Of a stretch of DNA of 64,000 bases, positions 1 through 64,000 are shown piece after piece (within the stretch, counting starts at the first letter, position 1; the number at the start of each line of letters is the position of its first letter). Under the pieces are notes generated by a model. It did no database searches and had not been told where the DNA came from. It saw only the letters and a program-made list of their open reading frames with translations. The DNA comes from Citrifermentans bremense (GTDB lineage Bacteria; Desulfobacterota; Desulfuromonadia; Geobacterales; Geobacteraceae): positions 3,450,001-3,514,000 of the forward strand of contig NZ_AP023213.1 of the NCBI RefSeq assembly GCF_014218275.1. The letters are read 5' to 3'. Position numbers and translations under genes: made by a program.

Positions 1-885
1 GCGGGTCCTCGCCTTTTCCATGGTCTCGGCCCAGGCGTGGTCAACCTCCTCGGTCCAGAAGTCCTTGCGGCGGGTGCGGGCGTTGCCCCAGTTGAAGTTC
101 TCGGTGTGCCACTTCTCGTCGTGGACCTTCATCTCCTGCGGGCTGCCAAGCCCTGCCAGGATCGGCATCACGTCGGGGATCGGGTTGTCCTCGCGGTGCT
201 TGATGTAGTCGAGCACCTCGCCGCAGAGGTCGTTGAACTCCTTAGGCTTGGCGACGCAGAGGTCCTTGGTGCCGCGAACAACAACCGCCTTGACCCCCTT
301 GTCCCCCATCACGGCTCCGATGCCGCCGCGGGAGGCGGAGGATCTACCCTGCTCGATGGATGCGTAGAAGACCCGGTTCTCGCCGGCGAGGCCGATGGCC
401 GCGACCTGTGCTCTCGGCTCGTTCAGCTCCTTCTTGATGAGCTCGGCGGTCTCGATGGCCCCCTTCCCTTTCAGGTGCGAGGCGTCGCGGATCTCAACCT
501 TGTCGTTGTTGATGTAGAGATAGACGAGGCTTTGCGACTTGCCGCGCAGGACCACCTTGTCGTACCCCGCGTACTTCAATTCCGGCGCCCAGAAACCTCC
601 CATCATCGAGAAGGCCATGAGCTTAGTCTGCGGAGAGATGGTGGAGACTATGGTGCGGTTGCACCCGGTGGCCGGCGTTCCGCACAGAAGGCCGGCGGCG
701 AAAATAAGAAGGTTGTCCGGAGAAAAGGCGTCGACGTCAGCCGGGACGCGGTCCCACAGAAGCTTGGCGTTGGTCCCTAAGCCGCCCAAGTAAAGCTCGG
801 TGTCCTTGGGATCGGTCGCCACCCTCTCGATGTTCCCCTTGGTCAGGTCGACTTCCAGCACGTATCCTGTCTCTGCATACCTCAT
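1..885 (-). CDS. bamB: Benzoyl-CoA reductase active-site subunit BamB (partial, N-terminal 295 residues)
   Basis: This is the tungsten-pterin, aldehyde-ferredoxin-oxidoreductase-family subunit that reduces benzoyl-CoA to cyclohexa-1,5-diene-1-carbonyl-CoA in strict anaerobes, as part of the large cytoplasmic Bam complex. The visible part starts MRYAETGYVLEVDLTKG and contains the AOR N-terminal cofactor-binding domain (GGLGTNAKLLWDR, then the SMMGGFWAPELKYAGYDK stretch), closely matching my memory of G. metallireducens BamB rather than general AORs. The ATG at 885 is preceded by an AAGGGG ribosome site. The C-terminal half, with the Fe-S cysteines, lies beyond the left edge. It is transcribed in the same direction as bamA, 141 bp downstream of it, and has its own operator-like site at 956-971. 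Confidence 0.9.
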   Translation of the reverse strand, partial: MRYAETGYVLEVDLTKGNIERVATDPKDTELYLGGLGTNAKLLWDRVPADVDAFSPDNLLIFAAGLLCGTPATGCNRTIVSTISPQTKLMAFSMMGGFWAPELKYAGYDKVVLRGKSQSLVYLYINNDKVEIRDASHLKGKGAIETAELIKKELNEPRAQVAAIGLAGENRVFYASIEQGRSSASRGGIGAVMGDKGVKAVVVRGTKDLCVAKPKEFNDLCGEVLDYIKHREDNPIPDVMPILAGLGSPQEMKVHDEKWHTENFNWGNARTRRKDFWTEEVDHAWAETMEKARTR

Positions 886-955
886 ATAGTTACCCCTTGG
901 TGGTTACCTTGAGTTCGGGCTCCGACGATCGGGACCGATGCCGTTTGCGGCATAA

Positions 956-971
956 AAGTACTTTTTTACCA
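956..971 (-). promoter_or_regulatory. Operator-like site upstream of bamB (TGGTA-N6-TACTT)
   Basis: Read on the minus strand this is TGGTAAAAAAGTACTT, the same 16-bp layout found upstream of bamA, bamQ and three regulator genes. It sits in the bamA-bamB gap, about 70 bp before the bamB start, so bamB probably has a promoter separate from bamA. I see no strong -35/-10 pair here. Confidence 0.55.
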
Positions 972-1026
972 TTTTGAAGCGTGCCGCGGAGAGCTCGCGC
1001 ACCGCCGCGGCACATCTTGATCCGCC

Positions 1027-2172
1027 TTACCTCTGCGCTCCCGGCATCAGGCTTTCCACGAGCTCCTCGGTCCACGGGGTCCCGACGGCGAGTCCCTGGC
1101 GCAGCTTCACGAATTCGATCTCGCGGCCGGTCTCCTTGGTCCCCTCGTTGAAGGCCCTGAAGCCGGTGCGCGCCTCGTTCATCATGTTGAGCGCGAGCCA
1201 CGCCCTGGAGTTCTCCTTGTTGGCGTTCCAGGCGTTCAACTTCGGCTTCCTCAGTTCTTCCAGGCTCTTGGTCATGCACTCGGGGAAGGTGTCGATCAGC
1301 TTGGCGCAGAGCTCCTCCACCTTCTGGTCCAGCATGGAGAGGTCGATCTCCCCTTCCTTGATCAGCGCCAGACCTTCCTTGAACTGGGTCCCGGTCCTGA
1401 ACTCGCCGTGGATGACGCGGCCGTACTCGTCGATGAACTTGTCGGTGACGACGGTGGGGTTCGGGACGAACTTGCCGTCGATCTTGAGCGCCGGAACCAC
1501 GTCGGCGATGATCCCCAGACGCGCCGCCTTGTGGGCGGAGAACGGCTCGCAAAGCGTGCCGGAGACCATGGCCTGCTCGCAGCCGATCATGACCGGGAGA
1601 AAATCGGTGGCGCCGCCGATGGCCGCGGAGCCGTGCTTGGGGCCGGCCTGGCCGAAGTTGGCAAGATCGTGCGCGACGGAGAAGTCGCAGGCCATGCCGA
1701 TCTCCTGACCGCCACCGATCCTCATCCCGTTGACCCTGCAGACGACCGGCTTGTCGCACCCAAGGATGGCGGAAACCATGTCGTTGAAGAGCCTCATGTA
1801 CTGGCGGTACTCCTGCGGGTTGCCCGCGTAGTACTCGGCGTACTCCTTGGTATTGCCGCCGGTGCAAAATGCCTTCTCCCCCACGCCGGTAAAGACCACG
1901 GCGCTTACCTCGCGGTCGACGGAAGCGCGGCGGAAGGCCAGGATGGTCGCCTTCACCATGTCGGTGGTATAGGAGTTGAACTGCTTGGGGTTGTTGAAGA
2001 TGATCCAGGCGTTGTACAGCCCCTGCACCCGGCTTCCGTCCTTTCTCTTCGCGGGACGCTTCTCGTACTTCACCATCCCGTCGCACAGGCTCTCCACCTC
2101 GCGGTCGATCAGGTTGTGATCGATCAGATGGGACGGTGCGGTTCTCTTGATGATCTCGTCGGTAGTTGCCAC
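1027..2172 (-). CDS. bamA: 6-oxocyclohex-1-ene-1-carbonyl-CoA hydrolase BamA
   Basis: This ring-opening hydrolase of the benzoyl-CoA pathway adds water to 6-oxocyclohexene-carbonyl-CoA and cleaves the ring, giving 3-hydroxypimelyl-CoA. The 381-residue protein is a crotonase-fold enzyme longer than ordinary enoyl-CoA hydratases, as expected for BamA. It shows the family stretches NAWIIFNNPKQFNSYTT, GEKAFCTGGNTKEYAEYY (oxyanion-hole region), NGMRIGGGQEIGMACDFS and FGQAGPKHGSAAIGGATDF. The ATG at 2172 follows an AAGGGGGAAG ribosome site. A sigma-70 promoter at 2234-2262 with an operator over its -10 lies directly upstream. bamB follows in the same direction. Confidence 0.95.
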   Translation of the reverse strand: MATTDEIIKRTAPSHLIDHNLIDREVESLCDGMVKYEKRPAKRKDGSRVQGLYNAWIIFNNPKQFNSYTTDMVKATILAFRRASVDREVSAVVFTGVGEKAFCTGGNTKEYAEYYAGNPQEYRQYMRLFNDMVSAILGCDKPVVCRVNGMRIGGGQEIGMACDFSVAHDLANFGQAGPKHGSAAIGGATDFLPVMIGCEQAMVSGTLCEPFSAHKAARLGIIADVVPALKIDGKFVPNPTVVTDKFIDEYGRVIHGEFRTGTQFKEGLALIKEGEIDLSMLDQKVEELCAKLIDTFPECMTKSLEELRKPKLNAWNANKENSRAWLALNMMNEARTGFRAFNEGTKETGREIEFVKLRQGLAVGTPWTEELVESLMPGAQR

Positions 2173-2233
2173 GGCTTCCCCCTTAACTTCTTTGTATGGT
2201 TTGAGTTGCGCGTCAGATTTCTATTTGAGTAAA

Positions 2234-2262
2234 TAAGTACTTTAATACCACTTTTCTGTCAA
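2234..2262 (-). promoter_or_regulatory. bamA promoter with overlapping operator
   Basis: On the minus strand a perfect -35 TTGACA (2262-2257) is followed after 17 bp by TACTTA (2239-2234). The 16-bp site TGGTATTAAAGTACTT (2250-2235) covers the spacer end and most of the -10, the position expected for a repressor site. The bamQ promoter has the same arrangement and shares the TACTTATTTAC string. Confidence 0.7.
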
Positions 2263-2278
2263 GAAAAAAACTGCTGTT

Positions 2279-2737
2279 TTAGGAAAATACAAAATCGTCC
2301 AGCTGCAGGTAACCAGCGTGGTCCATCACGACGCCGGGGGCGCCCTTCTCGAAGGCACGGCGCAGCTCCGGCGGGATCTCCACCTTTTGCAGGGTTTTGG
2401 CGTCGACCAGCACCCGGACCGTCTCGGCCGAGGCGATCACCGCGTCTTTTCCGGCGCTCCTGAAGTCGGTGACGATGGTGAGCGAACTGTTTCCCACCTC
2501 CTTCACCGCCACCGATATCTCCAGGACCTCGTCGAAGCGCGCCGGGGAGCGCCACTGCACGTTCTGGCTCACCAGCATGAAATCGAGGTCTCCCTGCAAC
2601 AGGTCCCACCCCGCGAGCGTCCTCAGGAATTCCGTGGTAGCCAAACCCGCGTAGTTGGCGTAGTTCGCGTTGTAGACCACCTTCTGCGCGTCGCACTCGT
2701 AGTAGCGGACCCTGAGATAGTATCGAAACTGTTCCAT
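2279..2737 (-). CDS. Acyl-CoA thioesterase, 4-hydroxybenzoyl-CoA thioesterase (hotdog) family
   Basis: This is a 152-residue single hotdog-fold protein. Near its start is YECDAQKVVYNANYANY, the D-x-x-x-V-V-Y helix motif of the YbgC/4-hydroxybenzoyl-CoA thioesterase family, whose Asp is catalytic. It probably hydrolyses an acyl- or aroyl-CoA in the cytoplasm; beside bamA it could release trapped CoA from dead-end aromatic CoA esters, which is inference. I chose ATG 2737 because it follows a GGAAAAGG-type ribosome site; the longer frame to 2848 runs into the promoter region. A possible -35 TTGACC lies at 2848-2843, and a half operator TGGTA at 2821-2825 overlaps the likely -10. Confidence 0.8.
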   Translation of the reverse strand: MEQFRYYLRVRYYECDAQKVVYNANYANYAGLATTEFLRTLAGWDLLQGDLDFMLVSQNVQWRSPARFDEVLEISVAVKEVGNSSLTIVTDFRSAGKDAVIASAETVRVLVDAKTLQKVEIPPELRRAFEKGAPGVVMDHAGYLQLDDFVFS

Positions 2738-2906
2738 GACCACCCCGCCTTTTCCTCGCCCCCGGCTCAACCGGCAGCCGCCTCGACATTTATCAGAACA
2801 ACGTTTCAATTGCGTTAAATTGGTATCACTATGCCGAATTAGGGTCAAGAAAAAATAACATATGCAAGATATTTCCCAGGTAACGCTTGCGAACTTCCTG
2901 CCTTCA

Positions 2907-2922
2907 TGGTACTAAATTACCA
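2907..2922. promoter_or_regulatory. Perfect operator palindrome TGGTA-N6-TACCA between thioesterase and GNAT/Rrf2 genes
   Basis: TGGTACTAAATTACCA is a perfect inverted repeat of TGGTA/TACCA with a 6-bp spacer. It lies in the divergent gap between the leftward thioesterase gene and the rightward GNAT-Rrf2 pair, about 106 bp before the GNAT start. It belongs to the motif family described for bamA and bamQ and may mark autoregulation of the Rrf2 gene. Confidence 0.6.
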
Positions 2923-3027
2923 ATTTCCACTCCCCCAAGAGCGGGGACCAATCCCAACAGCGATCAGCCGCCTCCCCGGCCGGGGGGAGCGCCTTGCGGC
3001 GCACGGCAATCGCGAGCGAGTCGAGAA

Positions 3028-3468
3028 ATGAGCAAGATAACCATCAGGGACGCCATTCCAAGCGACTTGGAAGCCATCATCGCTTTGGACCGGACGCCCA
3101 ACGAGGACAAGACGGGGTACTGGCAGAGCATCTTCCAGCATTACGTGGTGGCTGGACGTCCGGACCGGGTCTTCCTTGTCGCGCAAGAAGGGAAGTCGCC
3201 GGTTGGCTTCATCATCGGCGAGGTCCGTGCCTGGGAGTTCGGCTCCCCCCCCTGCGGCTGGGTGTTCGCCCTCAGGGTGTCCCATACCACCCGCGAAGGC
3301 GGGATCGGCACCAGGATGTTCACCGAGATCTGCCAGCGCCTGAAAAAGGCCGGCGTGGACACGGTGCGCACCATGGTGGACATCGACAACAAGCTCACCC
3401 TCTCATTCTTCCGCGGCATGGGGATGCGGACCGGGCGCTACGTCGAGCTGGAAAAACGAATCGACTGA
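3028..3468 (+). CDS. GNAT-family N-acetyltransferase
   Basis: This 146-residue protein spans one GNAT domain: an N-terminal ITIRDAIPSDLEAIIALD strand-helix, a central LRVSHTTREGGIGTRMF region that is the acetyl-CoA pyrophosphate-binding loop (R/Q-x-x-G-x-G/A type), and a C-terminal SFFRGMGMRTGRYVELEK strand. Substrate is unknown. I chose ATG 3028 because the domain starts there; the frame open from 2887 has a low-complexity N-terminus and crosses the operator. The Rrf2 gene follows after 35 bp in the same direction, so the two are probably cotranscribed and the acetyltransferase may be linked to regulation of aromatic metabolism. Confidence 0.8.
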   Translation: MSKITIRDAIPSDLEAIIALDRTPNEDKTGYWQSIFQHYVVAGRPDRVFLVAQEGKSPVGFIIGEVRAWEFGSPPCGWVFALRVSHTTREGGIGTRMFTEICQRLKKAGVDTVRTMVDIDNKLTLSFFRGMGMRTGRYVELEKRID

Positions 3469-3503
3469 CGGCGCCCCGGCGCCTGCATTGGAGCGAGACG
3501 ATC

Positions 3504-3968
3504 ATGAAGCTAAACAAGGCAAGCCTTTTCGCGCTTATCTCAGTCCTGGAGCTGGCCAGCGACCCTGAGCGGCAGCTTTCCACCTCCGACATCGCCGACA
3601 AGTACGGCATCTCTTCGCACCACCTGGCCAAGGTGATGCGCAACCTCGTGCACCAGGGTGTGGTCCAGGCGATGCGCGGCGTAGGGGGCGGCTACCGCTT
3701 CGCCGGCAACGTGAACCGCACCACCTTGCTGGACATCATCCAGCTCTTCGAGACCCTGGAGAGCGAACTCGACCTCCCCCACTGGAACAAGGCGGCGGAG
3801 CCGGTGGTCTCGGAGCTGCACAGCGTGACCAACGAGATCGACACGGTCACCCGCGCCATCCTCGACACCATAACCCTGGCCACGGTGCTGAAGAACACGC
3901 GGGCGACCGGCGAGGGAGCGGCGGAGGCAAGCCCGCCGGGCAGGGCCTCCAAAACGGCTGCAGGTTGA
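3504..3968 (+). CDS. Rrf2-family transcriptional regulator (candidate BgeR)
   Basis: The 154-residue protein has an N-terminal winged helix typical of Rrf2 proteins: MKLNKASLFALISVLELA, then TSDIADKYGISSHHLAKVMRNL, and the wing VQAMRGVGGGYRFAGN. It contains no cysteine at all, so it cannot bind the Fe-S cluster that IscR or NsrR use; sensing must be of another kind. An Rrf2-family repressor of bamA named BgeR has been described in Geobacter bemidjiensis; family and position near bamA make this a good candidate orthologue, but I cannot align them here. The start follows a GGAG ribosome site. The C-terminal 25 residues are low-complexity Ala/Gly/Pro. Confidence 0.8.
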   Translation: MKLNKASLFALISVLELASDPERQLSTSDIADKYGISSHHLAKVMRNLVHQGVVQAMRGVGGGYRFAGNVNRTTLLDIIQLFETLESELDLPHWNKAAEPVVSELHSVTNEIDTVTRAILDTITLATVLKNTRATGEGAAEASPPGRASKTAAG

Positions 3969-4284
3969 GCGGGGCTTCCCGCCCCCTCGACCGCTCTCAT
4001 CCGACCCCATCAATTGTCGGCGCAGGTCTGGCTGCCTCATAAGTTCCCTCCAGCTCCCCGCTCTCCTTCCCCCGGAGGGGGGAGGACGGCGCCGTCCCCC
4101 TCCCTGCCCCTCCCCCTCCGGGGGCGGGGACTCTGTTTTTCGGTTCCCAAGCTCCGGCTTTTCCTGGTTCCCAAGCTCCAGCTTCGCATAAGGGTACCTC
4201 TGCCCACAGCTCTGCACGAGACCTCGCGTCCCCCCCTTTGCAAAGGGGGGACAGGGGGGATTTGCCTCTGATGAACCAGGTTTG
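3969..4284. repeat. Intergenic region with G+C-rich inverted repeats (dispersed repeat copy A)
   Basis: No gene is seen here. The stretch holds a C-rich hairpin near 4109-4132, an imperfect tandem repeat of GGTTCCCAAGCTCC (about 4140-4185), and from about 4208 to 4266 a copy of a dispersed element with the order TGCACGAGACC, then CCCCCCTTTGCAAAGGGGGG, then ACAGGGGGGATTTGC. Other copies occur near 17200, 24400 and 35070. It lies between the 3' ends of the Rrf2 and CoA-transferase genes. Confidence 0.7.
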
Positions 4285-5598
4285 CTAGATCCTGTTCATC
4301 CTTCTTGCCGCTTCCATCAGTTCGCCGCGGAAGTCCGGGTGCGCCACGTTGATCAGGTTCATGGCGCGCTGCTTCGCCGTCTGCCCCCTGAGCTTGGCGA
4401 CGCCGAACTCGGTCACCACGTGGTCCACGTCGTTCTTGCTGGTGGTGACCGACGCTCCCGCGGTGAGCGTCGGCACGATACAGGAGATGGCGCCGTTTTT
4501 CGCGGTGGAGGCTGTGGTGATGAAGGCTTTGCCGCCGCGCGACCTGTTGGCGCCGCGGGCGAAGTCCGCCTGCCCGCCGGTCCCGCTCCACTGCAGGTGA
4601 CCGAACGATTCGGAGCAGCACTGCCCTAAGAGGTCGACCTGGATGGTGGCGTTGATGGCGACCACGTTGTCGATGCTCCCTATCACGGCCGGGTCGTTCA
4701 CGTAGTCGACCGGGTGCATCTCGATCATCGGGTTTTCGTGCATGAAGTCGAACAGGCGCTTGGTCCCGAGCGCAAAGGTAGCCAGGGCCTTGCCGCGGTG
4801 GATGGTCTTTCTGGAGTTGTTGACCGCGCCGGCCAGCATCAGGTCCACGATCCCGTCGGACATGAGCTCGGTGTGCACGCCGAGATCCTTCTTGCTCAAA
4901 AGCGCGCGGGTGACCGCGTTGGGGATGCCTCCCCAGCCAAGCTGCAGGCAGGAGCCGTCGGGGACCATCTCGGCGAGGTACCCGCCGATGGCCTCCTCGA
5001 CCGGGGAGATTTTGGGAATCTCCAGCTCCTTGAGCGGCTCGTGGCACTCGATGATGTGGTCCACCTCGGAGATGTGGATATGGCAGTTGCCGTGGGTGCG
5101 CGGCGCGTGCGGATTGACCTGCACCACCACCTTCTCCGCCTTCTTCACCGCCTCCATGGTGTAGCCTACCGACAGGCTGCAGGTGAAGTAACCGTACTCG
5201 TCCATCGGGGAGACCACGGTTCCGGCAACGTCGACCGGCCAGTACTCGCGCAGCAACTTGGGCACCTCGTGGAAGTGGTTCGGGACGAAGTCCGCCCACC
5301 CCTTCTGCACCGCCTCGCGGGAGACGTGGCTGGTGAACCATGCGTTGACCTTGATGTGCGGGGTCGAGTCCTCGGTGAAGTAGTCAGGGCAGAGATGATG
5401 CTGCTGGTTGACCACCACCCCCTCGAGCTCACGCTTTCGTGCCGCGAGCGCCTTGACGAACAAGGTCGGCTCGCCTACGCCCAGTGGAAAGCAGAGGTGA
5501 TCTCCCGATTTGACAATGGTGGCAGCTTCGGCAGCCGAGCAGAGTTTTTGCCGGTATTCCTGTTCGAAGTTGCTTTTTGCAAGGGCGATGGTATTCAC
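4285..5598 (-). CDS. bct: Acyl-CoA:carboxylate CoA-transferase, candidate succinyl-CoA:benzoate CoA-transferase
   Basis: The 437-residue protein belongs to the acetyl-CoA hydrolase/transferase (Cat1, 4-hydroxybutyrate CoA-transferase) family. The probable catalytic glutamate is Glu244 in GVHTELMSDG, by analogy with 4-hydroxybutyrate CoA-transferase, and the C-terminus has the family VVTEFGVAKLRGQTAKQR stretch. G. metallireducens activates benzoate with a succinyl-CoA:benzoate CoA-transferase (Bct) of this family; position beside bam genes suggests the same role, but acetate or another acid cannot be excluded. I chose the GTG at 5598 because a perfect AGGAGG lies at the right distance; an upstream extension to 5814 would run through the promoter. 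A sigma-54 promoter lies about 70 bp upstream. Confidence 0.7.
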   Translation of the reverse strand: MNTIALAKSNFEQEYRQKLCSAAEAATIVKSGDHLCFPLGVGEPTLFVKALAARKRELEGVVVNQQHHLCPDYFTEDSTPHIKVNAWFTSHVSREAVQKGWADFVPNHFHEVPKLLREYWPVDVAGTVVSPMDEYGYFTCSLSVGYTMEAVKKAEKVVVQVNPHAPRTHGNCHIHISEVDHIIECHEPLKELEIPKISPVEEAIGGYLAEMVPDGSCLQLGWGGIPNAVTRALLSKKDLGVHTELMSDGIVDLMLAGAVNNSRKTIHRGKALATFALGTKRLFDFMHENPMIEMHPVDYVNDPAVIGSIDNVVAINATIQVDLLGQCCSESFGHLQWSGTGGQADFARGANRSRGGKAFITTASTAKNGAISCIVPTLTAGASVTTSKNDVDHVVTEFGVAKLRGQTAKQRAMNLINVAHPDFRGELMEAARRMNRI

Positions 5599-5667
5599 GG
5601 GTGCTTCCTCCTGTTTGTGGTTGTTGTGTGCGGCCTGGCCCGCAGGCGGCTTCTGGAGGAGGTTAAT

Positions 5668-5684
5668 AGCAACTTGGATACCAA
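5668..5684 (-). promoter_or_regulatory. Sigma-54 promoter of the CoA-transferase gene
   Basis: On the minus strand TTGGTATCCAAGTTGCT has GG and GC exactly 10 bp apart, as in the -24/-12 consensus. It would give a leader of roughly 60 nt before the GTG at 5598. Sixteen of its 17 bases recur upstream of the MFS carrier at 52308-52324. A gene for a sigma-54 activator lies just upstream, at 6166-7944. Confidence 0.7.
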
Positions 5685-5792
5685 AATATGGTTTTCCTGA
5701 ATGAAACAAAAACAAAACTGACAAAGGCGCGTAAAACCAGCAAAACGATGTTCGTCTAATTGCGGATTGGTTGAAAACAAAGACGTCCCCGC

Positions 5793-5899
5793 TGTAAACG
5801 ATTGTTGACGCCAACAGGCGACACTTATTACCTGCCCACGCAATTTCCGATACTTACAGCTGTAAACAGCACCTGGTTATTGTATACAAATCGTTTACA
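5793..5899. promoter_or_regulatory. Candidate upstream activator sites for the sigma-54 promoter
   Basis: TGTAAACGATT at 5793-5803 is matched by its exact reverse complement AATCGTTTACA at 5889-5899. Between them is the near-palindrome GCTGTAAACAGC (5859-5870). A separate palindrome TGTATACA lies at 5881-5888. The set lies about 110-230 bp upstream of the -24/-12 element, the usual distance for enhancer-binding proteins. The rest of the 5599-6165 gap shows no credible gene. Confidence 0.5.
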
Positions 5900-6165
5900 C
5901 GGAAAAAATCACGTTAATGCACAACAAAAACTGGAGTTTCGGGGGGGCGAGGTGAGATCGGAAAATCCGTAATGCCTGCGGCGAGAAATAACGTCGTTAG
6001 TCGCAGATGATAGATAGTGGAATCCCACCTTTCCCTGCGGGCGGGAGTTATGGGTGGGGGGGCAGGGGCCGGGATAGGGAGAGCAGGAAACGGCCTGATC
6101 CATTTAGTGCGAACAGCGGAGACCTGCTGACAAGGGGGCGGTGCGGGGGCGAACGATCACTGGAC

Positions 6166-7944
6166 TCAGTGGTCGGACGCGTCGTCGTGATGCTTCTTCT
6201 GCAGCTTCTTGTACAGCCATTGCCTGGAGATGCCGAGGAGGTCTGCGGCCTGCAGCTTGTTGCCGTTGCAAAACTGGATCGCGGCCTCCACCAGCAGCTT
6301 CTCGAACTCCTCGACGATGGCGGGAAGCGGCTTGCTCCCAAGCCTTGCGCGCAGATAGGGGCCGATATCGTGCGGGATGCCGGCGTTGCCGTCCCCGAGC
6401 ATCCTGGAGAGCTGCTCCGGTAGGTGGTCCTTGAGGATGAGAGGACCGGTCACCACGTTGAAGGCGCTCTCTATCACGTTGCGCAGTTCCCTCACGTTTC
6501 CCGGCCAGTCGTAGTGCATGACGACGTCGCGGGCCTCCAGGCTCAGTCCCTGGACCTCCAGCCCGAACTCCTCGTTGAACTGCTGGATGAAATTTATGCT
6601 GAGGGCGCGGATGTCCTCCTTGCGCTCCCTGAGCGCGGGGATGCAAAGCGTCACCACCTTGAGGCGATAGTAGAGGTCCTGCCGGAACTTACCCTCCCGC
6701 ACCAGGGCCTCCAGATTGCTGTTGGTCGCGGCGACCACCCTCACGTCGACCGTTTTCGGCGCGTTGCTCCCCAGCGGCGTCAGCTCCCTCTCCTGCAGGA
6801 CCCGCAGCATCTTTGCCTGCATGTAAAGCGGCATGTCGCCGATTTCGTCCAGGAAGATGGTCCCCAGGTGCGCCTGCTCGAATTTCCCCAGCTGCCCCCC
6901 TTTCCTGGCCCCGGTGAAGGCCCCCTCGGCGTAGCCGAACAGTTCGGATTCCAGCAGATGCTCGGGGATCGCGGCGCAGTTGACCTTGACGAACTGGGCG
7001 TAGCGGCGGTTGCTGGCGGCATGGATAGCGTGGGCGAAAAGCTCCTTCCCGGTCCCGCTCTCCCCCAGAAGAAGGATGTTCGAGTTCTTGGAGGCCACCC
7101 GCAGCAAAGACTCCTTCAGGTCCTGCATCTTCTTGCTCTGCCCGACGATGCTGTTCACGTCGTAGCGCGACATCGATTCCTTACGCGCCACGCTCCCGGC
7201 CGCCGCGCGCGTCTCGGAAGCGCCCTGCAGCCGGTTCGCGATCAGGGTGATCTCGCGGATGTCCTTGAACAGGATCTTGCCGACCCCCCCGATGACCTGG
7301 CCATCCTTGACGATAGGGTAGAGCGAGGCGTAGACCTGCTTGCCGTTCAGGTAATGGGTGATGCCGATTTGGGGGGTGGCGCTTTCCATCACCGCGGGCA
7401 GTTTAGAGGACTGGGAGTTGGGGTAGGCTTCGCTGACATGCTTGCCGATGATGGCGTGGGGGGTGGTGTCGAGGATGTCAGCGAAGGCCTGGTTCACCAT
7501 GACCACCACCCCTTCCCGGTCCACGATTACGATGCCGTCGTAGTTGAGATCGAGGGAGGTGCTCCCCGACTGCAAGAGGGCCTTCAAATCGATGGAGGGA
7601 TCGGAGAGCTGTTCCGGGAGGAGCCGCAGGACGGACAAAATACCCCCCACCAGCTGGTCGGACTCCATGGATGGGAGGAAGTCGCAGGCCAGGCGCCTCT
7701 TGCCCACCTGCAGCGCCTGGTTGTTGAAGACGGTGCCGCTTTTCATCAGGGTGCTGAGCTCGGAGAGATCCGCCACCTCGTCGAGCCTGCGCCCCAGGAG
7801 GCTCTCCACGGGCATGCCGATGAGATCGGCGGCGGCCGCGTCGAGGTAGGAGATGCCGAGGTCGGCGTCCAGCCTCACGATTCCGGAAGCGTTGCCGCAG
7901 CCGGTTCTCCCATCGAGCTCCGTTATTTCAGCGACCTGCACCAT
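6166..7944 (-). CDS. Sigma-54-dependent transcriptional activator with two PAS domains
   Basis: The 592-residue enhancer-binding protein has two PAS domains (about residues 18-110 and 127-230), an AAA+ sigma-54 interaction domain with Walker A LLLGESGTGK (291-300) and the sigma-54-contacting loop GAFTGA (341-346), and a C-terminal Fis-type helix-turn-helix (about 550-585, NGNKLQAADLLGISRQWLYKK). There is no receiver domain, so it probably responds to a small ligand or redox state bound by PAS rather than to a kinase. ATG 7944 has an AAGAAGG ribosome site; a TTG 39 bp upstream is a less likely start. The adjacent sigma-54 promoter at 5668-5684 is its most obvious target. Confidence 0.9.
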   Translation of the reverse strand: MVQVAEITELDGRTGCGNASGIVRLDADLGISYLDAAAADLIGMPVESLLGRRLDEVADLSELSTLMKSGTVFNNQALQVGKRRLACDFLPSMESDQLVGGILSVLRLLPEQLSDPSIDLKALLQSGSTSLDLNYDGIVIVDREGVVVMVNQAFADILDTTPHAIIGKHVSEAYPNSQSSKLPAVMESATPQIGITHYLNGKQVYASLYPIVKDGQVIGGVGKILFKDIREITLIANRLQGASETRAAAGSVARKESMSRYDVNSIVGQSKKMQDLKESLLRVASKNSNILLLGESGTGKELFAHAIHAASNRRYAQFVKVNCAAIPEHLLESELFGYAEGAFTGARKGGQLGKFEQAHLGTIFLDEIGDMPLYMQAKMLRVLQERELTPLGSNAPKTVDVRVVAATNSNLEALVREGKFRQDLYYRLKVVTLCIPALRERKEDIRALSINFIQQFNEEFGLEVQGLSLEARDVVMHYDWPGNVRELRNVIESAFNVVTGPLILKDHLPEQLSRMLGDGNAGIPHDIGPYLRARLGSKPLPAIVEEFEKLLVEAAIQFCNGNKLQAADLLGISRQWLYKKLQKKHHDDASDH

Positions 7945-8083
7945 AAGCGCCTTCTTTCTCTGTTTTGCTGTGACTACTGCCAAAGACCTAGTCTCCCGTC
8001 GCCTTGCGGTAGGTGCAGTGGTCCCCCGTGATGGGAGGAGGGAGACTGGAAACGGTCTGGTTTTTAGGCCATTAAGAGCTTTT

Positions 8084-8091
8084 TGTATACA
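8084..8091. promoter_or_regulatory. TGTATACA palindrome upstream of the sigma-54 activator gene
   Basis: This 8-bp palindrome in a short A/T-rich stretch lies about 140 bp before the activator start. The same 8 bp occurs at 5881-5888 upstream of the CoA-transferase. It could be a site for a GntR-type or other dimeric regulator; two short matches are weak evidence. The rest of the 7945-8133 gap shows nothing else. Confidence 0.25.
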
Positions 8092-8133
8092 TGAAATCTG
8101 CTATTCCCGTCAACACATCCATCACAGCCGGGG

Positions 8134-8901
8134 TCAGCTACCCGCCCCTGCCAGGCCGAGCCGGTCCGGATGGCTGTATATGTCGAAGCGGTCCGCCCGC
8201 ACGTAGCCGATCATGGTGATCCCGGCTTCGGCGGCCATTCTCACCGCCGTATCGGTCGGGGAGGTGCGCGAGGCGACGACCTCTATCCCCAAAAGCGCCG
8301 CCTTGGCGACAAGCTCGGTGGAGACGCGTCCCGAGGTGACCAGCATCATCCCGGAGAGGTCTATTCCTTTCAATAGCGCCTCCCCCGCGATGCGGTCGAT
8401 GGTGTTGTGGCGCCCGAGATCCTCGGAATATAGGAGGACGTTGCCGTCGCCTACCGCGGCCGAGTGCATGCCGCCGTGGGTCCGGTACCCCTGCGCCTTC
8501 CGGGTCAGCGCGTCCATCATCGAGAAGACGGCGGCTGGGGCCCAGGTTCGGCCCGATCCCCCGGCGCGCTGCGCGGAATCGACCTGGGGGATGGAGAAGC
8601 TGATACCGGTGCCGCAGCCGGAGGTAAGGACGGGCTTGAGCTTTTCCGGGAGTTCCTTCTTCACCTGGGCGCTGGCGATGCCGTGATCGTCGCAGACCGA
8701 GAGCGCGTTGAAATCCTCGACCCGGTCCACGAGCCCCTGCAGCCTGAGAAACCCGGCCACCAGGAAGCGGAGCTCGTGGGGGGAAGCGATCAGGGTGGCG
8801 AGTTCGCGGCCGTTCACGTGCAGGACCACCGGCACTTCGGCCACGACTTCCCTCTCGTCTGCGGAAACGGTTCCTTTTTCGTAGCGGTAAACAGAAGCCA
8901 T
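8134..8901 (-). CDS. fdhD: FdhD-type sulfurtransferase for Mo/W-pterin cofactor
   Basis: FdhD moves sulfur from a cysteine desulfurase to the molybdenum or tungsten bis-pterin cofactor before insertion into formate dehydrogenases. The 255-residue protein shows the family features EVPVVLHVNGRELATLIASP near the N-terminus, TSGCGTGISF with a single cysteine in the mobile loop (E. coli FdhD has a CxxC pair), and the cofactor-binding EDLGRHNTIDRIAGEAL and LVTSGRVSTELVAK stretches. It is the last gene of the leftward bamQ-to-fdhD run, 13 bp after moaA. No formate dehydrogenase is seen in the window, so it may serve BamB or the AOR at 24760-26487; that is inference. Confidence 0.9.
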   Translation of the reverse strand: MASVYRYEKGTVSADEREVVAEVPVVLHVNGRELATLIASPHELRFLVAGFLRLQGLVDRVEDFNALSVCDDHGIASAQVKKELPEKLKPVLTSGCGTGISFSIPQVDSAQRAGGSGRTWAPAAVFSMMDALTRKAQGYRTHGGMHSAAVGDGNVLLYSEDLGRHNTIDRIAGEALLKGIDLSGMMLVTSGRVSTELVAKAALLGIEVVASRTSPTDTAVRMAAEAGITMIGYVRADRFDIYSHPDRLGLAGAGS

Positions 8902-8914
8902 GCCCCCTCCCTTT

Positions 8915-9892
8915 TTATCCCCCTACCCCTGACATGACGAACGCGGCGGCGCCGGATTTCTCGTCGAACCTGTGCCTGCCCGGCTTGTCGAGGACGATGC
9001 TGCGGATACCGTCGCGCAGCAGGGCGTCGTCGCCCGAGGCAAGAAGCGGTCTCAGATCCACCCCCTTCCCCGCCAAGAGGCACCCCTTGGCCGTGCCGGA
9101 GGCGGTCACCCTGAGCCGGTTGCAGGCGTCGCAGAAGTGGCCGGTCATCGGGGTGATGACCCCGAGCGAGCCGACTGCGCCCTGAACCCTGAAGTTCTTG
9201 GCCGGTCCGGAGCGCTCGTTTCGCTCCAGCTTCTCGATCAGGAAACGCTCAGCGATCCGCTCCAGCACCTCGCTTCCCGGAATGCAGAGCGAACGCCAGT
9301 CGGTCGTCTGGCAGGTGGGCATGTACTCGATGAACCTGACAGCGTAGGGACGCTCCAGGGTGAGCCGCACGAAATCGAGGATCTCGTGGTCGTTCACCCC
9401 GCGCATCAGCACCACGTTTATCTTGTGCGGCGGAAAGCCCGCCCGCTCGGCCGCCTCAATCCCCGCAAGCGCCGCTTTTAGATCGCCACCCCGAGTGATA
9501 CGGGCGAAGGTCGCCGGGTCGAGGGAGTCGAGGCTGATGTTCAGCCGCTGCACCCCGGCGTCCTTCAGTCCCCGGGCCATCCCCTTGAGGAGCGTGCCGT
9601 TGGTGGTCAGCACCAGTTCCTCGAGCCCCGGTATCCGCGCCAGGCGCTCCAGGAACGGGATGATCCCCTTTCTCACCAGGGGCTCGCCGCCGGTCACCCG
9701 GATCTTCTCGATCCCTGCGGCGACCGCTTGCGTCGCGACCCGCAGAAGCTCCTCGTAGGAAAGCACCCGGTCCTGCGGCAGGAGCTCCACCCCCTTAGCC
9801 GGCATGCAGTAGCTGCAGCGGAGGTTGCACCGGTCGGTCACGGAAAGCCGGAGGTAGTTGATACGTCTGCCATAAGCGTCGATGAGCGACAC
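8915..9892 (-). CDS. moaA: GTP 3',8-cyclase MoaA
   Basis: MoaA is the radical SAM enzyme for the first step of molybdopterin (Mo/W cofactor) biosynthesis, converting GTP to 3',8-cyclo-7,8-dihydro-GTP. The 325-residue protein has the N-terminal SAM cluster cysteines C22, C26 and C29 (CNLRCSYC), GGEPLVRKG, and the C-terminal second cluster region CDACNRLRVTASGTAKGCL. It is 13 bp upstream of fdhD and 28 bp downstream of the amidohydrolase gene, inside a benzoyl-CoA operon. A dedicated copy here fits the need for pterin cofactor in BamB. Confidence 0.95.
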   Translation of the reverse strand: MSLIDAYGRRINYLRLSVTDRCNLRCSYCMPAKGVELLPQDRVLSYEELLRVATQAVAAGIEKIRVTGGEPLVRKGIIPFLERLARIPGLEELVLTTNGTLLKGMARGLKDAGVQRLNISLDSLDPATFARITRGGDLKAALAGIEAAERAGFPPHKINVVLMRGVNDHEILDFVRLTLERPYAVRFIEYMPTCQTTDWRSLCIPGSEVLERIAERFLIEKLERNERSGPAKNFRVQGAVGSLGVITPMTGHFCDACNRLRVTASGTAKGCLLAGKGVDLRPLLASGDDALLRDGIRSIVLDKPGRHRFDEKSGAAAFVMSGVGG

Positions 9893-9920
9893 GATCTCCT
9901 CCTTTGCCGCGAGGCGGCGG

Positions 9921-10775
9921 TCACCCCAGGTTCAAAAGCCTTGCCGCGTTGCCGCCCAATACCGCGCTTACGCCTTCTGAGCTGAAGGGGAGCGCGGCGA
10001 TGGCGTCCATGTTATGCCGGATCCGGCTCATCCCGGGCCAGTCGCTGCCGAAGATGACCTTGTCGCTGTGTTTGGTGAGCTCGGGGAAGTAGGTCAAAAG
10101 CTTCGCCGGAGGAAGTCCGGAAAGCTCCATGTAGAGGTTCCGGTGCAGCTTGGAGAGGAAGAAGGCGCGGTCGTACCAGAAACCGCGCCCGGAGTGCGCC
10201 ATTACCAGGTTGAGGCGCGGGAAGTCGTTGGCGACGTCGTCCAGGTAGATTGGGTCCCCGTACTTGATCCTCGCCCCCTTGAAGACCGAGGAGCCGGTAT
10301 GGATCAGGACCGGGATGCCCAGCTCCTGCGCCGCCTGGTACAGCGGGTAGAGGCGCGGGTCGTTCAGGTAGTAGTGCTGGTAGGTGGGATAAAGCTTCAC
10401 CCCCCTGAACCCCTCCTCTTCCACCTTGCGCCTGAGGCTGTCGTTAAGATCCGTGTAGAGGGAAGGGTTCAGGTCGCAAAAGGGGATCAGCCGCGACCTC
10501 CCCCGGCAGAACTCGCGCACCTGCTCGTTGCTGCACGAGCCGGTGGTGACGTGGCTCAGCTCGGCGAGAACGCAGGCGTAGTCGACCCCTTCCGCGGCGA
10601 GAAGCTCCTCGAAGGCGCCGGGATCGCTGTAGCGCCTGGCGTACTCGTCGAACCCGGCCGGGTTGCTCTTCCGGATCCACTCGGTGACCCAGGGGTGCAT
10701 GTAGCCGTAGTCCGCCATGTGCACGTGGAAGTCGATGCGCAGGGTTTTCGGATTCTCCTCATGCTTGGCCGGCAT
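9921..10775 (-). CDS. Amidohydrolase-2 family TIM-barrel protein
   Basis: The 284-residue protein has the metal-ligand motif DFHVH near residue 15, then GVKLYPTYQHYY, VLIHTGSSVF, VMAHSGRGFWYDRAF and the C-terminal FGSDWPG whose Asp is usually a metal ligand. This is the ACMSD-like branch, which includes decarboxylases, lactonases and hydrolases acting on ring or ring-cleavage compounds. It lies between the thiolase gene and moaA in the bamQ-to-fdhD run and starts behind GGGGGGAG. A role on a cyclic or ring-opened intermediate is plausible but not shown; none of the known Bam enzymes is of this fold. Confidence 0.8.
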   Translation of the reverse strand: MPAKHEENPKTLRIDFHVHMADYGYMHPWVTEWIRKSNPAGFDEYARRYSDPGAFEELLAAEGVDYACVLAELSHVTTGSCSNEQVREFCRGRSRLIPFCDLNPSLYTDLNDSLRRKVEEEGFRGVKLYPTYQHYYLNDPRLYPLYQAAQELGIPVLIHTGSSVFKGARIKYGDPIYLDDVANDFPRLNLVMAHSGRGFWYDRAFFLSKLHRNLYMELSGLPPAKLLTYFPELTKHSDKVIFGSDWPGMSRIRHNMDAIAALPFSSEGVSAVLGGNAARLLNLG

Positions 10776-10797
10776 ACTCCCCCCTCTTACATCCCTT

Positions 10798-11994
<1,197 letters not shown>

Positions 11995-12013
11995 TGCAAC
12001 CTCCATGATCGTT

Positions 12014-12727
12014 TTAGATGTACTGGCCCGAGTCGACCCGGATCACCTCTCCGGTGATCTTCCCCGCCGCGTCCGAGAGGAGGAAGGTGACCGCGTTGGC
12101 GATGTCCTCGGGTTTCGCCAGTTCGGGGAGCAGGCACTCGTTCTTCGCCCGGTCCAGGATCTCCTCGGGAAGCGCCAGCGCCATGTCGGTCAAGACCATG
12201 CCCGGCGCCACCGCGTTCACCGTTACCCCCTTGGGTCCCAGCTCGCGCGCGAGCGTCTTGGTGAGGCCGATGAGCCCCGCCTTGGAGGCGGAATAGTTGG
12301 CCTGGCCGAACTTGCCGCGGATGCCGTTTATCGAGGTGATGTTGACGATGCGGCCGTAGCCTGCGTCCCTCATCCCCGGAGCCAGCGCCCGCGCCATGTT
12401 GAAGGCGCCGGTGAGGTTCACCCCAAGTACCGAACTCCACTCGTCGTCCGACATCTTGAAGACGCTGCGGTCGCGGGTGATCCCCGCGTTGTTCACCAGG
12501 AGGGTCACCGGCTCGCCGATGGCTGCGACCGCGGCCGCCACGCTCGCAGGGTCGGTGATGTCCACCTTGTGGAACTGGTAGTCATCCGCCCCCTCGCCAG
12601 GCGCCACGTCGAAGACATGCACGCGTGCGCCATGCCTTAAAAGCGCGCGGGTGATGGCAAGGCCCAGGCCGCGCGCGCCGCCGGTGACCACCGCGGTGCG
12701 TCCGTTGAAGTTGAGAAAGCTGCTCAT
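12014..12727 (-). CDS. Short-chain dehydrogenase, FabG/PhaB-like 3-hydroxyacyl-CoA dehydrogenase
   Basis: The 237-residue SDR shows the cofactor motif TGGARGLG (about residues 15-22), NNAG near residue 90 and the catalytic Ser plus YSASK (Tyr-x-x-x-Lys) near residue 150. It probably oxidises a 3-hydroxyacyl-CoA such as 3-hydroxypimelyl-CoA, working between BamA and the adjacent thiolase; substrate is inferred from context. It ends 19 bp before the thiolase start. A strong hairpin in the 106-bp gap upstream separates it from bamR. Confidence 0.85.
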   Translation of the reverse strand: MSSFLNFNGRTAVVTGGARGLGLAITRALLRHGARVHVFDVAPGEGADDYQFHKVDITDPASVAAAVAAIGEPVTLLVNNAGITRDRSVFKMSDDEWSSVLGVNLTGAFNMARALAPGMRDAGYGRIVNITSINGIRGKFGQANYSASKAGLIGLTKTLARELGPKGVTVNAVAPGMVLTDMALALPEEILDRAKNECLLPELAKPEDIANAVTFLLSDAAGKITGEVIRVDSGQYI

Positions 12728-12764
12728 ATGCCCCCCTGTCGGCTCAAAATATGGGTTGGACTCT

Positions 12765-12800
12765 GGGGGGCTGCCGCAGGTGAAAGAACGGCAGCCCCCC
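12765..12800 (-). other. Strong intercistronic hairpin between bamR and the SDR gene
   Basis: GGGGGGCTGCCG and CGGCAGCCCCCC form a perfect 12-bp stem around a 12-nt loop. On the transcribed strand no run of U follows, so it is not a standard intrinsic terminator. It could stabilise the bamQ-bamR message end or lower downstream expression. Confidence 0.6.
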
Positions 12801-12833
12801 TTACTCCCGGGGTCGGGAGGCGAGTTCCTATGA

Positions 12834-13643
12834 CTAGCGGTCCAGCCAGGTGGGCTGCCGCTTTTCGATGAAGGCGGTGAGGCCTTCCACCGAGTCGTGA
12901 GTCTTCATCATCTCATCGAGGTAGAGCTTCTCTACGAAGGCAATCTTGGCCCTGATCCGAAGAGCCGTGTCCTGCCGCGCCGCGCGCACCGCATAGCGCA
13001 GGGTGCTGGCGGAAACAGGGGCCAGGTGCTTGTCGAAGTAGTCGAGAGCGGCCTGGTCCGGGTCCTCGGCGATCACCGATACCAGCCCCATGTTGAGCGC
13101 CTCTTCTGCGCTCACGCTGCGTCCGGAGAAGAGGAGGTCCTCCGCCTGGGCCTGCCCGATCCGCTCAGGTAGGAGGCAGGAGGCGGCAGGTGCGAAGACG
13201 GCGAGCTTTATCTCAGGCTGACCCAGCTGCGCGTTGGGTGCGGCGAAGATCAGGTTGCAGGCGGCGACCACCTCCAGGCCGCCCCCAAGACACTGGCCGC
13301 GGACCGCGACCAGCACCGGGACCGGGCTCTCGACGAGCCTCAGCACCAGCTCGTGCAGCGACTTCAGCATCTGGGCGCAGGAGTCGGGAAGATGCTCGTC
13401 CACGCTGGCTCCGAAGCTGAAATGCGGCCCCTCCGCGGTGAGCAGCACCCCCCTCAGGCGGGGTTCTTTCAGGTGCCGCTCCATCGCCTGCAAGAGCGCC
13501 GCGATCATGGCCGCGTCGACTATGTTGGCCTTGGGACGGGCAAGGGTGAGTTTCAGCAGGCGGCCGTCGCGCTCAAGCGAAACCTTGAGCGGCGAGTCGG
13601 CGGCGGCACTTTGCTGGACTGTGGTAGCTGCGGCTTGGCTCAT
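12834..13643 (-). CDS. bamR: Cyclohexa-1,5-diene-1-carbonyl-CoA hydratase BamR
   Basis: BamR hydrates the dienoyl-CoA product of benzoyl-CoA reductase to 6-hydroxycyclohex-1-ene-1-carbonyl-CoA. The 269-residue crotonase-fold protein carries LARPKANIVDAAMIAAL, typical of dienoyl-CoA hydratases of this pathway, and the oxyanion-hole stretches HFSFGASVDEHLP and RGQCLGGGLEVVAACN. It begins 9 bp after bamQ ends, so the two are translated from one message. The start follows a TAGGAGG ribosome site. A low-complexity Ala/Gln/Ser N-terminus of about 17 residues precedes the fold. Confidence 0.9.
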   Translation of the reverse strand: MSQAAATTVQQSAAADSPLKVSLERDGRLLKLTLARPKANIVDAAMIAALLQAMERHLKEPRLRGVLLTAEGPHFSFGASVDEHLPDSCAQMLKSLHELVLRLVESPVPVLVAVRGQCLGGGLEVVAACNLIFAAPNAQLGQPEIKLAVFAPAASCLLPERIGQAQAEDLLFSGRSVSAEEALNMGLVSVIAEDPDQAALDYFDKHLAPVSASTLRYAVRAARQDTALRIRAKIAFVEKLYLDEMMKTHDSVEGLTAFIEKRQPTWLDR

Positions 13644-13652
13644 GTCGTCCTC

Positions 13653-14726
13653 CTAGGAAAGGCCCGGCACGAGGATGGCGCGCCTGGTGAGCTGGTGAGC
13701 ATGTGCGGAGGCAAACACCTGGTTGATGTTGTCCAGGGGATGCTTCTCGATGAACGGCGTCAGGGCGACCTTGCCGTCGAGCACGAGGTCGAGGGCCGCC
13801 GGGTAGAGCTCGGTCAGGCAGCCCCAGTTCCCCAGGGCCCTGGCGTGGAACGCCATCAGGTTGGAAAGGCGCAGCTCGATCTTGTCCATGGTGAAGCCGA
13901 CTACGGAGAGGGTGGCACCGTAGGTGAGGAGGCCAAAGGCGGTGTCCTGGCCGGGGGCGCTGCCGGAGCATTCGAAGATCTTCCAGCAGGTCTGCTTGAG
14001 CCCTTTCGCTTTAACGAACTCGTTGATCGCCTTCTTCAGCTCTTTGCCGGCGATCTCGCGGGAATTGAGGGTGAGGGCCGCGCCGTGCTTGGCCACGTTT
14101 TCCAGCTTCACCGGGTCCACGTCGATGGCGATGACGGTGGCGCCCAGGGCGTTGGCCACCTGCACCGCGTAGCCGCCTACACCGCCCACGCCGATGACGA
14201 TGGCGACGTCGCCGGGCTGGACCTCGGCCTGCACCGCAGCCTGGTACGGGGTGGTAACCGCATCGGCCACGACGGAGATGTCGGCAAGCTCAAGACCAGC
14301 CGCGGCAAGGCGCTTCTCGTCCACCGGGCAGAGCGTCTTCGCCGGGACGACGATATGGGAGGCGAAGCCGCCGTGGATGTCGTTGCCGGGCATCTGCTGC
14401 GCGCGGCAGATGGTGCCGTGGCTGGAGAGGCAGAGGTCGCACTCGCCGCAGGGGATGACCGCCGGAATCAGCACCGCCTTGCCAACCCACTGGCCGGCCC
14501 CCTCGCCCGCTGAGATCACGCGGCCGCTGATTTCATGCCCCAGCGTGAGCGGAGCGGGGTGGTTGAAACGGACACCGCTGTAATAGAAACCAAGGTCGGT
14601 GTGGCAGACGCCACAACCCGCGACCTCGACGACGACTTCTCCCGCGCCCGGCGTAGGGGCGAACTCACCCTTTTGCATCGGCTCACCGACGGCGGTCATG
14701 GACCAGCGATACGCTGACTTGGACAT
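13653..14726 (-). CDS. bamQ: 6-hydroxycyclohex-1-ene-1-carbonyl-CoA dehydrogenase BamQ
   Basis: BamQ is the NAD-dependent zinc-type dehydrogenase that oxidises the BamR product to 6-oxocyclohex-1-ene-carbonyl-CoA, the BamA substrate. The 357-residue medium-chain dehydrogenase has [10 protein letters not shown] (catalytic zinc Cys), LTLGHEISG (zinc His), structural-zinc cysteines in [16 protein letters not shown], and the Rossmann [16 protein letters not shown] 14726 has a GGAGGAAG ribosome site; the frame open to 14870 runs through the promoter. It heads the operon that runs to fdhD, with an operator-covered sigma-70 promoter at 14785-14821. Confidence 0.93.
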
Positions 14727-14784
14727 AAAGCTTCCTCCTTCTTGAGTGGTTTTATCGAATCGTTTCCGGTGGCAAATCGCGTTA

Positions 14785-14821
14785 TGGTAAATAAGTACCA
14801 CAATGCTTATTTTGCTGTCAA
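14785..14821 (-). promoter_or_regulatory. bamQ promoter with perfect operator palindrome
   Basis: On the minus strand TTGACA (14821-14816) precedes a -10 near TACTTA (14797-14792, 18-bp spacing). The site TGGTACTTATTTACCA (14800-14785) is a perfect TGGTA/TACCA inverted repeat covering the -10. Compare bamA at 2234-2262, which shares TTGACAG and TACTTATTTAC. Confidence 0.7.
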
Positions 14822-14871
14822 GCGGATATCTTTTGTTGAAAGGAAGAAATAAAACAGTTTTTTGTCTCACC

Positions 14872-15609
14872 TCAAACCAGCAGCATCTTTACCCCCGCTA
14901 CAGTCAAGACCACCGAGAGCGCCTTGACGACCTTCCGCACCGGCAGGAAGCTGCTCCCCAGGAAGGAGCCGACGCACCCTCCCAGAAGCGCCGCCACCGC
15001 CAGAAGGGGGGCGAAGCCGGGGACCAGCTGCAGGCTGCTCGCGTGCCCCAGAAGCCCGGCGCAGGAGTTGACCAGGATGAAGAGGGCGGCCACCCCGGAG
15101 ACCTCCCTCGCCCGCCCCCAGCGGAGCAGCATCAATAGGGGGCTCAAGAAGATCCCCCCTCCCACCCCGGTGAGCCCGGAGAGAAGCCCCAGCACGGCGC
15201 CCAATAAAAGCGAGGCGACAAGCGGCGGGCGCCGCAGCGAGGCCGCCTCCGGTTCCTTGTGGACCAGGAGCCGGCACGCGGAGGCCAGGAGGACCACCCC
15301 GACCAGCGGGCGGTAGAGATGCTGCGGCAGGCTCAGGTATCCACCCAGGAAGCTGAAGGGTATGGAGGTAGCGGCAAAGGGCCAGAAGAGCCCCCAGGAG
15401 AAATGGCCGGCGCGCCGGAAGGAGTAGGCGGCCACCGAAGCCACCATTATGTTCAGCAGCAAGGCCGTCGGCTTGAAAACCTCGGGCACCACGCTGAACA
15501 GGGCAAGCACCGCGATGTAGCCGGAGGCGCCGCCGTGGCCGACGCAGGAGTAGAGGACGGCAACGGTCAGGATGGCGCTGAAGAGAATGAGGTAGGTCTC
15601 TGTGTTCAT
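14872..15609 (-). CDS. TauE/SafE-type membrane exporter
   Basis: The protein, 245 residues from ATG 15609, is almost entirely hydrophobic, with about eight membrane segments. It has the duplicated family motif seen as [19 protein letters not shown] near the N-terminus and [18 protein letters not shown] in the middle. TauE/SafE proteins move sulfite, sulfoacetate or other small anions across the inner membrane. It is the last gene of the molybdenum-hydroxylase run, so it may move a sulfur or selenium species or the hydroxylase product, but nothing in the sequence fixes the substrate. The chosen start has AAGGATCC upstream. Confidence 0.8.
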
Positions 15610-15702
15610 GACTGGATCCTTTCTCTGCTGTTGTTGAAGGATAAAAAAGTGTTGCGGCATTTATCGCTTTGAGAAGTTTCTTCCCGGAGTTCCAAATCCC
15701 CC

Positions 15703-16350
15703 TCAATACCCCTTTGCGAAAGGGGGAAGCTGGACCGAGCTGAGAAGAGCTTGGCCACCCATTCCCAGCTCCAGCAGCCGCCGGTAATCGGCGGCGGTGT
15801 CTATGTCGAAGTGGATGGCGGCGTCCTCGACCGGGACCGGCAACAGGCGCTCCTGGTACTGCTGGAAGAGCGGCCGGGCGCCGCAGTCGGCGTCGAGATT
15901 GTCGATGTCCGGGAACGTCTCTCGGTCGAAGAGCACCGGGTTGCCGCGCCTCCCCCGGTACACGGGCATCACGATCGGCGCCGGCGCGGCCTGGTAGGAG
16001 CGGACCAGGGTATCCATCAGGGCCGGCGTGATCAGCGGCTGATCCCCCAACAGAAACAGGGCCGCATCGCTTTCCGCCCCCAGGAGCCTCAGCCCGCATT
16101 TGAGCGACGAGCTTTGCCCCCGCCGGTATTCCTGGTTCAGCGCCACTTCCACGGGGCGCCCCTCCAGAAGGGGAACGATCCGCTCCGCCTGATGCCCCAC
16201 CACCACCACGACCCGATGCAGCGACGCGGCAAGCGCGCTATCCACCACCCACTCCAGCATGCTCTTACCCCCGAAGGGGAGCAGCTGCTTGGTCCTTCCC
16301 ATGCGGGTTCCCTCCCCCGCGGCGAGGATGATTCCGGCGACCCGTTTCAT
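15703..16350 (-). CDS. MocA-like molybdenum cofactor nucleotidyltransferase
   Basis: The 215-residue protein has the MobA/MocA nucleotidyltransferase fold: GIILAAGEGTRMGRTKQLLPFGGKSMLEW binding site at the N-terminus, then LLGDQPLITP and the metal-binding LDADCGAR. MocA adds CMP to molybdopterin for xanthine-dehydrogenase-family enzymes, which fits the neighbouring hydroxylase. Its start overlaps the yqeC stop by 4 bp. The last residues, QLPPFAKGY, are encoded by a CCCCTTTGCGAAAGGGG-type intergenic repeat, so the natural C-terminus may have been extended by repeat insertion. Confidence 0.85.
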   Translation of the reverse strand: MKRVAGIILAAGEGTRMGRTKQLLPFGGKSMLEWVVDSALAASLHRVVVVVGHQAERIVPLLEGRPVEVALNQEYRRGQSSSLKCGLRLLGAESDAALFLLGDQPLITPALMDTLVRSYQAAPAPIVMPVYRGRRGNPVLFDRETFPDIDNLDADCGARPLFQQYQERLLPVPVEDAAIHFDIDTAADYRRLLELGMGGQALLSSVQLPPFAKGY

Positions 16351-17129
16351 GGCGCCCCCAGGGGGTAATGGGCATGCAGGGCGACGCCGTTCAGGGCCTG
16401 CCCCACGAGTAGCGCTTCGGCGACGAAAGGCGCCTCCTCTTTCACGGCGGCAGCGATTTCCGCCGCACGGGACAAACGCTGCGGGGTATCCGCCTTGTTA
16501 AGGAAAAGGAAACGCCGCGCGCCTGCGGGGGCGCCGGTGAAAAGGCCGCCGGGATGGGCGATGAGACGTGCCAAAGCGGCAGCGCCCACGGTCTCGCCAA
16601 TGGCAAGCCCCATGAGAGGGGCGGCGAGCTCTGGACGGAACACCCACTCCTCGGTCAGCGGCTGCCCCATCACCTCCAGCCCCGCGACGGCCACGACCAC
16701 CGTGCTGCAGGAGGGGATCACCGGTTCGTGGGGCGCATGGGCCTTGAGCGGGCGCCGGGCCGACCCGTCGGCCTCGACCACGATCCAGTCGAAACAGCCG
16801 CAGCGCTGGAAGGATGCGATTGCCTCCGGCGGGTACCCGATCAGCTTCCCCGATTCCGGGTCGCGCCGCGACACCGCGGCGACCGGCTCGTTGCCGCAGC
16901 GCAAGGAGGCCCACCCCGCGATCACCTCCGGGTCCGCATCGACCAGCACGGTGCCCCCCTGCCTGGCAGTGGGCGGAAGGATCTTGGTGGTGGTGGTCAC
17001 CAGCACCCTTTTCCCCGCCTGGGACAGAACGCGGGCCAGATGGAACATGAGGCTCGTCTTGCCGCCTGCCCCGGTAAGGCTCAAGACCCCGCCGGGTGCG
17101 GAGCAGATCACTTCTTCTATCCCTTGCAT
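16347..17129 (-). CDS. yqeC: YqeC-type selenium-dependent hydroxylase accessory protein
   Basis: The 260-residue P-loop protein begins with SLTGAGGKTSLMFHLAR (nucleotide binding), then VLVTTTTKILPP, DWIVVEADGSARRPLKAHA and PVIPSCSTVVVAVAGLEVMG, the pattern of the YqeC family. YqeC co-occurs across genomes with YqeB and selenium-dependent molybdenum hydroxylases; its exact reaction is not known. An AAGGAGGAGG ribosome site precedes the start. It overlaps mocA by 4 bp. A dispersed repeat separates it from yqeB. Confidence 0.85.
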   Translation of the reverse strand: MQGIEEVICSAPGGVLSLTGAGGKTSLMFHLARVLSQAGKRVLVTTTTKILPPTARQGGTVLVDADPEVIAGWASLRCGNEPVAAVSRRDPESGKLIGYPPEAIASFQRCGCFDWIVVEADGSARRPLKAHAPHEPVIPSCSTVVVAVAGLEVMGQPLTEEWVFRPELAAPLMGLAIGETVGAAALARLIAHPGGLFTGAPAGARRFLFLNKADTPQRLSRAAEIAAAVKEEAPFVAEALLVGQALNGVALHAHYPLGAP

Positions 17130-17196
17130 GCCTCCTCCTTTACTCCACTCCAGGTCGCCTGAAAACTGCCTCGCATGCGAGAGATCTGTTCGTAAA

Positions 17197-17265
17197 AACG
17201 TGAAGCAAATCCCCCCTGCCCCCCCTTCACAAAGGGGGGGACGTTAGGTCTCGTGCAGCGCTTGG
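17197..17265 (-). repeat. Dispersed G+C-rich inverted repeat, copy B
   Basis: GCAAATCCCCCCTGCCCC, a CCCCTTCACAAAGGGG hairpin and GGTCTCGTGCA follow in order, the mirror orientation of copy A near 4208. It lies in the yqeB-yqeC gap and leaves both reading frames intact. Confidence 0.7.
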
Positions 17266-17312
17266 TGGGCAGATACACCTTGGCTCCCCGCTTCGCGGAC
17301 ATACAACTCCTG

Positions 17313-18140
17313 CTAACTGTTGTAGCGGGCAAGCAGCGCCTCGATGACCGCGCCGCCCAGCGCCCGGGCCTTCTCAGACACCGTGGAGCAGTAATCCTTC
17401 CGGGAGCGCGGATCGACGTCCCCGATCTTGAGCCCCGCCTTCACCACAGCACCGGGCCTGATCATCCCGCGCAAGACGCCGTCGATCGCCGCCCTCACCT
17501 CGACCGCCCCGACCCGCCCTACCGGCTCCCCCGCAAAAACCAGGTCGCCTATCATCCGGTCGCTCTCGAAACGGCCGGCAACCGGCGCGCGCAGGACCCG
17601 TTCGCTGGTATAGCCGCCGATGGCCCCGGGAATGCCGGTATCGGCCTCAGCCTCGCCCGCATCGATCACCCTCCCCAGGTCATGACCACGGTTGGTCTCG
17701 ATCACTTGGTGGCAATCCACCCCGGCGGTAAAGCCAGGCCCGAGGCCTATCACCAGCGGAGCGTCCCCAATGGAGGTCCCCAAGTTGCGCTTGGCGAGCG
17801 TCGCGTCCAAAAAAAGGTCGGGCTGCACCAGGGGAAGGCTTGCCGCCTCCGGGTCCACCAGGACCGCGATGCCCCCGGCACCCCAGATCGCAGCGACCTC
17901 CTCAACCCGGCCGGCCCGCACCGCGGTGATCCCTTCCACCGTCATCTCCCCATCGTGCACCGCCTCGCAGAAGGAGACCAGCCGGCGCACCGCGAGGGGA
18001 GATGCGGTCTCCAGCATCAGGATGCGGCGGAAGTTGGCCCGGTAGAGGCGGCAGGCGATGCCGCTTGCCTGCTCCCCCGCCCCGCGGATCACCACCACCC
18101 GCTCCACTAATCGCCTGTCCCTGGCGCTATTCGCGGCCAT
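17313..18140 (-). CDS. yqeB: YqeB-type selenium-dependent molybdenum hydroxylase maturation protein
   Basis: The 275-residue protein matches the EF2563/YqeB family: VVVIRGAGEQASGIACRLYRANFRRILMLE-type start (Rossmann-like), a biotinyl-like middle with VIGLGPGFTAGVDCHQVIETNRGHDLGRVI, and GAIGGYTSERVLRAPVAG. The family is a marker of the labile-selenium cofactor trait of molybdenum hydroxylases. It overlaps the XdhC-like gene by 14 bp, so the two are translationally coupled. selD, which would supply selenophosphate, is not in the window. Confidence 0.85.
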   Translation of the reverse strand: MAANSARDRRLVERVVVIRGAGEQASGIACRLYRANFRRILMLETASPLAVRRLVSFCEAVHDGEMTVEGITAVRAGRVEEVAAIWGAGGIAVLVDPEAASLPLVQPDLFLDATLAKRNLGTSIGDAPLVIGLGPGFTAGVDCHQVIETNRGHDLGRVIDAGEAEADTGIPGAIGGYTSERVLRAPVAGRFESDRMIGDLVFAGEPVGRVGAVEVRAAIDGVLRGMIRPGAVVKAGLKIGDVDPRSRKDYCSTVSEKARALGGAVIEALLARYNS

Positions 18141-18888
18141 GGCTGGTGGCGAATAGCTGGCTTGCGATGCTCACCGCGATCTCGCGCGGGGAGTTGCCGC
18201 CGTTGTCGTGCCCGACCGGACAGCGCACCCTGGAGAGGTCGTGCCCCAGCCCCTCCAGGTTCTTCTGGATCTTGCCCCACTTGGACTTGCTCCCCACCAT
18301 GCCGATGAAGCGCGCCGGTTTCGGCAGCACCTCGGCCAGCACCTGCTGGTCCACCGCCCCGTTGTAGGTGAGGATGGTGGCGTAAGTCCTTTCATCGCAC
18401 CAGTTGGCCTCGCGAATGAAGTCGCTGTAGTGGCGCTGGTGCCTGATTACGGCTGCGGGGAGCGCGGGCGAATTGATCCACTCGCTCCTTTCGTCGACCA
18501 GGTGGACCCGAAAGTGGGTGCCGTCCAGCACCTGGCACAGCGACTGGGCGATATGCCCCGCGCCGAACAGGTACAGGCGCGGGTTGTCGTTCACGAGTTC
18601 CATGTAGAGCTCCATGGTCCCGCCGCAGGCGGGGAACTCCCCCCGCTGCTCAAGTGGCACGGTGGAAGTGGCGCCCTGCATCAGCTCGAAGCACTTCCTC
18701 GCATCCTCCAGTGCGAAGTGCTCAGGCACCCCTCCCCCCACCGTCCCGTAGAAGTTCCCGTCAGGGAGAACGATCATCTTCGCCCCTTTCTTGCCGGGGG
18801 TCGATCCCGTGCTTTTGGTCACCGTGACCAGCACCGCAAGCTGGTCACGACGCCTGAGTTCCTCAAGTTTTCCCACCCAGTCCCACAT
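18127..18888 (-). CDS. XdhC/CoxI-family Mo-cofactor sulfuration and insertion factor
   Basis: The 253-residue protein has the XdhC N-terminal pattern LVTVTKSTGSTPGKKGAKM and GTVGGGVPEH, a cysteine in FPACGGTMELYMELV, and a C-terminal Rossmann domain with LYLFGAGHIAQSLCQVL. XdhC proteins bind Mo cofactor, help its sulfuration and insert it into the large subunit. The gene is 12 bp after the large-subunit gene and overlaps yqeB, so it is surely dedicated to this hydroxylase. Confidence 0.9.
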   Translation of the reverse strand: MWDWVGKLEELRRRDQLAVLVTVTKSTGSTPGKKGAKMIVLPDGNFYGTVGGGVPEHFALEDARKCFELMQGATSTVPLEQRGEFPACGGTMELYMELVNDNPRLYLFGAGHIAQSLCQVLDGTHFRVHLVDERSEWINSPALPAAVIRHQRHYSDFIREANWCDERTYATILTYNGAVDQQVLAEVLPKPARFIGMVGSKSKWGKIQKNLEGLGHDLSRVRCPVGHDNGGNSPREIAVSIASQLFATSHGRE

Positions 18889-18900
18889 ATGACCTCCCTC

Positions 18901-21282
18901 TCAGCTTGGGTTCGCGTACACCGGCATGGCGCCGTCCGTTTCCAGCGGAGCCTCCGCCCGCCTCGCTTCCGGCTTGCGCCGGGCTTCGTCCTCCTCCCGC
19001 TCGCGCTTTTCCTTCAGGGCGCGCCACACCTTCTCGTAGCTAAGCGGCAGCGAATTCACCCGCACCCCCATGGCGTCGAAGATGGCGTTGGAGAACATCC
19101 CCAAGGTCGGGTTGGTGGCCCCTTCCCCCACCTCCTTCACCCCCCAGGGTCCGGACGGCTCGTAGCTGTCCACCACCTCGGAGGTGATGGGGGGCATGTC
19201 CACCGCGGTGAGGAGACGGTAGTTGGCGAGCTCGGCGTTCTTGATCCGCCCCTTGTCGTCGAAAAGGACCTCCTCCCAGACCGCCTCCCCCATCCCCATG
19301 TAGAGGGCGCCATGCACCTGGCCGTGCAGAAGGCGCGGGTTGATCACCTTGCCGCAGTCGTGCACGTCCCAGATCCCGACGACGGTGATCTCGCCGGTCT
19401 CCTCGTCGATCGCCACCTCCCCCACCTGGGCCCCGAAGCTGTAGGCGGGCGAGGTGCCGACGGCGGCTCCTTTGAAGTTCCCCCCGAGTTTCGGCGGCGT
19501 GTAGGAGCCGCGCCCGAGCAGCGGTCCGCGGAGGACGAAGTGCTTCCTGGCCACCTCCTCGAAGCTGAGGCTCTTGCCGGGGCGGGACTTGGAGAAGATC
19601 TGCCCGTCGGCGCAGTCGAGATCTTCCGCCGGGAGCCCCAGCATGACGGACGCCATCTCCAGGACCTGCCGCTTCACCTCCTCGCCCGCCTGCTTCACCG
19701 CCGCGCCGGACATGTAGGTCTGGCGGCTCGCGTAGGCGCCGAAGTCGAGCGGGGTGATCTCGGTGTCGGCGGCGACGATCTTCATCTGCTCGTAGCGATA
19801 CCCCATCGCCTCGGCCGCCATCTGGCAGAGCACCGTGTCCGACCCCTGCCCTATGTCCACCGAGCCGGTGTAGAGGGTGGCGGCGGTGCCGTCCTCGCAG
19901 ACCTTGATGAAGGCGGCGGCATGCGGCAGGTCGGTGCGGTAGATGGGATACCCCGCGCCGGTGACGAAGCTGCCGGTGGCGACGCCGATCCCCCTTCCCA
20001 GCGGGAGGTTTTTCTTCTTCTCATCCCAGTCCGACATCACCCGCACCCGCTCCAGACACTCCTTGATCTTGCAGGAGTTGACCCGGAAGTCGTTGGGGGT
20101 GACCGTGTTCGGGCGCCGGGCGTTGATGATCCTGATGTCCATCGGGTCGATCCCCAGGTCCGCCGCCACGTTGTCCAGGTGGCTCTCGAAGGCGTATTTC
20201 GGCTGCGGTGCGCCGTGGCCGCGCTGGGCGCCGCAGGCGGGGAGGTTGGTGTAGACCCGGAACATGTCGAACTGGTAGTTGTCGAACTCGTAGGTGAGCG
20301 GCAAAAGCGCACCGGCGTAGTAGGCGCTGGCGATGCCGAGGCTCGTGTAGGCGCCGCCGTCCATGAGGAAGTTCGCCTTGGCGGCGAGGATCTTCCCGTT
20401 TTTGTCCACGCCGGTGGTGATCTCCATGTACTGGGCGTGACGCCCGCGGTTGTGGGCGAACATCTCGGCGCGGTCGTAGAAGGTCCTCACCGGCCGGCCG
20501 GTGAGCTTCGCCAGCACCGCCCCGGCGAACTCTAGACCGGTGGGCTCAAGCTTCCCGCCGAAGCCCCCCCCCAGGTACGGCTTGATGATGCGCACGTCCC
20601 CCATCGGCATGTCGAACTCGCGGGCGATGTAGTGCTGGAAGTAGTGCGGCGACTGGGTGCTTGAGTAGATGGTGAGCTTGCCGCCGTCCCACATGGAGAT
20701 GGCGGAGTGCGGCTCGATGGGTGACTGGTAGGTCCTCTGCCCCACGAAGGTGTCGGTGCGCACGTGGTGCGCCTCGGCGAGCGCCTTCTCCACGTCACCG
20801 AACTCCTGGTGGATCTCGGTGTTGATATTCCTCGCGTACTCCTCGTGCACCTGCGGCTGCCCCTCGTCCATGGCGTGCAAAAAGTCGAGCACGGCTGGGA
20901 GCACCTCGTACTCCACCTTGATCAGCTTCAGCGCCTTGTAGCAGGTGTCCTCGTCCAGGCAGGCCACGGCCGCCACCTTGTCGCCGACGAAACGGACCTT
21001 GTCGCTGCAGAAGATGCTCTCGTCCCAGCGGGCCGGGCTCAGGCCGTACTTCAAGGTCGGCACGTCCTTGTGGGTGATAACCGCCTTCACCCCGGGAAGA
21101 CGCTCCGCCTCGGAGGTGTCGATGGATAAGATCCGGGCGTGGGCGTGGGGGCTCGTGAGGATCTTCCCGTAAAGCATGTTGGGGAACTTCAGGTCCCCTG
21201 TGTACTTGGCCGCCCCGCTGACCTTCTCCGGCCCGTCGATGCGGGGGACGCTGCGGCCTATTACGCTGTGGTTGTCGCTCAT
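18901..21282 (-). CDS. Xanthine dehydrogenase-family hydroxylase, molybdopterin large subunit
   Basis: The 793-residue subunit carries the Mo-pterin site where water-derived oxygen is added to a substrate carbon, or an aromatic hydroxyl is removed in the reductase direction. Features in order: GRSVPRIDGPEKVSGAAKYTG start, GGGFGGK Mo-pterin loop (about residue 240), ACGAQRGHGAPQPKYAFESH, GSVDIGQGSDTVLCQM, and KEVGEGATNP with the catalytic Glu near the C-terminus. The last 40 residues are charged and low in complexity. It resembles both aromatic-CoA reductases and N-heterocycle hydroxylases; see the FAD subunit for an argument against a classical 4-hydroxybenzoyl-CoA reductase. Confidence 0.88.
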   Translation of the reverse strand: MSDNHSVIGRSVPRIDGPEKVSGAAKYTGDLKFPNMLYGKILTSPHAHARILSIDTSEAERLPGVKAVITHKDVPTLKYGLSPARWDESIFCSDKVRFVGDKVAAVACLDEDTCYKALKLIKVEYEVLPAVLDFLHAMDEGQPQVHEEYARNINTEIHQEFGDVEKALAEAHHVRTDTFVGQRTYQSPIEPHSAISMWDGGKLTIYSSTQSPHYFQHYIAREFDMPMGDVRIIKPYLGGGFGGKLEPTGLEFAGAVLAKLTGRPVRTFYDRAEMFAHNRGRHAQYMEITTGVDKNGKILAAKANFLMDGGAYTSLGIASAYYAGALLPLTYEFDNYQFDMFRVYTNLPACGAQRGHGAPQPKYAFESHLDNVAADLGIDPMDIRIINARRPNTVTPNDFRVNSCKIKECLERVRVMSDWDEKKKNLPLGRGIGVATGSFVTGAGYPIYRTDLPHAAAFIKVCEDGTAATLYTGSVDIGQGSDTVLCQMAAEAMGYRYEQMKIVAADTEITPLDFGAYASRQTYMSGAAVKQAGEEVKRQVLEMASVMLGLPAEDLDCADGQIFSKSRPGKSLSFEEVARKHFVLRGPLLGRGSYTPPKLGGNFKGAAVGTSPAYSFGAQVGEVAIDEETGEITVVGIWDVHDCGKVINPRLLHGQVHGALYMGMGEAVWEEVLFDDKGRIKNAELANYRLLTAVDMPPITSEVVDSYEPSGPWGVKEVGEGATNPTLGMFSNAIFDAMGVRVNSLPLSYEKVWRALKEKREREEDEARRKPEARRAEAPLETDGAMPVYANPS

Positions 21283-21292
21283 CTCTCTCTCC

Positions 21293-21808
21293 TTAGTGGT
21301 CGTCCGGCGTTACCCGCCCCTGGGCGGTGGCCATGACGGCCTCCACGATGTGAACGTACCCCGTGCAGCGGCAGAGGTTGCCGCTGATCGCCTCGCGCAC
21401 CTCCTGCTCGCTCGGGTTCGGGTTCCTGGTCAAAAGCGCCTTGGCCGACAGCACCATGCCGGGAGTGCAGTAGCCGCACTGCACGGCGGCGTGGTTGATC
21501 ATCGACTGCTGGATCTCGTCCAGCCTGCCGTTTGCCGCCACCCCCTCGATAGTGGTGATCTGGCGGCCGTCCGCCTCGACCGCCAGCACCAGGCAGGAGT
21601 CGACCGGCTTTCCGTCCAGAAGCACGGTGCAGGAGCCGCAGTCCCCCAGCTCGCACCCCTTCTTGGTCCCGGTGAGATCGAGTTGGTCGCGCAGCACGTT
21701 GGTAAGTATCGCGTTTCCCTTCACCAAGACGGTGTGGGCGTCGCCGTTCACGTTGAGGGTGATCAGGTAGCGCTTCACCCCGTCCTTGTCGGTAATTGCC
21801 TGAGCCAT
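21293..21808 (-). CDS. Hydroxylase [2Fe-2S] small subunit
   Basis: The 171-residue protein has the two clusters of this family: a plant-type ferredoxin domain with CELGDCGSC plus a later Cys in VDSCLVL, and the four-helix domain with CGYCTPGM and CRCTGY. It passes electrons between the Mo site and FAD. ATG 21808 follows a perfect AGGAGG; the gene ends 10 bp before the large-subunit start. Confidence 0.93.
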   Translation of the reverse strand: MAQAITDKDGVKRYLITLNVNGDAHTVLVKGNAILTNVLRDQLDLTGTKKGCELGDCGSCTVLLDGKPVDSCLVLAVEADGRQITTIEGVAANGRLDEIQQSMINHAAVQCGYCTPGMVLSAKALLTRNPNPSEQEVREAISGNLCRCTGYVHIVEAVMATAQGRVTPDDH

Positions 21809-21824
21809 TTCTCCCTCCTCCTTT

Positions 21825-22691
21825 CTAGGCGTGACCTTCTTCGATCGCCTTTCTGAGCGCACGTTTCGTCAACACACCGACCAGGTTCTTTCTGTACTCG
21901 GCGGACCCGCGGATGCTGTCCCTTGGGCGGCTCGCCTGTGCCGCGAAGTTCCCCGCCTCGGTGAGGAGTTCGTCGTCGATCCTGCGCCCGATGAGGCTCC
22001 TTTCGGCGGCGGTTACCCTGAGCACGGTGGGGGCGGCGGAGGCGAGCACGATGCGGACCCCGTGCAGGGTGTCTCCAGAGACCTGCACCGATACGGCGGC
22101 CGCGGCGACGGCGAGGGCCCCGGAGCGGCGCAGGCCGAACTTCATGTAGGTGCTCCCCGTCGTCTGCTGGTCCGGGATCGAGATCTCCGTGAGGATCTCA
22201 CCCGGCTCGATGCGGGTCTGCGCCGAGCCGTAGAAAAAATCCTCCAGCGGCAGGGTCCGCTCCCCCCTGGCGCTCGTGAGGCGGATCGAGGCGTCCAGCG
22301 CGATCAGGATCGGGGGGAGGTCCGCCGAGGGGACGCCGTTCACGATGTTCCCCCCCACGGTCCCCAGGTTGCAGATCTGGTTCGAGGCCATGGTATGGGC
22401 GGCCAGCGGGAGCGACAGGTAACGCCTTTGCAAGAGCCGCGAGTTGTAGATCTGGTTATGGCTCGCCAGGGCGCCGATTACCACGCGGCCCGGTTCCTCC
22501 CGGATCTCGCGCAGCTCGTCCAGGTTCTTCAGCGACACCAGGTGCTCCGGGGTGAGCTTTCCCACCTTCATCTTGTGTAGGACGTCGGTCCCCCCGGCGA
22601 GCACGGTCGCGCGGTCCCCCAGTTCCGCCAGGATGGCGCATGCCTCCGCAACGGTATTCGGGGCGTGATACTCGAAATCGGGCACGTACAT
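21825..22691 (-). CDS. Hydroxylase FAD-binding medium subunit
   Basis: The 288-residue subunit begins MYVPDFEYHAPNTVAEACAIL and has the FAD motifs VLAGGTDVLHKMK and NLGTVGGNIVNGVPSADLPP of the xanthine-dehydrogenase FAD domain, with the CO-dehydrogenase-type C-terminal domain. In classical 4-hydroxybenzoyl-CoA reductase, about 40 residues with four cysteines for an extra [4Fe-4S] cluster are inserted just after this second motif; here the chain runs straight on to LIALDA with no cysteine. So the enzyme is of the ordinary xanthine-dehydrogenase type and its substrate is open. An AAGGAGAT ribosome site precedes ATG 22691. Confidence 0.9.
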   Translation of the reverse strand: MYVPDFEYHAPNTVAEACAILAELGDRATVLAGGTDVLHKMKVGKLTPEHLVSLKNLDELREIREEPGRVVIGALASHNQIYNSRLLQRRYLSLPLAAHTMASNQICNLGTVGGNIVNGVPSADLPPILIALDASIRLTSARGERTLPLEDFFYGSAQTRIEPGEILTEISIPDQQTTGSTYMKFGLRRSGALAVAAAAVSVQVSGDTLHGVRIVLASAAPTVLRVTAAERSLIGRRIDDELLTEAGNFAAQASRPRDSIRGSAEYRKNLVGVLTKRALRKAIEEGHA

Positions 22692-22768
22692 GGTTGATCT
22701 CCTTGATGTTATTTTCTCCGGCAATCTTCGGGCCTTCCCTGCTTTCAAAGCAGTAAAGGAGGCCATTG

Positions 22769-22797
22769 CGTTCCCCCCTTTGCAAAGGGGGACTTCA
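22769..22797. repeat. Dispersed G+C-rich inverted repeat, short copy
   Basis: TTGCGTTCCCCCCTTTGCA followed by AAGGGGG forms the hairpin core of the repeat family described at 4208 and 24400. It lies between the FAD-subunit and MarR genes, which is otherwise featureless. Confidence 0.6.
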
Positions 22798-22861
22798 CAT
22801 CTCTGCCTCGATGCCAATAATCTCTTGCATGCGAGGGATGCCGGCAAAAAAGGAACCGGGC

Positions 22862-23284
22862 TCACCCCTTGATGCAGCGCAGGAAGCGCTTGCAAAGTAC
22901 CTTCTCCTCCAGCGAGAAGCCGTGCAGCAGCGCGTCGTTGGTGCGGTGCACCGCGCTGCAAAGCTGCGGGATCACCTCCCGCGCCTTCTCGGTCAGGTAG
23001 ACCCTGGCGACCCGCCCGTCCGCCGGGTCGCTTTCCCGCAGCACCCACCCCCCGTTCACCAGCCGGTCCAGGATCCCGGCCAAGGTGGCGGTATCGAGGG
23101 CGATGCGGCGTCCAATGTCCCCGACGCTCAGCCCGTCCTCGCCCCAGAGCGACTCCAGGAACAGGCACTGCATCGGTGTGATCCCCAACGGCTGGAGGTG
23201 CCCCTTGAGCACCCCCTGGGTCTTCTGGTGGGCCTTCGCGACCAGGAACACGATATTCTCGTTTAGAGGGAGGTGATCAGACAT
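22862..23284 (-). CDS. MarR-family transcriptional regulator
   Basis: The 140-residue protein is a winged-helix regulator: QPLGITPMQCLFLESLW, LSVGDIGRRIALDTATLAGILDRL (recognition helix) and the wing RESDPADGRVARVYLTEKAREVI. MarR proteins often bind phenolic ligands. It lies between tatA and the hydroxylase subunit genes in one direction and overlaps tatA by 8 bp, so it may control this run, possibly in answer to an aromatic CoA ester. Confidence 0.88.
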   Translation of the reverse strand: MSDHLPLNENIVFLVAKAHQKTQGVLKGHLQPLGITPMQCLFLESLWGEDGLSVGDIGRRIALDTATLAGILDRLVNGGWVLRESDPADGRVARVYLTEKAREVIPQLCSAVHRTNDALLHGFSLEEKVLCKRFLRCIKG

Positions 23285-23444
23285 CGGCGTCGATCTCCTT
23301 GGGCTCCTCCGGTTGCGCTCCCTTCCTGAAGCTCTTCAGGGCGCCCCCCAGTGCTCCGCCCAGCTGCGGCAGCTTGGCCGGCCCCACGACCACCAGCAGA
23401 ATGGCCAGCACTATCAACAGTTCCGGTACTCCGAATCCGAACAT
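23277..23444 (-). CDS. tatA: TatA/E-type twin-arginine translocase subunit
   Basis: The 55-residue protein begins MFGFGVPELLIVLAILLVVV, one membrane helix, followed by GPAKLPQLGGALGGALKSFRKG (the F-G/L-P amphipathic helix of TatA) and a short acidic tail. TatA forms the pore for folded proteins with twin-arginine signals. An extra copy embedded here may serve the Tat-signal proteins of the PCMH run (32716-33135 and 34481-34984). GGAAGGAG precedes the start and the end overlaps the MarR gene by 8 bp. Confidence 0.9.
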   Translation of the reverse strand: MFGFGVPELLIVLAILLVVVGPAKLPQLGGALGGALKSFRKGAQPEEPKEIDADV

Positions 23445-23472
23445 GTGACTCTCCTTCCCCCGCGCCTTGGCG

Positions 23473-24369
23473 TCAGGAAACGTAGGTGGCGATGGCAATC
23501 GAATAAAGCTTGGTATCGGTGGTGTCGGCCCGGGAGGTCATCACGATCGGGACCTTCGCCCCCACCACCGCGGCGGCGACCTTCCTCTGCGAGAGGTAGG
23601 TGAGCCCCTTGTGGATGGCGTTTCCCACCTGGAGGTTCGGGACCAGCACGATGTCGGCCTGGCCGGCCACCGGGCCGCCGATCTTCTTCTGCTTCGCCGC
23701 GGCGATGGAGATGGCGTTGTCCAGGGCGAAGGGTCCGTCCACCAGGGCGTTGCCGATCTGACCGCGCTCTGCCATCTTGGAAAGCACCGCGGCGTCCATG
23801 GTGTCCGGCATGCTCGGGTTCACCACCTCCACCGCGGAGAGCACCGCCACCTTCGGCTGCCGGTAGCCGAGGCTCATGGCGAGCCCGACCGCGTTCTCGA
23901 TCAGCTGCTTCTTCTCTTCCAGCGTGGGGGTGATGTTCATGGCGCAGTCGGTGAACATCAAAAGCCCCTCCCCTTCCGGTTTCTCGGTCACCGTGATCTG
24001 GCTGATCAGGTTGCCGCCACGGAGGCCCTTCTCCTTGTCCAGGAGCGCCTTGAGAAAGAGCGCGGTCTGCAGCTCGCCCTTCATCACCAGGTGCGCCTTC
24101 CCCTGCACCACGAGGCTCACCGCCTTTTCCGCGGCTTCCTTGTGGCTTTTAGCGTTGTGGATCTCGAAGTCGGTCGGCTCCAGCCCCTGCTGGCGCAGAA
24201 GCTCGGCGATGCGCTCTGCGTCGCCGGTGAGGATGAAGCGAGCGATACCCTTTTGCGTCGCCTGCTGCACCAGCTTGATGATCGCCTCGTCCTCGGCCAC
24301 CGCGACGGCGATGGACTTGACCTCCTTCTCCTTCACCGCCGCGTAGAGGTCCTCCAGGCATCTGATCAT
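23473..24369 (-). CDS. ptb: Phosphate butyryltransferase / phosphate acyltransferase
   Basis: The 298-residue protein is a PTA/PTB-family phosphotransacylase, with ADIVLVPNLQVGNAIHKGL and GAKVPIVMTSRADTTDTKLYSIA near the C-terminus and LVDGPFALDNAIS in the middle. It swaps CoA and phosphate between acyl-CoA and acyl-phosphate. A butyrate kinase gene lies four genes upstream (27454-28530), so together they could activate or release short-chain acids with ATP. GGAGAAAG lies before the start. Confidence 0.88.
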   Translation of the reverse strand: MIRCLEDLYAAVKEKEVKSIAVAVAEDEAIIKLVQQATQKGIARFILTGDAERIAELLRQQGLEPTDFEIHNAKSHKEAAEKAVSLVVQGKAHLVMKGELQTALFLKALLDKEKGLRGGNLISQITVTEKPEGEGLLMFTDCAMNITPTLEEKKQLIENAVGLAMSLGYRQPKVAVLSAVEVVNPSMPDTMDAAVLSKMAERGQIGNALVDGPFALDNAISIAAAKQKKIGGPVAGQADIVLVPNLQVGNAIHKGLTYLSQRKVAAAVVGAKVPIVMTSRADTTDTKLYSIAIATYVS

Positions 24370-24376
24370 GGTCTTT

Positions 24377-24466
24377 CTCCTTTAAAGTCCCCCTTTGCGA
24401 AGGGGGAAGCAAATCCCCCCTGTCCCCCCTTTGCAAAGGGGGGGAACGCAAGGTCTCGTGCATCGT
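24377..24466 (-). repeat. Dispersed G+C-rich inverted repeat, copy C (double)
   Basis: A short hairpin copy (CCCCCTTTGCGAAGGGGG) is followed by a full copy: GCAAATCCCCCCTGTCCCC, CCCTTTGCAAAGGG core, AACGCAAGGTCTCGTGCA. It lies between ptb and moaD, in the same direction as copies B and D. Confidence 0.75.
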
Positions 24467-24517
24467 TTCTTTGTCAACTCTTTCCTGGCTCCCCAATCTT
24501 CACCGTCACCCCTCCCG

Positions 24518-24745
24518 TCACCCCCCCGCGATCCAGGGGGCGAGGTGCAACACGTCGCCGTGGCTTAGCGGGTGGGCCATGGGGGCGTGGCGACCGTTCA
24601 CCAGCGCCATCCCCACCTCCTTCTCGCAGATCCCGAAGGCGGAGACCATGCTCCCCACCGTGGTCCCCTCGGGGACATGCTGCTGCTCCTCTTTGAAACG
24701 GTCGGTGCGAAACGTTGCCAAAAGATTCACCGTCACCTCGATCAT
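24518..24745 (-). CDS. MoaD/ThiS-family sulfur carrier protein
   Basis: The 75-residue beta-grasp protein begins MIEVTVNLLATFRTDRF and ends in the Gly-Gly tail (APWIAGG) that is adenylated and thiocarboxylated. MoaD-like carriers next to tungsten AOR genes are common and probably supply sulfur for the W-pterin cofactor. It starts 14 bp after the AOR gene ends. Confidence 0.88.
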   Translation of the reverse strand: MIEVTVNLLATFRTDRFKEEQQHVPEGTTVGSMVSAFGICEKEVGMALVNGRHAPMAHPLSHGDVLHLAPWIAGG

Positions 24746-24759
24746 GGCTCGCCCCCCCT

Positions 24760-26487
24760 CTAGAAGTTCCAGAACTGGTCGATCTCCTCGCCGGTGAAGT
24801 CCCAGACTGCGCCGCTTGGGGCCAGGGGCTCCCTGAAGAATTCGGGGAGGCGGTCGTGTTCGTTGGTGAAGCCGGCGGCCTGGTTGAAGGCACGCTCGGT
24901 CTTGAGCGTCGTCACCCCCAGCCCCCCGAACCACTCCGGAGTAAGCTCCAGTCCGAAGCGGGCGTTCAGCATGTCCACGATGGCCGGGACGCAGGTCGGG
25001 TCGTCAGCGGAGGGGAAGCCTATGAACAGGCAGAGCCCCACCGAGTCGAGCATCACCGTGGCGATCTGCAGGTGCCGCGACAGTTCCACCTGTCCGTCCT
25101 TCTTGAGCGGGTCGACGATACCTCCCCCCACACCCATCAGGTTGGTGGCTACCGCGTAACCGGCCGTGTGGTCGGCGCCCATGGTGCTGGTGGCGTAGGT
25201 GATGCCGATCCCCTTGATGGCCCTGGGATCGTAGGCGGGGATCGCCTGATTCTTCACCACCGGTACCCGGGTCACTCCGTACAACTTCCCGACATTCCCC
25301 GCGCCGCTGCCGATGGTGCGCCCAAGCGGGGTCCCAGGCCGGAGTTCCTCTCGCAAAAGCCTCAGCACACCCTGTCCGTCGCCGAAAGGGAGCACCCCAC
25401 CATCCATGGCGACCCCGATGGCGACCGAAGTCTCGATGGAGTCGATGCCGATGTCGTCCATCAGGTGGTCCGCCTCGGCGATCACGTCCAGGTCGCCGAT
25501 CATGGCGTTGGCGCCCAGGATCTCGATGGTCTCGTATTCCATGCCGGAGGTGACGTACTTACCCTTTTTGTCCAGGAATACCTGGGAGCACTTGATGATG
25601 CAGCCGGCCTGGCAGCCGTGGCTCGGGTTGCCGCCGCGCTCGATGATGGTCTCGCGCAGGGTCTCGCCGGAGATCTTCTCGTTGTGCTCGTACTTGCCGT
25701 GCAGGAAGTTACGGGTGGGGAGCCCCCCCGCCGCGTTGACGATGTTCACCATCTCGGCGGTGCCGTAGGTGGGGAGCCCCTGCCCCGTCCCCGGATGGTT
25801 CATGATCGCCTTGGCGAAGGTGCGCGCCGCCGCGGTGAACTTCCCCGGATCCGCCAGGGGGACCGCCGGGGCGTCGGCGCCGTCGAGAGCGATGAACTTG
25901 ATCCTCTTGGACCCCATCACCGCCCCCAACCCGCCGCGGCCGTGGCTTCTGAGCTTGCCGTCGGCGTCCCGCACCGAGATGTTGGCCGAAAGCATCTTCA
26001 TTTCGCCGGCCGGGCCGATGGTGAGGACGCCGGTTTTGCCCAGGCGCTGTTCCAGCGCCTCGATGACCGCGAAGTTCCCCTTGCCGATCAGCTCCTTCTC
26101 CTCGACGATGCGAACCCCCGTCTTGTTCACCAGCAGGCCGTACCAGCCGTCCCCCTTGGGGATCCCCTCGATGATCAGCGCCTTCACCCCGAGGCGGGCC
26201 AGCACCTGTGCGGCGGTGCCGCCGGCGTTACTCTCCTTGATGGTCCCGGTAAGCGGGCTCTTGGCGCCGGCCGAAAGGCGGCCGCTGTTAACCGCCGTGG
26301 TGCCGCTCAGCATCCCGGGGGCGAAGACCAGCTTGTTGTTCGCCCCCAGCGCGTGGCAGGTGGGTGGAACCTCCTGGGCCACGATGGCCGAGGTGAGAGC
26401 GCGCCCCCCCAGCGCCGCCCACGCGCTCGGAACCGGCTCGACCGTGCTGTTCAGGGCCGACATATCCACACGGAAAATTTTGTCCAT
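24760..26487 (-). CDS. Aldehyde:ferredoxin oxidoreductase, tungsten type
   Basis: The 575-residue protein has AOR N-terminal cofactor motifs (LGGRALTSAIVAQEV, GRLSAGAKSPLTGTIKESNAGG), GRGGLGAVMGSKRIK in the middle, and the [4Fe-4S] cysteines in HGCQAGCIIKC with a fourth near DSVGLCLF. It oxidises aldehydes to acids with ferredoxin. In this cluster the likely substrate is 4-hydroxybenzaldehyde from p-cresol or a short-chain aldehyde; the moaD neighbour supports a W/Mo-pterin. It is only distantly similar to the BamB at the left edge. Confidence 0.9.
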   Translation of the reverse strand: MDKIFRVDMSALNSTVEPVPSAWAALGGRALTSAIVAQEVPPTCHALGANNKLVFAPGMLSGTTAVNSGRLSAGAKSPLTGTIKESNAGGTAAQVLARLGVKALIIEGIPKGDGWYGLLVNKTGVRIVEEKELIGKGNFAVIEALEQRLGKTGVLTIGPAGEMKMLSANISVRDADGKLRSHGRGGLGAVMGSKRIKFIALDGADAPAVPLADPGKFTAAARTFAKAIMNHPGTGQGLPTYGTAEMVNIVNAAGGLPTRNFLHGKYEHNEKISGETLRETIIERGGNPSHGCQAGCIIKCSQVFLDKKGKYVTSGMEYETIEILGANAMIGDLDVIAEADHLMDDIGIDSIETSVAIGVAMDGGVLPFGDGQGVLRLLREELRPGTPLGRTIGSGAGNVGKLYGVTRVPVVKNQAIPAYDPRAIKGIGITYATSTMGADHTAGYAVATNLMGVGGGIVDPLKKDGQVELSRHLQIATVMLDSVGLCLFIGFPSADDPTCVPAIVDMLNARFGLELTPEWFGGLGVTTLKTERAFNQAAGFTNEHDRLPEFFREPLAPSGAVWDFTGEEIDQFWNF

Positions 26488-26591
26488 AGTTATCCTCTCC
26501 TTTGCTGCGAATTTTCCCGGGGGAGCTGCCCTACTTGATCCGGGAGCGCGGGAGGCCCAGGCGCCTTCCCGCGCTCCCGCTGCCGGGTCTC

Positions 26592-27359
26592 CTAGTGGAA
26601 GGAGAGCCCGCCGTCGTGGACGATCATCTGCCCGGTGATGAAGGCGGAGTCGTCGGTGGAGAGGAACAGCGCCAGGCCGATCAGGTCCTCCGGCAGCGCC
26701 TCGCGCTTGATGCAGCGGGCGTTCAGCTGCAGCGTCTCCAGCGGCGGGATGTCCATCGCCTTGTTCTTGTCGAAGTTGTTCCCCCCCTCGGAATGGGTGA
26801 AGCCCGGGGCGATGGTGTTCACGTTGATCTTGAAGTCCCCCATCTCGCGCGCCATGGAGCGGGTGAGCGCCATGATGGCCCCCTTGGAGGCGACGTAGTG
26901 CGGCATCCCGGGGACCCCCTCGTTGATGGAGGAGGAGCCGATGTTGACGATCTTGCCGCCCTTATCCTTCATGAAGGGGAAGACCGCCTTCATGCAGTGG
27001 AACTGCCCGACCACGTTGATCTCCAGCACCTTCATGAACTCCTTGGTGCTGTACTCGGTGAATGGCTTCATGACGATGCTGCCGAAGACGGCGGCGTTGT
27101 TGACCAGGATGTCCACGCCGCCGAAGCGCTCCTTGGCGGCCGCGGCCATGGCGTCGCACTGCGCCTGGTCGGTGACGTCGGTTTTCACGTAGATCGCCTC
27201 GCCCCCCGCCCTCTTGATGTCTTCAACCGCCTTCTGTCCGTCGAGAACGTCGGCGATCACGATCTTCGCCCCTTCCTTGGCGAACCCCTGTGCGTATGCA
27301 GCCCCGATCCCCTGTGCAGAACCCGTGATGATGGCAACTTTCCCGGTCAGTCTTCCCAT
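26592..27359 (-). CDS. Short-chain dehydrogenase (SDR)
   Basis: The 255-residue SDR has the NAD(P) motif TGSAQGIG (about residues 12-19), NNAA, a catalytic Ser in GSSSINEG and the YVASK tetrad. It may oxidise 4-hydroxybenzyl alcohol or a hydroxyacyl-CoA; context between AOR and butyrate kinase gives no single answer. I chose ATG 27359; the frame upstream to 27440 is made of a C-rich hairpin. GGAGATACGACC lies before the start. Confidence 0.85.
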   Translation of the reverse strand: MGRLTGKVAIITGSAQGIGAAYAQGFAKEGAKIVIADVLDGQKAVEDIKRAGGEAIYVKTDVTDQAQCDAMAAAAKERFGGVDILVNNAAVFGSIVMKPFTEYSTKEFMKVLEINVVGQFHCMKAVFPFMKDKGGKIVNIGSSSINEGVPGMPHYVASKGAIMALTRSMAREMGDFKINVNTIAPGFTHSEGGNNFDKNKAMDIPPLETLQLNARCIKREALPEDLIGLALFLSTDDSAFITGQMIVHDGGLSFH

Positions 27360-27453
27360 GGTCGTATCTCCTTTTTTGGTTGGTTTTATTCCTGCTGAGT
27401 CGAGCTCCCTCCCCCTCCGGGGGAGGGGACGTTTATTCAAGCACTCGGTAAAA

Positions 27454-28530
27454 CTACGAGTACACGGCCAGTTCCTCTTCCCTGTTGAAATACCTAAGCA
27501 CCGCGTCGGCTAGGGCCTCCATCTCGTTCTCGCCCGGGTTCAGGTGCACCGGGGCGATGAAGGAGATCTTTTTGAGCAGGCTCTCCAGGAGCACCTTGGA
27601 GTAAACGAGGCTCCCGGTGAGGGCAATGGCGTCCACCTTCCCTTCCAGGACCGCCGCGGCGGCGCCCACTTCCTTCCCAATCTGGAACGCCATCGCCTCG
27701 TAAACCTCGGCGGCCTTTTGGTCCCCCTGCGCGATGCGCCTCTCGATCTCTATGGCGTTGGTGGTGCCTAAGTAGGCGTAGAGCCCGCCCCGCCCGGTGA
27801 GAAGCTTCAGGATCTCGTCTTTTGTGTACTCCCCGCTGAAGCAGAGCTTCACCAGGTCCCCGGCCGGCAGCGTCCCGGCGCGCTCAGGCGAAAAGGCGCC
27901 GTCGCCGTCGAGCGCGTTGTTCACGTCGACGATCTTTCCCTCCTTGTGCGCCCCGACTGAGATGCCCCCCCCAAGATGCACCACGATCAGGTTCACCTCC
28001 TGGTAGCTCTTCCCGAGCTCCGCCGAGACCTTGCGCGCGGTCGCCTTCTGGTTCAGCGCGTGGAAGCTGCTCTGCCTGACGATCTGCGGAATCCCGGAGT
28101 AGCGGGCCGAGGTGCAGAGCTCGTCGGTCATGGGGGGATCGGCGGTGAATACCGGGATGTCGTACTCCCTGCCCAGGTCGTAGGCGACAAGCCCCCCCAC
28201 GTTGATGGGGTGCGCGCCGTAGACGCCGCTCTTCATGTCCTCGATCATCCTGCCGCAGACCCGGTAGGTCCCCCCCGGAAGCGGCCTCACGTTGCCGCCG
28301 CGGCAGGCGATGGCGTTCATCTCCCGGACGGAGAGCCCGTTATCCGAAAGCACCCCGAGGATGGCGTCCTTTCTGTAGTCGTACTGGTGCCAGATGGTCG
28401 GGAACTTTCTCAATTCCTCGTCCGCATGCTTCACCGATTGGTTCACCTTCATCTCCCCGTTAAGGTGCACCCCGATCTTGGTCGAGGTGGAGCCGGGGTT
28501 GATGATCAGTATGCTCTTGGCGCTGTTCAT
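27454..28530 (-). CDS. buk: Butyrate kinase
   Basis: The 358-residue ASKHA-fold kinase shows ILIINPGSTSTKIGVH (adenosine/phosphate loop), CRGGNVRPLPGGTYRV, VVHLGGGISVGAHKEGKIVDVNNALDG-type motifs and GGLYAYLGTTNA. It interconverts acyl-phosphate and acid with ATP, partnering the ptb product. ATG 28530 has GGAG at good distance; a TTG 18 bp upstream is less likely. It begins 14 bp after the porin gene. Confidence 0.9.
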   Translation of the reverse strand: MNSAKSILIINPGSTSTKIGVHLNGEMKVNQSVKHADEELRKFPTIWHQYDYRKDAILGVLSDNGLSVREMNAIACRGGNVRPLPGGTYRVCGRMIEDMKSGVYGAHPINVGGLVAYDLGREYDIPVFTADPPMTDELCTSARYSGIPQIVRQSSFHALNQKATARKVSAELGKSYQEVNLIVVHLGGGISVGAHKEGKIVDVNNALDGDGAFSPERAGTLPAGDLVKLCFSGEYTKDEILKLLTGRGGLYAYLGTTNAIEIERRIAQGDQKAAEVYEAMAFQIGKEVGAAAAVLEGKVDAIALTGSLVYSKVLLESLLKKISFIAPVHLNPGENEMEALADAVLRYFNREEELAVYS

Positions 28531-28544
28531 GGTTGGCTCCGTTG

Positions 28545-29465
28545 TCAAAAGGAATAGACCAGGTCGATCCAGGTCTGGTTCGCCTCGATGCGGTTCTCGG
28601 CCGACACAGGGATCACGTACTTGCCCAAAAGGGCGAACTTCCCGTTCTGGTAGCGCGCAGCAGGCCCGATGGAGAATTCGCGGTCCTTTGTGTCGGGGCG
28701 CTTGGCCCCGCCTATCTTGTCGTCCTCAAGCCCCTGCCAGACCCACCCCGTTACCCCCAGCTTGAAGCTGGGTGCGACGGCGTAGTTCAGCATGTAGTCC
28801 ATGTGGACCGCCTGCCCGGTCTGGTACCCCTTGAGGCCGGTCCCGGCCTCGACGTACTTCGAGTTCTTGGTGTGGTAGGAGTACATCAGCTTCGCGCTCG
28901 CCTCGATCCCGTTGTCGAAGAGCCCGGTCACCGCGACCACCGGCTCGATGATGAAGGCGTTGTTGCCGGCGTTGATCGGCTTCTTGGCATCGAAAGCGCC
29001 GGTGGGGGTGATCACGTCCAGCACGGTGAGCCAGTGCCAGGTCTTGGTGTGCCAGGCCATGCCGACCCCGAAGTAGACGTCACCGAGCCCGCCGTCATGC
29101 CCCTCGACGTTGACCGGGCCGCCCGGGGTCTGGGCGGTGACGTTCGCCTCTACGGAGAGGATCGGGATGATGGAGTGCATCAGGAAGTTCCCCCCGAAGA
29201 GCCCCTTGTCGGAGACGTAGATGGGACGGAAGGCGACGGCGGTGAGCGAGCCGTCCCCCTCGGTGAGTCCCTGCCCCTTGTTCTCGATCTTCTTGATATC
29301 CAGAAACACGTTGTAGTCGATCAGGTGCAGCCCCGGCGGCGGCGCCGCCCCGGCGTAGAAGTCGGCGGTTCCGTTGAAGGAACTGCTGTTGAATGCCTGG
29401 GCCGGGCGGCAGAGAAAGAGTACGGCCAGCAAAAGGGCGAAGATCGGGATCCGTGCGTGCTTCAT
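28545..29465 (-). CDS. Outer-membrane channel of the SphA/phenol-degradation meta-pathway family
   Basis: The 306-residue protein has a signal peptide (MKHARIPIFALLLAVLFLCRPAQA) and a chain of alternating strands ending in DLVYSF, a C-terminal Phe typical of outer-membrane barrels. The GGLGDVYFGVGMAWH and VLDVITPTGAFDAKKP stretches match the family found beside aromatic-degradation genes. It probably lets p-cresol or related hydrophobic compounds through the outer membrane. It follows the PCMH flavoprotein genes directly. Confidence 0.82.
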   Translation of the reverse strand: MKHARIPIFALLLAVLFLCRPAQAFNSSSFNGTADFYAGAAPPPGLHLIDYNVFLDIKKIENKGQGLTEGDGSLTAVAFRPIYVSDKGLFGGNFLMHSIIPILSVEANVTAQTPGGPVNVEGHDGGLGDVYFGVGMAWHTKTWHWLTVLDVITPTGAFDAKKPINAGNNAFIIEPVVAVTGLFDNGIEASAKLMYSYHTKNSKYVEAGTGLKGYQTGQAVHMDYMLNYAVAPSFKLGVTGWVWQGLEDDKIGGAKRPDTKDREFSIGPAARYQNGKFALLGKYVIPVSAENRIEANQTWIDLVYSF

Positions 29466-29496
29466 TGATTCCTCCTGTCGTTATTGCATGTAAGGG

Positions 29497-31053
29497 TCAG
29501 GCCAGGGTGATACCCGACTTGCCCGGGGCCACGATGTTGTTCGGGTCGAGGGCTTTTTTCACCGTCCTGTTGAAGCGCCGCAGCGCCGGGCCGTAGCTGT
29601 CGGCCACCTGCCCCATGAAGGCGGGGTTGGTGCGGTTGATCCCCCAGCCGCGCTTGGTGAAGGACCTGGTCAGCTCGTCGTAGCACTGGTGCGCCCGCCG
29701 GGCCTCGCCGGCATCGGCGCGGTTGAAGCGCAGGTCGATGACGTGGCGGGCGTCGCGCCAGAAAAAGACCAGCTCGCTTAAGTAGTCGAAACCGTGCCGG
29801 TTCACGATCTCGGTGGCCAGCTTCACCTGCTGGGCGATCTCGCCGGGGCGCGCCGCCGCCGTGGGCTGGAAGCGCATGGAGCCGCCGCCGGGGCGCCAGG
29901 AGTCGAGCGGGTCGTTACTGGTCACCCCTCCCTTCATGAGCTGGGCGCGGTACTGGAAAGCGGGGTCCCCCTTGGCCTCCTTCTCGGTGATGATCTTGAT
30001 CTTGTTGCCGAAGGCCTTGGTGAAGGTGCCGTAGACGTATTTCCAGTTCAGCTCCACCTGCTCGGGGGAGCCGTACACCGCGCCGTAGAGGTTCCAGGCC
30101 CCGACGCCATAGCCGTCCATCACCTTGCGGGTGGCAAGGGTCCCCTTGCCGCCGTTCACGAACCCCTTCTTCTTCCCCTGGGCCACCGTGGCCGCCTCCC
30201 ACCCCGCGTTCACCAGCGCGCAGGCGTTGGGGACTATCTGGGTTTCGCGCAGGAACATGAGCGGTTTGACGATGTGCTGAACCATGTCGGTCGAGGGGAA
30301 CCTGATGCAGAAGGGCTTGTACCCTCCCGGCGGCGGGGGCGGCATGAGCCAGGCCCCCACCTTGGTGACGACGCCGGAGTTCCCCTGCGAGAAGAGGCCG
30401 TCCACGTAGGGGCCGAAGCCCCATTTGAAAACCTGCCAGCTGGTGGTCCTGGGGATCCCCCCCATGCCGGTGCGGATCAGGCTGCCGTCACCCAGCACCA
30501 CCTCCATGCCGCAGGAGAAGAGGAAGGATTCGCTGTACGGGGTGTAGCCGGTGCCGCGCTCCAGGATGTTGCCGGCGATGCTCACCCCCGCCGCCGGGGC
30601 CGGCGTGTCCAGCCAGAGGTCGATCCTGTTCTTGGCCAGGTAGCGCTGCAGCTCGTCATAGGTGACGCCCGGCTCGACCAGGCAGTACCCGAGCTCCCGG
30701 TCCACCTCGAGCACCTTCTTCATGCCGCGCAGGTCAAGGACGATCTGCCCGTCTGTTGCCGGGGCCGCGGAGCCGTAGCCCCGGTTCTCCCCGCCGTAGT
30801 AGGTCCAAAGCGGGGTCTTGTAGCGGTTGGCGATCCGGACCACCCCCTGCACGTCGCTCTCGTTCGAAGGATACAGGACGGCCGAGGGGCGGTTCGGGGC
30901 GGCGCTGGGGGCCACCGTGTTGGCGAGATATTGCTGCAGGGCCGCCGCGTCGGTCCGGACCCGGTTCTCTCCCAAAAGGGAGCGGTACTCGCGGATCGCC
31001 TTGGCGAAGGTCTCTTCCTTTATCCCCTTGGGGAGTGCGATAAAGCTGCTCAT
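29497..31053 (-). CDS. p-Cresol methylhydroxylase flavoprotein paralogue (alpha' type, probably inactive)
   Basis: The 518-residue VAO/PCMH-family protein has the FAD domain (KTPLWTYYGGENRGYGSAAPA) and C-terminal cap (LDPNNIVAPGKSGITLA). Aligned with the neighbour at 31099-32688, the residue matching the FAD-linking Tyr is Asp384 (LDSWRPGGG), and positions matching other PCMH active-site residues hold Asn380, Arg436 and Asn473 in place of Glu, His and Tyr. In G. metallireducens, PCMH was reported as alpha-alpha'-beta2, with alpha' lacking FAD; this protein fits alpha'. It has no signal peptide. It likely has a structural or electron-transfer role. Confidence 0.88.
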   Translation of the reverse strand: MSSFIALPKGIKEETFAKAIREYRSLLGENRVRTDAAALQQYLANTVAPSAAPNRPSAVLYPSNESDVQGVVRIANRYKTPLWTYYGGENRGYGSAAPATDGQIVLDLRGMKKVLEVDRELGYCLVEPGVTYDELQRYLAKNRIDLWLDTPAPAAGVSIAGNILERGTGYTPYSESFLFSCGMEVVLGDGSLIRTGMGGIPRTTSWQVFKWGFGPYVDGLFSQGNSGVVTKVGAWLMPPPPPGGYKPFCIRFPSTDMVQHIVKPLMFLRETQIVPNACALVNAGWEAATVAQGKKKGFVNGGKGTLATRKVMDGYGVGAWNLYGAVYGSPEQVELNWKYVYGTFTKAFGNKIKIITEKEAKGDPAFQYRAQLMKGGVTSNDPLDSWRPGGGSMRFQPTAAARPGEIAQQVKLATEIVNRHGFDYLSELVFFWRDARHVIDLRFNRADAGEARRAHQCYDELTRSFTKRGWGINRTNPAFMGQVADSYGPALRRFNRTVKKALDPNNIVAPGKSGITLA

Positions 31054-31098
31054 CTAGATGCCTCCTCGACTGTGGTGGTCTGTTGCCCGGTCCCGGCG

Positions 31099-32688
31099 CT
31101 AGGCCTGGAGGTTGATCCCGGACTTGCCCGGCGCCAGGATGTTGTTGGGGTCAAGCGCCCGCTTCAGCTTGTGGTGGATGTCGCGCATCCCCTCTCCGTA
31201 GCTGTGGGAGACCTTCTGCATGAACGCGGTGTTGGTGCGGTAGGTCCCGTAGCCGTTCTTGGTGAAGACGGTGAGGAGCTCGTCGAAGCACTTGTAGGCG
31301 CGCCTCATCTCCTCGGGCTGGGTGCGGTCGTAGAGCAGGTCGATGATGTGGTGCATGTCGCGCCACCCCACGATGAACTCGGCGACGTAGTCGAAGCCGT
31401 ACTTGTTGAGGATGTCCGTCGCCACCTTCATCTGCTGGTCGCACTCGGAGGGGCGCGCCGCCGCAACAGGCGCGAACCACATCGATCCCCCGCCCCCGCG
31501 CCAGTTGTAGAGGCCGAACTCCTGGAGGGTGGAGCCCCCCATCATCAGCTGCCGGCGGTACTCGAAGATCGGGTCGTCTTTCGCCTCCCGCTCGGTGATG
31601 ATGCGGACGTCCTTGCCGAACTTCTGCTTGAAGGCCCCGGAGACGTACTTCCAGTTGAGCGCCACCTGCTCCGGGGAGCCGTAAAGCGCCGCATAGAAGT
31701 TCCAGGCCCCGACGTCGTACTTGTCCATGATCTGCTGGAAGACCTTGGGGGGGAGCGAGTCCTTACCCTTGTAGAAGGTCTCCCGGTTGGTCCCCTTGCC
31801 GTTCTTGTCGTAGGTGAAGTAGCCGGCCGCCTCCCAGCCGGCGTTGACCACGATGCAGGCGTTGGGGATGATCTGGTTCATGCGCAGGGGCATCAGGGTC
31901 TTGATGATCTCCGGGAGCATCTCCACCTTGGGGAACTTCATCAGGAACGGGAAGTACCCTCCCGGCGGGGGGCCCTTCATGAGCCACACCCCGAGCTTGG
32001 TGATGATCCCCAGGTTCGACTGGGTAAAGAGGCCGTCCACGTAGGGGCCGTTGCCCCACTTGTTGGTCTGCCAGGAGGTCGAGTTCTGGAGCCCGCCTGT
32101 GCCGGTCCGGATCAGGTCCCCGTTGGCGAGCACCACCTCCATGCCGCAGGAGAAGAGGAAGTGCTCCCCGTAGGGGGTGTACCCCACGCCGCGGTCCGCG
32201 GTGTTGCCGACCGGGCTCGCCATCGCCGACGGCGCCGGGACGTCGACCCAGAGGTTCATCCGGTTCTTCTTGAAGTGCTGCTGCAGGTCGAAGTAGGTGA
32301 CGCCGGGCTCCACCAGGCAGTACCCCAGCTCCTCGTCCACGTGGATGATGCGGTTCATGGTTTTGAGGTCCAGGACGATCTGGCCGCGGGTTGCCGGAGC
32401 CGCCGTGCCGTACCCCATGTTCTTCCCGGTGGAGACGGTCCAAAGCGGCGTCTTGTACTTGTTGGCGATGGCGACGATCTTCTGGATCTCCTGCACCGAT
32501 TTGGGGTAGATCGCCGCCGACGGCTTGTGCAGCTCCTCCGACTCCGGGATCATGATCTTCATATAGGACTGCAGGGAAGCGGGGTCGGTCCTCACCCTCC
32601 CCTCGCCCAAAAGCGCGCGGTACTCCTTGATCGCCCTGGCGAAGGTTTCTTCCGATACTCCCTTGGGAAGCGCAACGAAACGGCTCAT
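31099..32688 (-). CDS. p-Cresol methylhydroxylase flavoprotein alpha subunit
   Basis: This catalytic subunit hydroxylates p-cresol with water to 4-hydroxybenzyl alcohol and on to the aldehyde, passing electrons to a c-type cytochrome. The 529-residue protein keeps all expected residues: Tyr394 in LYNWRGGGG (covalent 8-alpha-O-tyrosyl FAD; Tyr394 is also the residue reported in G. metallireducens), Glu390, Glu437, His446, Asp450 and the phenolate-binding Tyr483-Arg484 (TYRTN). The FAD domain has KTPLWTVSTGKNMGYGTAAPA. There is no N-terminal signal, so export probably depends on a partner. It lies 45 bp upstream of the alpha' gene. Confidence 0.93.
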   Translation of the reverse strand: MSRFVALPKGVSEETFARAIKEYRALLGEGRVRTDPASLQSYMKIMIPESEELHKPSAAIYPKSVQEIQKIVAIANKYKTPLWTVSTGKNMGYGTAAPATRGQIVLDLKTMNRIIHVDEELGYCLVEPGVTYFDLQQHFKKNRMNLWVDVPAPSAMASPVGNTADRGVGYTPYGEHFLFSCGMEVVLANGDLIRTGTGGLQNSTSWQTNKWGNGPYVDGLFTQSNLGIITKLGVWLMKGPPPGGYFPFLMKFPKVEMLPEIIKTLMPLRMNQIIPNACIVVNAGWEAAGYFTYDKNGKGTNRETFYKGKDSLPPKVFQQIMDKYDVGAWNFYAALYGSPEQVALNWKYVSGAFKQKFGKDVRIITEREAKDDPIFEYRRQLMMGGSTLQEFGLYNWRGGGGSMWFAPVAAARPSECDQQMKVATDILNKYGFDYVAEFIVGWRDMHHIIDLLYDRTQPEEMRRAYKCFDELLTVFTKNGYGTYRTNTAFMQKVSHSYGEGMRDIHHKLKRALDPNNILAPGKSGINLQA

Positions 32689-32715
32689 CTTGATACCTCC
32701 TGGTGGTTTGGCGTC

Positions 32716-33135
32716 CTATACCTCTGCGGAGAAGGTGACCCGGTCCCGCCCCTCTTGAGTCACGTAGTGGAAGCGCCCCCCGCGATCCAGAATCGCCTCG
32801 TGCACGACGGCGAAGCTCGCCTGGTCCAGGACCCCCACGAAAGTGTTGGTCTTCCCCCTCCGCGCGTCATCGAAAAGAAGCGCCGCCTGGAAATAGCAGT
32901 CGGTGAGAGAGCCTGAGAGCGGCTGCACGCTCCAGTTGCCCGGCGCGCTCTTTCGCATCGCCTCCACGAAGTCGCGGGCCGTCGCCAGCCCCGGGGCGTA
33001 GAGGCAGATGCCGTCGATGGCGGAGGCTTGCGCGGCTTGCGCGCGGCCGGCGAGAGTGCCGGTGCCGGAGACCGCCATGGCCGCTCCGGCGGCGAAAACC
33101 GTCTTGAAAAAGGACCTTCTGTTCTGGCTGGTCAT
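32716..33135 (-). CDS. Small Tat-signal protein between PCMH cytochrome and flavoprotein genes (PchX-like position)
   Basis: The 139-residue protein starts with a clear twin-arginine signal (NRRSFFKTVFAAGAAMAV, cleavage near GRAQAAQA). The mature part has no motif I recognise; it includes two cysteines and ends VTQEGRDRVTFSAEV. Its position, between cytochrome and flavoprotein genes, is that of pchX in Pseudomonas pchACXF clusters, whose function is unknown. It overlaps the cytochrome gene by 4 bp. It could carry the signal-less flavoproteins through the Tat pore. Confidence 0.8.
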   Translation of the reverse strand: MTSQNRRSFFKTVFAAGAAMAVSGTGTLAGRAQAAQASAIDGICLYAPGLATARDFVEAMRKSAPGNWSVQPLSGSLTDCYFQAALLFDDARRGKTNTFVGVLDQASFAVVHEAILDRGGRFHYVTQEGRDRVTFSAEV

Positions 33136-33506
33136 TTCTTTGCCCCTCCTTTGGCCGGAGCCGGCCGGTAATTCGGGTTGGTCTTGCGGTAGGCGGCGAC
33201 ATCCTTCAGGTACGCCACGAATCCGTCCAGCTCCTTGGGCGGCACCTCGGAGAGCCTGAAGGCGGGCATCGCCTTCATCCCGAAGCGGACGTTGTTGCGG
33301 ATGTACTGCTCGTGGAGCGGGTTGCCGCTTTTACTCTGCATGTCGAAGATGCCGGTGGGGCCGATCTGGACACCCTGCTGGTGGCACATGACGCAGTACA
33401 TCTCGAAGGCGTAGGGCATCCTGGGGGGGGCCGGCGCGGCCGGTGCCGGCGTCGCGAGCGCCCCCAGGGTGAGCGCCGCCGCTATGGTTAAGACGGTTCT
33501 TTTCAT
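33132..33506 (-). CDS. Monoheme c-type cytochrome, PCMH beta subunit candidate
   Basis: The 124-residue protein has a Sec signal (MKRTVLTIAAALTLGALATPAPA) and one heme site, CVMCH, with a later Met in FGMKAMPAFRLSE as likely axial ligand. Size and position fit the small cytochrome subunit that takes electrons from the PCMH FAD. The C-terminus is Lys/Pro rich. It lies 22 bp downstream of the tetraheme cytochrome gene. Confidence 0.88.
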   Translation of the reverse strand: MKRTVLTIAAALTLGALATPAPAAPAPPRMPYAFEMYCVMCHQQGVQIGPTGIFDMQSKSGNPLHEQYIRNNVRFGMKAMPAFRLSEVPPKELDGFVAYLKDVAAYRKTNPNYRPAPAKGGAKK

Positions 33507-33528
33507 GTCTGGCTCCTGTGTCTTCCGT

Positions 33529-34467
33529 TTAAAGGCGCAGTTCCTTTTTCACGTCCGGTTCCGCCTGCGAGCTGTTCAGTCCCGGCTCGGGGAGCACCGT
33601 GTCCACCCGGGGCGGCACGAAGCCGGCGGAGAGCTTCGGGGTGTACTTCCGTGTGAACTCCCTCTGGTTCAGGCTCAGCACGTAGCTCGCCAGCGCCTCG
33701 ACCTGCCGCTCGCTCATGGCGTAGGCGCGCATGGAGGAGCCGGGGGAGACCCGCTGCGGGTCGCTGAAGTGCTCGATGACCCAGTTCTGCTTGGAGCGGC
33801 TCCCCTTCAGGTTCTCCATGGGGAAGTTGCTCGGGTCCTTGTCCGCGAAGCCGCTCAGGTCGGGACCGACGGCGCCCCCCTGGCCGTTGATCTGGTGGCA
33901 GCCGGCGCAGTGCAGCTCCTGGAAAAGGGCGCGCCCCTGGATCAGCTTGTCAGCCTTGATCGCCTCGAAGTCCTTGTGGCAGTAGCCGCAGCGCGACTGC
34001 ATCAGCCCCTTGGAGACGAGCGTCACCGGCCAGTTGTGGATCGTTTCATGCGAGGAGCCGTAGTAGGTGGTGGCGAGCCCCTGTCCCCCGTGGCAGATGG
34101 TGCAACCGAACTTCTCCACCGGGTGCTGCTTCAACAGCTCCGGGTGGGGATGGGTCTTCAGCGGCTGGGCCGCCTGGGCGAAGAGCGGGTCCTCGATGGA
34201 GATGTGGCAGGTGACGCAGCGATCCACCGTCTGCCATTCGCCCACCACCACCTGTTTGAGCTCCGGCTTCATCTGCACGATGCGCTGGTACATGGCCGGG
34301 TTCTTGTCCCGTCCCACCTTCCCCAACAGCTTTTGCCGGTAATCCTCCTGGTAGTACTTCCATTCCCGGTTGGTATCCCGGAATCCCGCCACTCCCAGGA
34401 GGACCAGGCAGACGAGCCCACAGACGATGCAGAGTGTGGTGAGCCTACGTATGACTGCTTTTTCCAT
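33529..34467 (-). CDS. Membrane-anchored tetraheme c-type cytochrome of the bc-type complex
   Basis: The 312-residue protein has one N-terminal membrane helix (about residues 10-29) and four heme motifs: CVTCH, CTICH, CGYCH and CAGCH. The last sits in a cytochrome-c-like domain with GGAVGPDLSGFADK and a Met-containing PGSSMRAYAM ligand loop. It follows the Rieske and cytochrome b genes by 13 bp and is followed by the PCMH cytochrome. It probably links the quinol-oxidising complex with the periplasmic PCMH cytochrome. Confidence 0.88.
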   Translation of the reverse strand: MEKAVIRRLTTLCIVCGLVCLVLLGVAGFRDTNREWKYYQEDYRQKLLGKVGRDKNPAMYQRIVQMKPELKQVVVGEWQTVDRCVTCHISIEDPLFAQAAQPLKTHPHPELLKQHPVEKFGCTICHGGQGLATTYYGSSHETIHNWPVTLVSKGLMQSRCGYCHKDFEAIKADKLIQGRALFQELHCAGCHQINGQGGAVGPDLSGFADKDPSNFPMENLKGSRSKQNWVIEHFSDPQRVSPGSSMRAYAMSERQVEALASYVLSLNQREFTRKYTPKLSAGFVPPRVDTVLPEPGLNSSQAEPDVKKELRL

Positions 34468-34480
34468 CTGCTTGTCCTCC

Positions 34481-34984
34481 TTAGACGACGAGTTTGGTCC
34501 GCTCGCGGTTCACCTTGGAGGTGTCCACCACGAGGGCGCCGGTGTGGTCCATGTACATCTCGAACCAGGGGAGGTCCTTGGGGGCCGGCCCGCCCAGCAC
34601 CTCCCCCTTGTGGGCGAAGGTCGAGCCGTGGCAGGGGCAGGCGTAAGCCACGTCCGGGTCGTTCTCGACCTGCTTCACCAGGCAGCCCAGGTGGGTGCAG
34701 GTCAGGGAAACTGCGTGGATGCCGTCGCGCTCCCTGACGATCTCGACGCCGCGCCCCTCGATGACGATGCGGCTGCCGATCGGGAAGATGGAGAGGTCCC
34801 CCACCTTGAAGGCGCGGGCCGGCTCGTAGAGCACGTTGGGCTTCAGAAACCGCCCGGTCTGCAGCGCGATCCCCCCCACTCCCAGGGCGAGGGTGGTGGC
34901 CGTCACCTTCTTCACGAAACTCCTGCGACCTTCGTCCAGCTCGCCGGGCATGGTCGTCGCGCCCCCACAGTTGTTCAGTTCCAT
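34481..34984 (-). CDS. Rieske iron-sulfur protein of a bc-type complex
   Basis: The 167-residue protein has a Tat-type N-terminus (EGRRSFVKKVTATTLALGVGG) serving as membrane anchor and the Rieske cluster motifs CTHLGC and CPCHGS. It would carry electrons between quinol and cytochrome c in the complex encoded with the two cytochrome b fragments. A cysteine (NNCGG) lies before the anchor. Confidence 0.93.
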   Translation of the reverse strand: MELNNCGGATTMPGELDEGRRSFVKKVTATTLALGVGGIALQTGRFLKPNVLYEPARAFKVGDLSIFPIGSRIVIEGRGVEIVRERDGIHAVSLTCTHLGCLVKQVENDPDVAYACPCHGSTFAHKGEVLGGPAPKDLPWFEMYMDHTGALVVDTSKVNRERTKLVV

Positions 34985-35016
34985 GACGTATCCTCCTTGT
35001 TGTCTTTCGCTTTGAA

Positions 35017-35103
35017 GTCCCCCTTTGAGAAGGGGGATTTAGGGGGATTTGGTTTTACCGCGGAGAGGCAAATCCCCCCTGTCCCCCCTTCGCAAAGGGG
35101 GGA
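35017..35103 (-). repeat. Dispersed G+C-rich inverted repeat, copy D (double)
   Basis: A short CCCCCTTTGAGAAGGGGG hairpin with a GATTTAGGGGGATTTGG tail is followed by GCAAATCCCCCCTGTCCCC, the CCCTTCGCAAAGGG core and AACGCAGGT. It lies between the Rieske and subunit IV genes, inside what should be one operon. Confidence 0.75.
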
Positions 35104-35110
35104 ACGCAGG

Positions 35111-35632
35111 TCACTTCCAGGGGAGGTAGAGCGTCCAGTTCGGCCCGCGCAGGAACTGCCCGATCACGGTCAGGACCAGCATCGTCACCACGAATACGGT
35201 GAAAAGTGCGGTGGCGACCCTGCGCTCCCTGGCGAACCAGACGCCGACGCCGGCGGGGTTGCGGTCCAGGTAGGGGAGGAACAAAAGCGACAGCACGATG
35301 GCCGCCGGAGCCACGATCCCCCCCAGGAACGCGGAGTAGCTGACCAGTTCCTGGATCCCCACGAAGTACCAGGGGGCCTTGGCCGGGTTGGTGGAGTGAA
35401 GCGCGTTGGCCGGCTCCTCGAGCGGCGCGTTGAACAGAAGCGACACCCCCACGATGACGATCCCCACCACCAGGAACAGGAGCAGTTCGCGCAGCACCAG
35501 GTGCGGCCAGCTGGAAACGGTGTCGCCCGGGTCCTTGTCCACCTGGAGCGAGTCCCCTTCCACGATGGCCATCAGCGAATAGGTCTTGTTGGGGTCCCTC
35601 GGAAAAATCTCTTCTTTTTTCACGACGTGCAT
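35111..35632 (-). CDS. Cytochrome b C-terminal domain (subunit IV)
   Basis: The 173-residue protein has three predicted membrane helices and matches subunit IV of split cytochrome b complexes. The Qo-site PEWY motif appears as APWYF (in NPAKAPWYFVGIQELVSYS), that is, with Glu missing; related anaerobes often show variants. It follows the cytochrome b6 gene by 34 bp. Confidence 0.87.
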   Translation of the reverse strand: MHVVKKEEIFPRDPNKTYSLMAIVEGDSLQVDKDPGDTVSSWPHLVLRELLLFLVVGIVIVGVSLLFNAPLEEPANALHSTNPAKAPWYFVGIQELVSYSAFLGGIVAPAAIVLSLLFLPYLDRNPAGVGVWFARERRVATALFTVFVVTMLVLTVIGQFLRGPNWTLYLPWK

Positions 35633-35666
35633 GGCTGCACCTCCTTTGATCTGTTGAACGCTGCCG

Positions 35667-36410
35667 CTAATCGGCCGCCGGGCGGGAGAGGCCGCCGTCC
35701 TTGCGGATCCTCCAGAAATGGACCCCCATCAGGATGAGCGCTAGCACCGGGAGCAGGGCCACGTGCAGCACGTAGAACCGGATCAGCGCCATCTGCCCCA
35801 CCTCGTTCCCCCCGAGCATCACGAAGCGGATCTTCTCCCCGATCCAGGGGGCGTACGCCGCGATGTTCGAGCCCACGGTGATGGCCCAGAAGGCGAGCTG
35901 GTCCCACGGGAGGAGGTAGCCGGTGAAGCTCAAAAAGAGGGTCATCAGGAGCAGGCAGACCCCCACCACCCAGTTGAACTCCCGCGGCGCCTTGTAGGAG
36001 CCGGTGTAGAAGACCCGGCACATGTGCAGGAAGACGCAGGCGACCATGGCGTGGGCCGACCAGCGGTGGATGTTGCGCAGGATCACCCCGAAGGAGACCA
36101 CGTACTCCAGGTCTTTCATGTTGTGGTAGGCAAGCTGCGTGGACGGGGTGTAGTAGAACATGAGGAGCGTCCCGGAGATGGCCAGGATCAGGAACAGGTA
36201 GAAGGAGATCAGCCCCAGCCCCAGCGTGTAGCCGAAACGCAGGGAGTTTTCGTGCACACGCGCCGGGTGGATGTGCAAGAAGACGTTGCCGAACACCGCC
36301 GCCGCCCGCGCCTGCTCCGGTGTCCCCTCCACGGGGCGGACCACGGAGGTCCTGATGTTCTTGGGAAGGTTCTTGATGGAATCTCTGATGGTGTAGACCG
36401 TTGCGCTCAT
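35667..36410 (-). CDS. Cytochrome b N-terminal domain (b6 type)
   Basis: The 247-residue protein has four membrane helices with the paired heme b histidines: one pair near [11 protein letters not shown] and FLHMCRVFY, the others further along ([11 protein letters not shown] and GVHFWRIRK). [15 protein letters not shown] and [17 protein letters not shown] are typical of the b6 family. It forms the quinol-oxidising core with subunit IV and Rieske. ATG 36410 follows GAGGAG. Confidence 0.92.
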
Positions 36411-36423
36411 AGGTTTTCTCCTC

Positions 36424-38268
36424 TTATTCCCATTCCTCGTCCAGGTTGAACTCCGCCATGGTGATGGCCCCGCCGGGGCAGCGCCGGGCGCACATGCCGC
36501 AGGAGACGCACCTAGTCTCGTCCTTGATGATCGCGGTCCTGGCCTTCGCCGCGGGGGCCCCCTTTTCCAGGGCCTCGGTGAGTTGCACGAGCTTTTCGTC
36601 CCCCTCGATCTCCTCAAGGCGCACCAGCTTCAGCGTCCCCTGCACGCAGGTGTCGACGCAGGTGCCGCACAAAAGGCAGCGGGAGCGGTCGAAGACGGTC
36701 TGGATGCTGCACTGCCGGCAGCGGGCCGCCTGCTCGCGGGCCTGTTTTTCCTCGAACCCCAGGGTGATCTCCTCCCGTGTCCTCACCCTCTCCCCCGCCT
36801 CCCTCTTGGGGATCTTGGCGGCGGCGATGGTGTCGCAGCGGGTGTTCTGGAAGTCGACCGGCAGCGCCCTCATGTACCCCCTCTGCCTTACCTTGAGCGA
36901 CTCGCCGCGCAGGTAGCCGTGGATGGAGCGGGCCGCCTTCTGGCCGTCGGCGATGGCCTCGGTGGCGTTTCGGGCGAAGCGCCAGCGCACGTCGCCACCG
37001 GCGAAGACCCCGGGGAGGCTGGTCGACATGTCGTCGCCCGCCTTGATCTGCCCGGCGGGTGTGATCTCCAGCCCCTCAAGCCCCTTCAGGGAGGAGAGGT
37101 TCGAGGCCTGCCCCACCGCGAGGATCACCGAGTCCACCCGGAACACCTCCACCGAGTCCGGGACGTAGCTCGGGTTGAACCTCCCCTCCCCGTCCAGGAT
37201 CGACGCCACCTTCATGAACTGGACCCCGGTCACCCTCCCGTCCTCGCCCAAAAAGCGCTGCGGCCCCATGCAGGGATGGAACCGGATCCCCTCTTCCTGC
37301 GCGTCCTCGATCTCGACCCGGCTGGCAGGTATGGTCTCCCACGATTCCAGGCAGGCGATCATCACCTGCTCCGCCCCCTGGCGCACCGCGTGCTGGGCGC
37401 AGTCGATGGCCACCCCCCCGCCGCCGATGACGAGGCAGCTCTTCCCCAAATCGATCTTTTCGTGATGGCGGACGTAGTCGATGCCGTTGTAGACCCCGTA
37501 CAGGCTGGTCCCCTCGATCTGGATGCGCATGGGGTCCTGCAGGCCGATGGTGAGAAGGACCGCCTGGTAACCCTGCTCGCGCAGCTGGCTCAAGGTGAGG
37601 TCGGCGCCGATGGTGGTGTTCACCTTGAGCTCCACCCCGAGCTCCAGGATGGCGTCGATCTCCTTTTGCAGCACCTCCTTCGGGAGACGGAAGGCCGGGA
37701 TCCCGGAGCGGAGCTGGCCGCCGGCTTGCGGAGCCGCTTCGAAGATGGTCACGCCGTACCCCAAGAGCGCCAGGTCGTGGGCCGCCGAGAGCCCGGTGGG
37801 GCCGGAGCCGACGATCGCCACCCGCGCCGGCTGGGCGCCCCCCTTCCCTTTCAGCCTCGCCTTCCCCAGGTGCCTGGAGAGGTTCAGCACGTGGTTGCCG
37901 GCGCGGTCGCTCACCCAATCGGAGCGCCGGGAGAGCTCGTCCAGCCGCTGCACCACGAACTTCGTCGAGGCGGCGCCGTGCTGGTCGCAGGCGAAGCGCT
38001 TCAGCGCCCGGATGTCCACCGGGTTGCCGGTCGCCCCCTTGCGGCAGGACTTCTCGCAGGGCGCGGTGCAGACCCTGCTGCAGACCGAGACCAGCGGATT
38101 GGTCTGCCTGGCGATCAGGTAGGCCTTCTCGTAATCACCCTTGGAGATGGCGCTGACGTAGCGCTTGGTGTCCGTCCCCACCGGGCAGGCGCTCTGGCAC
38201 GCGGTAAGCGCCCGATACTCCTCGATACCCAGGATCTTCACCTGGTACTTGCCGGTTTGCTTTTCCAT
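36424..38268 (-). CDS. Fe-S/FAD NAD(P)-type oxidoreductase (GltD-like) with C-terminal 2x[4Fe-4S]
   Basis: The 614-residue protein has an N-terminal Fe-S helical domain ([23 protein letters not shown]), FAD motif [21 protein letters not shown], a second Rossmann motif [13 protein letters not shown], and a C-terminal ferredoxin region with [18 protein letters not shown] and [14 protein letters not shown]. It probably moves electrons between a pyridine nucleotide or ferredoxin and the membrane. It lies just upstream of cytochrome b and downstream of a polytopic membrane protein, so it may be a peripheral electron module of this complex. ATG 38268 has GGAGGAG at good distance; one 15 bp upstream overlaps it. 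Confidence 0.88.
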
Positions 38269-38379
38269 TTCCGACTCCTCCATAAAGTGACGGGGCGGGT
38301 GTCTTGTCTCCCCTCGCCCTCCGTAGGCTCCGGTCCGCAGGTGGGAGAGGGGCGTGGGTGAGGGTAACGGCCAGGGGCC

Positions 38380-39525
38380 CTACTCCGGCGCGGGAGGAGG
38401 ACCGCTCGGGGCAAGCGGCGCCCTCAGGAAATAGAAGTTGTGGATCAACGTCAAAAGGGCCACGAAGTGGAGCGTGAACAGCACGGAGACCACGTTCAGG
38501 TCGAAGGGGAGCCCAGCCGCCTGCGCCTTGGCGAGGACGGGTGGCATGATCAACCGCATCAGCGCGATCCAGCCGAAGGCGAGGACCAGCTCGGTCACGA
38601 AGTTGCAGATGCCGCGCTTGGGCTGCTTGTACTTCGCGAAGGGGTAGTAGCCGAAGATGGCGCCGTGGAAGTTCTGCATGCCGATGATGGAGCCCCCGAC
38701 AGCCGCGAAGGAGAAGGTCGGCGACATGAACTTGAGGCTCACGGTCCAGCAGAGCCAGCCGAGCAGGATGCAGACTGCGGTGTTGGCGATCTCGCCGATA
38801 GGCTGCGGGAGCTTGTAGAAGGGCCACTGCTGGAAGCTGAGCACGTTGGAGAAAGCCTGGATCCAGACGATGATCCAGACCAGCAAGCCGAAGAACCACT
38901 CCGCCTGGAAGGGGCCCCCGGGATCGTAGGGGGCGCCGGCGAATGGGGTGCCGGAGAGGTTCACCAGCTGCCACAAAAGCGCGGTGATGCCGACGATGAC
39001 CGCCGCCCCCCCGATGCCGCGCAGAGCCGGCGAGCATTTCTGGTTCAGCGGCCACCCGTTCCAGGTGAAGGCATACCAGAGGGTCACGGTGAAGAGGATG
39101 ATGCCCCACCAGAACCCGACCGGAAAGAGCGGGAAGCGGGGGTAAAGGTATGTCGTGGCCAGGGGGCCCGCGACGGCGATCGCGGCTAACAGCGCCGTGC
39201 TCGACAGCCCCGGCTTCCAGACGCCGTCGGCCGGTTTCCAGTTGCCGAGGGGGGGCGCGAAGGGCCAGCCACCCGAAACGAGCGGGCAGAACACCACGAT
39301 GCTGAAGAGCACGTAGAAGGATGCAGGGAGCAGCACGGTGAAGAGCAGCCCCGTCGGGATGAAGTACATCATCGCCCAGCTGAGCCCCATGAACAGCGCC
39401 AGGTAGGCCGCGAGCTGTCCGAAGCTCGGAGCCGCCGCGGCCCCGGCGGTGCTTGCCGCATCGATGCACGCAGTCTCCATTGTTTCCATGGTCACGCCGT
39501 CTTGCCCATCACCCGGTACACTCAT
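38380..39525 (-). CDS. Polytopic membrane protein of unknown function heading the PCMH/bc run
   Basis: The 381-residue protein has about ten hydrophobic segments, many Trp and aromatic residues at their ends, and a proline-rich C-terminus. Short features include WGIILFTVTLWYAFTWNGWP and MQNFHGAIFGYYPFAKYKQP. I do not recognise the family; no heme, Fe-S or transporter signature is clear. Being first in the run ending in PCMH, it could be the membrane anchor of the complex or a carrier for the substrate. AAGGAGGAC precedes ATG 39525. A candidate sigma-54 promoter lies at 39607-39622. Confidence 0.75.
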   Translation of the reverse strand: MSVPGDGQDGVTMETMETACIDAASTAGAAAAPSFGQLAAYLALFMGLSWAMMYFIPTGLLFTVLLPASFYVLFSIVVFCPLVSGGWPFAPPLGNWKPADGVWKPGLSSTALLAAIAVAGPLATTYLYPRFPLFPVGFWWGIILFTVTLWYAFTWNGWPLNQKCSPALRGIGGAAVIVGITALLWQLVNLSGTPFAGAPYDPGGPFQAEWFFGLLVWIIVWIQAFSNVLSFQQWPFYKLPQPIGEIANTAVCILLGWLCWTVSLKFMSPTFSFAAVGGSIIGMQNFHGAIFGYYPFAKYKQPKRGICNFVTELVLAFGWIALMRLIMPPVLAKAQAAGLPFDLNVVSVLFTLHFVALLTLIHNFYFLRAPLAPSGPPPAPE

Positions 39526-39606
39526 GGCTCGTCCTCCTTCCGATATGGTGCAAACAAATGTTTTACTGAAAATGAGACCTGCAGCGCTTGACAAAGCGGG
39601 ATTGGC

Positions 39607-39622
39607 AGCAGTGGCGCTGCCG
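39607..39622 (-). promoter_or_regulatory. Candidate sigma-54 promoter of the PCMH/bc run
   Basis: On the minus strand CGGCAGCGCCACTGCT has GGCA and TGCT with the required 10 bp between GG and GC. It deviates from consensus at TGGCAC and TTGC by single bases. It lies about 80 bp before the start at 39525, and the upstream repeats at 39885-39943 could be the activator sites. Confidence 0.4.
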
Positions 39623-39884
39623 ACTCAAATAGGCTTCAGTACCGACTAGTTACACCACCAGCCCCTGCCCGCCCCATGCAGTCCGTTCTCTCGGACCTGC
39701 AGCGGGAGTTTTCTCCCAGGCACATATCACCTATTAGCATGCAGAGTGCCAAAACAATGTTATCGGTTGTGTGCGAGGTTTTAGCTTCCGGGAATACCCT
39801 GAGATATCTAGGGATTGCGGGATCGGAGGGAGAGCATATTCTGCCGCATGCGATTTATCCGCGGCCGGAAGGGATTGAGGACCG

Positions 39885-39943
39885 TTTCACCATTTGATGA
39901 ATTCCGGGGATGTGCGCCGAGGCGGTTTCATCATTTGATGAAA
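39885..39943. promoter_or_regulatory. Paired palindromes, candidate activator sites for the XylR-like regulator
   Basis: TTTCATCATTTGATGAAA at 39926-39943 is a perfect 8-bp inverted repeat with a 2-bp centre; TTTCACCATTTGATGAAT at 39885-39902 is a near copy. They are 41 bp apart start to start, about four helical turns, as for XylR/DmpR sites. They lie in the 830-bp divergent gap between the PCMH run and the XylR-like gene. Otherwise the 39526-40355 gap holds no credible gene. Confidence 0.6.
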
Positions 39944-40210
39944 CGATGCCGCAAAGCCTATCCGCCCCCCCCACGAAGCGGCATGAACACTTCGCTGATT
40001 TCACAGGGTAAATGACCCCAGTGCCGGTTTCCGGGCAAAGATGGACCCGGCCGGTGGATTGGTTGCGGTTCATTTCTCAAGGTTCGACTGTGACTGCGGG
40101 AGGGGGGAAACGGGCGCTATCGGGAACTGCGCCTGAACGTATACGCGGGATACAAAGAAAGCGGCTTGCAAATGTCTACGATTCTATATAACATTGTTTT
40201 TCAGGAATTG

Positions 40211-40226
40211 TGGTATTGGAGTACCA
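40211..40226. promoter_or_regulatory. Perfect operator palindrome upstream of the XylR-like regulator
   Basis: TGGTATTGGAGTACCA is a perfect TGGTA/TACCA repeat with 6-bp spacer, the third such site in the window. It lies about 145 bp before the start at 40356 and links control of the p-cresol regulator with that of bamA and bamQ. Confidence 0.6.
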
Positions 40227-40244
40227 TTTTAACTATTCCCTCTT

Positions 40245-40289
40245 CCCGTCCACGGAGGGCGCTTCCAGCTCTCCCCCTCCGTGGACGGG
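40245..40289 (+). other. Strong hairpin in the leader of the XylR-like gene
   Basis: CCCGTCCACGGAGG (40245-40258) pairs perfectly with CCTCCGTGGACGGG (40276-40289), a 14-bp stem. No U run follows, so it is not a simple terminator. It lies between the operator and the start codon and could slow translation or transcription. Confidence 0.5.
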
Positions 40290-40355
40290 AGGGGGAACCG
40301 TAATACGCTGCAAGGTTATTCGATGAAAATGAGGGCTCTGGAGGGGCGGGCAAAG

Positions 40356-42104
40356 ATGAGCAAATCGCAGAAAAAGAAAAACATCTCAGCGGAGGCGACA
40401 AGGAACAAGGTACGCTCCCTGGTCCATTTTTGCGCCGACACCGGCAACATCTGGCTGCACGAGCACCGCATGCTGCTGATCCACGCGGAGGCGCAAGGGG
40501 CGATGCGCAGGGAGCTGATCGACACCCTCGGCATGGACCGGGCGCGGGCCCTGCTCATGCGCATGGGATTCGCTTCCGGCGCCCAGGACGCGGAGGTCTT
40601 TAAAAGACAGCTCGAGGGGGTTCCGGACCAGGAGGCGTTCCTCGTCGGGACGCAGCTGCACACCCTGGAGGGGATCGCCAAGGTGACCACACTTGAGCTG
40701 GACGTGGACCGTGCAGCAGGCAAGTTCTCCGGCCATTTCATGTGGGAGAACTCCTGGGAGGGGAATTGGCACAAGAAGCACTACGGGGTTCATACCGCCC
40801 CGACCTGCTGGAGCCAGCTGGGGTATGCCTGCGGCTACACCTCGACGCTGATGGGGCGCCCGATCCTCTACAAGGAGGTGGAGTGCGTCGGCAAGGGTGA
40901 CAGACATTGCCGCACCGTCGGCAAACCGCTTGAGGAGTGGGAGGACGCCGCCGAGTTCAGGAGGATATTCCATCCCGACCCCATAGTCGACGAACTGATA
41001 GAACTGCAGACCCAGGTGGTGGAGCTGCGCTCGGCGATCAACGAGAAGGAAAAGCTGCCGGCGGACGTGGTCGGCAAGTCCCAGGCCTTCACAACTGCCT
41101 TCGGGCTGCTCAAGCAGGCAGCGGCAAGCCAGATCACGGTCCTTTTGCAGGGGGAGACGGGGGTGGGCAAGGAGGTGTTCGCGCGCACCCTGCATGAGCG
41201 CAGCAGCAGGAGCAAGGCTTCGTTCATCGCCGTAAACTGCGCCGCCATCCCCCACGACCTGGTGGAATCGGAGCTCTTCGGCGTGGAGAAGGGGGCCTAC
41301 ACAGGCGCCCTGACCTCGCGCCCGGGACGCTTCGAGCGGGCCGACGGCGGCACCTTGTTCCTGGACGAGATCGGCGATCTGCCTCTGCCGGCGCAGGCAA
41401 AACTTCTGCGCGTGCTGCAGGAAGGAGAAATCGAGCGGCTGGGGGACCACAAGGTCCGCAAGGTGGACGTAAGACTGGTGGCGGCGACCAACATCGACCT
41501 GAAACAGCTGGTGCAGGAGGGGAAATTCCGCTCGGACCTCTACTACCGCCTGAACGCGTTCCTGGTCAAGATTCCCTCTTTAAGGGAGCGCAAGGATGAC
41601 ATCCTGCTCCTTGCGGAGCGCTTCGTGGAGAAATACGCGGCCATACAGGGAAAGAGGCTGCGTGGCTTCACCGACAAGGCGAAGCGGGCCCTTTTGGCTT
41701 ACCACTGGCCTGGAAACATCAGGGAGTTGCAGAACATGGTGGAGCGGGGGGTGATACTGGCCCAGCCCGGCTCGCGTATCGAGCTGGACCAGATGTTCTC
41801 CTCCACTGCGGAGGAGGGAAGCGTCGAATACGGCGTCAGCAGCACAGGTAGCCTCGACATCAACCGCGACTCGACCGGAAAGGAGCTCTGCGAGGCGGTC
41901 CTCGACGGGGGGCTGACGCTGGAGCAGGTGGAAAGCATGCTGATCCGGGCCGCGGTGGAGAAGGAGGGGGGGAACCTTGCCGCTTCGGCAAGGGCCCTGG
42001 GGCTCACCCGCCCGCAGCTTGCCTACCGCCTGGGGAGCCTGCAGCAGAAGGGGGACAGCTCTTTCCGCCTCGAGGACCCATTCGCGAACCCCGACCTCTA
42101 CTGA
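40356..42104 (+). CDS. XylR/DmpR-like sigma-54 activator with aromatic-sensing domain
   Basis: The 582-residue regulator has an N-terminal XylR-N/V4R sensory region (residues 20-200) with cysteines 151, 159, 177 and 185 in the V4R part (ECVGKGDRHC), a short linker, an AAA+ domain with Walker A GETGVGKE (266-273) and the loop GAYTGA (313-318, Tyr variant of GAFTGA), and a Fis-type helix-turn-helix (NLAASARALGLTRPQLAYRLG). Such proteins bind phenols or alkylbenzenes directly. It is divergent from the PCMH run, its likely target. GGAGG precedes ATG 40356; ATG 40323 in frame is an alternative. Confidence 0.9.
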   Translation: MSKSQKKKNISAEATRNKVRSLVHFCADTGNIWLHEHRMLLIHAEAQGAMRRELIDTLGMDRARALLMRMGFASGAQDAEVFKRQLEGVPDQEAFLVGTQLHTLEGIAKVTTLELDVDRAAGKFSGHFMWENSWEGNWHKKHYGVHTAPTCWSQLGYACGYTSTLMGRPILYKEVECVGKGDRHCRTVGKPLEEWEDAAEFRRIFHPDPIVDELIELQTQVVELRSAINEKEKLPADVVGKSQAFTTAFGLLKQAAASQITVLLQGETGVGKEVFARTLHERSSRSKASFIAVNCAAIPHDLVESELFGVEKGAYTGALTSRPGRFERADGGTLFLDEIGDLPLPAQAKLLRVLQEGEIERLGDHKVRKVDVRLVAATNIDLKQLVQEGKFRSDLYYRLNAFLVKIPSLRERKDDILLLAERFVEKYAAIQGKRLRGFTDKAKRALLAYHWPGNIRELQNMVERGVILAQPGSRIELDQMFSSTAEEGSVEYGVSSTGSLDINRDSTGKELCEAVLDGGLTLEQVESMLIRAAVEKEGGNLAASARALGLTRPQLAYRLGSLQQKGDSSFRLEDPFANPDLY

Positions 42105-42107
42105 GAT

Positions 42108-43229
42108 CTAGCCGTAGATGCCCCTTCTCATCCTGTCCTGCATCATCTCGTGCATCCGCTCGTCGACGTTGGCGGCCGTGATCCCGGATTCCCTGCAGAA
42201 CTTGCGCACAGGCTCGACCTGGTCCGGGCGCTTCAGATCGTCCAGGCGCAGCAGGCGACCCGTCCTCTTCCCCACCTGGAACAACATCCGCTGATCCGGC
42301 TCCAGCTCCAGGAATCTCCTCGGGACAGCGACCAGGCGCTCCTTGCCTGCCGGGAAAGCGCCGTTTATCTCCTGAAACAGGTTGAAGCCATGGTCGCTTC
42401 TGACCGCGCTGGTGATGCCGTCGAGCGCGGCGAGGAAGGCGCCGATCTCCCGGGCCAGCACCTGGTCCGACGCGAAGCGGAATTTTTGGTCCCCGCTTCC
42501 GGGGAAGAGCTCCACCCCTTCCCGGATGTGCAGCGTCCTGAAGCGGATGAAGTCGGGATTTATCCTGTTGATGACCTCGGCGCTCTCCTCGGCATGCTCA
42601 AGGGAGAGCTCCGTCCCGCCGAGCCCGGCAAGGAAATACTCGGAGAGTTCGATCCCCGCCCCCTTCACCTTGAGCCCGGCTGCCACCTGCCCCTCCTTGT
42701 CGACCCCCTTTTGCACCAGCTTGAGCAGTGCTTCAGACCCGGTCTCCATCCCTACGTGGATACGGTTCAGTCCCGCCGCGGCCAGCTCCCTGAGGGCGGC
42801 GTCCGGGGTACGGGCGAGGCTCTCGGAGCGGGCATAGCAGGTGATCCGCTTCACCCCCGGGAACCTCTCCTTAAGATGACGGAGAATCCGCACCAGGTTT
42901 TCGGGACGGTAGGTGAGGCAGTCGGCATCCTGCAGGAACACGGAGTGCATCCCGCCGCAATACCAGCTCCAGGCCGCCAGCACCCCCTGGTGGTCCCCCG
43001 GCAGGGTCTGCGGCGGCACCCCCTGGGCGATCTGCTTGATCAAATGGTGAACGGTGTCGATGTCGCGGATGACTTCCTCCACCGGCCGGATGGAGAACCT
43101 CTGTTTCTTGTAAAGGGAGCAGAAGGTGCAGCGGTTCCAGGGGCAGTTCCGGTTCACGCGGATCAACAGGCTTTCGGCTTCGCTGGGTGGGCGGATCGGA
43201 CCCTGTTCGAATCCGGCGTATGGTGGCAT
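42108..43229 (-). CDS. Radical SAM protein
   Basis: The 373-residue protein has the [4Fe-4S]-SAM motif CPWNRCTFC near residue 29, HVGMETGSEALLKLVQKGVD in the barrel and SEYFLAGLGG, the pattern of Elp3/MiaB-like uncharacterised radical SAM enzymes. No second cluster or B12 domain is seen. Function is unknown. It is convergent with the XylR-like gene, with 3 bp between the stops, and lies 22 bp downstream of the VWA gene, so it may be cotranscribed with the VWA/MoxR pair. GGAGG precedes the start. Confidence 0.85.
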   Translation of the reverse strand: MPPYAGFEQGPIRPPSEAESLLIRVNRNCPWNRCTFCSLYKKQRFSIRPVEEVIRDIDTVHHLIKQIAQGVPPQTLPGDHQGVLAAWSWYCGGMHSVFLQDADCLTYRPENLVRILRHLKERFPGVKRITCYARSESLARTPDAALRELAAAGLNRIHVGMETGSEALLKLVQKGVDKEGQVAAGLKVKGAGIELSEYFLAGLGGTELSLEHAEESAEVINRINPDFIRFRTLHIREGVELFPGSGDQKFRFASDQVLAREIGAFLAALDGITSAVRSDHGFNLFQEINGAFPAGKERLVAVPRRFLELEPDQRMLFQVGKRTGRLLRLDDLKRPDQVEPVRKFCRESGITAANVDERMHEMMQDRMRRGIYG

Positions 43230-43251
43230 GAGAACCTCCTGAAGTTGGCGC

Positions 43252-44430
43252 TTACCGGTTCAGCAAATCGACCGCCTGCCCCACCCCGTCCAGCGTCAAG
43301 GGGAACATGCGGTCCCCCATCAGCTGCCGGATCAGGCGCACCGACCGGGTGACTTCCCACTCCCGCTGCGGCGCGGGGTTCAGCCAGACGGCCCGCGGGT
43401 ACTGGGCCAAAAGCCGCAAGAGCCAGGTCGAGCCGGGCTCGGCGTTGTCGTGCTCCACGCTCCCGCCGGGCCACTCGATCTCGTACGGCCCCATGGTCGC
43501 GTCCCCGACCATGATCAGCTTCCAGTTCGGGCCGAACTGGTGGATCAGATCGAAGGTGGCGAGGTGATGCTGATGGCGGCGCCGGTTGTCGCGCCATATC
43601 TTTTCGTAAACGCAGTTGTGGAAGTAAAAGTGCTCCAGGTGCTTGAACTCGCTGCGGGTGGCGCAAAAGAGCTGCTCGCAAAGTTCCACGTGGGGGTCCA
43701 TCGACCCTCCCACGTCCAGAAGCAGCAGCACCTTAACCTTGTTGTGCCGCTCCGGGACCATGCGCAGATCCAGGTAGCCGCCGTTGCTGGCGGTGGCCCG
43801 GATGGTACCGGGGAGGTCCAGCTCCTCCCTCGCCCCCTCGCGGGCGAAGTCGCGCACCCGCCGCAGGGCCATCTTCATGTTGCGGGTCCCAAGCTCCACC
43901 GAGCCGTCGAGGTTGCGGAATTCCCGCTTGTCCCACACCTTGACCGCCCGCCGGTGGCGCGACTCAGCCTGGCCGATCCGGATCCCCTCGGGGTTGTAGC
44001 CGTAGGCGCCGAAGGGAGAGGTGCCGCCGGTCCCGATCCACTTGCTCCCTCCCTGGTGCCGCTCCTTCTGCTCGGCCAGCCGCTGCCTCAGGGTCTCCAG
44101 GAGCTTGTCGAGTCCCCCCAGCGCCTGGATCTGCCGCTTTTCCTCCTCGGAGAGGAACTTCTCCTTGATCTTGCGCAGCCACTCCTCCGGGATCTGCGCG
44201 AACAGTTCGCCGCCCCCAAGGGTCGCACCCTCGAAGAACTCCATGAAGACGCGATCGAACTTGTCGTAGTTGGCCTCGCTCTTCACCAGGACCAGGCGCG
44301 CCAGATAGTAGAACTCCTCGGCGCTGCCAAAGGCGAGCCTTCTCTTGAGAGCCTCCAGAAGGGTCAGGAACTCGTTCAGCGTCACCGGCACGCCGGCGCG
44401 CTTTAGCCCCAGGAAGAAGTCGATCAGCAT
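43252..44430 (-). CDS. VWA-domain protein (CoxE-like) paired with a MoxR ATPase
   Basis: The 392-residue protein has a charged N-terminal half and a C-terminal von Willebrand A domain with the metal site LLLLDVGGSMDPH (D-x-G-x-S, a variant of D-x-S-x-S). With the adjacent AAA+ gene it forms a MoxR/VWA pair, which in other systems remodels or inserts metal into enzymes (CoxD/CoxE for CO dehydrogenase). The target here is unknown; the molybdenum or tungsten enzymes of this window are candidates. Confidence 0.85.
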   Translation of the reverse strand: MLIDFFLGLKRAGVPVTLNEFLTLLEALKRRLAFGSAEEFYYLARLVLVKSEANYDKFDRVFMEFFEGATLGGGELFAQIPEEWLRKIKEKFLSEEEKRQIQALGGLDKLLETLRQRLAEQKERHQGGSKWIGTGGTSPFGAYGYNPEGIRIGQAESRHRRAVKVWDKREFRNLDGSVELGTRNMKMALRRVRDFAREGAREELDLPGTIRATASNGGYLDLRMVPERHNKVKVLLLLDVGGSMDPHVELCEQLFCATRSEFKHLEHFYFHNCVYEKIWRDNRRRHQHHLATFDLIHQFGPNWKLIMVGDATMGPYEIEWPGGSVEHDNAEPGSTWLLRLLAQYPRAVWLNPAPQREWEVTRSVRLIRQLMGDRMFPLTLDGVGQAVDLLNR

Positions 44431-44434
44431 CGCC

Positions 44435-45292
44435 TCAGGCCCGAAAGCCCAAGCCGGTGTGCCGGGGCTGCCCCTGGAAAAGCTGCAGGTCCTGCTCGTT
44501 TTTCAGGAGCGCCCCGTGCAAGGGGGGAATCAGCCTCTCCTTTCCTGCAGCCTGCAGAGTCTGCGGCGCAACCCCCTCCGCGACCAGGATCTTCAGCCAG
44601 TCGAGGAGCTCCGAGGTCGAGGGCTTCTTCTTGAGCCCAGGCATCTCCCTCACCCCCAGGAACACCTCCAGGGCTTCTTTCACCAGGGCCCGGTTCAGGC
44701 CGGGGTAGTGCACCGAAACGATGCTCTCCAGGGTCTCCCGGTCCGGGAAACGGATGTAATGGAAGAAGCAGCGGCGCAAAAACGCGTCCGGGAGCTCCTT
44801 CTCGTTGTTGCTGGTGATGATGATCGCCGGGCGGTGCTTTGCCTGCACCAGCTCCCTGGTCTCGTAGACGAAGAACTCCATACGGTCCAGCTCGCGCAGC
44901 AGGTCGTTGGGAAACTCGATATCCGCCTTGTCCACCTCGTCGATGAGAAGCACCGCCTGCCGTTCCGACTCGAACGCCTCCCAGAGCTTCCCCTTGACGA
45001 TGTAGTTCCCTATCTCGTGCACCCGCGCATCGCCAAGCTGCGAGTCGCGCAGGCGCGACACCGCGTCGTACTCGTAGAGCCCCTGCTGTGCTTTGGTGCT
45101 CGACTTGATGTGCCACTGGAACAGCGGCTTGTCCAGGGCACGCGCCACCTCCTCCGCCAGCATGGTCTTGCCGGTGCCCGGCTCCCCCTTGACCAGCAGC
45201 GGACGCCCCAGCACCATGGCCGAGTTGACCGCCAGCTTCAGATCCTCGGTGGCGATGTAGGATTCAGTTCCGTTGAATTTCATGTCTTTCAT
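44435..45292 (-). CDS. MoxR-family AAA+ ATPase
   Basis: The 285-residue ATPase has Walker A VKGEPGTGKTMLAEE (about residues 34-48), Walker B VLLIDEVDKAD and sensor-1 IIITSNNEKELPDAF. It is 4 bp upstream of the VWA gene and is surely its partner. ATG 45292 is used; an ATG 9 bp downstream has better spacing from AGGGG and may be the real start. Confidence 0.9.
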   Translation of the reverse strand: MKDMKFNGTESYIATEDLKLAVNSAMVLGRPLLVKGEPGTGKTMLAEEVARALDKPLFQWHIKSSTKAQQGLYEYDAVSRLRDSQLGDARVHEIGNYIVKGKLWEAFESERQAVLLIDEVDKADIEFPNDLLRELDRMEFFVYETRELVQAKHRPAIIITSNNEKELPDAFLRRCFFHYIRFPDRETLESIVSVHYPGLNRALVKEALEVFLGVREMPGLKKKPSTSELLDWLKILVAEGVAPQTLQAAGKERLIPPLHGALLKNEQDLQLFQGQPRHTGLGFRA

Positions 45293-45355
45293 CCCCTGTA
45301 ATTTCTTTACCCTATCTGCTGCAACCAGCTTCGGCGCGCCCCCCGCGCTTCAGCT

Positions 45356-46129
45356 TTAATAGCCAAGCGTGGCGGAAATGTCCGCTGCTCCCTGTTTCAA
45401 AAGCGGCGCAAGCTCCTGCTCTATCCGCTCGGGATGAAAACGCTGTGAAGGCCCCAGCATGCTCACCGCGCCGATAACGCGCGAGGTGTAGTCGCGGATG
45501 GGGGCTCCGACGCTGTTCACGCTAAGGTTCAACTCCTCGAACTCCACAGCGTACCCCTGCTGGGCGATCTCCCGCAGTTGGTCCATCCAGCTCTCCGCAT
45601 CGGTGATGGTGTGCGGGGTGTGCCTCTCGAATCTGTTGATCGAGGTGTACTTGGCGATCGCCTCCTCGCCGAAATGCGCCATGAACGACTTCCCGGGAGC
45701 GGTGCAGTAGGCAGGGAGCTGCACGCCGAGGGTGGGCATGACCCGCAGGTTGTGGTCGCACTCCACCGAGTCGAGATTAATCACGCTGTAGTCGGACATG
45801 ATGGAAACGCAGGTTGTCTCGTTGCACTGGCGCACCAGCCGCTCCATCACCTTCCGGGCCCCACCGAGCCCCCGCTGCCAGAGGGCCCTCTGGGCCAGCT
45901 CCACCGTCATGAACCCCAGCTGGTACCGCTCCGTGACCGGATCCCTGGATACGTAGTTGCGCAGCTGCAGCGTGGCCAGCAACCGGAATATGTTGTTCTT
46001 AGGCAGCTTGAGGCGCCGGCTCAGCTCCGTCAGACCGATCTCGTGGTCATCCAGGAGGAACTGCTCCAAAACGTCCAGCGCGCGGCTGACGCTTCGGTTA
46101 CAGGTCCTCTTTTCTCTAGCTTTTTTCAT
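45356..46129 (-). CDS. IclR-family transcriptional regulator
   Basis: The 257-residue protein has an N-terminal helix-turn-helix (SVSRALDVLEQFLLDDHEIG, then LTELSRRLKLPKNNIFRLLATL) and the IclR effector domain (PAYCTAPGKSFMAHF, YAVEFEELNLSVNSVGAPIRD, GAVSMLGPSQRF). IclR proteins commonly sense aromatic acids such as 4-hydroxybenzoate. ATG 46129 has AGAGGAA before it. Its own promoter at 46188-46223 carries the bam-type operator, so it may be the binding protein and autoregulate. Confidence 0.88.
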   Translation of the reverse strand: MKKAREKRTCNRSVSRALDVLEQFLLDDHEIGLTELSRRLKLPKNNIFRLLATLQLRNYVSRDPVTERYQLGFMTVELAQRALWQRGLGGARKVMERLVRQCNETTCVSIMSDYSVINLDSVECDHNLRVMPTLGVQLPAYCTAPGKSFMAHFGEEAIAKYTSINRFERHTPHTITDAESWMDQLREIAQQGYAVEFEELNLSVNSVGAPIRDYTSRVIGAVSMLGPSQRFHPERIEQELAPLLKQGAADISATLGY

Positions 46130-46187
46130 GACTCGGTTCCTCTGAACTGCCCTCCGGATCTGTGCAAAAAAATAGATAATGGCAATA

Positions 46188-46223
46188 AAGTACTTCAATA
46201 CCACAATAGCGCGAGAGTGTCAA
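46188..46223 (-). promoter_or_regulatory. IclR gene promoter with bam-type operator
   Basis: On the minus strand TTGACA (46223-46218) is followed after 17 bp by TATTGA (46200-46195). The site TGGTATTGAAGTACTT (46203-46188) covers the -10 and differs from the bamA site at one base. The remainder of the gap to the tRNA at 46539 has no gene. Confidence 0.65.
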
Positions 46224-46492
46224 ACACGTATCTGTCGGAGTCCTGTTCGGCCGTGATGTCGCGTCTCCTGAATCGACAGCTTTCACTCCGCCGCACAGTT
46301 CGCACCATCATTTCAGCAACAGCCTCGCTGAGCCATGTCAGAGTAAGCCTTGAACAGTAACTAACTTCTAATAGCTGGCAGAAACGATGCCGCGGTCTTT
46401 AAAGGGGGCTATGAAACTGTGGAGGGGTTGAAAGGAGAGGTTGGTACAGGCAAGTGATCATGCCTCTGCCTGCGTCAGCAACTGCGTCAGAC

Positions 46493-46529
46493 AAACAAAA
46501 AAGCCGCTTAGCTTTGTGGGCTAAGCGGC
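46493..46529 (-). terminator. Intrinsic terminator of tRNA-fMet
   Basis: GCCGCTTAGC (46503-46512) pairs with GCTAAGCGGC (46520-46529); on the minus strand the stem is followed by a U-rich run (46502 down to 46493). Confidence 0.85.
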
Positions 46530-46538
46530 GTTATGTTT

Positions 46539-46615
<77 letters not shown>

Positions 46616-46727
46616 TCATTGAGTCCCACTTTGTACCACAGGCTTCGAACTACAGTCAACCATTTTTTCGAAAAAATTTTATAAGCTGCCCCTGCCTTCC
46701 TGTGACAGTCCCCGCGCATTCAAAGAA

Positions 46728-46760
46728 AGAGGAGAAGGGACCGGTGTCCCCTCTCCTCTT
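46728..46760 (-). terminator. Intrinsic terminator downstream of the 46799-47557 gene
   Basis: AGAGGAGAAGGGA and TCCCCTCTCCTCT form a long stem, followed on the minus strand by a U-rich stretch (TTTCTTTG). Confidence 0.7.
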
Positions 46761-46798
46761 CAGTTCGCGTCCCTCGAGGTGCTCGGAAGCTGACGGCC

Positions 46799-47557
46799 CT
46801 ACGGGAAGTTGATGTCGAGCTGGGTGGTGAAGGTGTTCTCGCCGGCGAGCTTCTTCTCGTTGTAGATGTCGTAGCCGAAGATCACGGAGACGTTCTTGGC
46901 AAAGGCCCAGGAGGCGCCGAAGCTGAGCGCGCCCAAGGCGTTGTCGCCTCCCTGGTAGTCGACCGCCACCCAGAGCTTGTCCGAGATCTCGCTCATGGTG
47001 CGGTCCCAGGAGAGGAGCACGCCGTCGTTTTCCTTTTTGCCGTCGACGTCGAGCAGCAGCTGGTCGTTGCCGACGTAGTAGCCAGCGGAAAGACGCCCGA
47101 CGACGGGGAGGGTCTTCGCGGCGAGCCCGTAGATCACGTCCTGGTCGGTGCGGTAGGCGCTTCCCTTGTCCCTGTTGGTGCCGAAACCGTAACCGCCGAC
47201 GGCGAGCGCCGGAGAGCCTTCGAAAAGGGAGCCCTCCGGGGTCCCGAGCTTGGCGTTGAAGTACAGCGGCTGGCTGTCGTAACCGTTGTTGCCGTTGGTG
47301 ATATAGTCGATGCCTACCTCGCCCTGCACCTTCTCGAAGGGGAGCACGCCGGCGGTGAGCCCCAGGTCGTTGACGTGGCTCACGGCGGAGTTGTTGGAGG
47401 TGCGGGTGTAGTTGTCGATGCCAAGGTGCAGGCTCTTGTAACCCTGGACGTCCGTGGAGGGGATCCAGATCTGGGTGGAAGGGGTCGCCATTGCGGTTGC
47501 TGCGGTTGCCATGGTCAGCGCCGTTGCCATTACGAGGGTCTTGATGGTCTTTTTCAT
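46799..47557 (-). CDS. Predicted outer-membrane or periplasmic beta-rich protein
   Basis: The 252-residue protein has a signal peptide (MKKTIKTLVMATALTMATAATAMA) and a mature chain of alternating polar and aromatic residues ending TTQLDINFP, consistent with a small beta-barrel. Stretches such as VQGEVGIDYITNGNNGYDS and LGALSFGASWAFAKNVSV look like barrel strands. I do not recognise a named family. AAAGGAG precedes the start. An unusual leader with a terminator-like hairpin lies 92-170 bp upstream. Confidence 0.75.
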   Translation of the reverse strand: MKKTIKTLVMATALTMATAATAMATPSTQIWIPSTDVQGYKSLHLGIDNYTRTSNNSAVSHVNDLGLTAGVLPFEKVQGEVGIDYITNGNNGYDSQPLYFNAKLGTPEGSLFEGSPALAVGGYGFGTNRDKGSAYRTDQDVIYGLAAKTLPVVGRLSAGYYVGNDQLLLDVDGKKENDGVLLSWDRTMSEISDKLWVAVDYQGGDNALGALSFGASWAFAKNVSVIFGYDIYNEKKLAGENTFTTQLDINFP

Positions 47558-47648
47558 CTGCTTACTCCTTTGTAATCTTGGATTTTGGTGCTGCTTAACC
47601 TTGTGAGCCTGTCAGCCTCCGCGGCTGATCCTCCCCCTTTCGCTGAAT

Positions 47649-47726
47649 AAAAAAAGGCGCCTCCCACCAAGGTGGAGAGGCGCCATTGCCTGTCTATCGT
47701 CCGCGTGCACTTCGTTGTGCTTCGCG
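47649..47726 (-). ncRNA. Structured leader or small RNA with terminator
   Basis: Read on the minus strand, a nested stem CGCG-aa-GCAC-aacgaa-GTGC-a-CGCG (47726-47702) is followed by a strong hairpin GGCGCCTC...GAGGCGCC (47684-47656) and seven U (47655-47649). This is a full intrinsic terminator about 90 bp before the gene at 47557, so it either ends a small RNA or works as an attenuator. I could not match it to a known riboswitch class. The rest of 47727-48105 has no gene. Confidence 0.5.
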
Positions 47727-48105
47727 TCCTGCCAATAATTAGCAGAAGCCATGCCACACCGGCAAGCCCCCCACTAACATGTCGATTTAAAAGGAGTTCA
47801 CCGGCACGCGCGCCGCCCCCCGCATGCTATTCCCAATGAAAAAACAGGCAGAAGAGCCTATTGTTTGTGCAGCGGAGCCGGCAGCGGCAATGCGTTTGCA
47901 GCCGTCCATACGGCAGGTAAGACACCTTGCAAGCCGCTGGCTTCTTCTTGAAAAAAAGGGGAAAGAGAGTGGGAAAGAGGGTGGGAAAACGGTGGATCAA
48001 GGTGCGGGAGAGTCATCGACGGCGGCACAGGGATCTGGCAGAGGGTATGGCCAAATGCCGAGGCCGCAATCGCGGTGAACGAACGGTTTGGAGGAACTAC
48101 GGAGC

Positions 48106-48264
48106 TTATTCTTCCCGGCGGGTGCCGGCGTTGATCTTTTCGCGGGCCTTCTCCTGGAGCTGCCGCCTGCGCGGGCCGCTCACCAGCTTCTCTTCCAGGA
48201 AAGCGATGCCGAATATCCCTACAGTGACGAGCGCCGCCACACCTGCCAATTGCAGCCAGAACAT
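48106..48264 (-). CDS. Small single-span membrane protein
   Basis: The 52-residue protein starts MFWLQLAGVAALVTVGIFGI, one membrane helix, followed by a charged tail rich in Arg, Lys and Glu. AAAGAGG lies upstream of the ATG. A longer open frame to 48426 has a low-complexity Gly/Pro N-terminus and is less likely. Function unknown. Confidence 0.6.
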   Translation of the reverse strand: MFWLQLAGVAALVTVGIFGIAFLEEKLVSGPRRRQLQEKAREKINAGTRREE

Positions 48265-48528
48265 CTTTACAGAACCTCTTTTCCTTCGGATTTCCAACCC
48301 GGCTAATGTGCCCGAACCGTCACCGGTTGTCAACCCGGCAACTCCACCTCCCCCTCCTCTCCCCAACCACGGCGGCCGCTGCGGCAAAGGTACCAAAACG
48401 GCAACGAAAAAATTAATCTGGAACAATCGGCGTTCTCATGTAGAATGGGCCGCCCTTTACGGTGCGAAGTGCGTCAGACAAAGAGACTTTCGGGTATTTT
48501 CCCGATTTCCATCAAAAGGAGGAGAAAC

Positions 48529-49221
48529 ATGAAAAGCAGCAAGTTAGCAGGCAGGATCGCAGCGCTGGCAACGGCGCTGGCAGCAACGGCAGGGATAGCT
48601 TTCGCCTCGGGCGCGGCTGCAGGGGTCAGCGCCGACGAAGCGCTGCAGAAGCTGATCGACGGCAACAACCGCTACGTGGAAAGCAAGATGAAGTCGTCGG
48701 CCCTTTGCGACGCCACCGCCCGCGGCAAGCTGGCCAAGGGACAGCAGCCGTACGCCATCATCCTCTCCTGCTCAGACTCCCGGGTCCCGCCAGAGATCGT
48801 CTTCGACCAGGCCCTGGGCGAGGTGTTCGTGATCCGCGTGGCCGGAAACGTGGCTGACCCGCTGGTCCTGGGAAGCGTCGAGTATGCGGCGGAACACCTG
48901 CACCCTCCGCTTGTCATGGTGCTTGGGCACGAGCGCTGCGGTGCGGTGACGGCAACCGTCGGGGCCAAAGGAAAGGCCGAGGGGAACATCGGGGCCATCG
49001 TAAAGGCCATCGAACCGGCAGCCAAGAAGGCCAAGGCCAAGTACAAAGGGAAATCCAAAGAGGAAATCATCGAGTGCGCCGCTGAAATCAACGCGAAGGA
49101 CGTGGCTGCCGACCTGACCAGGAAATCCAAGGTCGTCGCCCACATGGTAAAGGAAGGGAAGCTGAAGATCGTCTCCGCCAAGTACGACCTGGACGACGGC
49201 AAGGTCACCATCCTCAAATAG
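48529..49221 (+). CDS. Periplasmic beta-class carbonic anhydrase
   Basis: The 230-residue protein has a signal peptide (cleavage near AFASGAAAG) and the beta-carbonic anhydrase zinc ligands: CSDSRVPPE (Cys and Asp) and GHERCGAV (His and Cys). It would interconvert CO2 and bicarbonate in the periplasm, useful to a cell that releases much CO2. The C-terminus has a Lys/Ala-rich helix. AAAGGAGGAG precedes ATG 48529, and a strong terminator follows. Confidence 0.92.
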   Translation: MKSSKLAGRIAALATALAATAGIAFASGAAAGVSADEALQKLIDGNNRYVESKMKSSALCDATARGKLAKGQQPYAIILSCSDSRVPPEIVFDQALGEVFVIRVAGNVADPLVLGSVEYAAEHLHPPLVMVLGHERCGAVTATVGAKGKAEGNIGAIVKAIEPAAKKAKAKYKGKSKEEIIECAAEINAKDVAADLTRKSKVVAHMVKEGKLKIVSAKYDLDDGKVTILK

Positions 49222-49244
49222 AGGCGCGTCGCCGCAAAAAAGAG

Positions 49245-49287
49245 CAGCCGCCTCCGGTTGGACCGGAAGGCGGCTGTTTTCGTTTCA
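49245..49287 (+). terminator. Intrinsic terminator of the carbonic anhydrase gene
   Basis: CAGCCGCC-TCCGG and CCGG-aa-GGCGGCTG form the stem, followed by TTTTCGTTT. It touches the stop codon of the convergent DUF309 gene. Confidence 0.85.
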
Positions 49288-49668
49288 GGAAAGGAGATGC
49301 AGCCTCGGCACCAGGCCCGGATTCACCTCGGCCATGCGCCCCTCGCCCAGCGCGGATAGCTCGTCAAGGAACCTTGCGGCGTCCTTTTGAAGCCGCGCCA
49401 CGTCGAGCTCAAGACAGACAGACGACACCCGCCTCAGGCATTCGCCGCCCCCCTGCAGCAGGATCAGGGCCCCCTTGAAGTTGCCGTTACGCCAGTGATG
49501 CAGCGCGACCGCGATCTGCAGCACCCCCTGGTAGAAATCCCTAAGCTCCCCCTTCTCCCCCACCCAGAGCTCTTCCAGCGTCTCGTGGCACTCGAACCAT
49601 TCCCCGCGGTTGAATTCCTCTACCGCCTTGACCAGTTCGCCGGGGGGCGCATTTGCGCGGCATGGCAC
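49285..49668 (-). CDS. DUF309-family protein
   Basis: The 127-residue helical protein has the family core VEEFNRGEWFECHETLEELW and LRDFYQGVLQIAVALHHWRNGNFKGA. The conserved His and Glu residues suggest a metal or ligand site, but no function is known. A GTG start at 49668 fits the domain length; GAGG lies upstream. It begins 11 bp after the TadG-like gene ends and could be cotranscribed. Confidence 0.8.
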   Translation of the reverse strand: MPCRANAPPGELVKAVEEFNRGEWFECHETLEELWVGEKGELRDFYQGVLQIAVALHHWRNGNFKGALILLQGGGECLRRVSSVCLELDVARLQKDAARFLDELSALGEGRMAEVNPGLVPRLHLLS

Positions 49669-49679
49669 GGCGCGCCTCG

Positions 49680-50831
49680 CTAGTTGACCAGGACGGGGCG
49701 CAGCCCGAAGAACTGCCTCTTGGAGGCGTTGTCGCAGCCGACGCAGGAGATGCGGTCGATGTACAGCCCTTCCCCGCCGGGGGCGCAGGAGATCGCAGGC
49801 TGGTCGGCGCGCCCGGAAGTCTTGCCGCAACCGGGCTCCCCGCCGACGCAGATCCGGCTTATGCGCACCAGGGAGTACTTGACCACGGTGCGCGGCTCAA
49901 ACGCCTCCCCCGCCTGCCCTCCCCCGCAATCGGCGGCAGGGACCACCACCCACCACCCCGCGAGCCTGCCGTTTTGGTCGTACTCCTTGTTGGGGCTGTC
50001 CACCTTCGGGTCGTACATCATGGCCTTCAGGTCGCGCAGGATGGCGTCGTCCTTCATCGCGGCGGTGAAGATGGGGAGGCCGCAGACTTCCTGCACCGGC
50101 ATCTCCTGGCAGACCAGATCGCTCATGGTGTTGGTGATGGTGACCGGGTGCAAGAGCGAGGTATAGAGGTAGCGGTTGGCGCTGGTGCTTTTGACATTGG
50201 GATCCCACGGCAGGTGGCTCATCCTTCGTTCCTGGACGCTGCAGACGTCGGGATAGCTGCAGGAAGGGTCGCAGGCAGCGGCGCAGATGGCGATGTTGGA
50301 GCGGGTGCCGGGGACCAGGGCGGCCACGGCCACCGGCGTGGAACCGAAGGAGGCGGTGCCGCTTATCTTGGCGACGAAAGTGCCGAGGCTGCCAAGGCCT
50401 ACGGAGCTGCTTTCGGCAGTGCGTCGCGCCCGCACCTGCATCGCGTTCACCGGGGTTCCCCCCGGGGTGTAACTGCGGCTGCTCATGTTCCAGAAGCCCA
50501 CGGTTATGTCGTTGTTTTCGGAGAGGGCGTTGCCGTTATCGTTCAGGAGGGCCACGAGGGCCGAGGCGCTGTGCTTTCCGGTCGCGGTGTCTACGGCGGT
50601 GCTGCGGGCCGCGGACTGCACGGGGTCGGCGGAGACCTGCGCCAGCTTTTCCGGGGACTGCTGCGCCTGGACCAGCAGACGCTTTTTGAGCGACTCGGCT
50701 CCGGTCAAGGCTGACATTTCCGCGGTATGCTGCAGGTCCTCGTCGCTTACGTACATGTAGCCGATGTCTATGGCGAGACCGGTCAGCACGAGAAAGACCA
50801 CCAGCATGATGGTGACGTAGGAAGTATCCAT
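49680..50831 (-). CDS. TadG-like envelope protein
   Basis: The 383-residue protein begins with a type-IV-pilin-like membrane helix (YVTIMLVVFLVLTGLAIDIG) and YMYVSDEDLQHTAEMSALTGAESL, the TadG/TadE-like pattern. The rest is exported, with at least ten cysteines in its second half. Other tad pilus genes are absent, so it is an orphan. Function could be surface attachment or a pseudopilin. Confidence 0.75.
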   Translation of the reverse strand: MDTSYVTIMLVVFLVLTGLAIDIGYMYVSDEDLQHTAEMSALTGAESLKKRLLVQAQQSPEKLAQVSADPVQSAARSTAVDTATGKHSASALVALLNDNGNALSENNDITVGFWNMSSRSYTPGGTPVNAMQVRARRTAESSSVGLGSLGTFVAKISGTASFGSTPVAVAALVPGTRSNIAICAAACDPSCSYPDVCSVQERRMSHLPWDPNVKSTSANRYLYTSLLHPVTITNTMSDLVCQEMPVQEVCGLPIFTAAMKDDAILRDLKAMMYDPKVDSPNKEYDQNGRLAGWWVVVPAADCGGGQAGEAFEPRTVVKYSLVRISRICVGGEPGCGKTSGRADQPAISCAPGGEGLYIDRISCVGCDNASKRQFFGLRPVLVN

Positions 50832-50891
50832 TTAAGATCCTCTTGACTACTCAGAAGGTGAACCCGCAGGTGCGCCATGATAGCATCAGTT

Positions 50892-50931
50892 AAAAAAAGG
50901 GCCATGCAGAAAATGCATGGCCCCGCTTTTT
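50892..50931. terminator. Bidirectional intrinsic terminator
   Basis: GGGCCATGCA and TGCATGGCCC form a perfect 10-bp stem, with a run of A on the left and T on the right. It ends the leftward MFS transcript. Confidence 0.85.
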
Positions 50932-50955
50932 ATCATCTTGACGCCAAAGCCGGTT

Positions 50956-52260
50956 CTATGCGGAGACCTTGACCGCGACCTTCTCTCCGACCACCTCGGT
51001 AGCCTCGACTGCGACCGCCTTCTTCTCGCGCAGGAAGAAGGTGATGACGGTGCCCAGGGCAAGGCAGGAGCCCGCGAGGATGAAGGACTTGTTCAGGCCG
51101 CCGGGCTGCGCGTTCATCATCTCCGAAACGCGCCCCATCACCAGGCCGCCTACGCCCCAGGCGCTGAACAGCGCGCCGTAGTTGAGGCCGTAGTTCTTGA
51201 AGCCCCAGTAGTCCTTGGCGAAGGAGGGGAAGAGGGTCAGGTTGGAGCCGTAGTTGAAGCCGATGAAGGAGGCGAGGAGCACCAGCAGGGTGGCGGAACC
51301 GGAGCCGACGACGGGGACGGCTGCGAACATCAGCACCGCCTGGAAGCTGAGCATGATGGTCAGGGTGGCGCGGCGGCCGATCTTGTCGGAGAGCACGCCG
51401 GCAACCACGCGGCCGGAGGCGTTGCCGATCGCCATGATGGCCACGGCGACGAAGGCCATGGGGCCCATGCTCTTCTTGGCGAGGCCTGCCACGGAGCCGA
51501 TCACCATAAGGCCTGCGCCTGCACCGATGAAGAAGGTGGTCCAGAGCATGTAGAACTTGGGGGAGCGGAGCATCTCGGAAACGGTAGCGTCATGCACGGC
51601 CTTCTTGGCGACGGCGGGCTTGCCTTCTTCGCCTTTAACCACCGGTTCGGCGGGAACGTACCCCTTGGGCGGGTTGGCCAGCACGAAGGAGAGGCCGCAG
51701 ACGATGACGGCGAAGCCGGCGGCTAAGATGTACATCGACTGCTGGATGCCGTAAACCCCCAGGAGGTAGCTGGAGAGCGGCGCGATGTACACCGGCGCGA
51801 GACCGAAGCCGGCGACCACGATCCCGGCGATGAGGCCGGTCTTCTTGGCGGAGAACCACTTGAGCGCCGGCGGGGTGGCTGCGGAGTAGCCGAAACCGAA
51901 GCCGGAGCCGGCCAGGACGCCGAAGCCGGTGACCCAGGCTGCGTAGCTGTTGGAGTAGCCCATGAGGCAGAAGCCGGCGCCTACCAGGATGCCGCCGATG
52001 AGCGCGGTCTTTGCCGGGCCGATCTTGTCCTGGCACTTGCCTGCGACGATCATCGAGAAAGCAAAGGCGAGACAGCAGAGAGCGTACGGGTCGTTGATGG
52101 AGCTCAGGCTCCACTGGAACGCATCGGGGCCGCCCTTTTCGATGGACGCCTTGATGGCACCCTTGAAGATACTCCAGGCATACAGCACCCCGAGTGCCAG
52201 GTTGATTCCGGTTCCGGCGATGACTACCTGCCACCCCTTGTTAGATGTTGTTTTGGACAT
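50956..52260 (-). CDS. OFA-type (oxalate/formate antiporter-like) MFS carrier
   Basis: The 434-residue protein has twelve predicted membrane helices with the MFS loop motif CQDKIGPAKTALIGG between helices 2 and 3 and LSDKIGRRATL between helices 8 and 9, and the ALGVLYAWSIF start of the OFA family. Substrates of relatives are oxalate, formate, lactate or pyruvate; a carboxylate is likely here. GGAGG precedes the start. A sigma-54 promoter nearly identical to that of the CoA-transferase lies 48 bp upstream. Confidence 0.88.
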   Translation of the reverse strand: MSKTTSNKGWQVVIAGTGINLALGVLYAWSIFKGAIKASIEKGGPDAFQWSLSSINDPYALCCLAFAFSMIVAGKCQDKIGPAKTALIGGILVGAGFCLMGYSNSYAAWVTGFGVLAGSGFGFGYSAATPPALKWFSAKKTGLIAGIVVAGFGLAPVYIAPLSSYLLGVYGIQQSMYILAAGFAVIVCGLSFVLANPPKGYVPAEPVVKGEEGKPAVAKKAVHDATVSEMLRSPKFYMLWTTFFIGAGAGLMVIGSVAGLAKKSMGPMAFVAVAIMAIGNASGRVVAGVLSDKIGRRATLTIMLSFQAVLMFAAVPVVGSGSATLLVLLASFIGFNYGSNLTLFPSFAKDYWGFKNYGLNYGALFSAWGVGGLVMGRVSEMMNAQPGGLNKSFILAGSCLALGTVITFFLREKKAVAVEATEVVGEKVAVKVSA

Positions 52261-52307
52261 GCCTTTATACCTCCATGTTGGGATTGACCGCTCTTACCGT
52301 ATACGTT

Positions 52308-52324
52308 AGCAACTTGCATACCAA
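52308..52324 (-). promoter_or_regulatory. Sigma-54 promoter of the MFS carrier gene
   Basis: TTGGTATGCAAGTTGCT on the minus strand has GG-N10-GC and matches the CoA-transferase promoter (5668-5684) at 16 of 17 bases. The short leader suits an ATG at 52260. Further upstream, TCGTATATCG and CGATAATACG (about 52337-52368) may be activator sites. The remainder of the gap to 52729 has no gene. Confidence 0.7.
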
Positions 52325-52728
52325 CGTTTTACCATTTCGTATATCGGTCAAAATTGTCGATAATACGTAGACTTAGACAGGACGCTCACCGCTTGCGCGG
52401 GCGGCTGCCGGGCGCACTTTTTCGCACAACAGCAAAAAGCCGTGCTGCTGAAACAGGGTCAACTTCCTGCGATGCGGCCGTAAAATCAGCACGTTGATCA
52501 CTGCTAATGCTCCCGGGGAAAGCATTCGCAGATATGCGAAAGGGAAAAAGCTGTTTTGCAAATTTGTGAATTTGTCGCAATTCGTATAACAAGGATGAAA
52601 GTTGAGGGGGAAGATGGGAGGGGGGAAAAGGGGCGGCAAGGGGGGGGGCGCCGCCCGGAAACTGCGAAGGCCGGCCCAATCAGGGTCGGCCTTCCGTCTG
52701 CGCCGGTTGCTCTTCTAAAGCTGCACGA

Positions 52729-52932
52729 TCAGCAGAAAAGGACGTTGCCTCTGCGCTCCGGACCGCGGTAGTTCTTCCCCCCCATTCCTCTCACAGCGTC
52801 GGTACCGATCTGAACACATTCGCCGTCGCTGCGAAGGAACGAGACAATGCCAGCCTGCTCGATCAGTTCCTGAAGATCTTCTGCCTTTACCAAGCCGCGC
52901 CTTTCGTCTGCAAACACAACCGGAATTTTCAT
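52729..52932 (-). CDS. Small conserved-type cytoplasmic protein
   Basis: The 67-residue protein has a mixed alpha/beta start (MKIPVVFADERRGLVKAEDL) and ends with GGKNYRGPERRG, a tail motif often seen in short Geobacter proteins. GGGGGG lies before the ATG. It resembles no named family; it might be a small regulatory or PilZ-linked protein. Confidence 0.65.
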   Translation of the reverse strand: MKIPVVFADERRGLVKAEDLQELIEQAGIVSFLRSDGECVQIGTDAVRGMGGKNYRGPERRGNVLFC

Positions 52933-53154
52933 GGCACCCCCCCTAAGAGATCATTGTTGCAAGCGTTAGCACATTCTAGCAATGGAATGCCGCCATATCA
53001 AGGTCTGCTGCCGCAAAAAAGATAAGGTCCTCTCTCACAGGGAGGCCAGATAGCATTTCCATACTTCTTCCACATTGCCTACACAATCCCCCATTACTCT
53101 TCCTTCCATACCGTGCCTTGGCGCACAGAAACCACATCGAAAAGGAGCCTCATC

Positions 53155-53664
53155 ATGAAAAGGAATCTGAGAAAGCTCGGCCTGGTTGCCTGCATCACCG
53201 CAGCCGCCGCCTTCGGCGGCCAGACTGCGTTCGCCGAGTACACCGGCCAGGGCCCGACCCCCGCAGCCGGGCAGCACCAAAAACACAGGAAGGGGCACCG
53301 GGACGGGCATTTCTTCAAGCGGATGGCGAGCGAGCTGAACCTGACCGACCAGCAGCAGGCCCAGGCGCAGGAGCTGTTCAAAAAGAGCCGGCAAGAGCAC
53401 AAGCCGCTCATGGAGAGCCTGAGGGCGGAGCGGAGCCGATTGCAGGACCTGGTACATTCGGGGGGCGCTGACGAGGCCGCCATCAGGGAGCAGGCGGCCA
53501 AGGTGGCGGCGGTGCAGGCGGACCTGGCAGTAGCGAGGGCGCAGGGGGCGAAGCAGTTCCTGGCGCTGCTCACCCCGAAGCAGGCGGCCCAACTCAAGGA
53601 GTTCAGGGCCAAACGCGGGGAGCGCTTCTCCCGGTGCGGCGGGCCTGCGGGTCCCGAATTCTAG
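53155..53664 (+). CDS. Spy/CpxP-like periplasmic protein
   Basis: The 169-residue protein has a signal peptide (cleavage near TAFAEY), a His-rich stretch (HQKHRKGHRDGH) and a helical region with ELNLTDQQQAQAQELFKKSRQEHKP and LLTPKQAAQLKEF, the paired LTxxQ motifs of Spy/CpxP chaperones. It may protect envelope proteins under stress or bind metal. AAAAGGAG precedes ATG 53155 and a strong terminator follows. Confidence 0.85.
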   Translation: MKRNLRKLGLVACITAAAAFGGQTAFAEYTGQGPTPAAGQHQKHRKGHRDGHFFKRMASELNLTDQQQAQAQELFKKSRQEHKPLMESLRAERSRLQDLVHSGGADEAAIREQAAKVAAVQADLAVARAQGAKQFLALLTPKQAAQLKEFRAKRGERFSRCGGPAGPEF

Positions 53665-53690
53665 ATTCAGCGGCTTTTATCCCCTGCCTG

Positions 53691-53726
53691 CTCCCCTGGC
53701 CATTTGCCGGGGGAGTTTTTTTTTGT
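53691..53726 (+). terminator. Intrinsic terminator of the Spy-like gene
   Basis: CTCCCC-t-GGC and GCC-GGGGGAG form the stem, followed by nine T. Confidence 0.9.
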
Positions 53727-53778
53727 CAATTCCTGCTCCTCGCGTACAATTAGAAGCGCCAAAAGGAGGGACATTCAA

Positions 53779-54234
53779 ATGAGACCACTGATCGGCTTAC
53801 TTTTGCTCTTGGCAACACTGACCGCAGGGTGCGCCACGACTGCGCCCGACCACCGCCAGCGTCTCGAGGCGCTGCCGGAGCACTACCGGCAGTTCGACCT
53901 GGTGATGGGGTGGGAGACCAGGGTAGACAACGGAGGGACCGCGGTCGAGGGGGTGGTGCAAAACGTGCGCTACTTCCTGATGCGCGACCTGGAGATCTGG
54001 GTGGCACTGCTTGGCCCCCAGGGGAAACCGGTGCAGCGCGAGGTGAGCTTCGTCATCCCCACCGACCTCAAGCAGGACGAGATCGCGCCCTTTTCGGTGC
54101 GGCTGCCGATGGCGGTCAAGCCGGGCGACAGGCTCCGCTTCACCTACAAGTACCGGGCCAGCGAAGGCGGAGACGGCCTGGAACGCGGCAACTCGTGGAT
54201 GCAGAGCTTCGAGCGGGTAGTAGCTCCGCGATAG
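53779..54234 (+). CDS. Predicted lipoprotein
   Basis: The 151-residue protein has a lipoprotein signal with lipobox LTAGC at residue 17. The mature part is a beta-sandwich-like chain, with VQNVRYFLMRDLEIWVALL and VSFVIPTDLKQDEIAPFSV, resembling DUF3426/YcfL-type domains. AAAAGGAGG precedes the ATG. The histidine kinase gene follows 16 bp later in the same direction, so they may be cotranscribed. Confidence 0.7.
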   Translation: MRPLIGLLLLLATLTAGCATTAPDHRQRLEALPEHYRQFDLVMGWETRVDNGGTAVEGVVQNVRYFLMRDLEIWVALLGPQGKPVQREVSFVIPTDLKQDEIAPFSVRLPMAVKPGDRLRFTYKYRASEGGDGLERGNSWMQSFERVVAPR

Positions 54235-54250
54235 CGGACGGGGAAAAGCC

Positions 54251-55816
54251 ATGGCCGACAAAGAGCTGACTGCCAACCCCGGAGCGCGCAAGCAGCAAGA
54301 GCCCGAAAAACTGCAGGGCGACCTCCCCTTCCGCCTGATGGTGGAGCAGGTGAAGGAGTATGCAGTGGCGCTTCTGGATCCTCAGGGGAACATCACCTCC
54401 TGGAATGCCGGCGCCGAGCAGATCACCAGGTACCGGGAAAGCGAGGTGCTGGGCAAGCATTTCTCGCTGCTACACCCAAAGGAGGAACAGCGCTCCGAGG
54501 CTCCAGAAAGGGAGCTCGCCGTGGCGCACTCGCTGGGGAGCCTGGAGCTGCAGGGGTGGCGGCTGAAAAAAGACGCAAGCCGCTTCTGGGGCGCGGTGAC
54601 GCTGAACCCTTTTTACGACCAGCAGGGAACGCTCGCCGGGTTCGCGCTCATCATTCACGACAACACCGAAAAACGCGCCTCGGAAGAGGCGCTTTTGAAA
54701 AGCCGCAACATGCTGGAGCGGCTCTTCGAGACGGCACCCGACGGCATCGTCGTCGCGGACGGCAACGGCGTCATCCGCAGGACGAACCAGCAGGCGGAGA
54801 TCATCTTCGGCTACATGCGCGAGGAGATGCTGGGGCAGCGCATCGAGCTGTTGATCCCGGAGCGTTATCACAAGCGCCACCGCCAGCACCGTCGCAACTA
54901 CTTCGCCGACCCACGCGCGCGCAAGATGGGAATCGGCCTGGAGCTCTACGGGCGCCACAAAGACGGGCACGAGATCCCGGTGGACATCATGCTGAACCCG
55001 ATCGAGACCCCTGACGGGACCTGGGTCTTCGCCGTGATCCGGGACATCACCAGCCAAAAGCAGGGGGAGGCGAAGATACTGGAGCTGAACCTCGCCCTGA
55101 GAAACCAGCTCGAACAGCTGGGGGCCAGCAACCGCGAGCTGGAGTCGTTCAGCTACTCAGTCTCTCACGACCTGCGGGCGCCGCTGCGCCACATCATCGG
55201 CTTCGTCGACCTCTTGAACGCCAAGGCCGGGGACGCCCTGGACGAGAAGAGCCGCCACTACCTGCAGGTGATCGGCGAGGCCGCCAGCAAGATGGGATTG
55301 CTGATCGACGACCTGCTGGCCTTTTCGCGCATGGGTCGCAGCGAGATGATGAAGGGATGGGTCGACCTGGGGCTACTGGTGAGGGAGATCGTGAGCGAGT
55401 TGGAAGGGGACAACCGGGAGCGGGAGATCCAATGGGAGATCGCCCCGCTGCCTGTGGTGCTTGGGGATGCGGCAATGCTGCGCCAGGTGCTGATCAACCT
55501 CATCGGCAACGCGGTCAAGTTCACCCGCTCCCGTGACAAGGCGAAAATAGCCGTCGGCGCGCTCGACCGGGAGCAGGATACCGAGATCTTCGTCAAGGAC
55601 AACGGGGTGGGGTTCGACGAGGCGTACGCGAGCAAGCTTTTCGGCCTGTTCCAGCGCCTGCATGCCAACGAGGAGTTCGAGGGGACCGGTGTCGGGCTGG
55701 CCATCGTGCAGCGGATCGTGCTGCGACACGGCGGGAGAGTCTGGGCGGAGGGGGCGGTTGATGGCGGTGCGACCTTCTGGTTCTCGCTGCCAAAGGGAGT
55801 GACCCAGCCCCCCTAG
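54251..55816 (+). CDS. PAS-PAS sensor histidine kinase
   Basis: The 521-residue kinase has two PAS domains (about residues 28-145 and 155-275, with WNAGAEQITRYRESEVLGK and DGIVVADGNGVIRRTN), a HisKA domain with the phospho-accepting His in SYSVSHDLRAPLRHI, and a HATPase domain with NLIGNAVKFTRS, DNGVGFD and GTGVGLAIVQRIV. No membrane helix is seen, so it is probably cytoplasmic. No response regulator lies beside it. Confidence 0.92.
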   Translation: MADKELTANPGARKQQEPEKLQGDLPFRLMVEQVKEYAVALLDPQGNITSWNAGAEQITRYRESEVLGKHFSLLHPKEEQRSEAPERELAVAHSLGSLELQGWRLKKDASRFWGAVTLNPFYDQQGTLAGFALIIHDNTEKRASEEALLKSRNMLERLFETAPDGIVVADGNGVIRRTNQQAEIIFGYMREEMLGQRIELLIPERYHKRHRQHRRNYFADPRARKMGIGLELYGRHKDGHEIPVDIMLNPIETPDGTWVFAVIRDITSQKQGEAKILELNLALRNQLEQLGASNRELESFSYSVSHDLRAPLRHIIGFVDLLNAKAGDALDEKSRHYLQVIGEAASKMGLLIDDLLAFSRMGRSEMMKGWVDLGLLVREIVSELEGDNREREIQWEIAPLPVVLGDAAMLRQVLINLIGNAVKFTRSRDKAKIAVGALDREQDTEIFVKDNGVGFDEAYASKLFGLFQRLHANEEFEGTGVGLAIVQRIVLRHGGRVWAEGAVDGGATFWFSLPKGVTQPP

Positions 55817-55856
55817 AAGGCGGCAGATTCCCTGCGGAACCTCCGGGGCCATGCTT

Positions 55857-56033
55857 TCAGAGTTTGTTCCGCAGGGTTTCCTTCAGCTCCAGGATGGCAA
55901 GCGTCTGCATGTACCCGCCGAGGAACTCGATGTTCTTGAAGGCAACACCCTCTCCGAAATAATCGTCTATCTCGTGGATCGCCTGTTTCATAAGCTTTTG
56001 CCCCGGAGTCAATTTCGCAAGATCAGGGTTCAT
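55857..56033 (-). CDS. Small protein of 58 residues
   Basis: An open frame reads MNPDLAKLTPGQKLMKQAIH and continues through ELKETLRNKL to a stop, behind a clean AGGAG ribosome site 7 bp before the ATG. Composition is that of a soluble helical protein. It is antisense to the spacer after the histidine kinase gene. No family recognised. Confidence 0.65.
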   Translation of the reverse strand: MNPDLAKLTPGQKLMKQAIHEIDDYFGEGVAFKNIEFLGGYMQTLAILELKETLRNKL

Positions 56034-56251
56034 CTTTCACTCCTAACAAGATTTTGGTTATGCTGCCACTCCTCTTCAAGCGCTTCCTAGCAAGGCCTCT
56101 CTGTCACAATTAGACAATTCTAAAGGCATGCTCGCGACTGTCAATCTGCAGTGCGCGAGTCACTGCCTCAGAAGGTATTTTGTCTTTGCCAATAGCGGTC
56201 ATTTCGGGTTATTGTCTGCCCGATTGGCACCCAGAATCAAATCCCCCCCCG

Positions 56252-56533
56252 ATGAGCCTGATGACAGCAATCGCCCGACGAAAACCCGCCTGGTCCAGTT
56301 TCTCCGCCACAGCAACAGCCCCGGCAAAACCAGAAGGAGGAGAGTGGATCTCCTATGAAGGCAAAAAGGGGAAATGGGTGGCCACGACCGACCCCGAATA
56401 CCCCGTGGAACTGATCGACACGGTGGAGAACAGGCGCTGGCGCGCAGGCTACAGCGGCTCCAAAGGTGTCCTGTACATCATGAGCGGCAGCATCTGGTAC
56501 GAAGGGAAAAAGGCCGAGCTGAAGAGGAAGTAA
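56252..56533 (+). CDS. Hypothetical small protein, start uncertain
   Basis: The C-terminal 60 residues (KWVATTDPEYPVELIDTVEN, SGSIWYEGKKAELKRK) look like a real protein with good codon use. Two ATGs (56252, 56261) lie in frame, neither with a good ribosome site; the only AGGAGG is inside the frame near 56337. It ends 3 bp before the tRNA-Arg gene. Confidence 0.4.
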   Translation: MSLMTAIARRKPAWSSFSATATAPAKPEGGEWISYEGKKGKWVATTDPEYPVELIDTVENRRWRAGYSGSKGVLYIMSGSIWYEGKKAELKRK

Positions 56534-56535
56534 CG

Positions 56536-56612
56536 TGGCACGCCCGGAGAGATTCGAACTCCCGACCGACAGGTTCGAAGCCTGCTGCTCTATCCAGCTG
56601 AGCTACGGGCGC
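56536..56612 (-). tRNA. tRNA-Arg (UCG)
   Basis: The 77-nt gene reads GCGCCCGTAGCTCAGCTGG at the 5' end, with anticodon loop CTTCGAA (anticodon TCG), T-loop GGTTCGAA-type sequence and encoded CCA. Confidence 0.93.
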
Positions 56613-56727
56613 ACGCGCCGAAAACATACATCATTAAGGATTCCTTTGTAAAGCCAGAAAACGGTTGCCCGGACGAAGCCTAAGTTGCTATAGTGCCCGG
56701 CGATCGAAAGCAGTTGAGGGGGCGGCG

Positions 56728-57099
56728 ATGTCGGATACCGAAAACCAGATGGGATTGTTCGAAACAGGAGAGGTCCTGCCGGAAAAGCCCCTTGACCCAC
56801 CGACGCCCCAGGCGCCCCCGACGCACCCCGAAGCGCGCCCACTCCCCGCCGCAAAGACTGTTGAGCCCCCCGCAGCCGCCCGGAGCGAGAGAGCGGCACA
56901 AAAGCCGTCCCGGAAGAAAGAGCAGGCGAAGGGCGCGGCGAAGGGCGCCAAGGCCGTCTCCGGCCTGGTCCCGGAGGGTGACGTGCGCCTTACCGCCAAC
57001 ATCAGGCAGGACCTGCACCTGAAGCTCAAGATCGCCTCCGCATACCGCAGGACCACCATCGGTGAGATCATCGAGGAGCTGGTGGAGAAGTACGTCTAG
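56728..57099 (+). CDS. Protein with disordered N-terminus and ribbon-helix-helix-like C-terminus
   Basis: The 123-residue protein has about 75 residues rich in Pro, Ala, Lys and Glu, followed by DVRLTANIRQDLHLKLKIAS and RRTTIGEIIEELVEKYV, which resembles the strand-helix-helix of ribbon-helix-helix DNA-binding proteins. It may be a small regulator. It lies 39 bp before gmd in the same direction. Confidence 0.65.
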   Translation: MSDTENQMGLFETGEVLPEKPLDPPTPQAPPTHPEARPLPAAKTVEPPAAARSERAAQKPSRKKEQAKGAAKGAKAVSGLVPEGDVRLTANIRQDLHLKLKIASAYRRTTIGEIIEELVEKYV

Positions 57100-57138
57100 C
57101 CGGCTTGGGCTGAATCAAACCAATCGAAAGGAATCAAA

Positions 57139-58278
57139 ATGGCAAAAGTAGCTCTTATCACCGGTGTCACCGGGCAAGACGGCGCATACCTCGCTGAGTT
57201 CCTGCTCAAAAAGGGTTACATCGTGCACGGCATCAAGCGCCGCGCCTCGCTATTCAATACCGACCGGATCGACCACCTGTACCAGGACCCGCACATAGAG
57301 AACCGCGACTTCATCCTCCACTACGGCGACCTGACCGACTCCACCAACCTGATCCGGATCATCCAGCAGGTGCAGCCGGACGAGATCTACAACCTGGCCG
57401 CCATGTCGCACGTGGCCGTCTCCTTCGAGACCCCGGAGTACACGGCGAACGCCGACGGGCTCGGGACGCTGCGGATCCTGGAAGCGATGCGGATCCTCGG
57501 CATGGAGAAAAAGACCAAGTTCTACCAGGCTTCCACCAGCGAGCTTTACGGGCTGGTGCAGGAGGTGCCGCAGTCGGAAAAGACCCCCTTCTACCCCCGC
57601 TCCCCCTACGCGGTGGCGAAGCTCTACGCCTACTGGATCACGGTCAACTACCGCGAGGCCTTCGGCATGTACGCCTGCAACGGCATCCTCTTCAACCACG
57701 AGTCCCCGATTCGGGGGGAGACCTTCGTCACCAGGAAGATCACCCGCGCCATCGCCCGTATCTCGCTGGGGCTGCAGAACTGCCTCTACCTGGGGAACCT
57801 GAGCGCCCTGCGCGACTGGGGGCACGCCCGCGACTACGTGGAGATGCAGTGGCTCATGCTGCAGCAGGAAGAGCCCGAGGATTTCGTCATCGCCACCGGT
57901 AAGCAGTTCTCGGTGCGGCAGATGGTGGAAGAGGCGGCCAAGGGTGTCGGCATCGGCATGCGCTGGGAAGGCGAAGGCGTGGACGAGGTCGGCATCGTGG
58001 CGTCCATAGACAGCCACGGCACCAAGACCGAGGGGGGCGCCGCCGGGCACCCGCAGGTGGGGCAGACCATCGTGAAGGTCGATCCCCGCTACTTCAGGCC
58101 CACGGAAGTTGAGACCCTTTTGGGTGACCCGAGCAAGGCCCAGCAGAAGCTCGGGTGGGTCCCGAAGACGACCTTCCAGGAACTGGTTGCCGAGATGGTG
58201 CACTCGGACCTCGAGGAAGCGCGCCGCGACGAGCTCTGCAAGCATCACGGGTTCAGCACCTACAACTACCACGAGTAG
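57139..58278 (+). CDS. gmd: GDP-mannose 4,6-dehydratase
   Basis: The 379-residue extended SDR has [16 protein letters not shown] (NADP motif), the signature [19 protein letters not shown], and [10 protein letters not shown] with the catalytic Tyr-x-x-x-Lys. It converts GDP-mannose to GDP-4-keto-6-deoxymannose, the first step to GDP-fucose or GDP-rhamnose for surface polysaccharide. fcl follows 22 bp later. Confidence 0.96.
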
Positions 58279-58300
58279 AGCGAGGACAGTTGGTTCAGAC

Positions 58301-59275
58301 ATGAATAAAGACGCCAAGATATTTATCGCGGGCTCTAACGGGCTCGTCGGTTCCGCGCTGACGCGAAGCCTCAAAGCCGCCGGTTACCACAACCTGCTCA
58401 CCCCGGGGAAAGACCGGCTCGACCTCACCGACCACCTCGCGGTCAAGGCCTTCTTCGAAAGCGAGAAGCCCGAGTACGCCATACTGGCCGCGGCCAAGGT
58501 CGGGGGTATCCACGCCAACAACACCTACCCCGCCGACTTCATCTACCAGAACCTGGCGATCCAGAACAACGTGATCCACGAGGCTTACCGAAACGGCGTG
58601 AAGCGCCTGCTCTTCCTCGGCTCCTCCTGCATCTACCCGAAGCACGCGCCGCAGCCGATGAAGGAGGAGCACCTCCTCACCGGACCGCTGGAGCCGACCA
58701 ACGAGCCGTACGCCATCGCGAAGATCGCCGGCCTTAAGATGTGCGAGTCCTACAACCGCCAGTACGGCACCAAGTTCATCGCCGTGATGCCGACGAACCT
58801 GTACGGCCCGGGGGACAACTTCGACCTCGCCAACTCCCACGTGCTCCCCGCCCTGATCCGCAAGTTCCACGAGGCAACCCTGCAGCGGCAGCCTGAGGTC
58901 GTGATCTGGGGGACCGGCACGCCGCGCCGCGAGTTCCTTTACGTGGACGACATGGCCGAGGCCTGCGTCTACCTGATGAACCTCCCGGACGCCACCATCG
59001 CCGAAGAGCTCACCAACTACCCCAAGCCCTGCTTCGTCAACCTGGGCACCGGCATCGACGTCACCATCCGGGAACTGGCGGAAACCGTGCGCGACGTGGT
59101 CGGCTTCGAGGGGGCACTTGCCTTCGACGCCAGCAAGCCCGACGGCACCCCCAGAAAGCTGCAGGACGTATCCCGGATGAAGGCGCTGGGATGGGAGGCG
59201 AAGGTGGGCCTTAAGGACGGGATCGCCAGGTCTTACCAGTGGTTCCTGGAAAACCAGGGGAACATCCGCAAATAA
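58301..59275 (+). CDS. fcl: GDP-L-fucose synthase
   Basis: The 324-residue epimerase/reductase has the NADP motif [31 protein letters not shown] and the catalytic [13 protein letters not shown], with [12 protein letters not shown]. It turns the Gmd product into GDP-L-fucose. It is part of the gmd-fcl-phosphomannomutase operon. Confidence 0.95.
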
Positions 59276-59297
59276 AGGAAACGGGGAGAACTTTCCA

Positions 59298-60650
59298 GTG
59301 AGCAACCTGCACTGCTTCAAAGCCTACGACATCAGGGGGAGAGTCCCCGACGAGCTGAACGAGGATCTCGCCTACCGCATCGGCCGGGCCTACGCCGCCT
59401 TCCTCGCGCCCAAGAAGGTCATCGTCGGCCGCGACGTGCGCCTCTCCAGCGAACCGCTCTGCAGCGCGCTCGCCAAAGGGCTCACAGACAGCGGCGTCGA
59501 CGTGTACGACATCGGCATCTGCGGCACCGAGCAGGTGTACTTCGCCACCTTCAGCGAGAAGATGGACGGCGGCATTATGGTGACCGCAAGCCACAACCCC
59601 ATGGACTACAACGGCATGAAGCTCGTGCGCGAGGGGTCCCGCCCCATCAGCGGCGACAGCGGCCTGAACGCCATCCGCGAGCTGGCGGAGCAAAACCGCT
59701 TCGGGGAGGTTTCGGCCAAGGGGAGCGTGCAGCGGCTCGACATCGAGAAAAGCTACATCGACCACCTGCTGGGGTACCTCGACCCGGCTACGCTCAAGCC
59801 GTTCAAGATCGTGGTCAACGCCGGCAACGGCTGCGCCGGCAGGACCATCGACCTTCTTGAGTCCCGCCTCCCCTTCAGCTTCGTCAAGGTGCACCACGAG
59901 CCCGACGGCACCTTCCCCAACGGGATACCGAACCCGCTGCTGCCGGAGAACCGCTCCGCGACGGCCGAGGCGGTGCTCGCGCACGGAGCCGATCTCGGTC
60001 TTGCCTGGGACGGCGACTTCGACCGCTGCTTTCTCTTCGACGCCAGGGGGAACTTCATCGAGGGGTACTACATCGTCGGGCTTCTGGCTGCCGCCATGCT
60101 GCAGATGCATCCCGGCGCCCGGATCATCCACGACCCAAGGCTCACCTGGAACACCGTCGACGTGGTTACGGCTGCGGGGGGCGTACCGGTGATGAGCAAG
60201 ACCGGGCACGCCTTCATCAAGGAGCGGATGAGGAGCGAGGACGCGGTGTACGGCGGCGAGATGAGCGCCCATCACTATTTCCGCGACTTCGCCTACTGCG
60301 ACAGCGGCATGATCCCCTGGCTCCTGGTGCTGAACATCATGGGGAAGACCGGTAAATCGCTGACAGAACTCGTCGAGGAGAGGATGCGTCTCTTCCCCGC
60401 CAGCGGCGAGATCAACAGGAAGCTCGACGACCCAGCGGCGGCCATCGAACGGATCGGCAAGGCCTACCGGGAGGGCGCCTTGAGCATCGACGACACCGAC
60501 GGCATGAGCATGGAGTTCGACAAGTGGCGCTTCAACCTGCGCTGCTCAAACACCGAGCCGGTGCTGCGGCTGAACGTGGAGTCGCGGGGCGATCAGGCGC
60601 TGATGGAGGAAAAGACCGGCGAGCTCCTCGCGCTCATCGACAAGGTGTGA
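59298..60650 (+). CDS. Phosphomannomutase/phosphoglucomutase
   Basis: The 450-residue alpha-phosphohexomutase has the phosphoserine loop [11 protein letters not shown], metal-binding DGDFDRC, sugar-binding [10 protein letters not shown] and phosphate-binding [12 protein letters not shown]. It makes mannose-1-phosphate for GDP-mannose, feeding the two genes upstream. GTG start at 59298 with GGGGAG upstream. A terminator follows. Confidence 0.94.
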
Positions 60651-60700
60651 GCCGCGATTTTGCCCTCTTAAGCAAGCGCTGCCGCAGGCAGAAAATGAAA

Positions 60701-60740
60701 AAGGCGCCGGAGTTCTCTCCGACGCCTTTTCTTTATTTTC
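60701..60740 (+). terminator. Intrinsic terminator of the GDP-fucose operon
   Basis: AAGGCG-c-CGGAG and CTCCG-a-CGCCTT form the stem, followed by TTTCTTTATTTT. Confidence 0.85.
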
Positions 60741-60763
60741 CGGCGGACCAGCAGGAGGCCACG

Positions 60764-60906
60764 CTACATGATGTGGCAGGTGAGGCAGAGTCGGCTGTTG
60801 CGGTCGTCCTTGGCAAGGTGCCAGGTTATCAAGATGACCCGAACGACGAAGGGAAATAGCACTGGATTACTGAGGTTGCCAAGCTTCAGGCGTGCCGCGA
60901 GCCCCC
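60764..60906 (-). pseudogene. Possible cytochrome C-terminal remnant with one CxxCH
   Basis: In a frame different from the upstream gene, the minus strand reads HLAKDDRNSRLCLTCHIM then a stop. It has a c-heme motif (CLTCH) but no start or signal, and lies directly behind the OB-fold gene. It could be the tail of a decayed cytochrome or of a frameshifted gene fusion. Confidence 0.3.
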
Positions 60907-61641
60907 CTATTTGGGTTTCACGCTGCCAAGTTCCAGAATCACCCTGTATTTATATCCAGACCCGAAATCTTTGTCCTTGGCTATGGTCCCAGATATGGTC
61001 ACTACGTCCCCAACGCCTGGAAGGGCATTCGTGGTAACCACCAGATCGTTGTTTTTCTGCATTGCAGAACCGGTGCCGTCCTGTATGTGAAGCCAGTTCC
61101 GGCCCATAATCCGGGGAGTGACTTTCATCACCTTCCCAGAAACCGAGACCGTCTGTTTGTCAAGTTGGTCGATTTTGTCATAGATGTCGGCGATAGTGTG
61201 TGCGTCAGCACCTTTAGCCGCTTCAACAACGATCCCTTCCTTCGATTCCGGCACCTGTCCGCTGCTACCGGTCGACTTTTTGCTGAGCAACTCCGTCTGC
61301 GCCTCAGACAGGGGAGCACCGCAGAACATGATCAGATCAAAAGTCCGTTTCAAAGCCTTGCTTTCAAAGTCCATCATGGGAGTGCATCCCGTAAACCCAA
61401 GTTGCTGCCCCAACTTCACGTTGGCCATGGGAGGACAAGCTACCCATGCCTTTTTACCGTCTTTCTCTAGGTTGATATAGGTATAATCCCCTGCAGTCGT
61501 TGTCTCTACAACCTTGCCAGTCACCCCAGAGTTCACCGACATGGCGCCCCCCATGCCGCTCGGGGGAACATCGGAGCAGGCCCCAAACCCAGGAGCAGAA
61601 GTTACTAGGACTGCGGTCAACATGCTTATCATCTTTTTCAT
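60907..61641 (-). CDS. Exported OB-fold (nucleic-acid-binding-like) protein
   Basis: The 244-residue protein has a signal sequence with a possible lipobox (GFGAC, weak). It shows two similar segments: GKVVETTTAGDYTYINLEKD with KKAWVACPP near the N-terminus and SGKVMKVTPRIMGRNWLHIQDGTGS with VVTISGTIAKDKDFGSGYKY near the C-terminus, an OB-fold pattern seen in exported proteins of Geobacter. The middle is a Lys/Ser-rich linker. GAGGAG precedes ATG 61641. Confidence 0.75.
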   Translation of the reverse strand: MKKMISMLTAVLVTSAPGFGACSDVPPSGMGGAMSVNSGVTGKVVETTTAGDYTYINLEKDGKKAWVACPPMANVKLGQQLGFTGCTPMMDFESKALKRTFDLIMFCGAPLSEAQTELLSKKSTGSSGQVPESKEGIVVEAAKGADAHTIADIYDKIDQLDKQTVSVSGKVMKVTPRIMGRNWLHIQDGTGSAMQKNNDLVVTTNALPGVGDVVTISGTIAKDKDFGSGYKYRVILELGSVKPK

Positions 61642-62094
61642 CACAACTCCTCGCTTTTGAAGTGGTGCCAACTACCCGGCATAATCGTTTTATCGCCAAA
61701 CAAAATACCACTACTGGCCACACGGAAACAAGCAGATATGTGTGCGCGAAGAAAAACATCCTCCGTGACAGAATCATCCCGCGAAGTGGCATTTTCACAA
61801 CCGTAGGCTAGAGAAGGGGGGCACTGCCTAATAAAATTGTGTGAATGCGGGAGTGAATCCTATCATTTCAGAAGATCTGCCTCTCCGCGGTTAGCGCCGC
61901 CCCAAAGTATTGGGAGGCTCATGCTATAGAAGAGGATAAGATCAGCTTCATACATCTTTTGACTCTTGCGGATAAATAAAGTATAGTTTCCCCCCACTTA
62001 AAGTCACTAGGCATTACAACAAATCGCAGCGCGGGATGCGAAATGCTGCATTCCCAGTACGAGCAGATTCCAATGCTATGAAAGGGTCGCAATA
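61642..62094. other. Intergenic region without recognisable gene
   Basis: This 453-bp divergent gap is lower in G+C than its surroundings and should hold the promoters of both flanking genes. I see no convincing hairpin, RNA gene or open frame with a ribosome site. Confidence 0.6.
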
Positions 62095-63342
62095 ATGAAC
62101 GCTATAACGCGCGTGCTCACTCCACCGGTACTGATTGCTTTACTGCTGATTCTACACACGCAATGCCTAGCAGCAGACAAATACGACAGTTTCACCACAA
62201 CCCCTGTAGTGGGTATCTTCATGCCAGGCAGTTTCAATTCACTGAAGCCGGGTTTAATGACAGGGGTCAAGATTGACAAACAGCTGACAGACGCTTTTGG
62301 GATTGAGGGAGATTTCAGCATGGTAGGTGCCGACGCAAAATCGTCCGGCAGCACTACCCTCTACCTGGCCACCTTTCAGACTATTTATCCTTTTCTCGAA
62401 CGCCCCAATCTCACTCCATTCTTGACGTTCGGTGCTGGCGGAGTCATAGCTGACAAAGGGTCATCGAGCCCTTTAGTAAATTTCGGTCTAGGAGCCAAGT
62501 ACTTCATAAAAAAGGATGTCGCCGTCAGGTTTGATTTCCGAGATGTCGCCGCAAGCAGCCTGGGAAACAGTTTCGAACTGACTGCGGGGGTAAGTTTTGT
62601 CTTCGGCGGAGAAAAGAAGCAGCCCCGCCGCAGGCCGCGCCCACAGATTGCCGCAGCGACACCTATGACGAATCCGGCGTCCACCGCAGCCTCGACTAAC
62701 CTGTCGACACCAACGGCTAAAGACCAGCCTGTTGTAACGCAAAGGAAAACCCCTAAACCAGTTCCCGCATCCCCCGCATCTACAACTGTTGCAACGACGC
62801 CGCAGAGTGTTGCCGTTTCAACGATCGCCACGCCCGGCATTGCCTCCTCTGCATCAAGCGTGCAGCCTTCCCCTGTGGCTGCAGAGAAGACGGCACAAGC
62901 GCCGCGAGAGAACGACAGCACCGAAACAACAGATCAGGCAAAACAAATAGTACCTGGCGCCGAAAAAAAACAAGCGTCAACACCTTCCGTGCCAGTTGCC
63001 GCCCCATTACTCCAAGCCACCTTCGAGTTCGACCTCAACAGCTACAAAATCAAGCCGAGCTTCACCGATGTGGGTAGAAAGATCGGCCTGTTCATGAAGC
63101 GCAACCCACAGATCATTGCACAGATCCATGGACACGCCGATATTACCGGCAGCGATGACCACAACCTCGCGCTTTCAGAGAAACGCGCAGTGCGAACAAA
63201 GCAGTACCTGATGAAGATGTACAACCTCTCTGCCGAGCGGTTCGAAATTCGCACCATGGGCAGTTCCGAACCGATCGCCGATAACACGACAGAGGTCGGC
63301 CGCAAAAAAAACCGCCGGGCCCTCGTCATCATTTTAAAGTAA
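62095..63342 (+). CDS. OmpA-family outer-membrane protein with long Ser/Thr/Ala/Pro linker
   Basis: The 415-residue protein has a signal peptide (cleavage near QCLAADK), a beta-barrel of about 160 residues (FMPGSFNSLKPGLMTGVKID, FGLGAKYFIKKDVAVRFDFRD), a linker of about 115 residues rich in Ser, Thr, Ala and Pro, and a C-terminal OmpA peptidoglycan-binding domain (IHGHADITGSDDHNLALSEKRA, GRKKNRRALVIILK). It ties the outer membrane to the cell wall. Codon use looks less G+C-biased than in the left part of the window. Confidence 0.87.
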   Translation: MNAITRVLTPPVLIALLLILHTQCLAADKYDSFTTTPVVGIFMPGSFNSLKPGLMTGVKIDKQLTDAFGIEGDFSMVGADAKSSGSTTLYLATFQTIYPFLERPNLTPFLTFGAGGVIADKGSSSPLVNFGLGAKYFIKKDVAVRFDFRDVAASSLGNSFELTAGVSFVFGGEKKQPRRRPRPQIAAATPMTNPASTAASTNLSTPTAKDQPVVTQRKTPKPVPASPASTTVATTPQSVAVSTIATPGIASSASSVQPSPVAAEKTAQAPRENDSTETTDQAKQIVPGAEKKQASTPSVPVAAPLLQATFEFDLNSYKIKPSFTDVGRKIGLFMKRNPQIIAQIHGHADITGSDDHNLALSEKRAVRTKQYLMKMYNLSAERFEIRTMGSSEPIADNTTEVGRKKNRRALVIILK

Positions 63343-63361
63343 CCCTTCCCCCCACAATGCC

Positions 63362-63398
63362 TTTTCAGAGACAACCGTCCCCCTGTCTTCTCTGAAAA
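63362..63398. terminator. Intrinsic terminator after the OmpA-like gene
   Basis: TTTTCAGAGA and TCTCTGAAAA form a perfect 10-bp stem 20 bp after the stop codon. A second, G+C-rich hairpin (CGCCGGGGCAG/CTGCCCCGGCG, 63410-63442) follows it. Confidence 0.6.
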
Positions 63399-63442
63399 TG
63401 CACCTCTTCCGCCGGGGCAGTAAACGACCTGCTGCCCCGGCG

Positions 63443-63709
63443 CCTATGCACTGTTCAAAACCTGCACCGCGCCAACACCTCGTAAACCATTAATAACATC
63501 GGCAACTTAGCTTCAAGAGAGCCAAGATCTGATCAGAGCTTTGTCTGCTTGAAGAACACCCGCAAAAGATAACCGTTTTCATAGTTCTCATGACCAGAGC
63601 ATATTTTCATTTTAAATTCAATACGATACAATCTTGCCCCCCATTTTTAACGGTATGGCGTACAATTTGTAACAGGTGGTGAAAGCAAAAATGAGGGAGG
63701 AAAACCATC
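63443..63709. other. Upstream region of the cytochrome gene
   Basis: A low-G+C stretch with no open frame; it should hold the cytochrome promoter. I looked for the cyclic-dinucleotide riboswitch common upstream of Geobacter cytochromes and did not find its conserved bases. Confidence 0.5.
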
Positions 63710-64000
63710 ATGCTCACGACCTGCCTTAAGCGCACACCAGCCAGAATGTTTGCAATCCGTCTCGTGGTGATCGCAAGCATCTTACTCTGGGTCAACAATT
63801 CCCATGCAGCATACTTGGCCGGCAACGCCAAGCCCTTTCACAACGGCGGAACCGGAGAGTGCAATGGGTGCCATTCAACCGGCGCCGTCGAGAGTGGAGT
63901 ACCCAGACGCGGAAACCTGTTAGGTAGCGATGCAAGTTCCACGTGCCTCCGGTGCCACCAGTCCACCGAAGGGTTCCAACACGATGAACCCTATCAAGTC
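63710..64000 (+). CDS. Multiheme c-type cytochrome (partial, N-terminal 97 residues)
   Basis: The frame starts MLTTCLKRTPARMFAIRL with a signal peptide (cleavage near NNSHAAYL) and runs off the right edge. Two heme motifs are already present: CNGCHS and CLRCHQ. GGGAGG precedes the ATG. It resembles Geobacter exported cytochromes with an AYLAGNAKPFHNGG start. Confidence 0.85.
   Translation, partial: MLTTCLKRTPARMFAIRLVVIASILLWVNNSHAAYLAGNAKPFHNGGTGECNGCHSTGAVESGVPRRGNLLGSDASSTCLRCHQSTEGFQHDEPYQV

What the first reader, a model, noticed from the sequence alone, without database searches (positions are those of the whole stretch)
956..46203. A 16-bp operator shared by bam genes and three regulator genes
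TGGTA-N6-TACCA occurs perfectly at 2907-2922, 14785-14800 and 40211-40226, and as TGGTA-N6-TACTT at 956-971, 2235-2250 and 46188-46203. All six lie upstream of bamB, bamA, the GNAT/Rrf2 pair, bamQ, a XylR-like gene or an IclR gene. In bamA, bamQ and IclR the site covers a -10 placed behind a perfect TTGACA. Ten fixed bases should occur about 0.06 times by chance in 64 kb. This looks like a single regulon joining benzoyl-CoA metabolism to p-cresol control.
Basis: partly seen in the sequence, partly recalled or inferred. Interest (0 to 1): 0.78.

Follow-up and report, generated by a model that had tools for sequence, protein, structure and literature searches.

The report
Benzoate-gene repressor operator, BadM type
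The repeated DNA site is most likely the landing pad of a known type of benzoate-responsive repressor (BadM, made beside its partner enzyme BadL); in this Geobacter relative it marks most switches of the oxygen-free benzoate pathway and also those of two other regulator genes.

Summary
The six sites are real, at the stated places, and far above chance. They belong to a larger, sharper set: a profile finds ten operator loci in the 4.46-Mb genome, nine in one 73-kb benzoate island and one at a distant bamB-2 operon, none elsewhere among the candidates scored. At catabolic promoters the operator is 24 bp, two 16-bp palindromes overlapping by 8 bp; the repressor's own promoter usually carries one 16-bp palindrome.

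The binder is most likely the Rrf2 protein, the BadM half of a GNAT-Rrf2 (BadL-BadM) pair. A site lies upstream of this pair in 35 of 36 named relatives, from Geobacterales to Alphaproteobacteria and Terriglobia. Among 48 family genomes, profile hits at E<=0.1 occur in 15 of 17 with the Rrf2 gene and 0 of 31 without. The IclR gene has a site only in close relatives and looks like a target. The p-cresol enzyme block has no operator-grade site, so any p-cresol link runs through the XylR-like regulator.

The kind is known: BadM, and BgeR of G. bemidjiensis, whose paper I could not read. Possibly new: the operator architecture, its reach across phyla, and its pairing with tandem Mo/W-cofactor riboswitches at bamB-2.

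The parts
948..971 (-). 24-bp operator upstream of bamB (bamB starts at 885 on the minus strand and leaves the window on the left)
1027..2172 (-). bamA, 6-oxocyclohex-1-ene-1-carbonyl-CoA hydrolase
   Evidence: TIGR03200; start codon
2227..2250 (-). 24-bp operator of bamA, TTGACA-N6-TGGTA promoter geometry
   Evidence: counterpart at 10 of 14 bamA loci at score >=14 and at the other 4 at 10.7-13.5
2907..2922 (+). 16-bp operator of the GNAT-Rrf2 operon (autoregulatory site)
   Evidence: counterpart in 35 of 36 relatives
3028..3468 (+). GNAT acetyltransferase, BadL-like
   Evidence: Pfam PF00583; directly upstream of Rrf2 in 36 of 36 loci
3504..3968 (+). Rrf2-family repressor, BadM-like; proposed binder of all sites
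   Evidence: PF02082; TIGR00738; comparative
13653..14726 (-). bamQ, 6-hydroxycyclohex-1-ene-1-carbonyl-CoA dehydrogenase
   Evidence: TIGR03201; start
14785..14808 (+). operator of bamQ, 16-bp palindrome plus third half-site (the gene it serves is on the minus strand)
40211..40226 (+). 16-bp operator upstream of the XylR/DmpR-like gene
   Evidence: kept at the 4 closest orthologues
40281..42104 (+). XylR_N/V4R/sigma-54 activator of the aromatic-catabolism type (target)
   Evidence: longest open frame, true start may be 40323
45356..46129 (-). IclR-family regulator (target), probably first gene of an IclR-MoxR-VWA-radical SAM operon
   Evidence: start
46180..46203 (-). 24-bp operator upstream of the IclR gene
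   Evidence: present at 8 of the 9 IclR homologues of at least 64% identity

Best explanation
The sites are operators of the BadM-like Rrf2 repressor encoded at 3504-3968, made together with its BadL-like GNAT partner (3028-3468). The repressor binds a TGGTA-N6-TACCA palindrome. At catabolic promoters a third half-site 8 bp further on makes a 24-bp double site, probably for two overlapping dimers, that sits behind the -35 and over the -10, so that binding blocks RNA polymerase. By analogy with R. palustris, an aromatic signal, possibly an acetamidobenzoate made by the GNAT, releases the repressor. That switches on bamA, bamB-I, bamQ, thiolase, acyl-CoA dehydrogenase, the succinyl-CoA-synthetase-like operon and bamB-2. 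The repressor limits its own operon through a simpler 16-bp site, and holds two further regulators (XylR-like and IclR) in a cascade. Shown: sites, neighbouring genes, comparative co-occurrence, operator architecture. Inferred: protein-DNA binding, repression, ligand, dimer number, cascade.
For: Genome scan: 10 operator loci, 9 within 73 kb, 1 at bamB-2, none elsewhere at E<=10. Family scan, 48 genomes: profile hits at E<=0.1 in 15 of 17 Rrf2-positive and 0 of 31 Rrf2-negative genomes; at E<=1, 16 of 17 and 3 of 31 (Fisher p=1.2e-10 and 6.7e-9). A site 506-811 bp upstream of Rrf2 at score >=10 in 35 of 36 named loci, against 5.1% of 5142 random 900-nt stretches of the same loci. GNAT directly upstream of Rrf2 in 36 of 36. 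Recognition-helix and wing residues strongly conserved over the window protein and the same 36. A site is kept while its spacer changes at XylR-like (4 of 4 closest) and at IclR (8 of the 9 homologues of at least 64% identity). At bamA, 10 of 14 loci have a site of score >=14 and the other 4 a weaker but 24-bp-palindromic one at the same place. Third half-site: 42 of 66 representative sites have T-A/G-C exactly at position 20, at most 7 at any other offset scanned beyond the core. TTGAC starts 12-13 nt upstream in 27 and 20 nt upstream in 9 of 119 distinct sites. R. palustris BadL/BadM mechanism, with GmBadL (gmet_2096) in the same gene context: PMC6191541, passages read.
Against: No binding, expression or ligand data here. 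One of 36 loci (L044) has no site upstream of its pair; L018 (genome G006) has only a weak one (10.6) and no profile hit. Four bamA promoters (G012, G018, G023, G028) have only degenerate sites, 10.7-13.5. Three Rrf2-negative genomes have one weak hit each, E 0.41-0.98. The E<=0.1 line was drawn after seeing the hits. Only 150 of 472 first-look candidates were scored in the own genome, at most 150 per genome in the family. The profile was built from the own-genome sites, so those match by construction. In G014, 4 of 12 site groups at >=13.5 have no known target or sit beside another site. Family members are not independent, so the Fisher values overstate.
Confidence: 0.87

Rival explanations
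1. The IclR protein (45356-46129) is the binder of all sites and autoregulates; Rrf2 is only one of its targets.
For: The IclR gene carries a strong 24-bp site. From recall, some IclR-family operators are TGG-A/T-rich-CCA palindromes of similar size.
Against: Of 30 IclR-family loci fetched (out of 75 matches) 8 carry a site at >=14, all at homologues of at least 76% identity; 22 carry none, the 64% homologue of G027 included. Of 8 family genomes with the Rrf2 gene but no IclR of at least 64% identity, 7 keep the motif at E<=0.1. The site stays with GNAT-Rrf2 in Terriglobia and Alphaproteobacteria.
Confidence: 0.06
2. Two regulators share the sites: Rrf2 at the benzoyl-CoA genes, and IclR or the XylR-like protein at a subset, so the palindrome is a joint site.
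For: Three regulator genes carry the site. The own-genome GNAT-Rrf2 and XylR-like sites lack the third half-site, unlike the 7 catabolic sites.
Against: The same core is at every target. I did not search for a second motif at the subset. XylR-type activators usually work from distant sites with sigma-54 (recall).
Confidence: 0.06
3. The TGGTA-N6-TACCA sites are promoter elements or chance A/T-rich matches, not operators.
For: Sites overlap the -10 region, and matches of this class do arise by chance: 4 further exact-class loci in the genome lie inside called genes.
Against: Expectation in the window 0.00-0.01 against 3 and 3; confinement to one pathway; company with Rrf2 across phyla.
Confidence: 0.01

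Closest known systems
BadL-BadM of Rhodopseudomonas palustris (Rrf2-type repressor with aminobenzoate acetyltransferase)
   Same: Same gene pair of kinds, GNAT and Rrf2, beside benzoyl-CoA genes; the R. palustris paper names the G. metallireducens pair (gmet_2096) as sharing the context (PMC6191541, passages read).
   Different: In R. palustris BadM controls badDEFGAB, an ATP-dependent reductase operon. Here ten loci carry the site, including the bamB-I operon and two other regulators. I could not compare the R. palustris operator letters.
BgeR of Geobacter bemidjiensis (Ueki 2011, AEM 77:7058)
   Same: Represses benzoate degradation genes during growth with acetate, relieved by benzoate (as cited in PMC7324539, passage read). 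Very probably the orthologue: G014, a genome of 4,615,150 bp, which I recall as the size of strain Bem, has one such Rrf2 gene (97% identical) and sites at bamQ, GNAT-Rrf2, bamA, bamB, acyl-CoA dehydrogenase, thiolase, sucC-like and, weakly (14.7), IclR.
   Different: The paper itself is not held, so the family, locus tag and published binding site of BgeR were not checked.
BamVW two-component system of G. metallireducens
   Same: Named as a regulator of aromatic degradation genes in a Geobacter relative (passages).
   Different: Two-component system, not an Rrf2 repressor; not examined here.
IscR, NsrR, RirA, CymR (other Rrf2 regulators)
   Same: Same superfamily (TIGR00738 above cut-off).
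   Different: All scored far below their curated cut-offs. No cysteine in 32 of 37 aligned proteins, the window's included, and at most 2 in the rest.

Membership tests
Rrf2 superfamily | Rrf2 domain above curated cut-offs | tested here: met
   PF02082 81.8 bits (cut-off 30); TIGR00738 92.4 (cut-off 73.3)
BadL-BadM pair | GNAT gene directly upstream of the Rrf2 gene | tested here: met
   window; 36 of 36 relatives
BadL-BadM pair | Adjacent to benzoyl-CoA pathway genes | tested here: met
   bamA at 1027-2172 and bamB beside it; all 14 bamA-positive family genomes also have the Rrf2 gene, 0 of 31 without Rrf2 have bamA, but 3 of 17 with Rrf2 lack a bamA hit
BadL-BadM pair | Ligand-gated repressor without Fe-S ligand cysteines | tested here: inconclusive
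   No cysteine in the window protein; ligand and repression not testable here
BadL-BadM pair | BadL acetylates aminobenzoates; the product lowers BadM binding | not testable with these tools
   Shown for homologues in PMC6191541 (passages)
BgeR regulon | Protein identity with G. bemidjiensis BgeR | not tested
   Paper not held; inferred from synteny in G014
IclR operator | Site follows the IclR gene across genomes | tested here: not met
   8 of 30 fetched IclR-family loci; motif persists in 7 of 8 Rrf2-positive genomes without the orthologue
Fe-S Rrf2 regulators (IscR, NsrR, RirA) | Equivalog score and three conserved cysteines (cysteine count recalled) | tested here: not met
   Below all equivalog cut-offs; no cysteines in the window protein

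The most novel reading that the evidence does not exclude
A BadL-BadM operator code, conserved from Geobacterales to Alphaproteobacteria and Terriglobia, comes in two grades: a bare 16-bp single-dimer site on the repressor's own operon and 24-bp overlapping double-dimer sites on catabolic promoters. In Geobacterales it is stacked on tandem Mo/W-cofactor riboswitches at bamB-2, so that one operon reads both an aromatic signal and its own metal cofactor.
Probability: 0.5. Interest if true: 0.6.

Novelty: new member of a known kind. Interest (0 to 1): 0.45.

Why it matters
Few operators are defined for benzoyl-CoA pathways of strict anaerobes. A motif that can be read straight from genomes gives a testable regulon map, predicts which operons switch together during breakdown of aromatics in the subsurface, and lets the BadL-BadM signalling idea, tested so far in R. 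palustris, be tried in Geobacterales.

Tried and rejected
Reading Ueki 2011 and Hirakawa 2015 failed because neither is held. A search for BgeR with Rrf2 listed no paper holding both words. IclR as binder: rejected on co-occurrence. Direct control of p-cresol enzyme genes: no operator-grade site in their block. Sigma-54 promoter for the p-cresol side: one candidate at 39736-39751 (minus strand, one mismatch), but 2 hits were found with 2.01 expected, so it is only suggestive. The plasmid collection gave 5 Rrf2 relatives of at most 45% identity and was not followed. A first 24-mer alignment held a redundant short row and was remade. A Fisher test used a miscount (12 of 14); the recount is 13 of 15. 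No structure prediction was run.
Full report
The observation. All six sites are present exactly as stated. Mean numbers in shuffled sequence are 0.00 for the perfect palindrome and 0.01 for the TACTT form, against 3 and 3. The TACTT sites read on the minus strand, towards bamB, bamA and IclR.

The wider set. A search of the whole genome (4,458,493 bp; the window is 3450001-3514000) for TGGTA-N6-TAC[CT][AT] gives 14 distinct loci without mismatch. Ten stand in front of pathway or regulator genes. Four (71799, 1870035, 3408916, 3663251) lie inside called genes and end the spacer in C, which no operator read in the same direction does. A 24-column profile built from the sites gives 16 hits at E<=10, which collapse onto the same ten loci; 150 of 472 first-look candidates were scored in full. 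Targets: sucC-like (3423396), thiolase (3428610-3428633), acyl-CoA dehydrogenase (3439588), bamB, bamA, GNAT-Rrf2, bamQ, XylR-like, IclR and, 1.6 Mb away, the bamB-2/bamC-2 operon (1861103). BamB-2 is 66% identical to BamB over 650 residues and BamC-2 61% to BamC. The paralogues, and a ferredoxin gene beside them, are described for G. bemidjiensis (PMC2996986, passages). In the window's genome the short frame in that place resembles the first 30 residues of BamB and has no Pfam match. The operator stands some 600 bp before this frame.

Architecture. Ten fixed bases understate the site. Among the ten own-genome sites, chosen by positions 1-16 only, position 20 is T in 10 and position 22 is C in 9. 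Among 66 representative sites from all loci (some double sites counted in both readings) T-A/G-C starts at position 20 in 42, and in no more than 7 at any other offset scanned beyond the core. The 24-bp unit is two 16-bp palindromes shifted by 8 bp; 3428610-3428633 and 46180-46203 show both arms. In the 36 named loci the third half-site is present in 10 of 35 sites at the repressor's own operon and in 16 of 18 rows of other sites, which is 13 of 15 physical sites after merging double readings (Fisher p=0.0002). In the own genome it is present in 7 of 7 catabolic sites and 1 of 3 regulator-gene sites (counted; p=0.07). Some sites labelled autoregulatory may be the divergent bamA site, and the other sites are not all tied to a gene, so this split is provisional. 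At bamA, thiolase, acyl-CoA dehydrogenase and bamB-2, TTGACA stands 6 bp before the site; at IclR 14 and at bamQ 15 bp before. Over 119 distinct sites TTGAC begins 12-13 nt upstream in 27 and 20 nt upstream in 9. Both spacings place the operator over the expected -10.

Conservation at bamA. Of 14 bamA loci with their upstream DNA, 10 have a site of score >=14 within 200 nt of the start. The other four (G012, G018, G023, G028) score 10.7-13.5, with the outer half-sites changed to TCGTA and TTGTA, yet keep the 24-bp palindrome in the same place.

Which protein binds. Thirty-six named relatives of the Rrf2 protein were fetched. All 36 have the GNAT gene directly upstream, and 35 of 36 have a site scoring at least 10 between 506 and 811 bp upstream of Rrf2; 5.1% of random 900-nt stretches do. 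This includes Terriglobia (L045) and alphaproteobacterial (L047, L048) loci with only 52-53% identical proteins. The exception is L044. In the 48 family genomes, 17 have the Rrf2 gene, and all 14 bamA-positive ones are among them. Profile hits at E<=0.1 occur in 15 of 17 with Rrf2 and 0 of 31 without; at E<=1, 16 of 17 and 3 of 31. The first threshold was chosen after the hits were seen. An IclR homologue of at least 64% identity is present in 9 genomes; of the 8 Rrf2-positive genomes without it, 7 keep the motif. The IclR promoter carries a site in 8 of 30 fetched loci, all at >=76% identity. Rrf2 therefore fits as binder and IclR as target. The helix-turn-helix and the wing are strongly conserved over all 36 proteins and the window's.

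Mechanism. BadL homologues, that of G. metallireducens (gmet_2096) included, acetylate aminobenzoates. The acetamidobenzoates lower BadM binding at high concentration in vitro, and badL mutants fail to induce badDEFGAB unless badM is removed (PMC6191541, passages). BgeR represses benzoate genes in G. bemidjiensis on acetate (PMC7324539, passage). G014, whose single chromosome has the length I recall for strain Bem, carries the same Rrf2 (97%) and sites at 8 of the same targets; 4 of its 12 site groups at >=13.5 have no known target or sit beside another site. I therefore propose that the window's Rrf2 is the BadM/BgeR orthologue. That step is inference.

Link to p-cresol. Between 16 and 40 kb the best motif match is 11.7. 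The XylR-like activator carries a 16-bp site, kept upstream of the 4 closest orthologues and absent upstream of the other 16 homologous loci fetched. The IclR site probably drives IclR-MoxR-VWA-radical SAM as one operon; in G029 the MoxR homologue itself carries a site (L140). The p-cresol tie is thus a predicted cascade.

Novelty. The regulator kind and a Geobacter benzoate repressor are published. In the listings and passages I saw of searches for BgeR, Rrf2 with bamA, BadM with motif, badL with badM, and palindromic Geobacter bam promoters, none gave this operator. The 2011 paper is outside the library, so no claim of first description is made.

Noticed in passing
L011:9230-9351 and 9458-9578 (genome 1861230-1861351 and 1861458-1861578): Two tandem Mo/W-cofactor riboswitches (RF01055) lie between the operator and the bamB-2 operon. 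The same pair is in L115, L116 and L120; three copies follow an operator in L114, where I did not identify the gene behind as bamB-2. Tandem Moco RNAs in G. metallireducens are noted in PMC2408646 (passage).
   Followed up: partly
window 42108-46203: IclR, MoxR-type ATPase, CoxE-like VWA protein and a radical SAM protein run in one direction behind the operator, perhaps a maturation operon for the nearby molybdenum hydroxylase-like genes (the maturation idea is from recall).
   Followed up: partly
window 39736-39751: Sigma-54-like element (one mismatch, number expected by chance) upstream of the p-cresol-side gene at 38380-39594, divergent from the XylR-like gene.
   Followed up: no
window 2821-2836: Weak motif-like site (2 mismatches) close to the thioesterase start, with a weak counterpart in G014 at 1665390.
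   Followed up: no
L018 (genome G006), G010 and G025: GNAT-Rrf2 pair without a bamA hit at the threshold used; profile hits remain in front of a sucC-like gene (G010, L127) and in a locus with an electron-transfer gene and a thioesterase (G025, L126), so the pair may serve other CoA pathways.
   Followed up: partly
G029:C1:275372 (in L179): A motif hit (16.6) stands in front of a protein 45% identical to BamB, possibly another BamB-type target in that genome.
   Followed up: no
window 6166-7983: A second sigma-54 activator, with PAS domains, inside the benzoate island.
   Followed up: no
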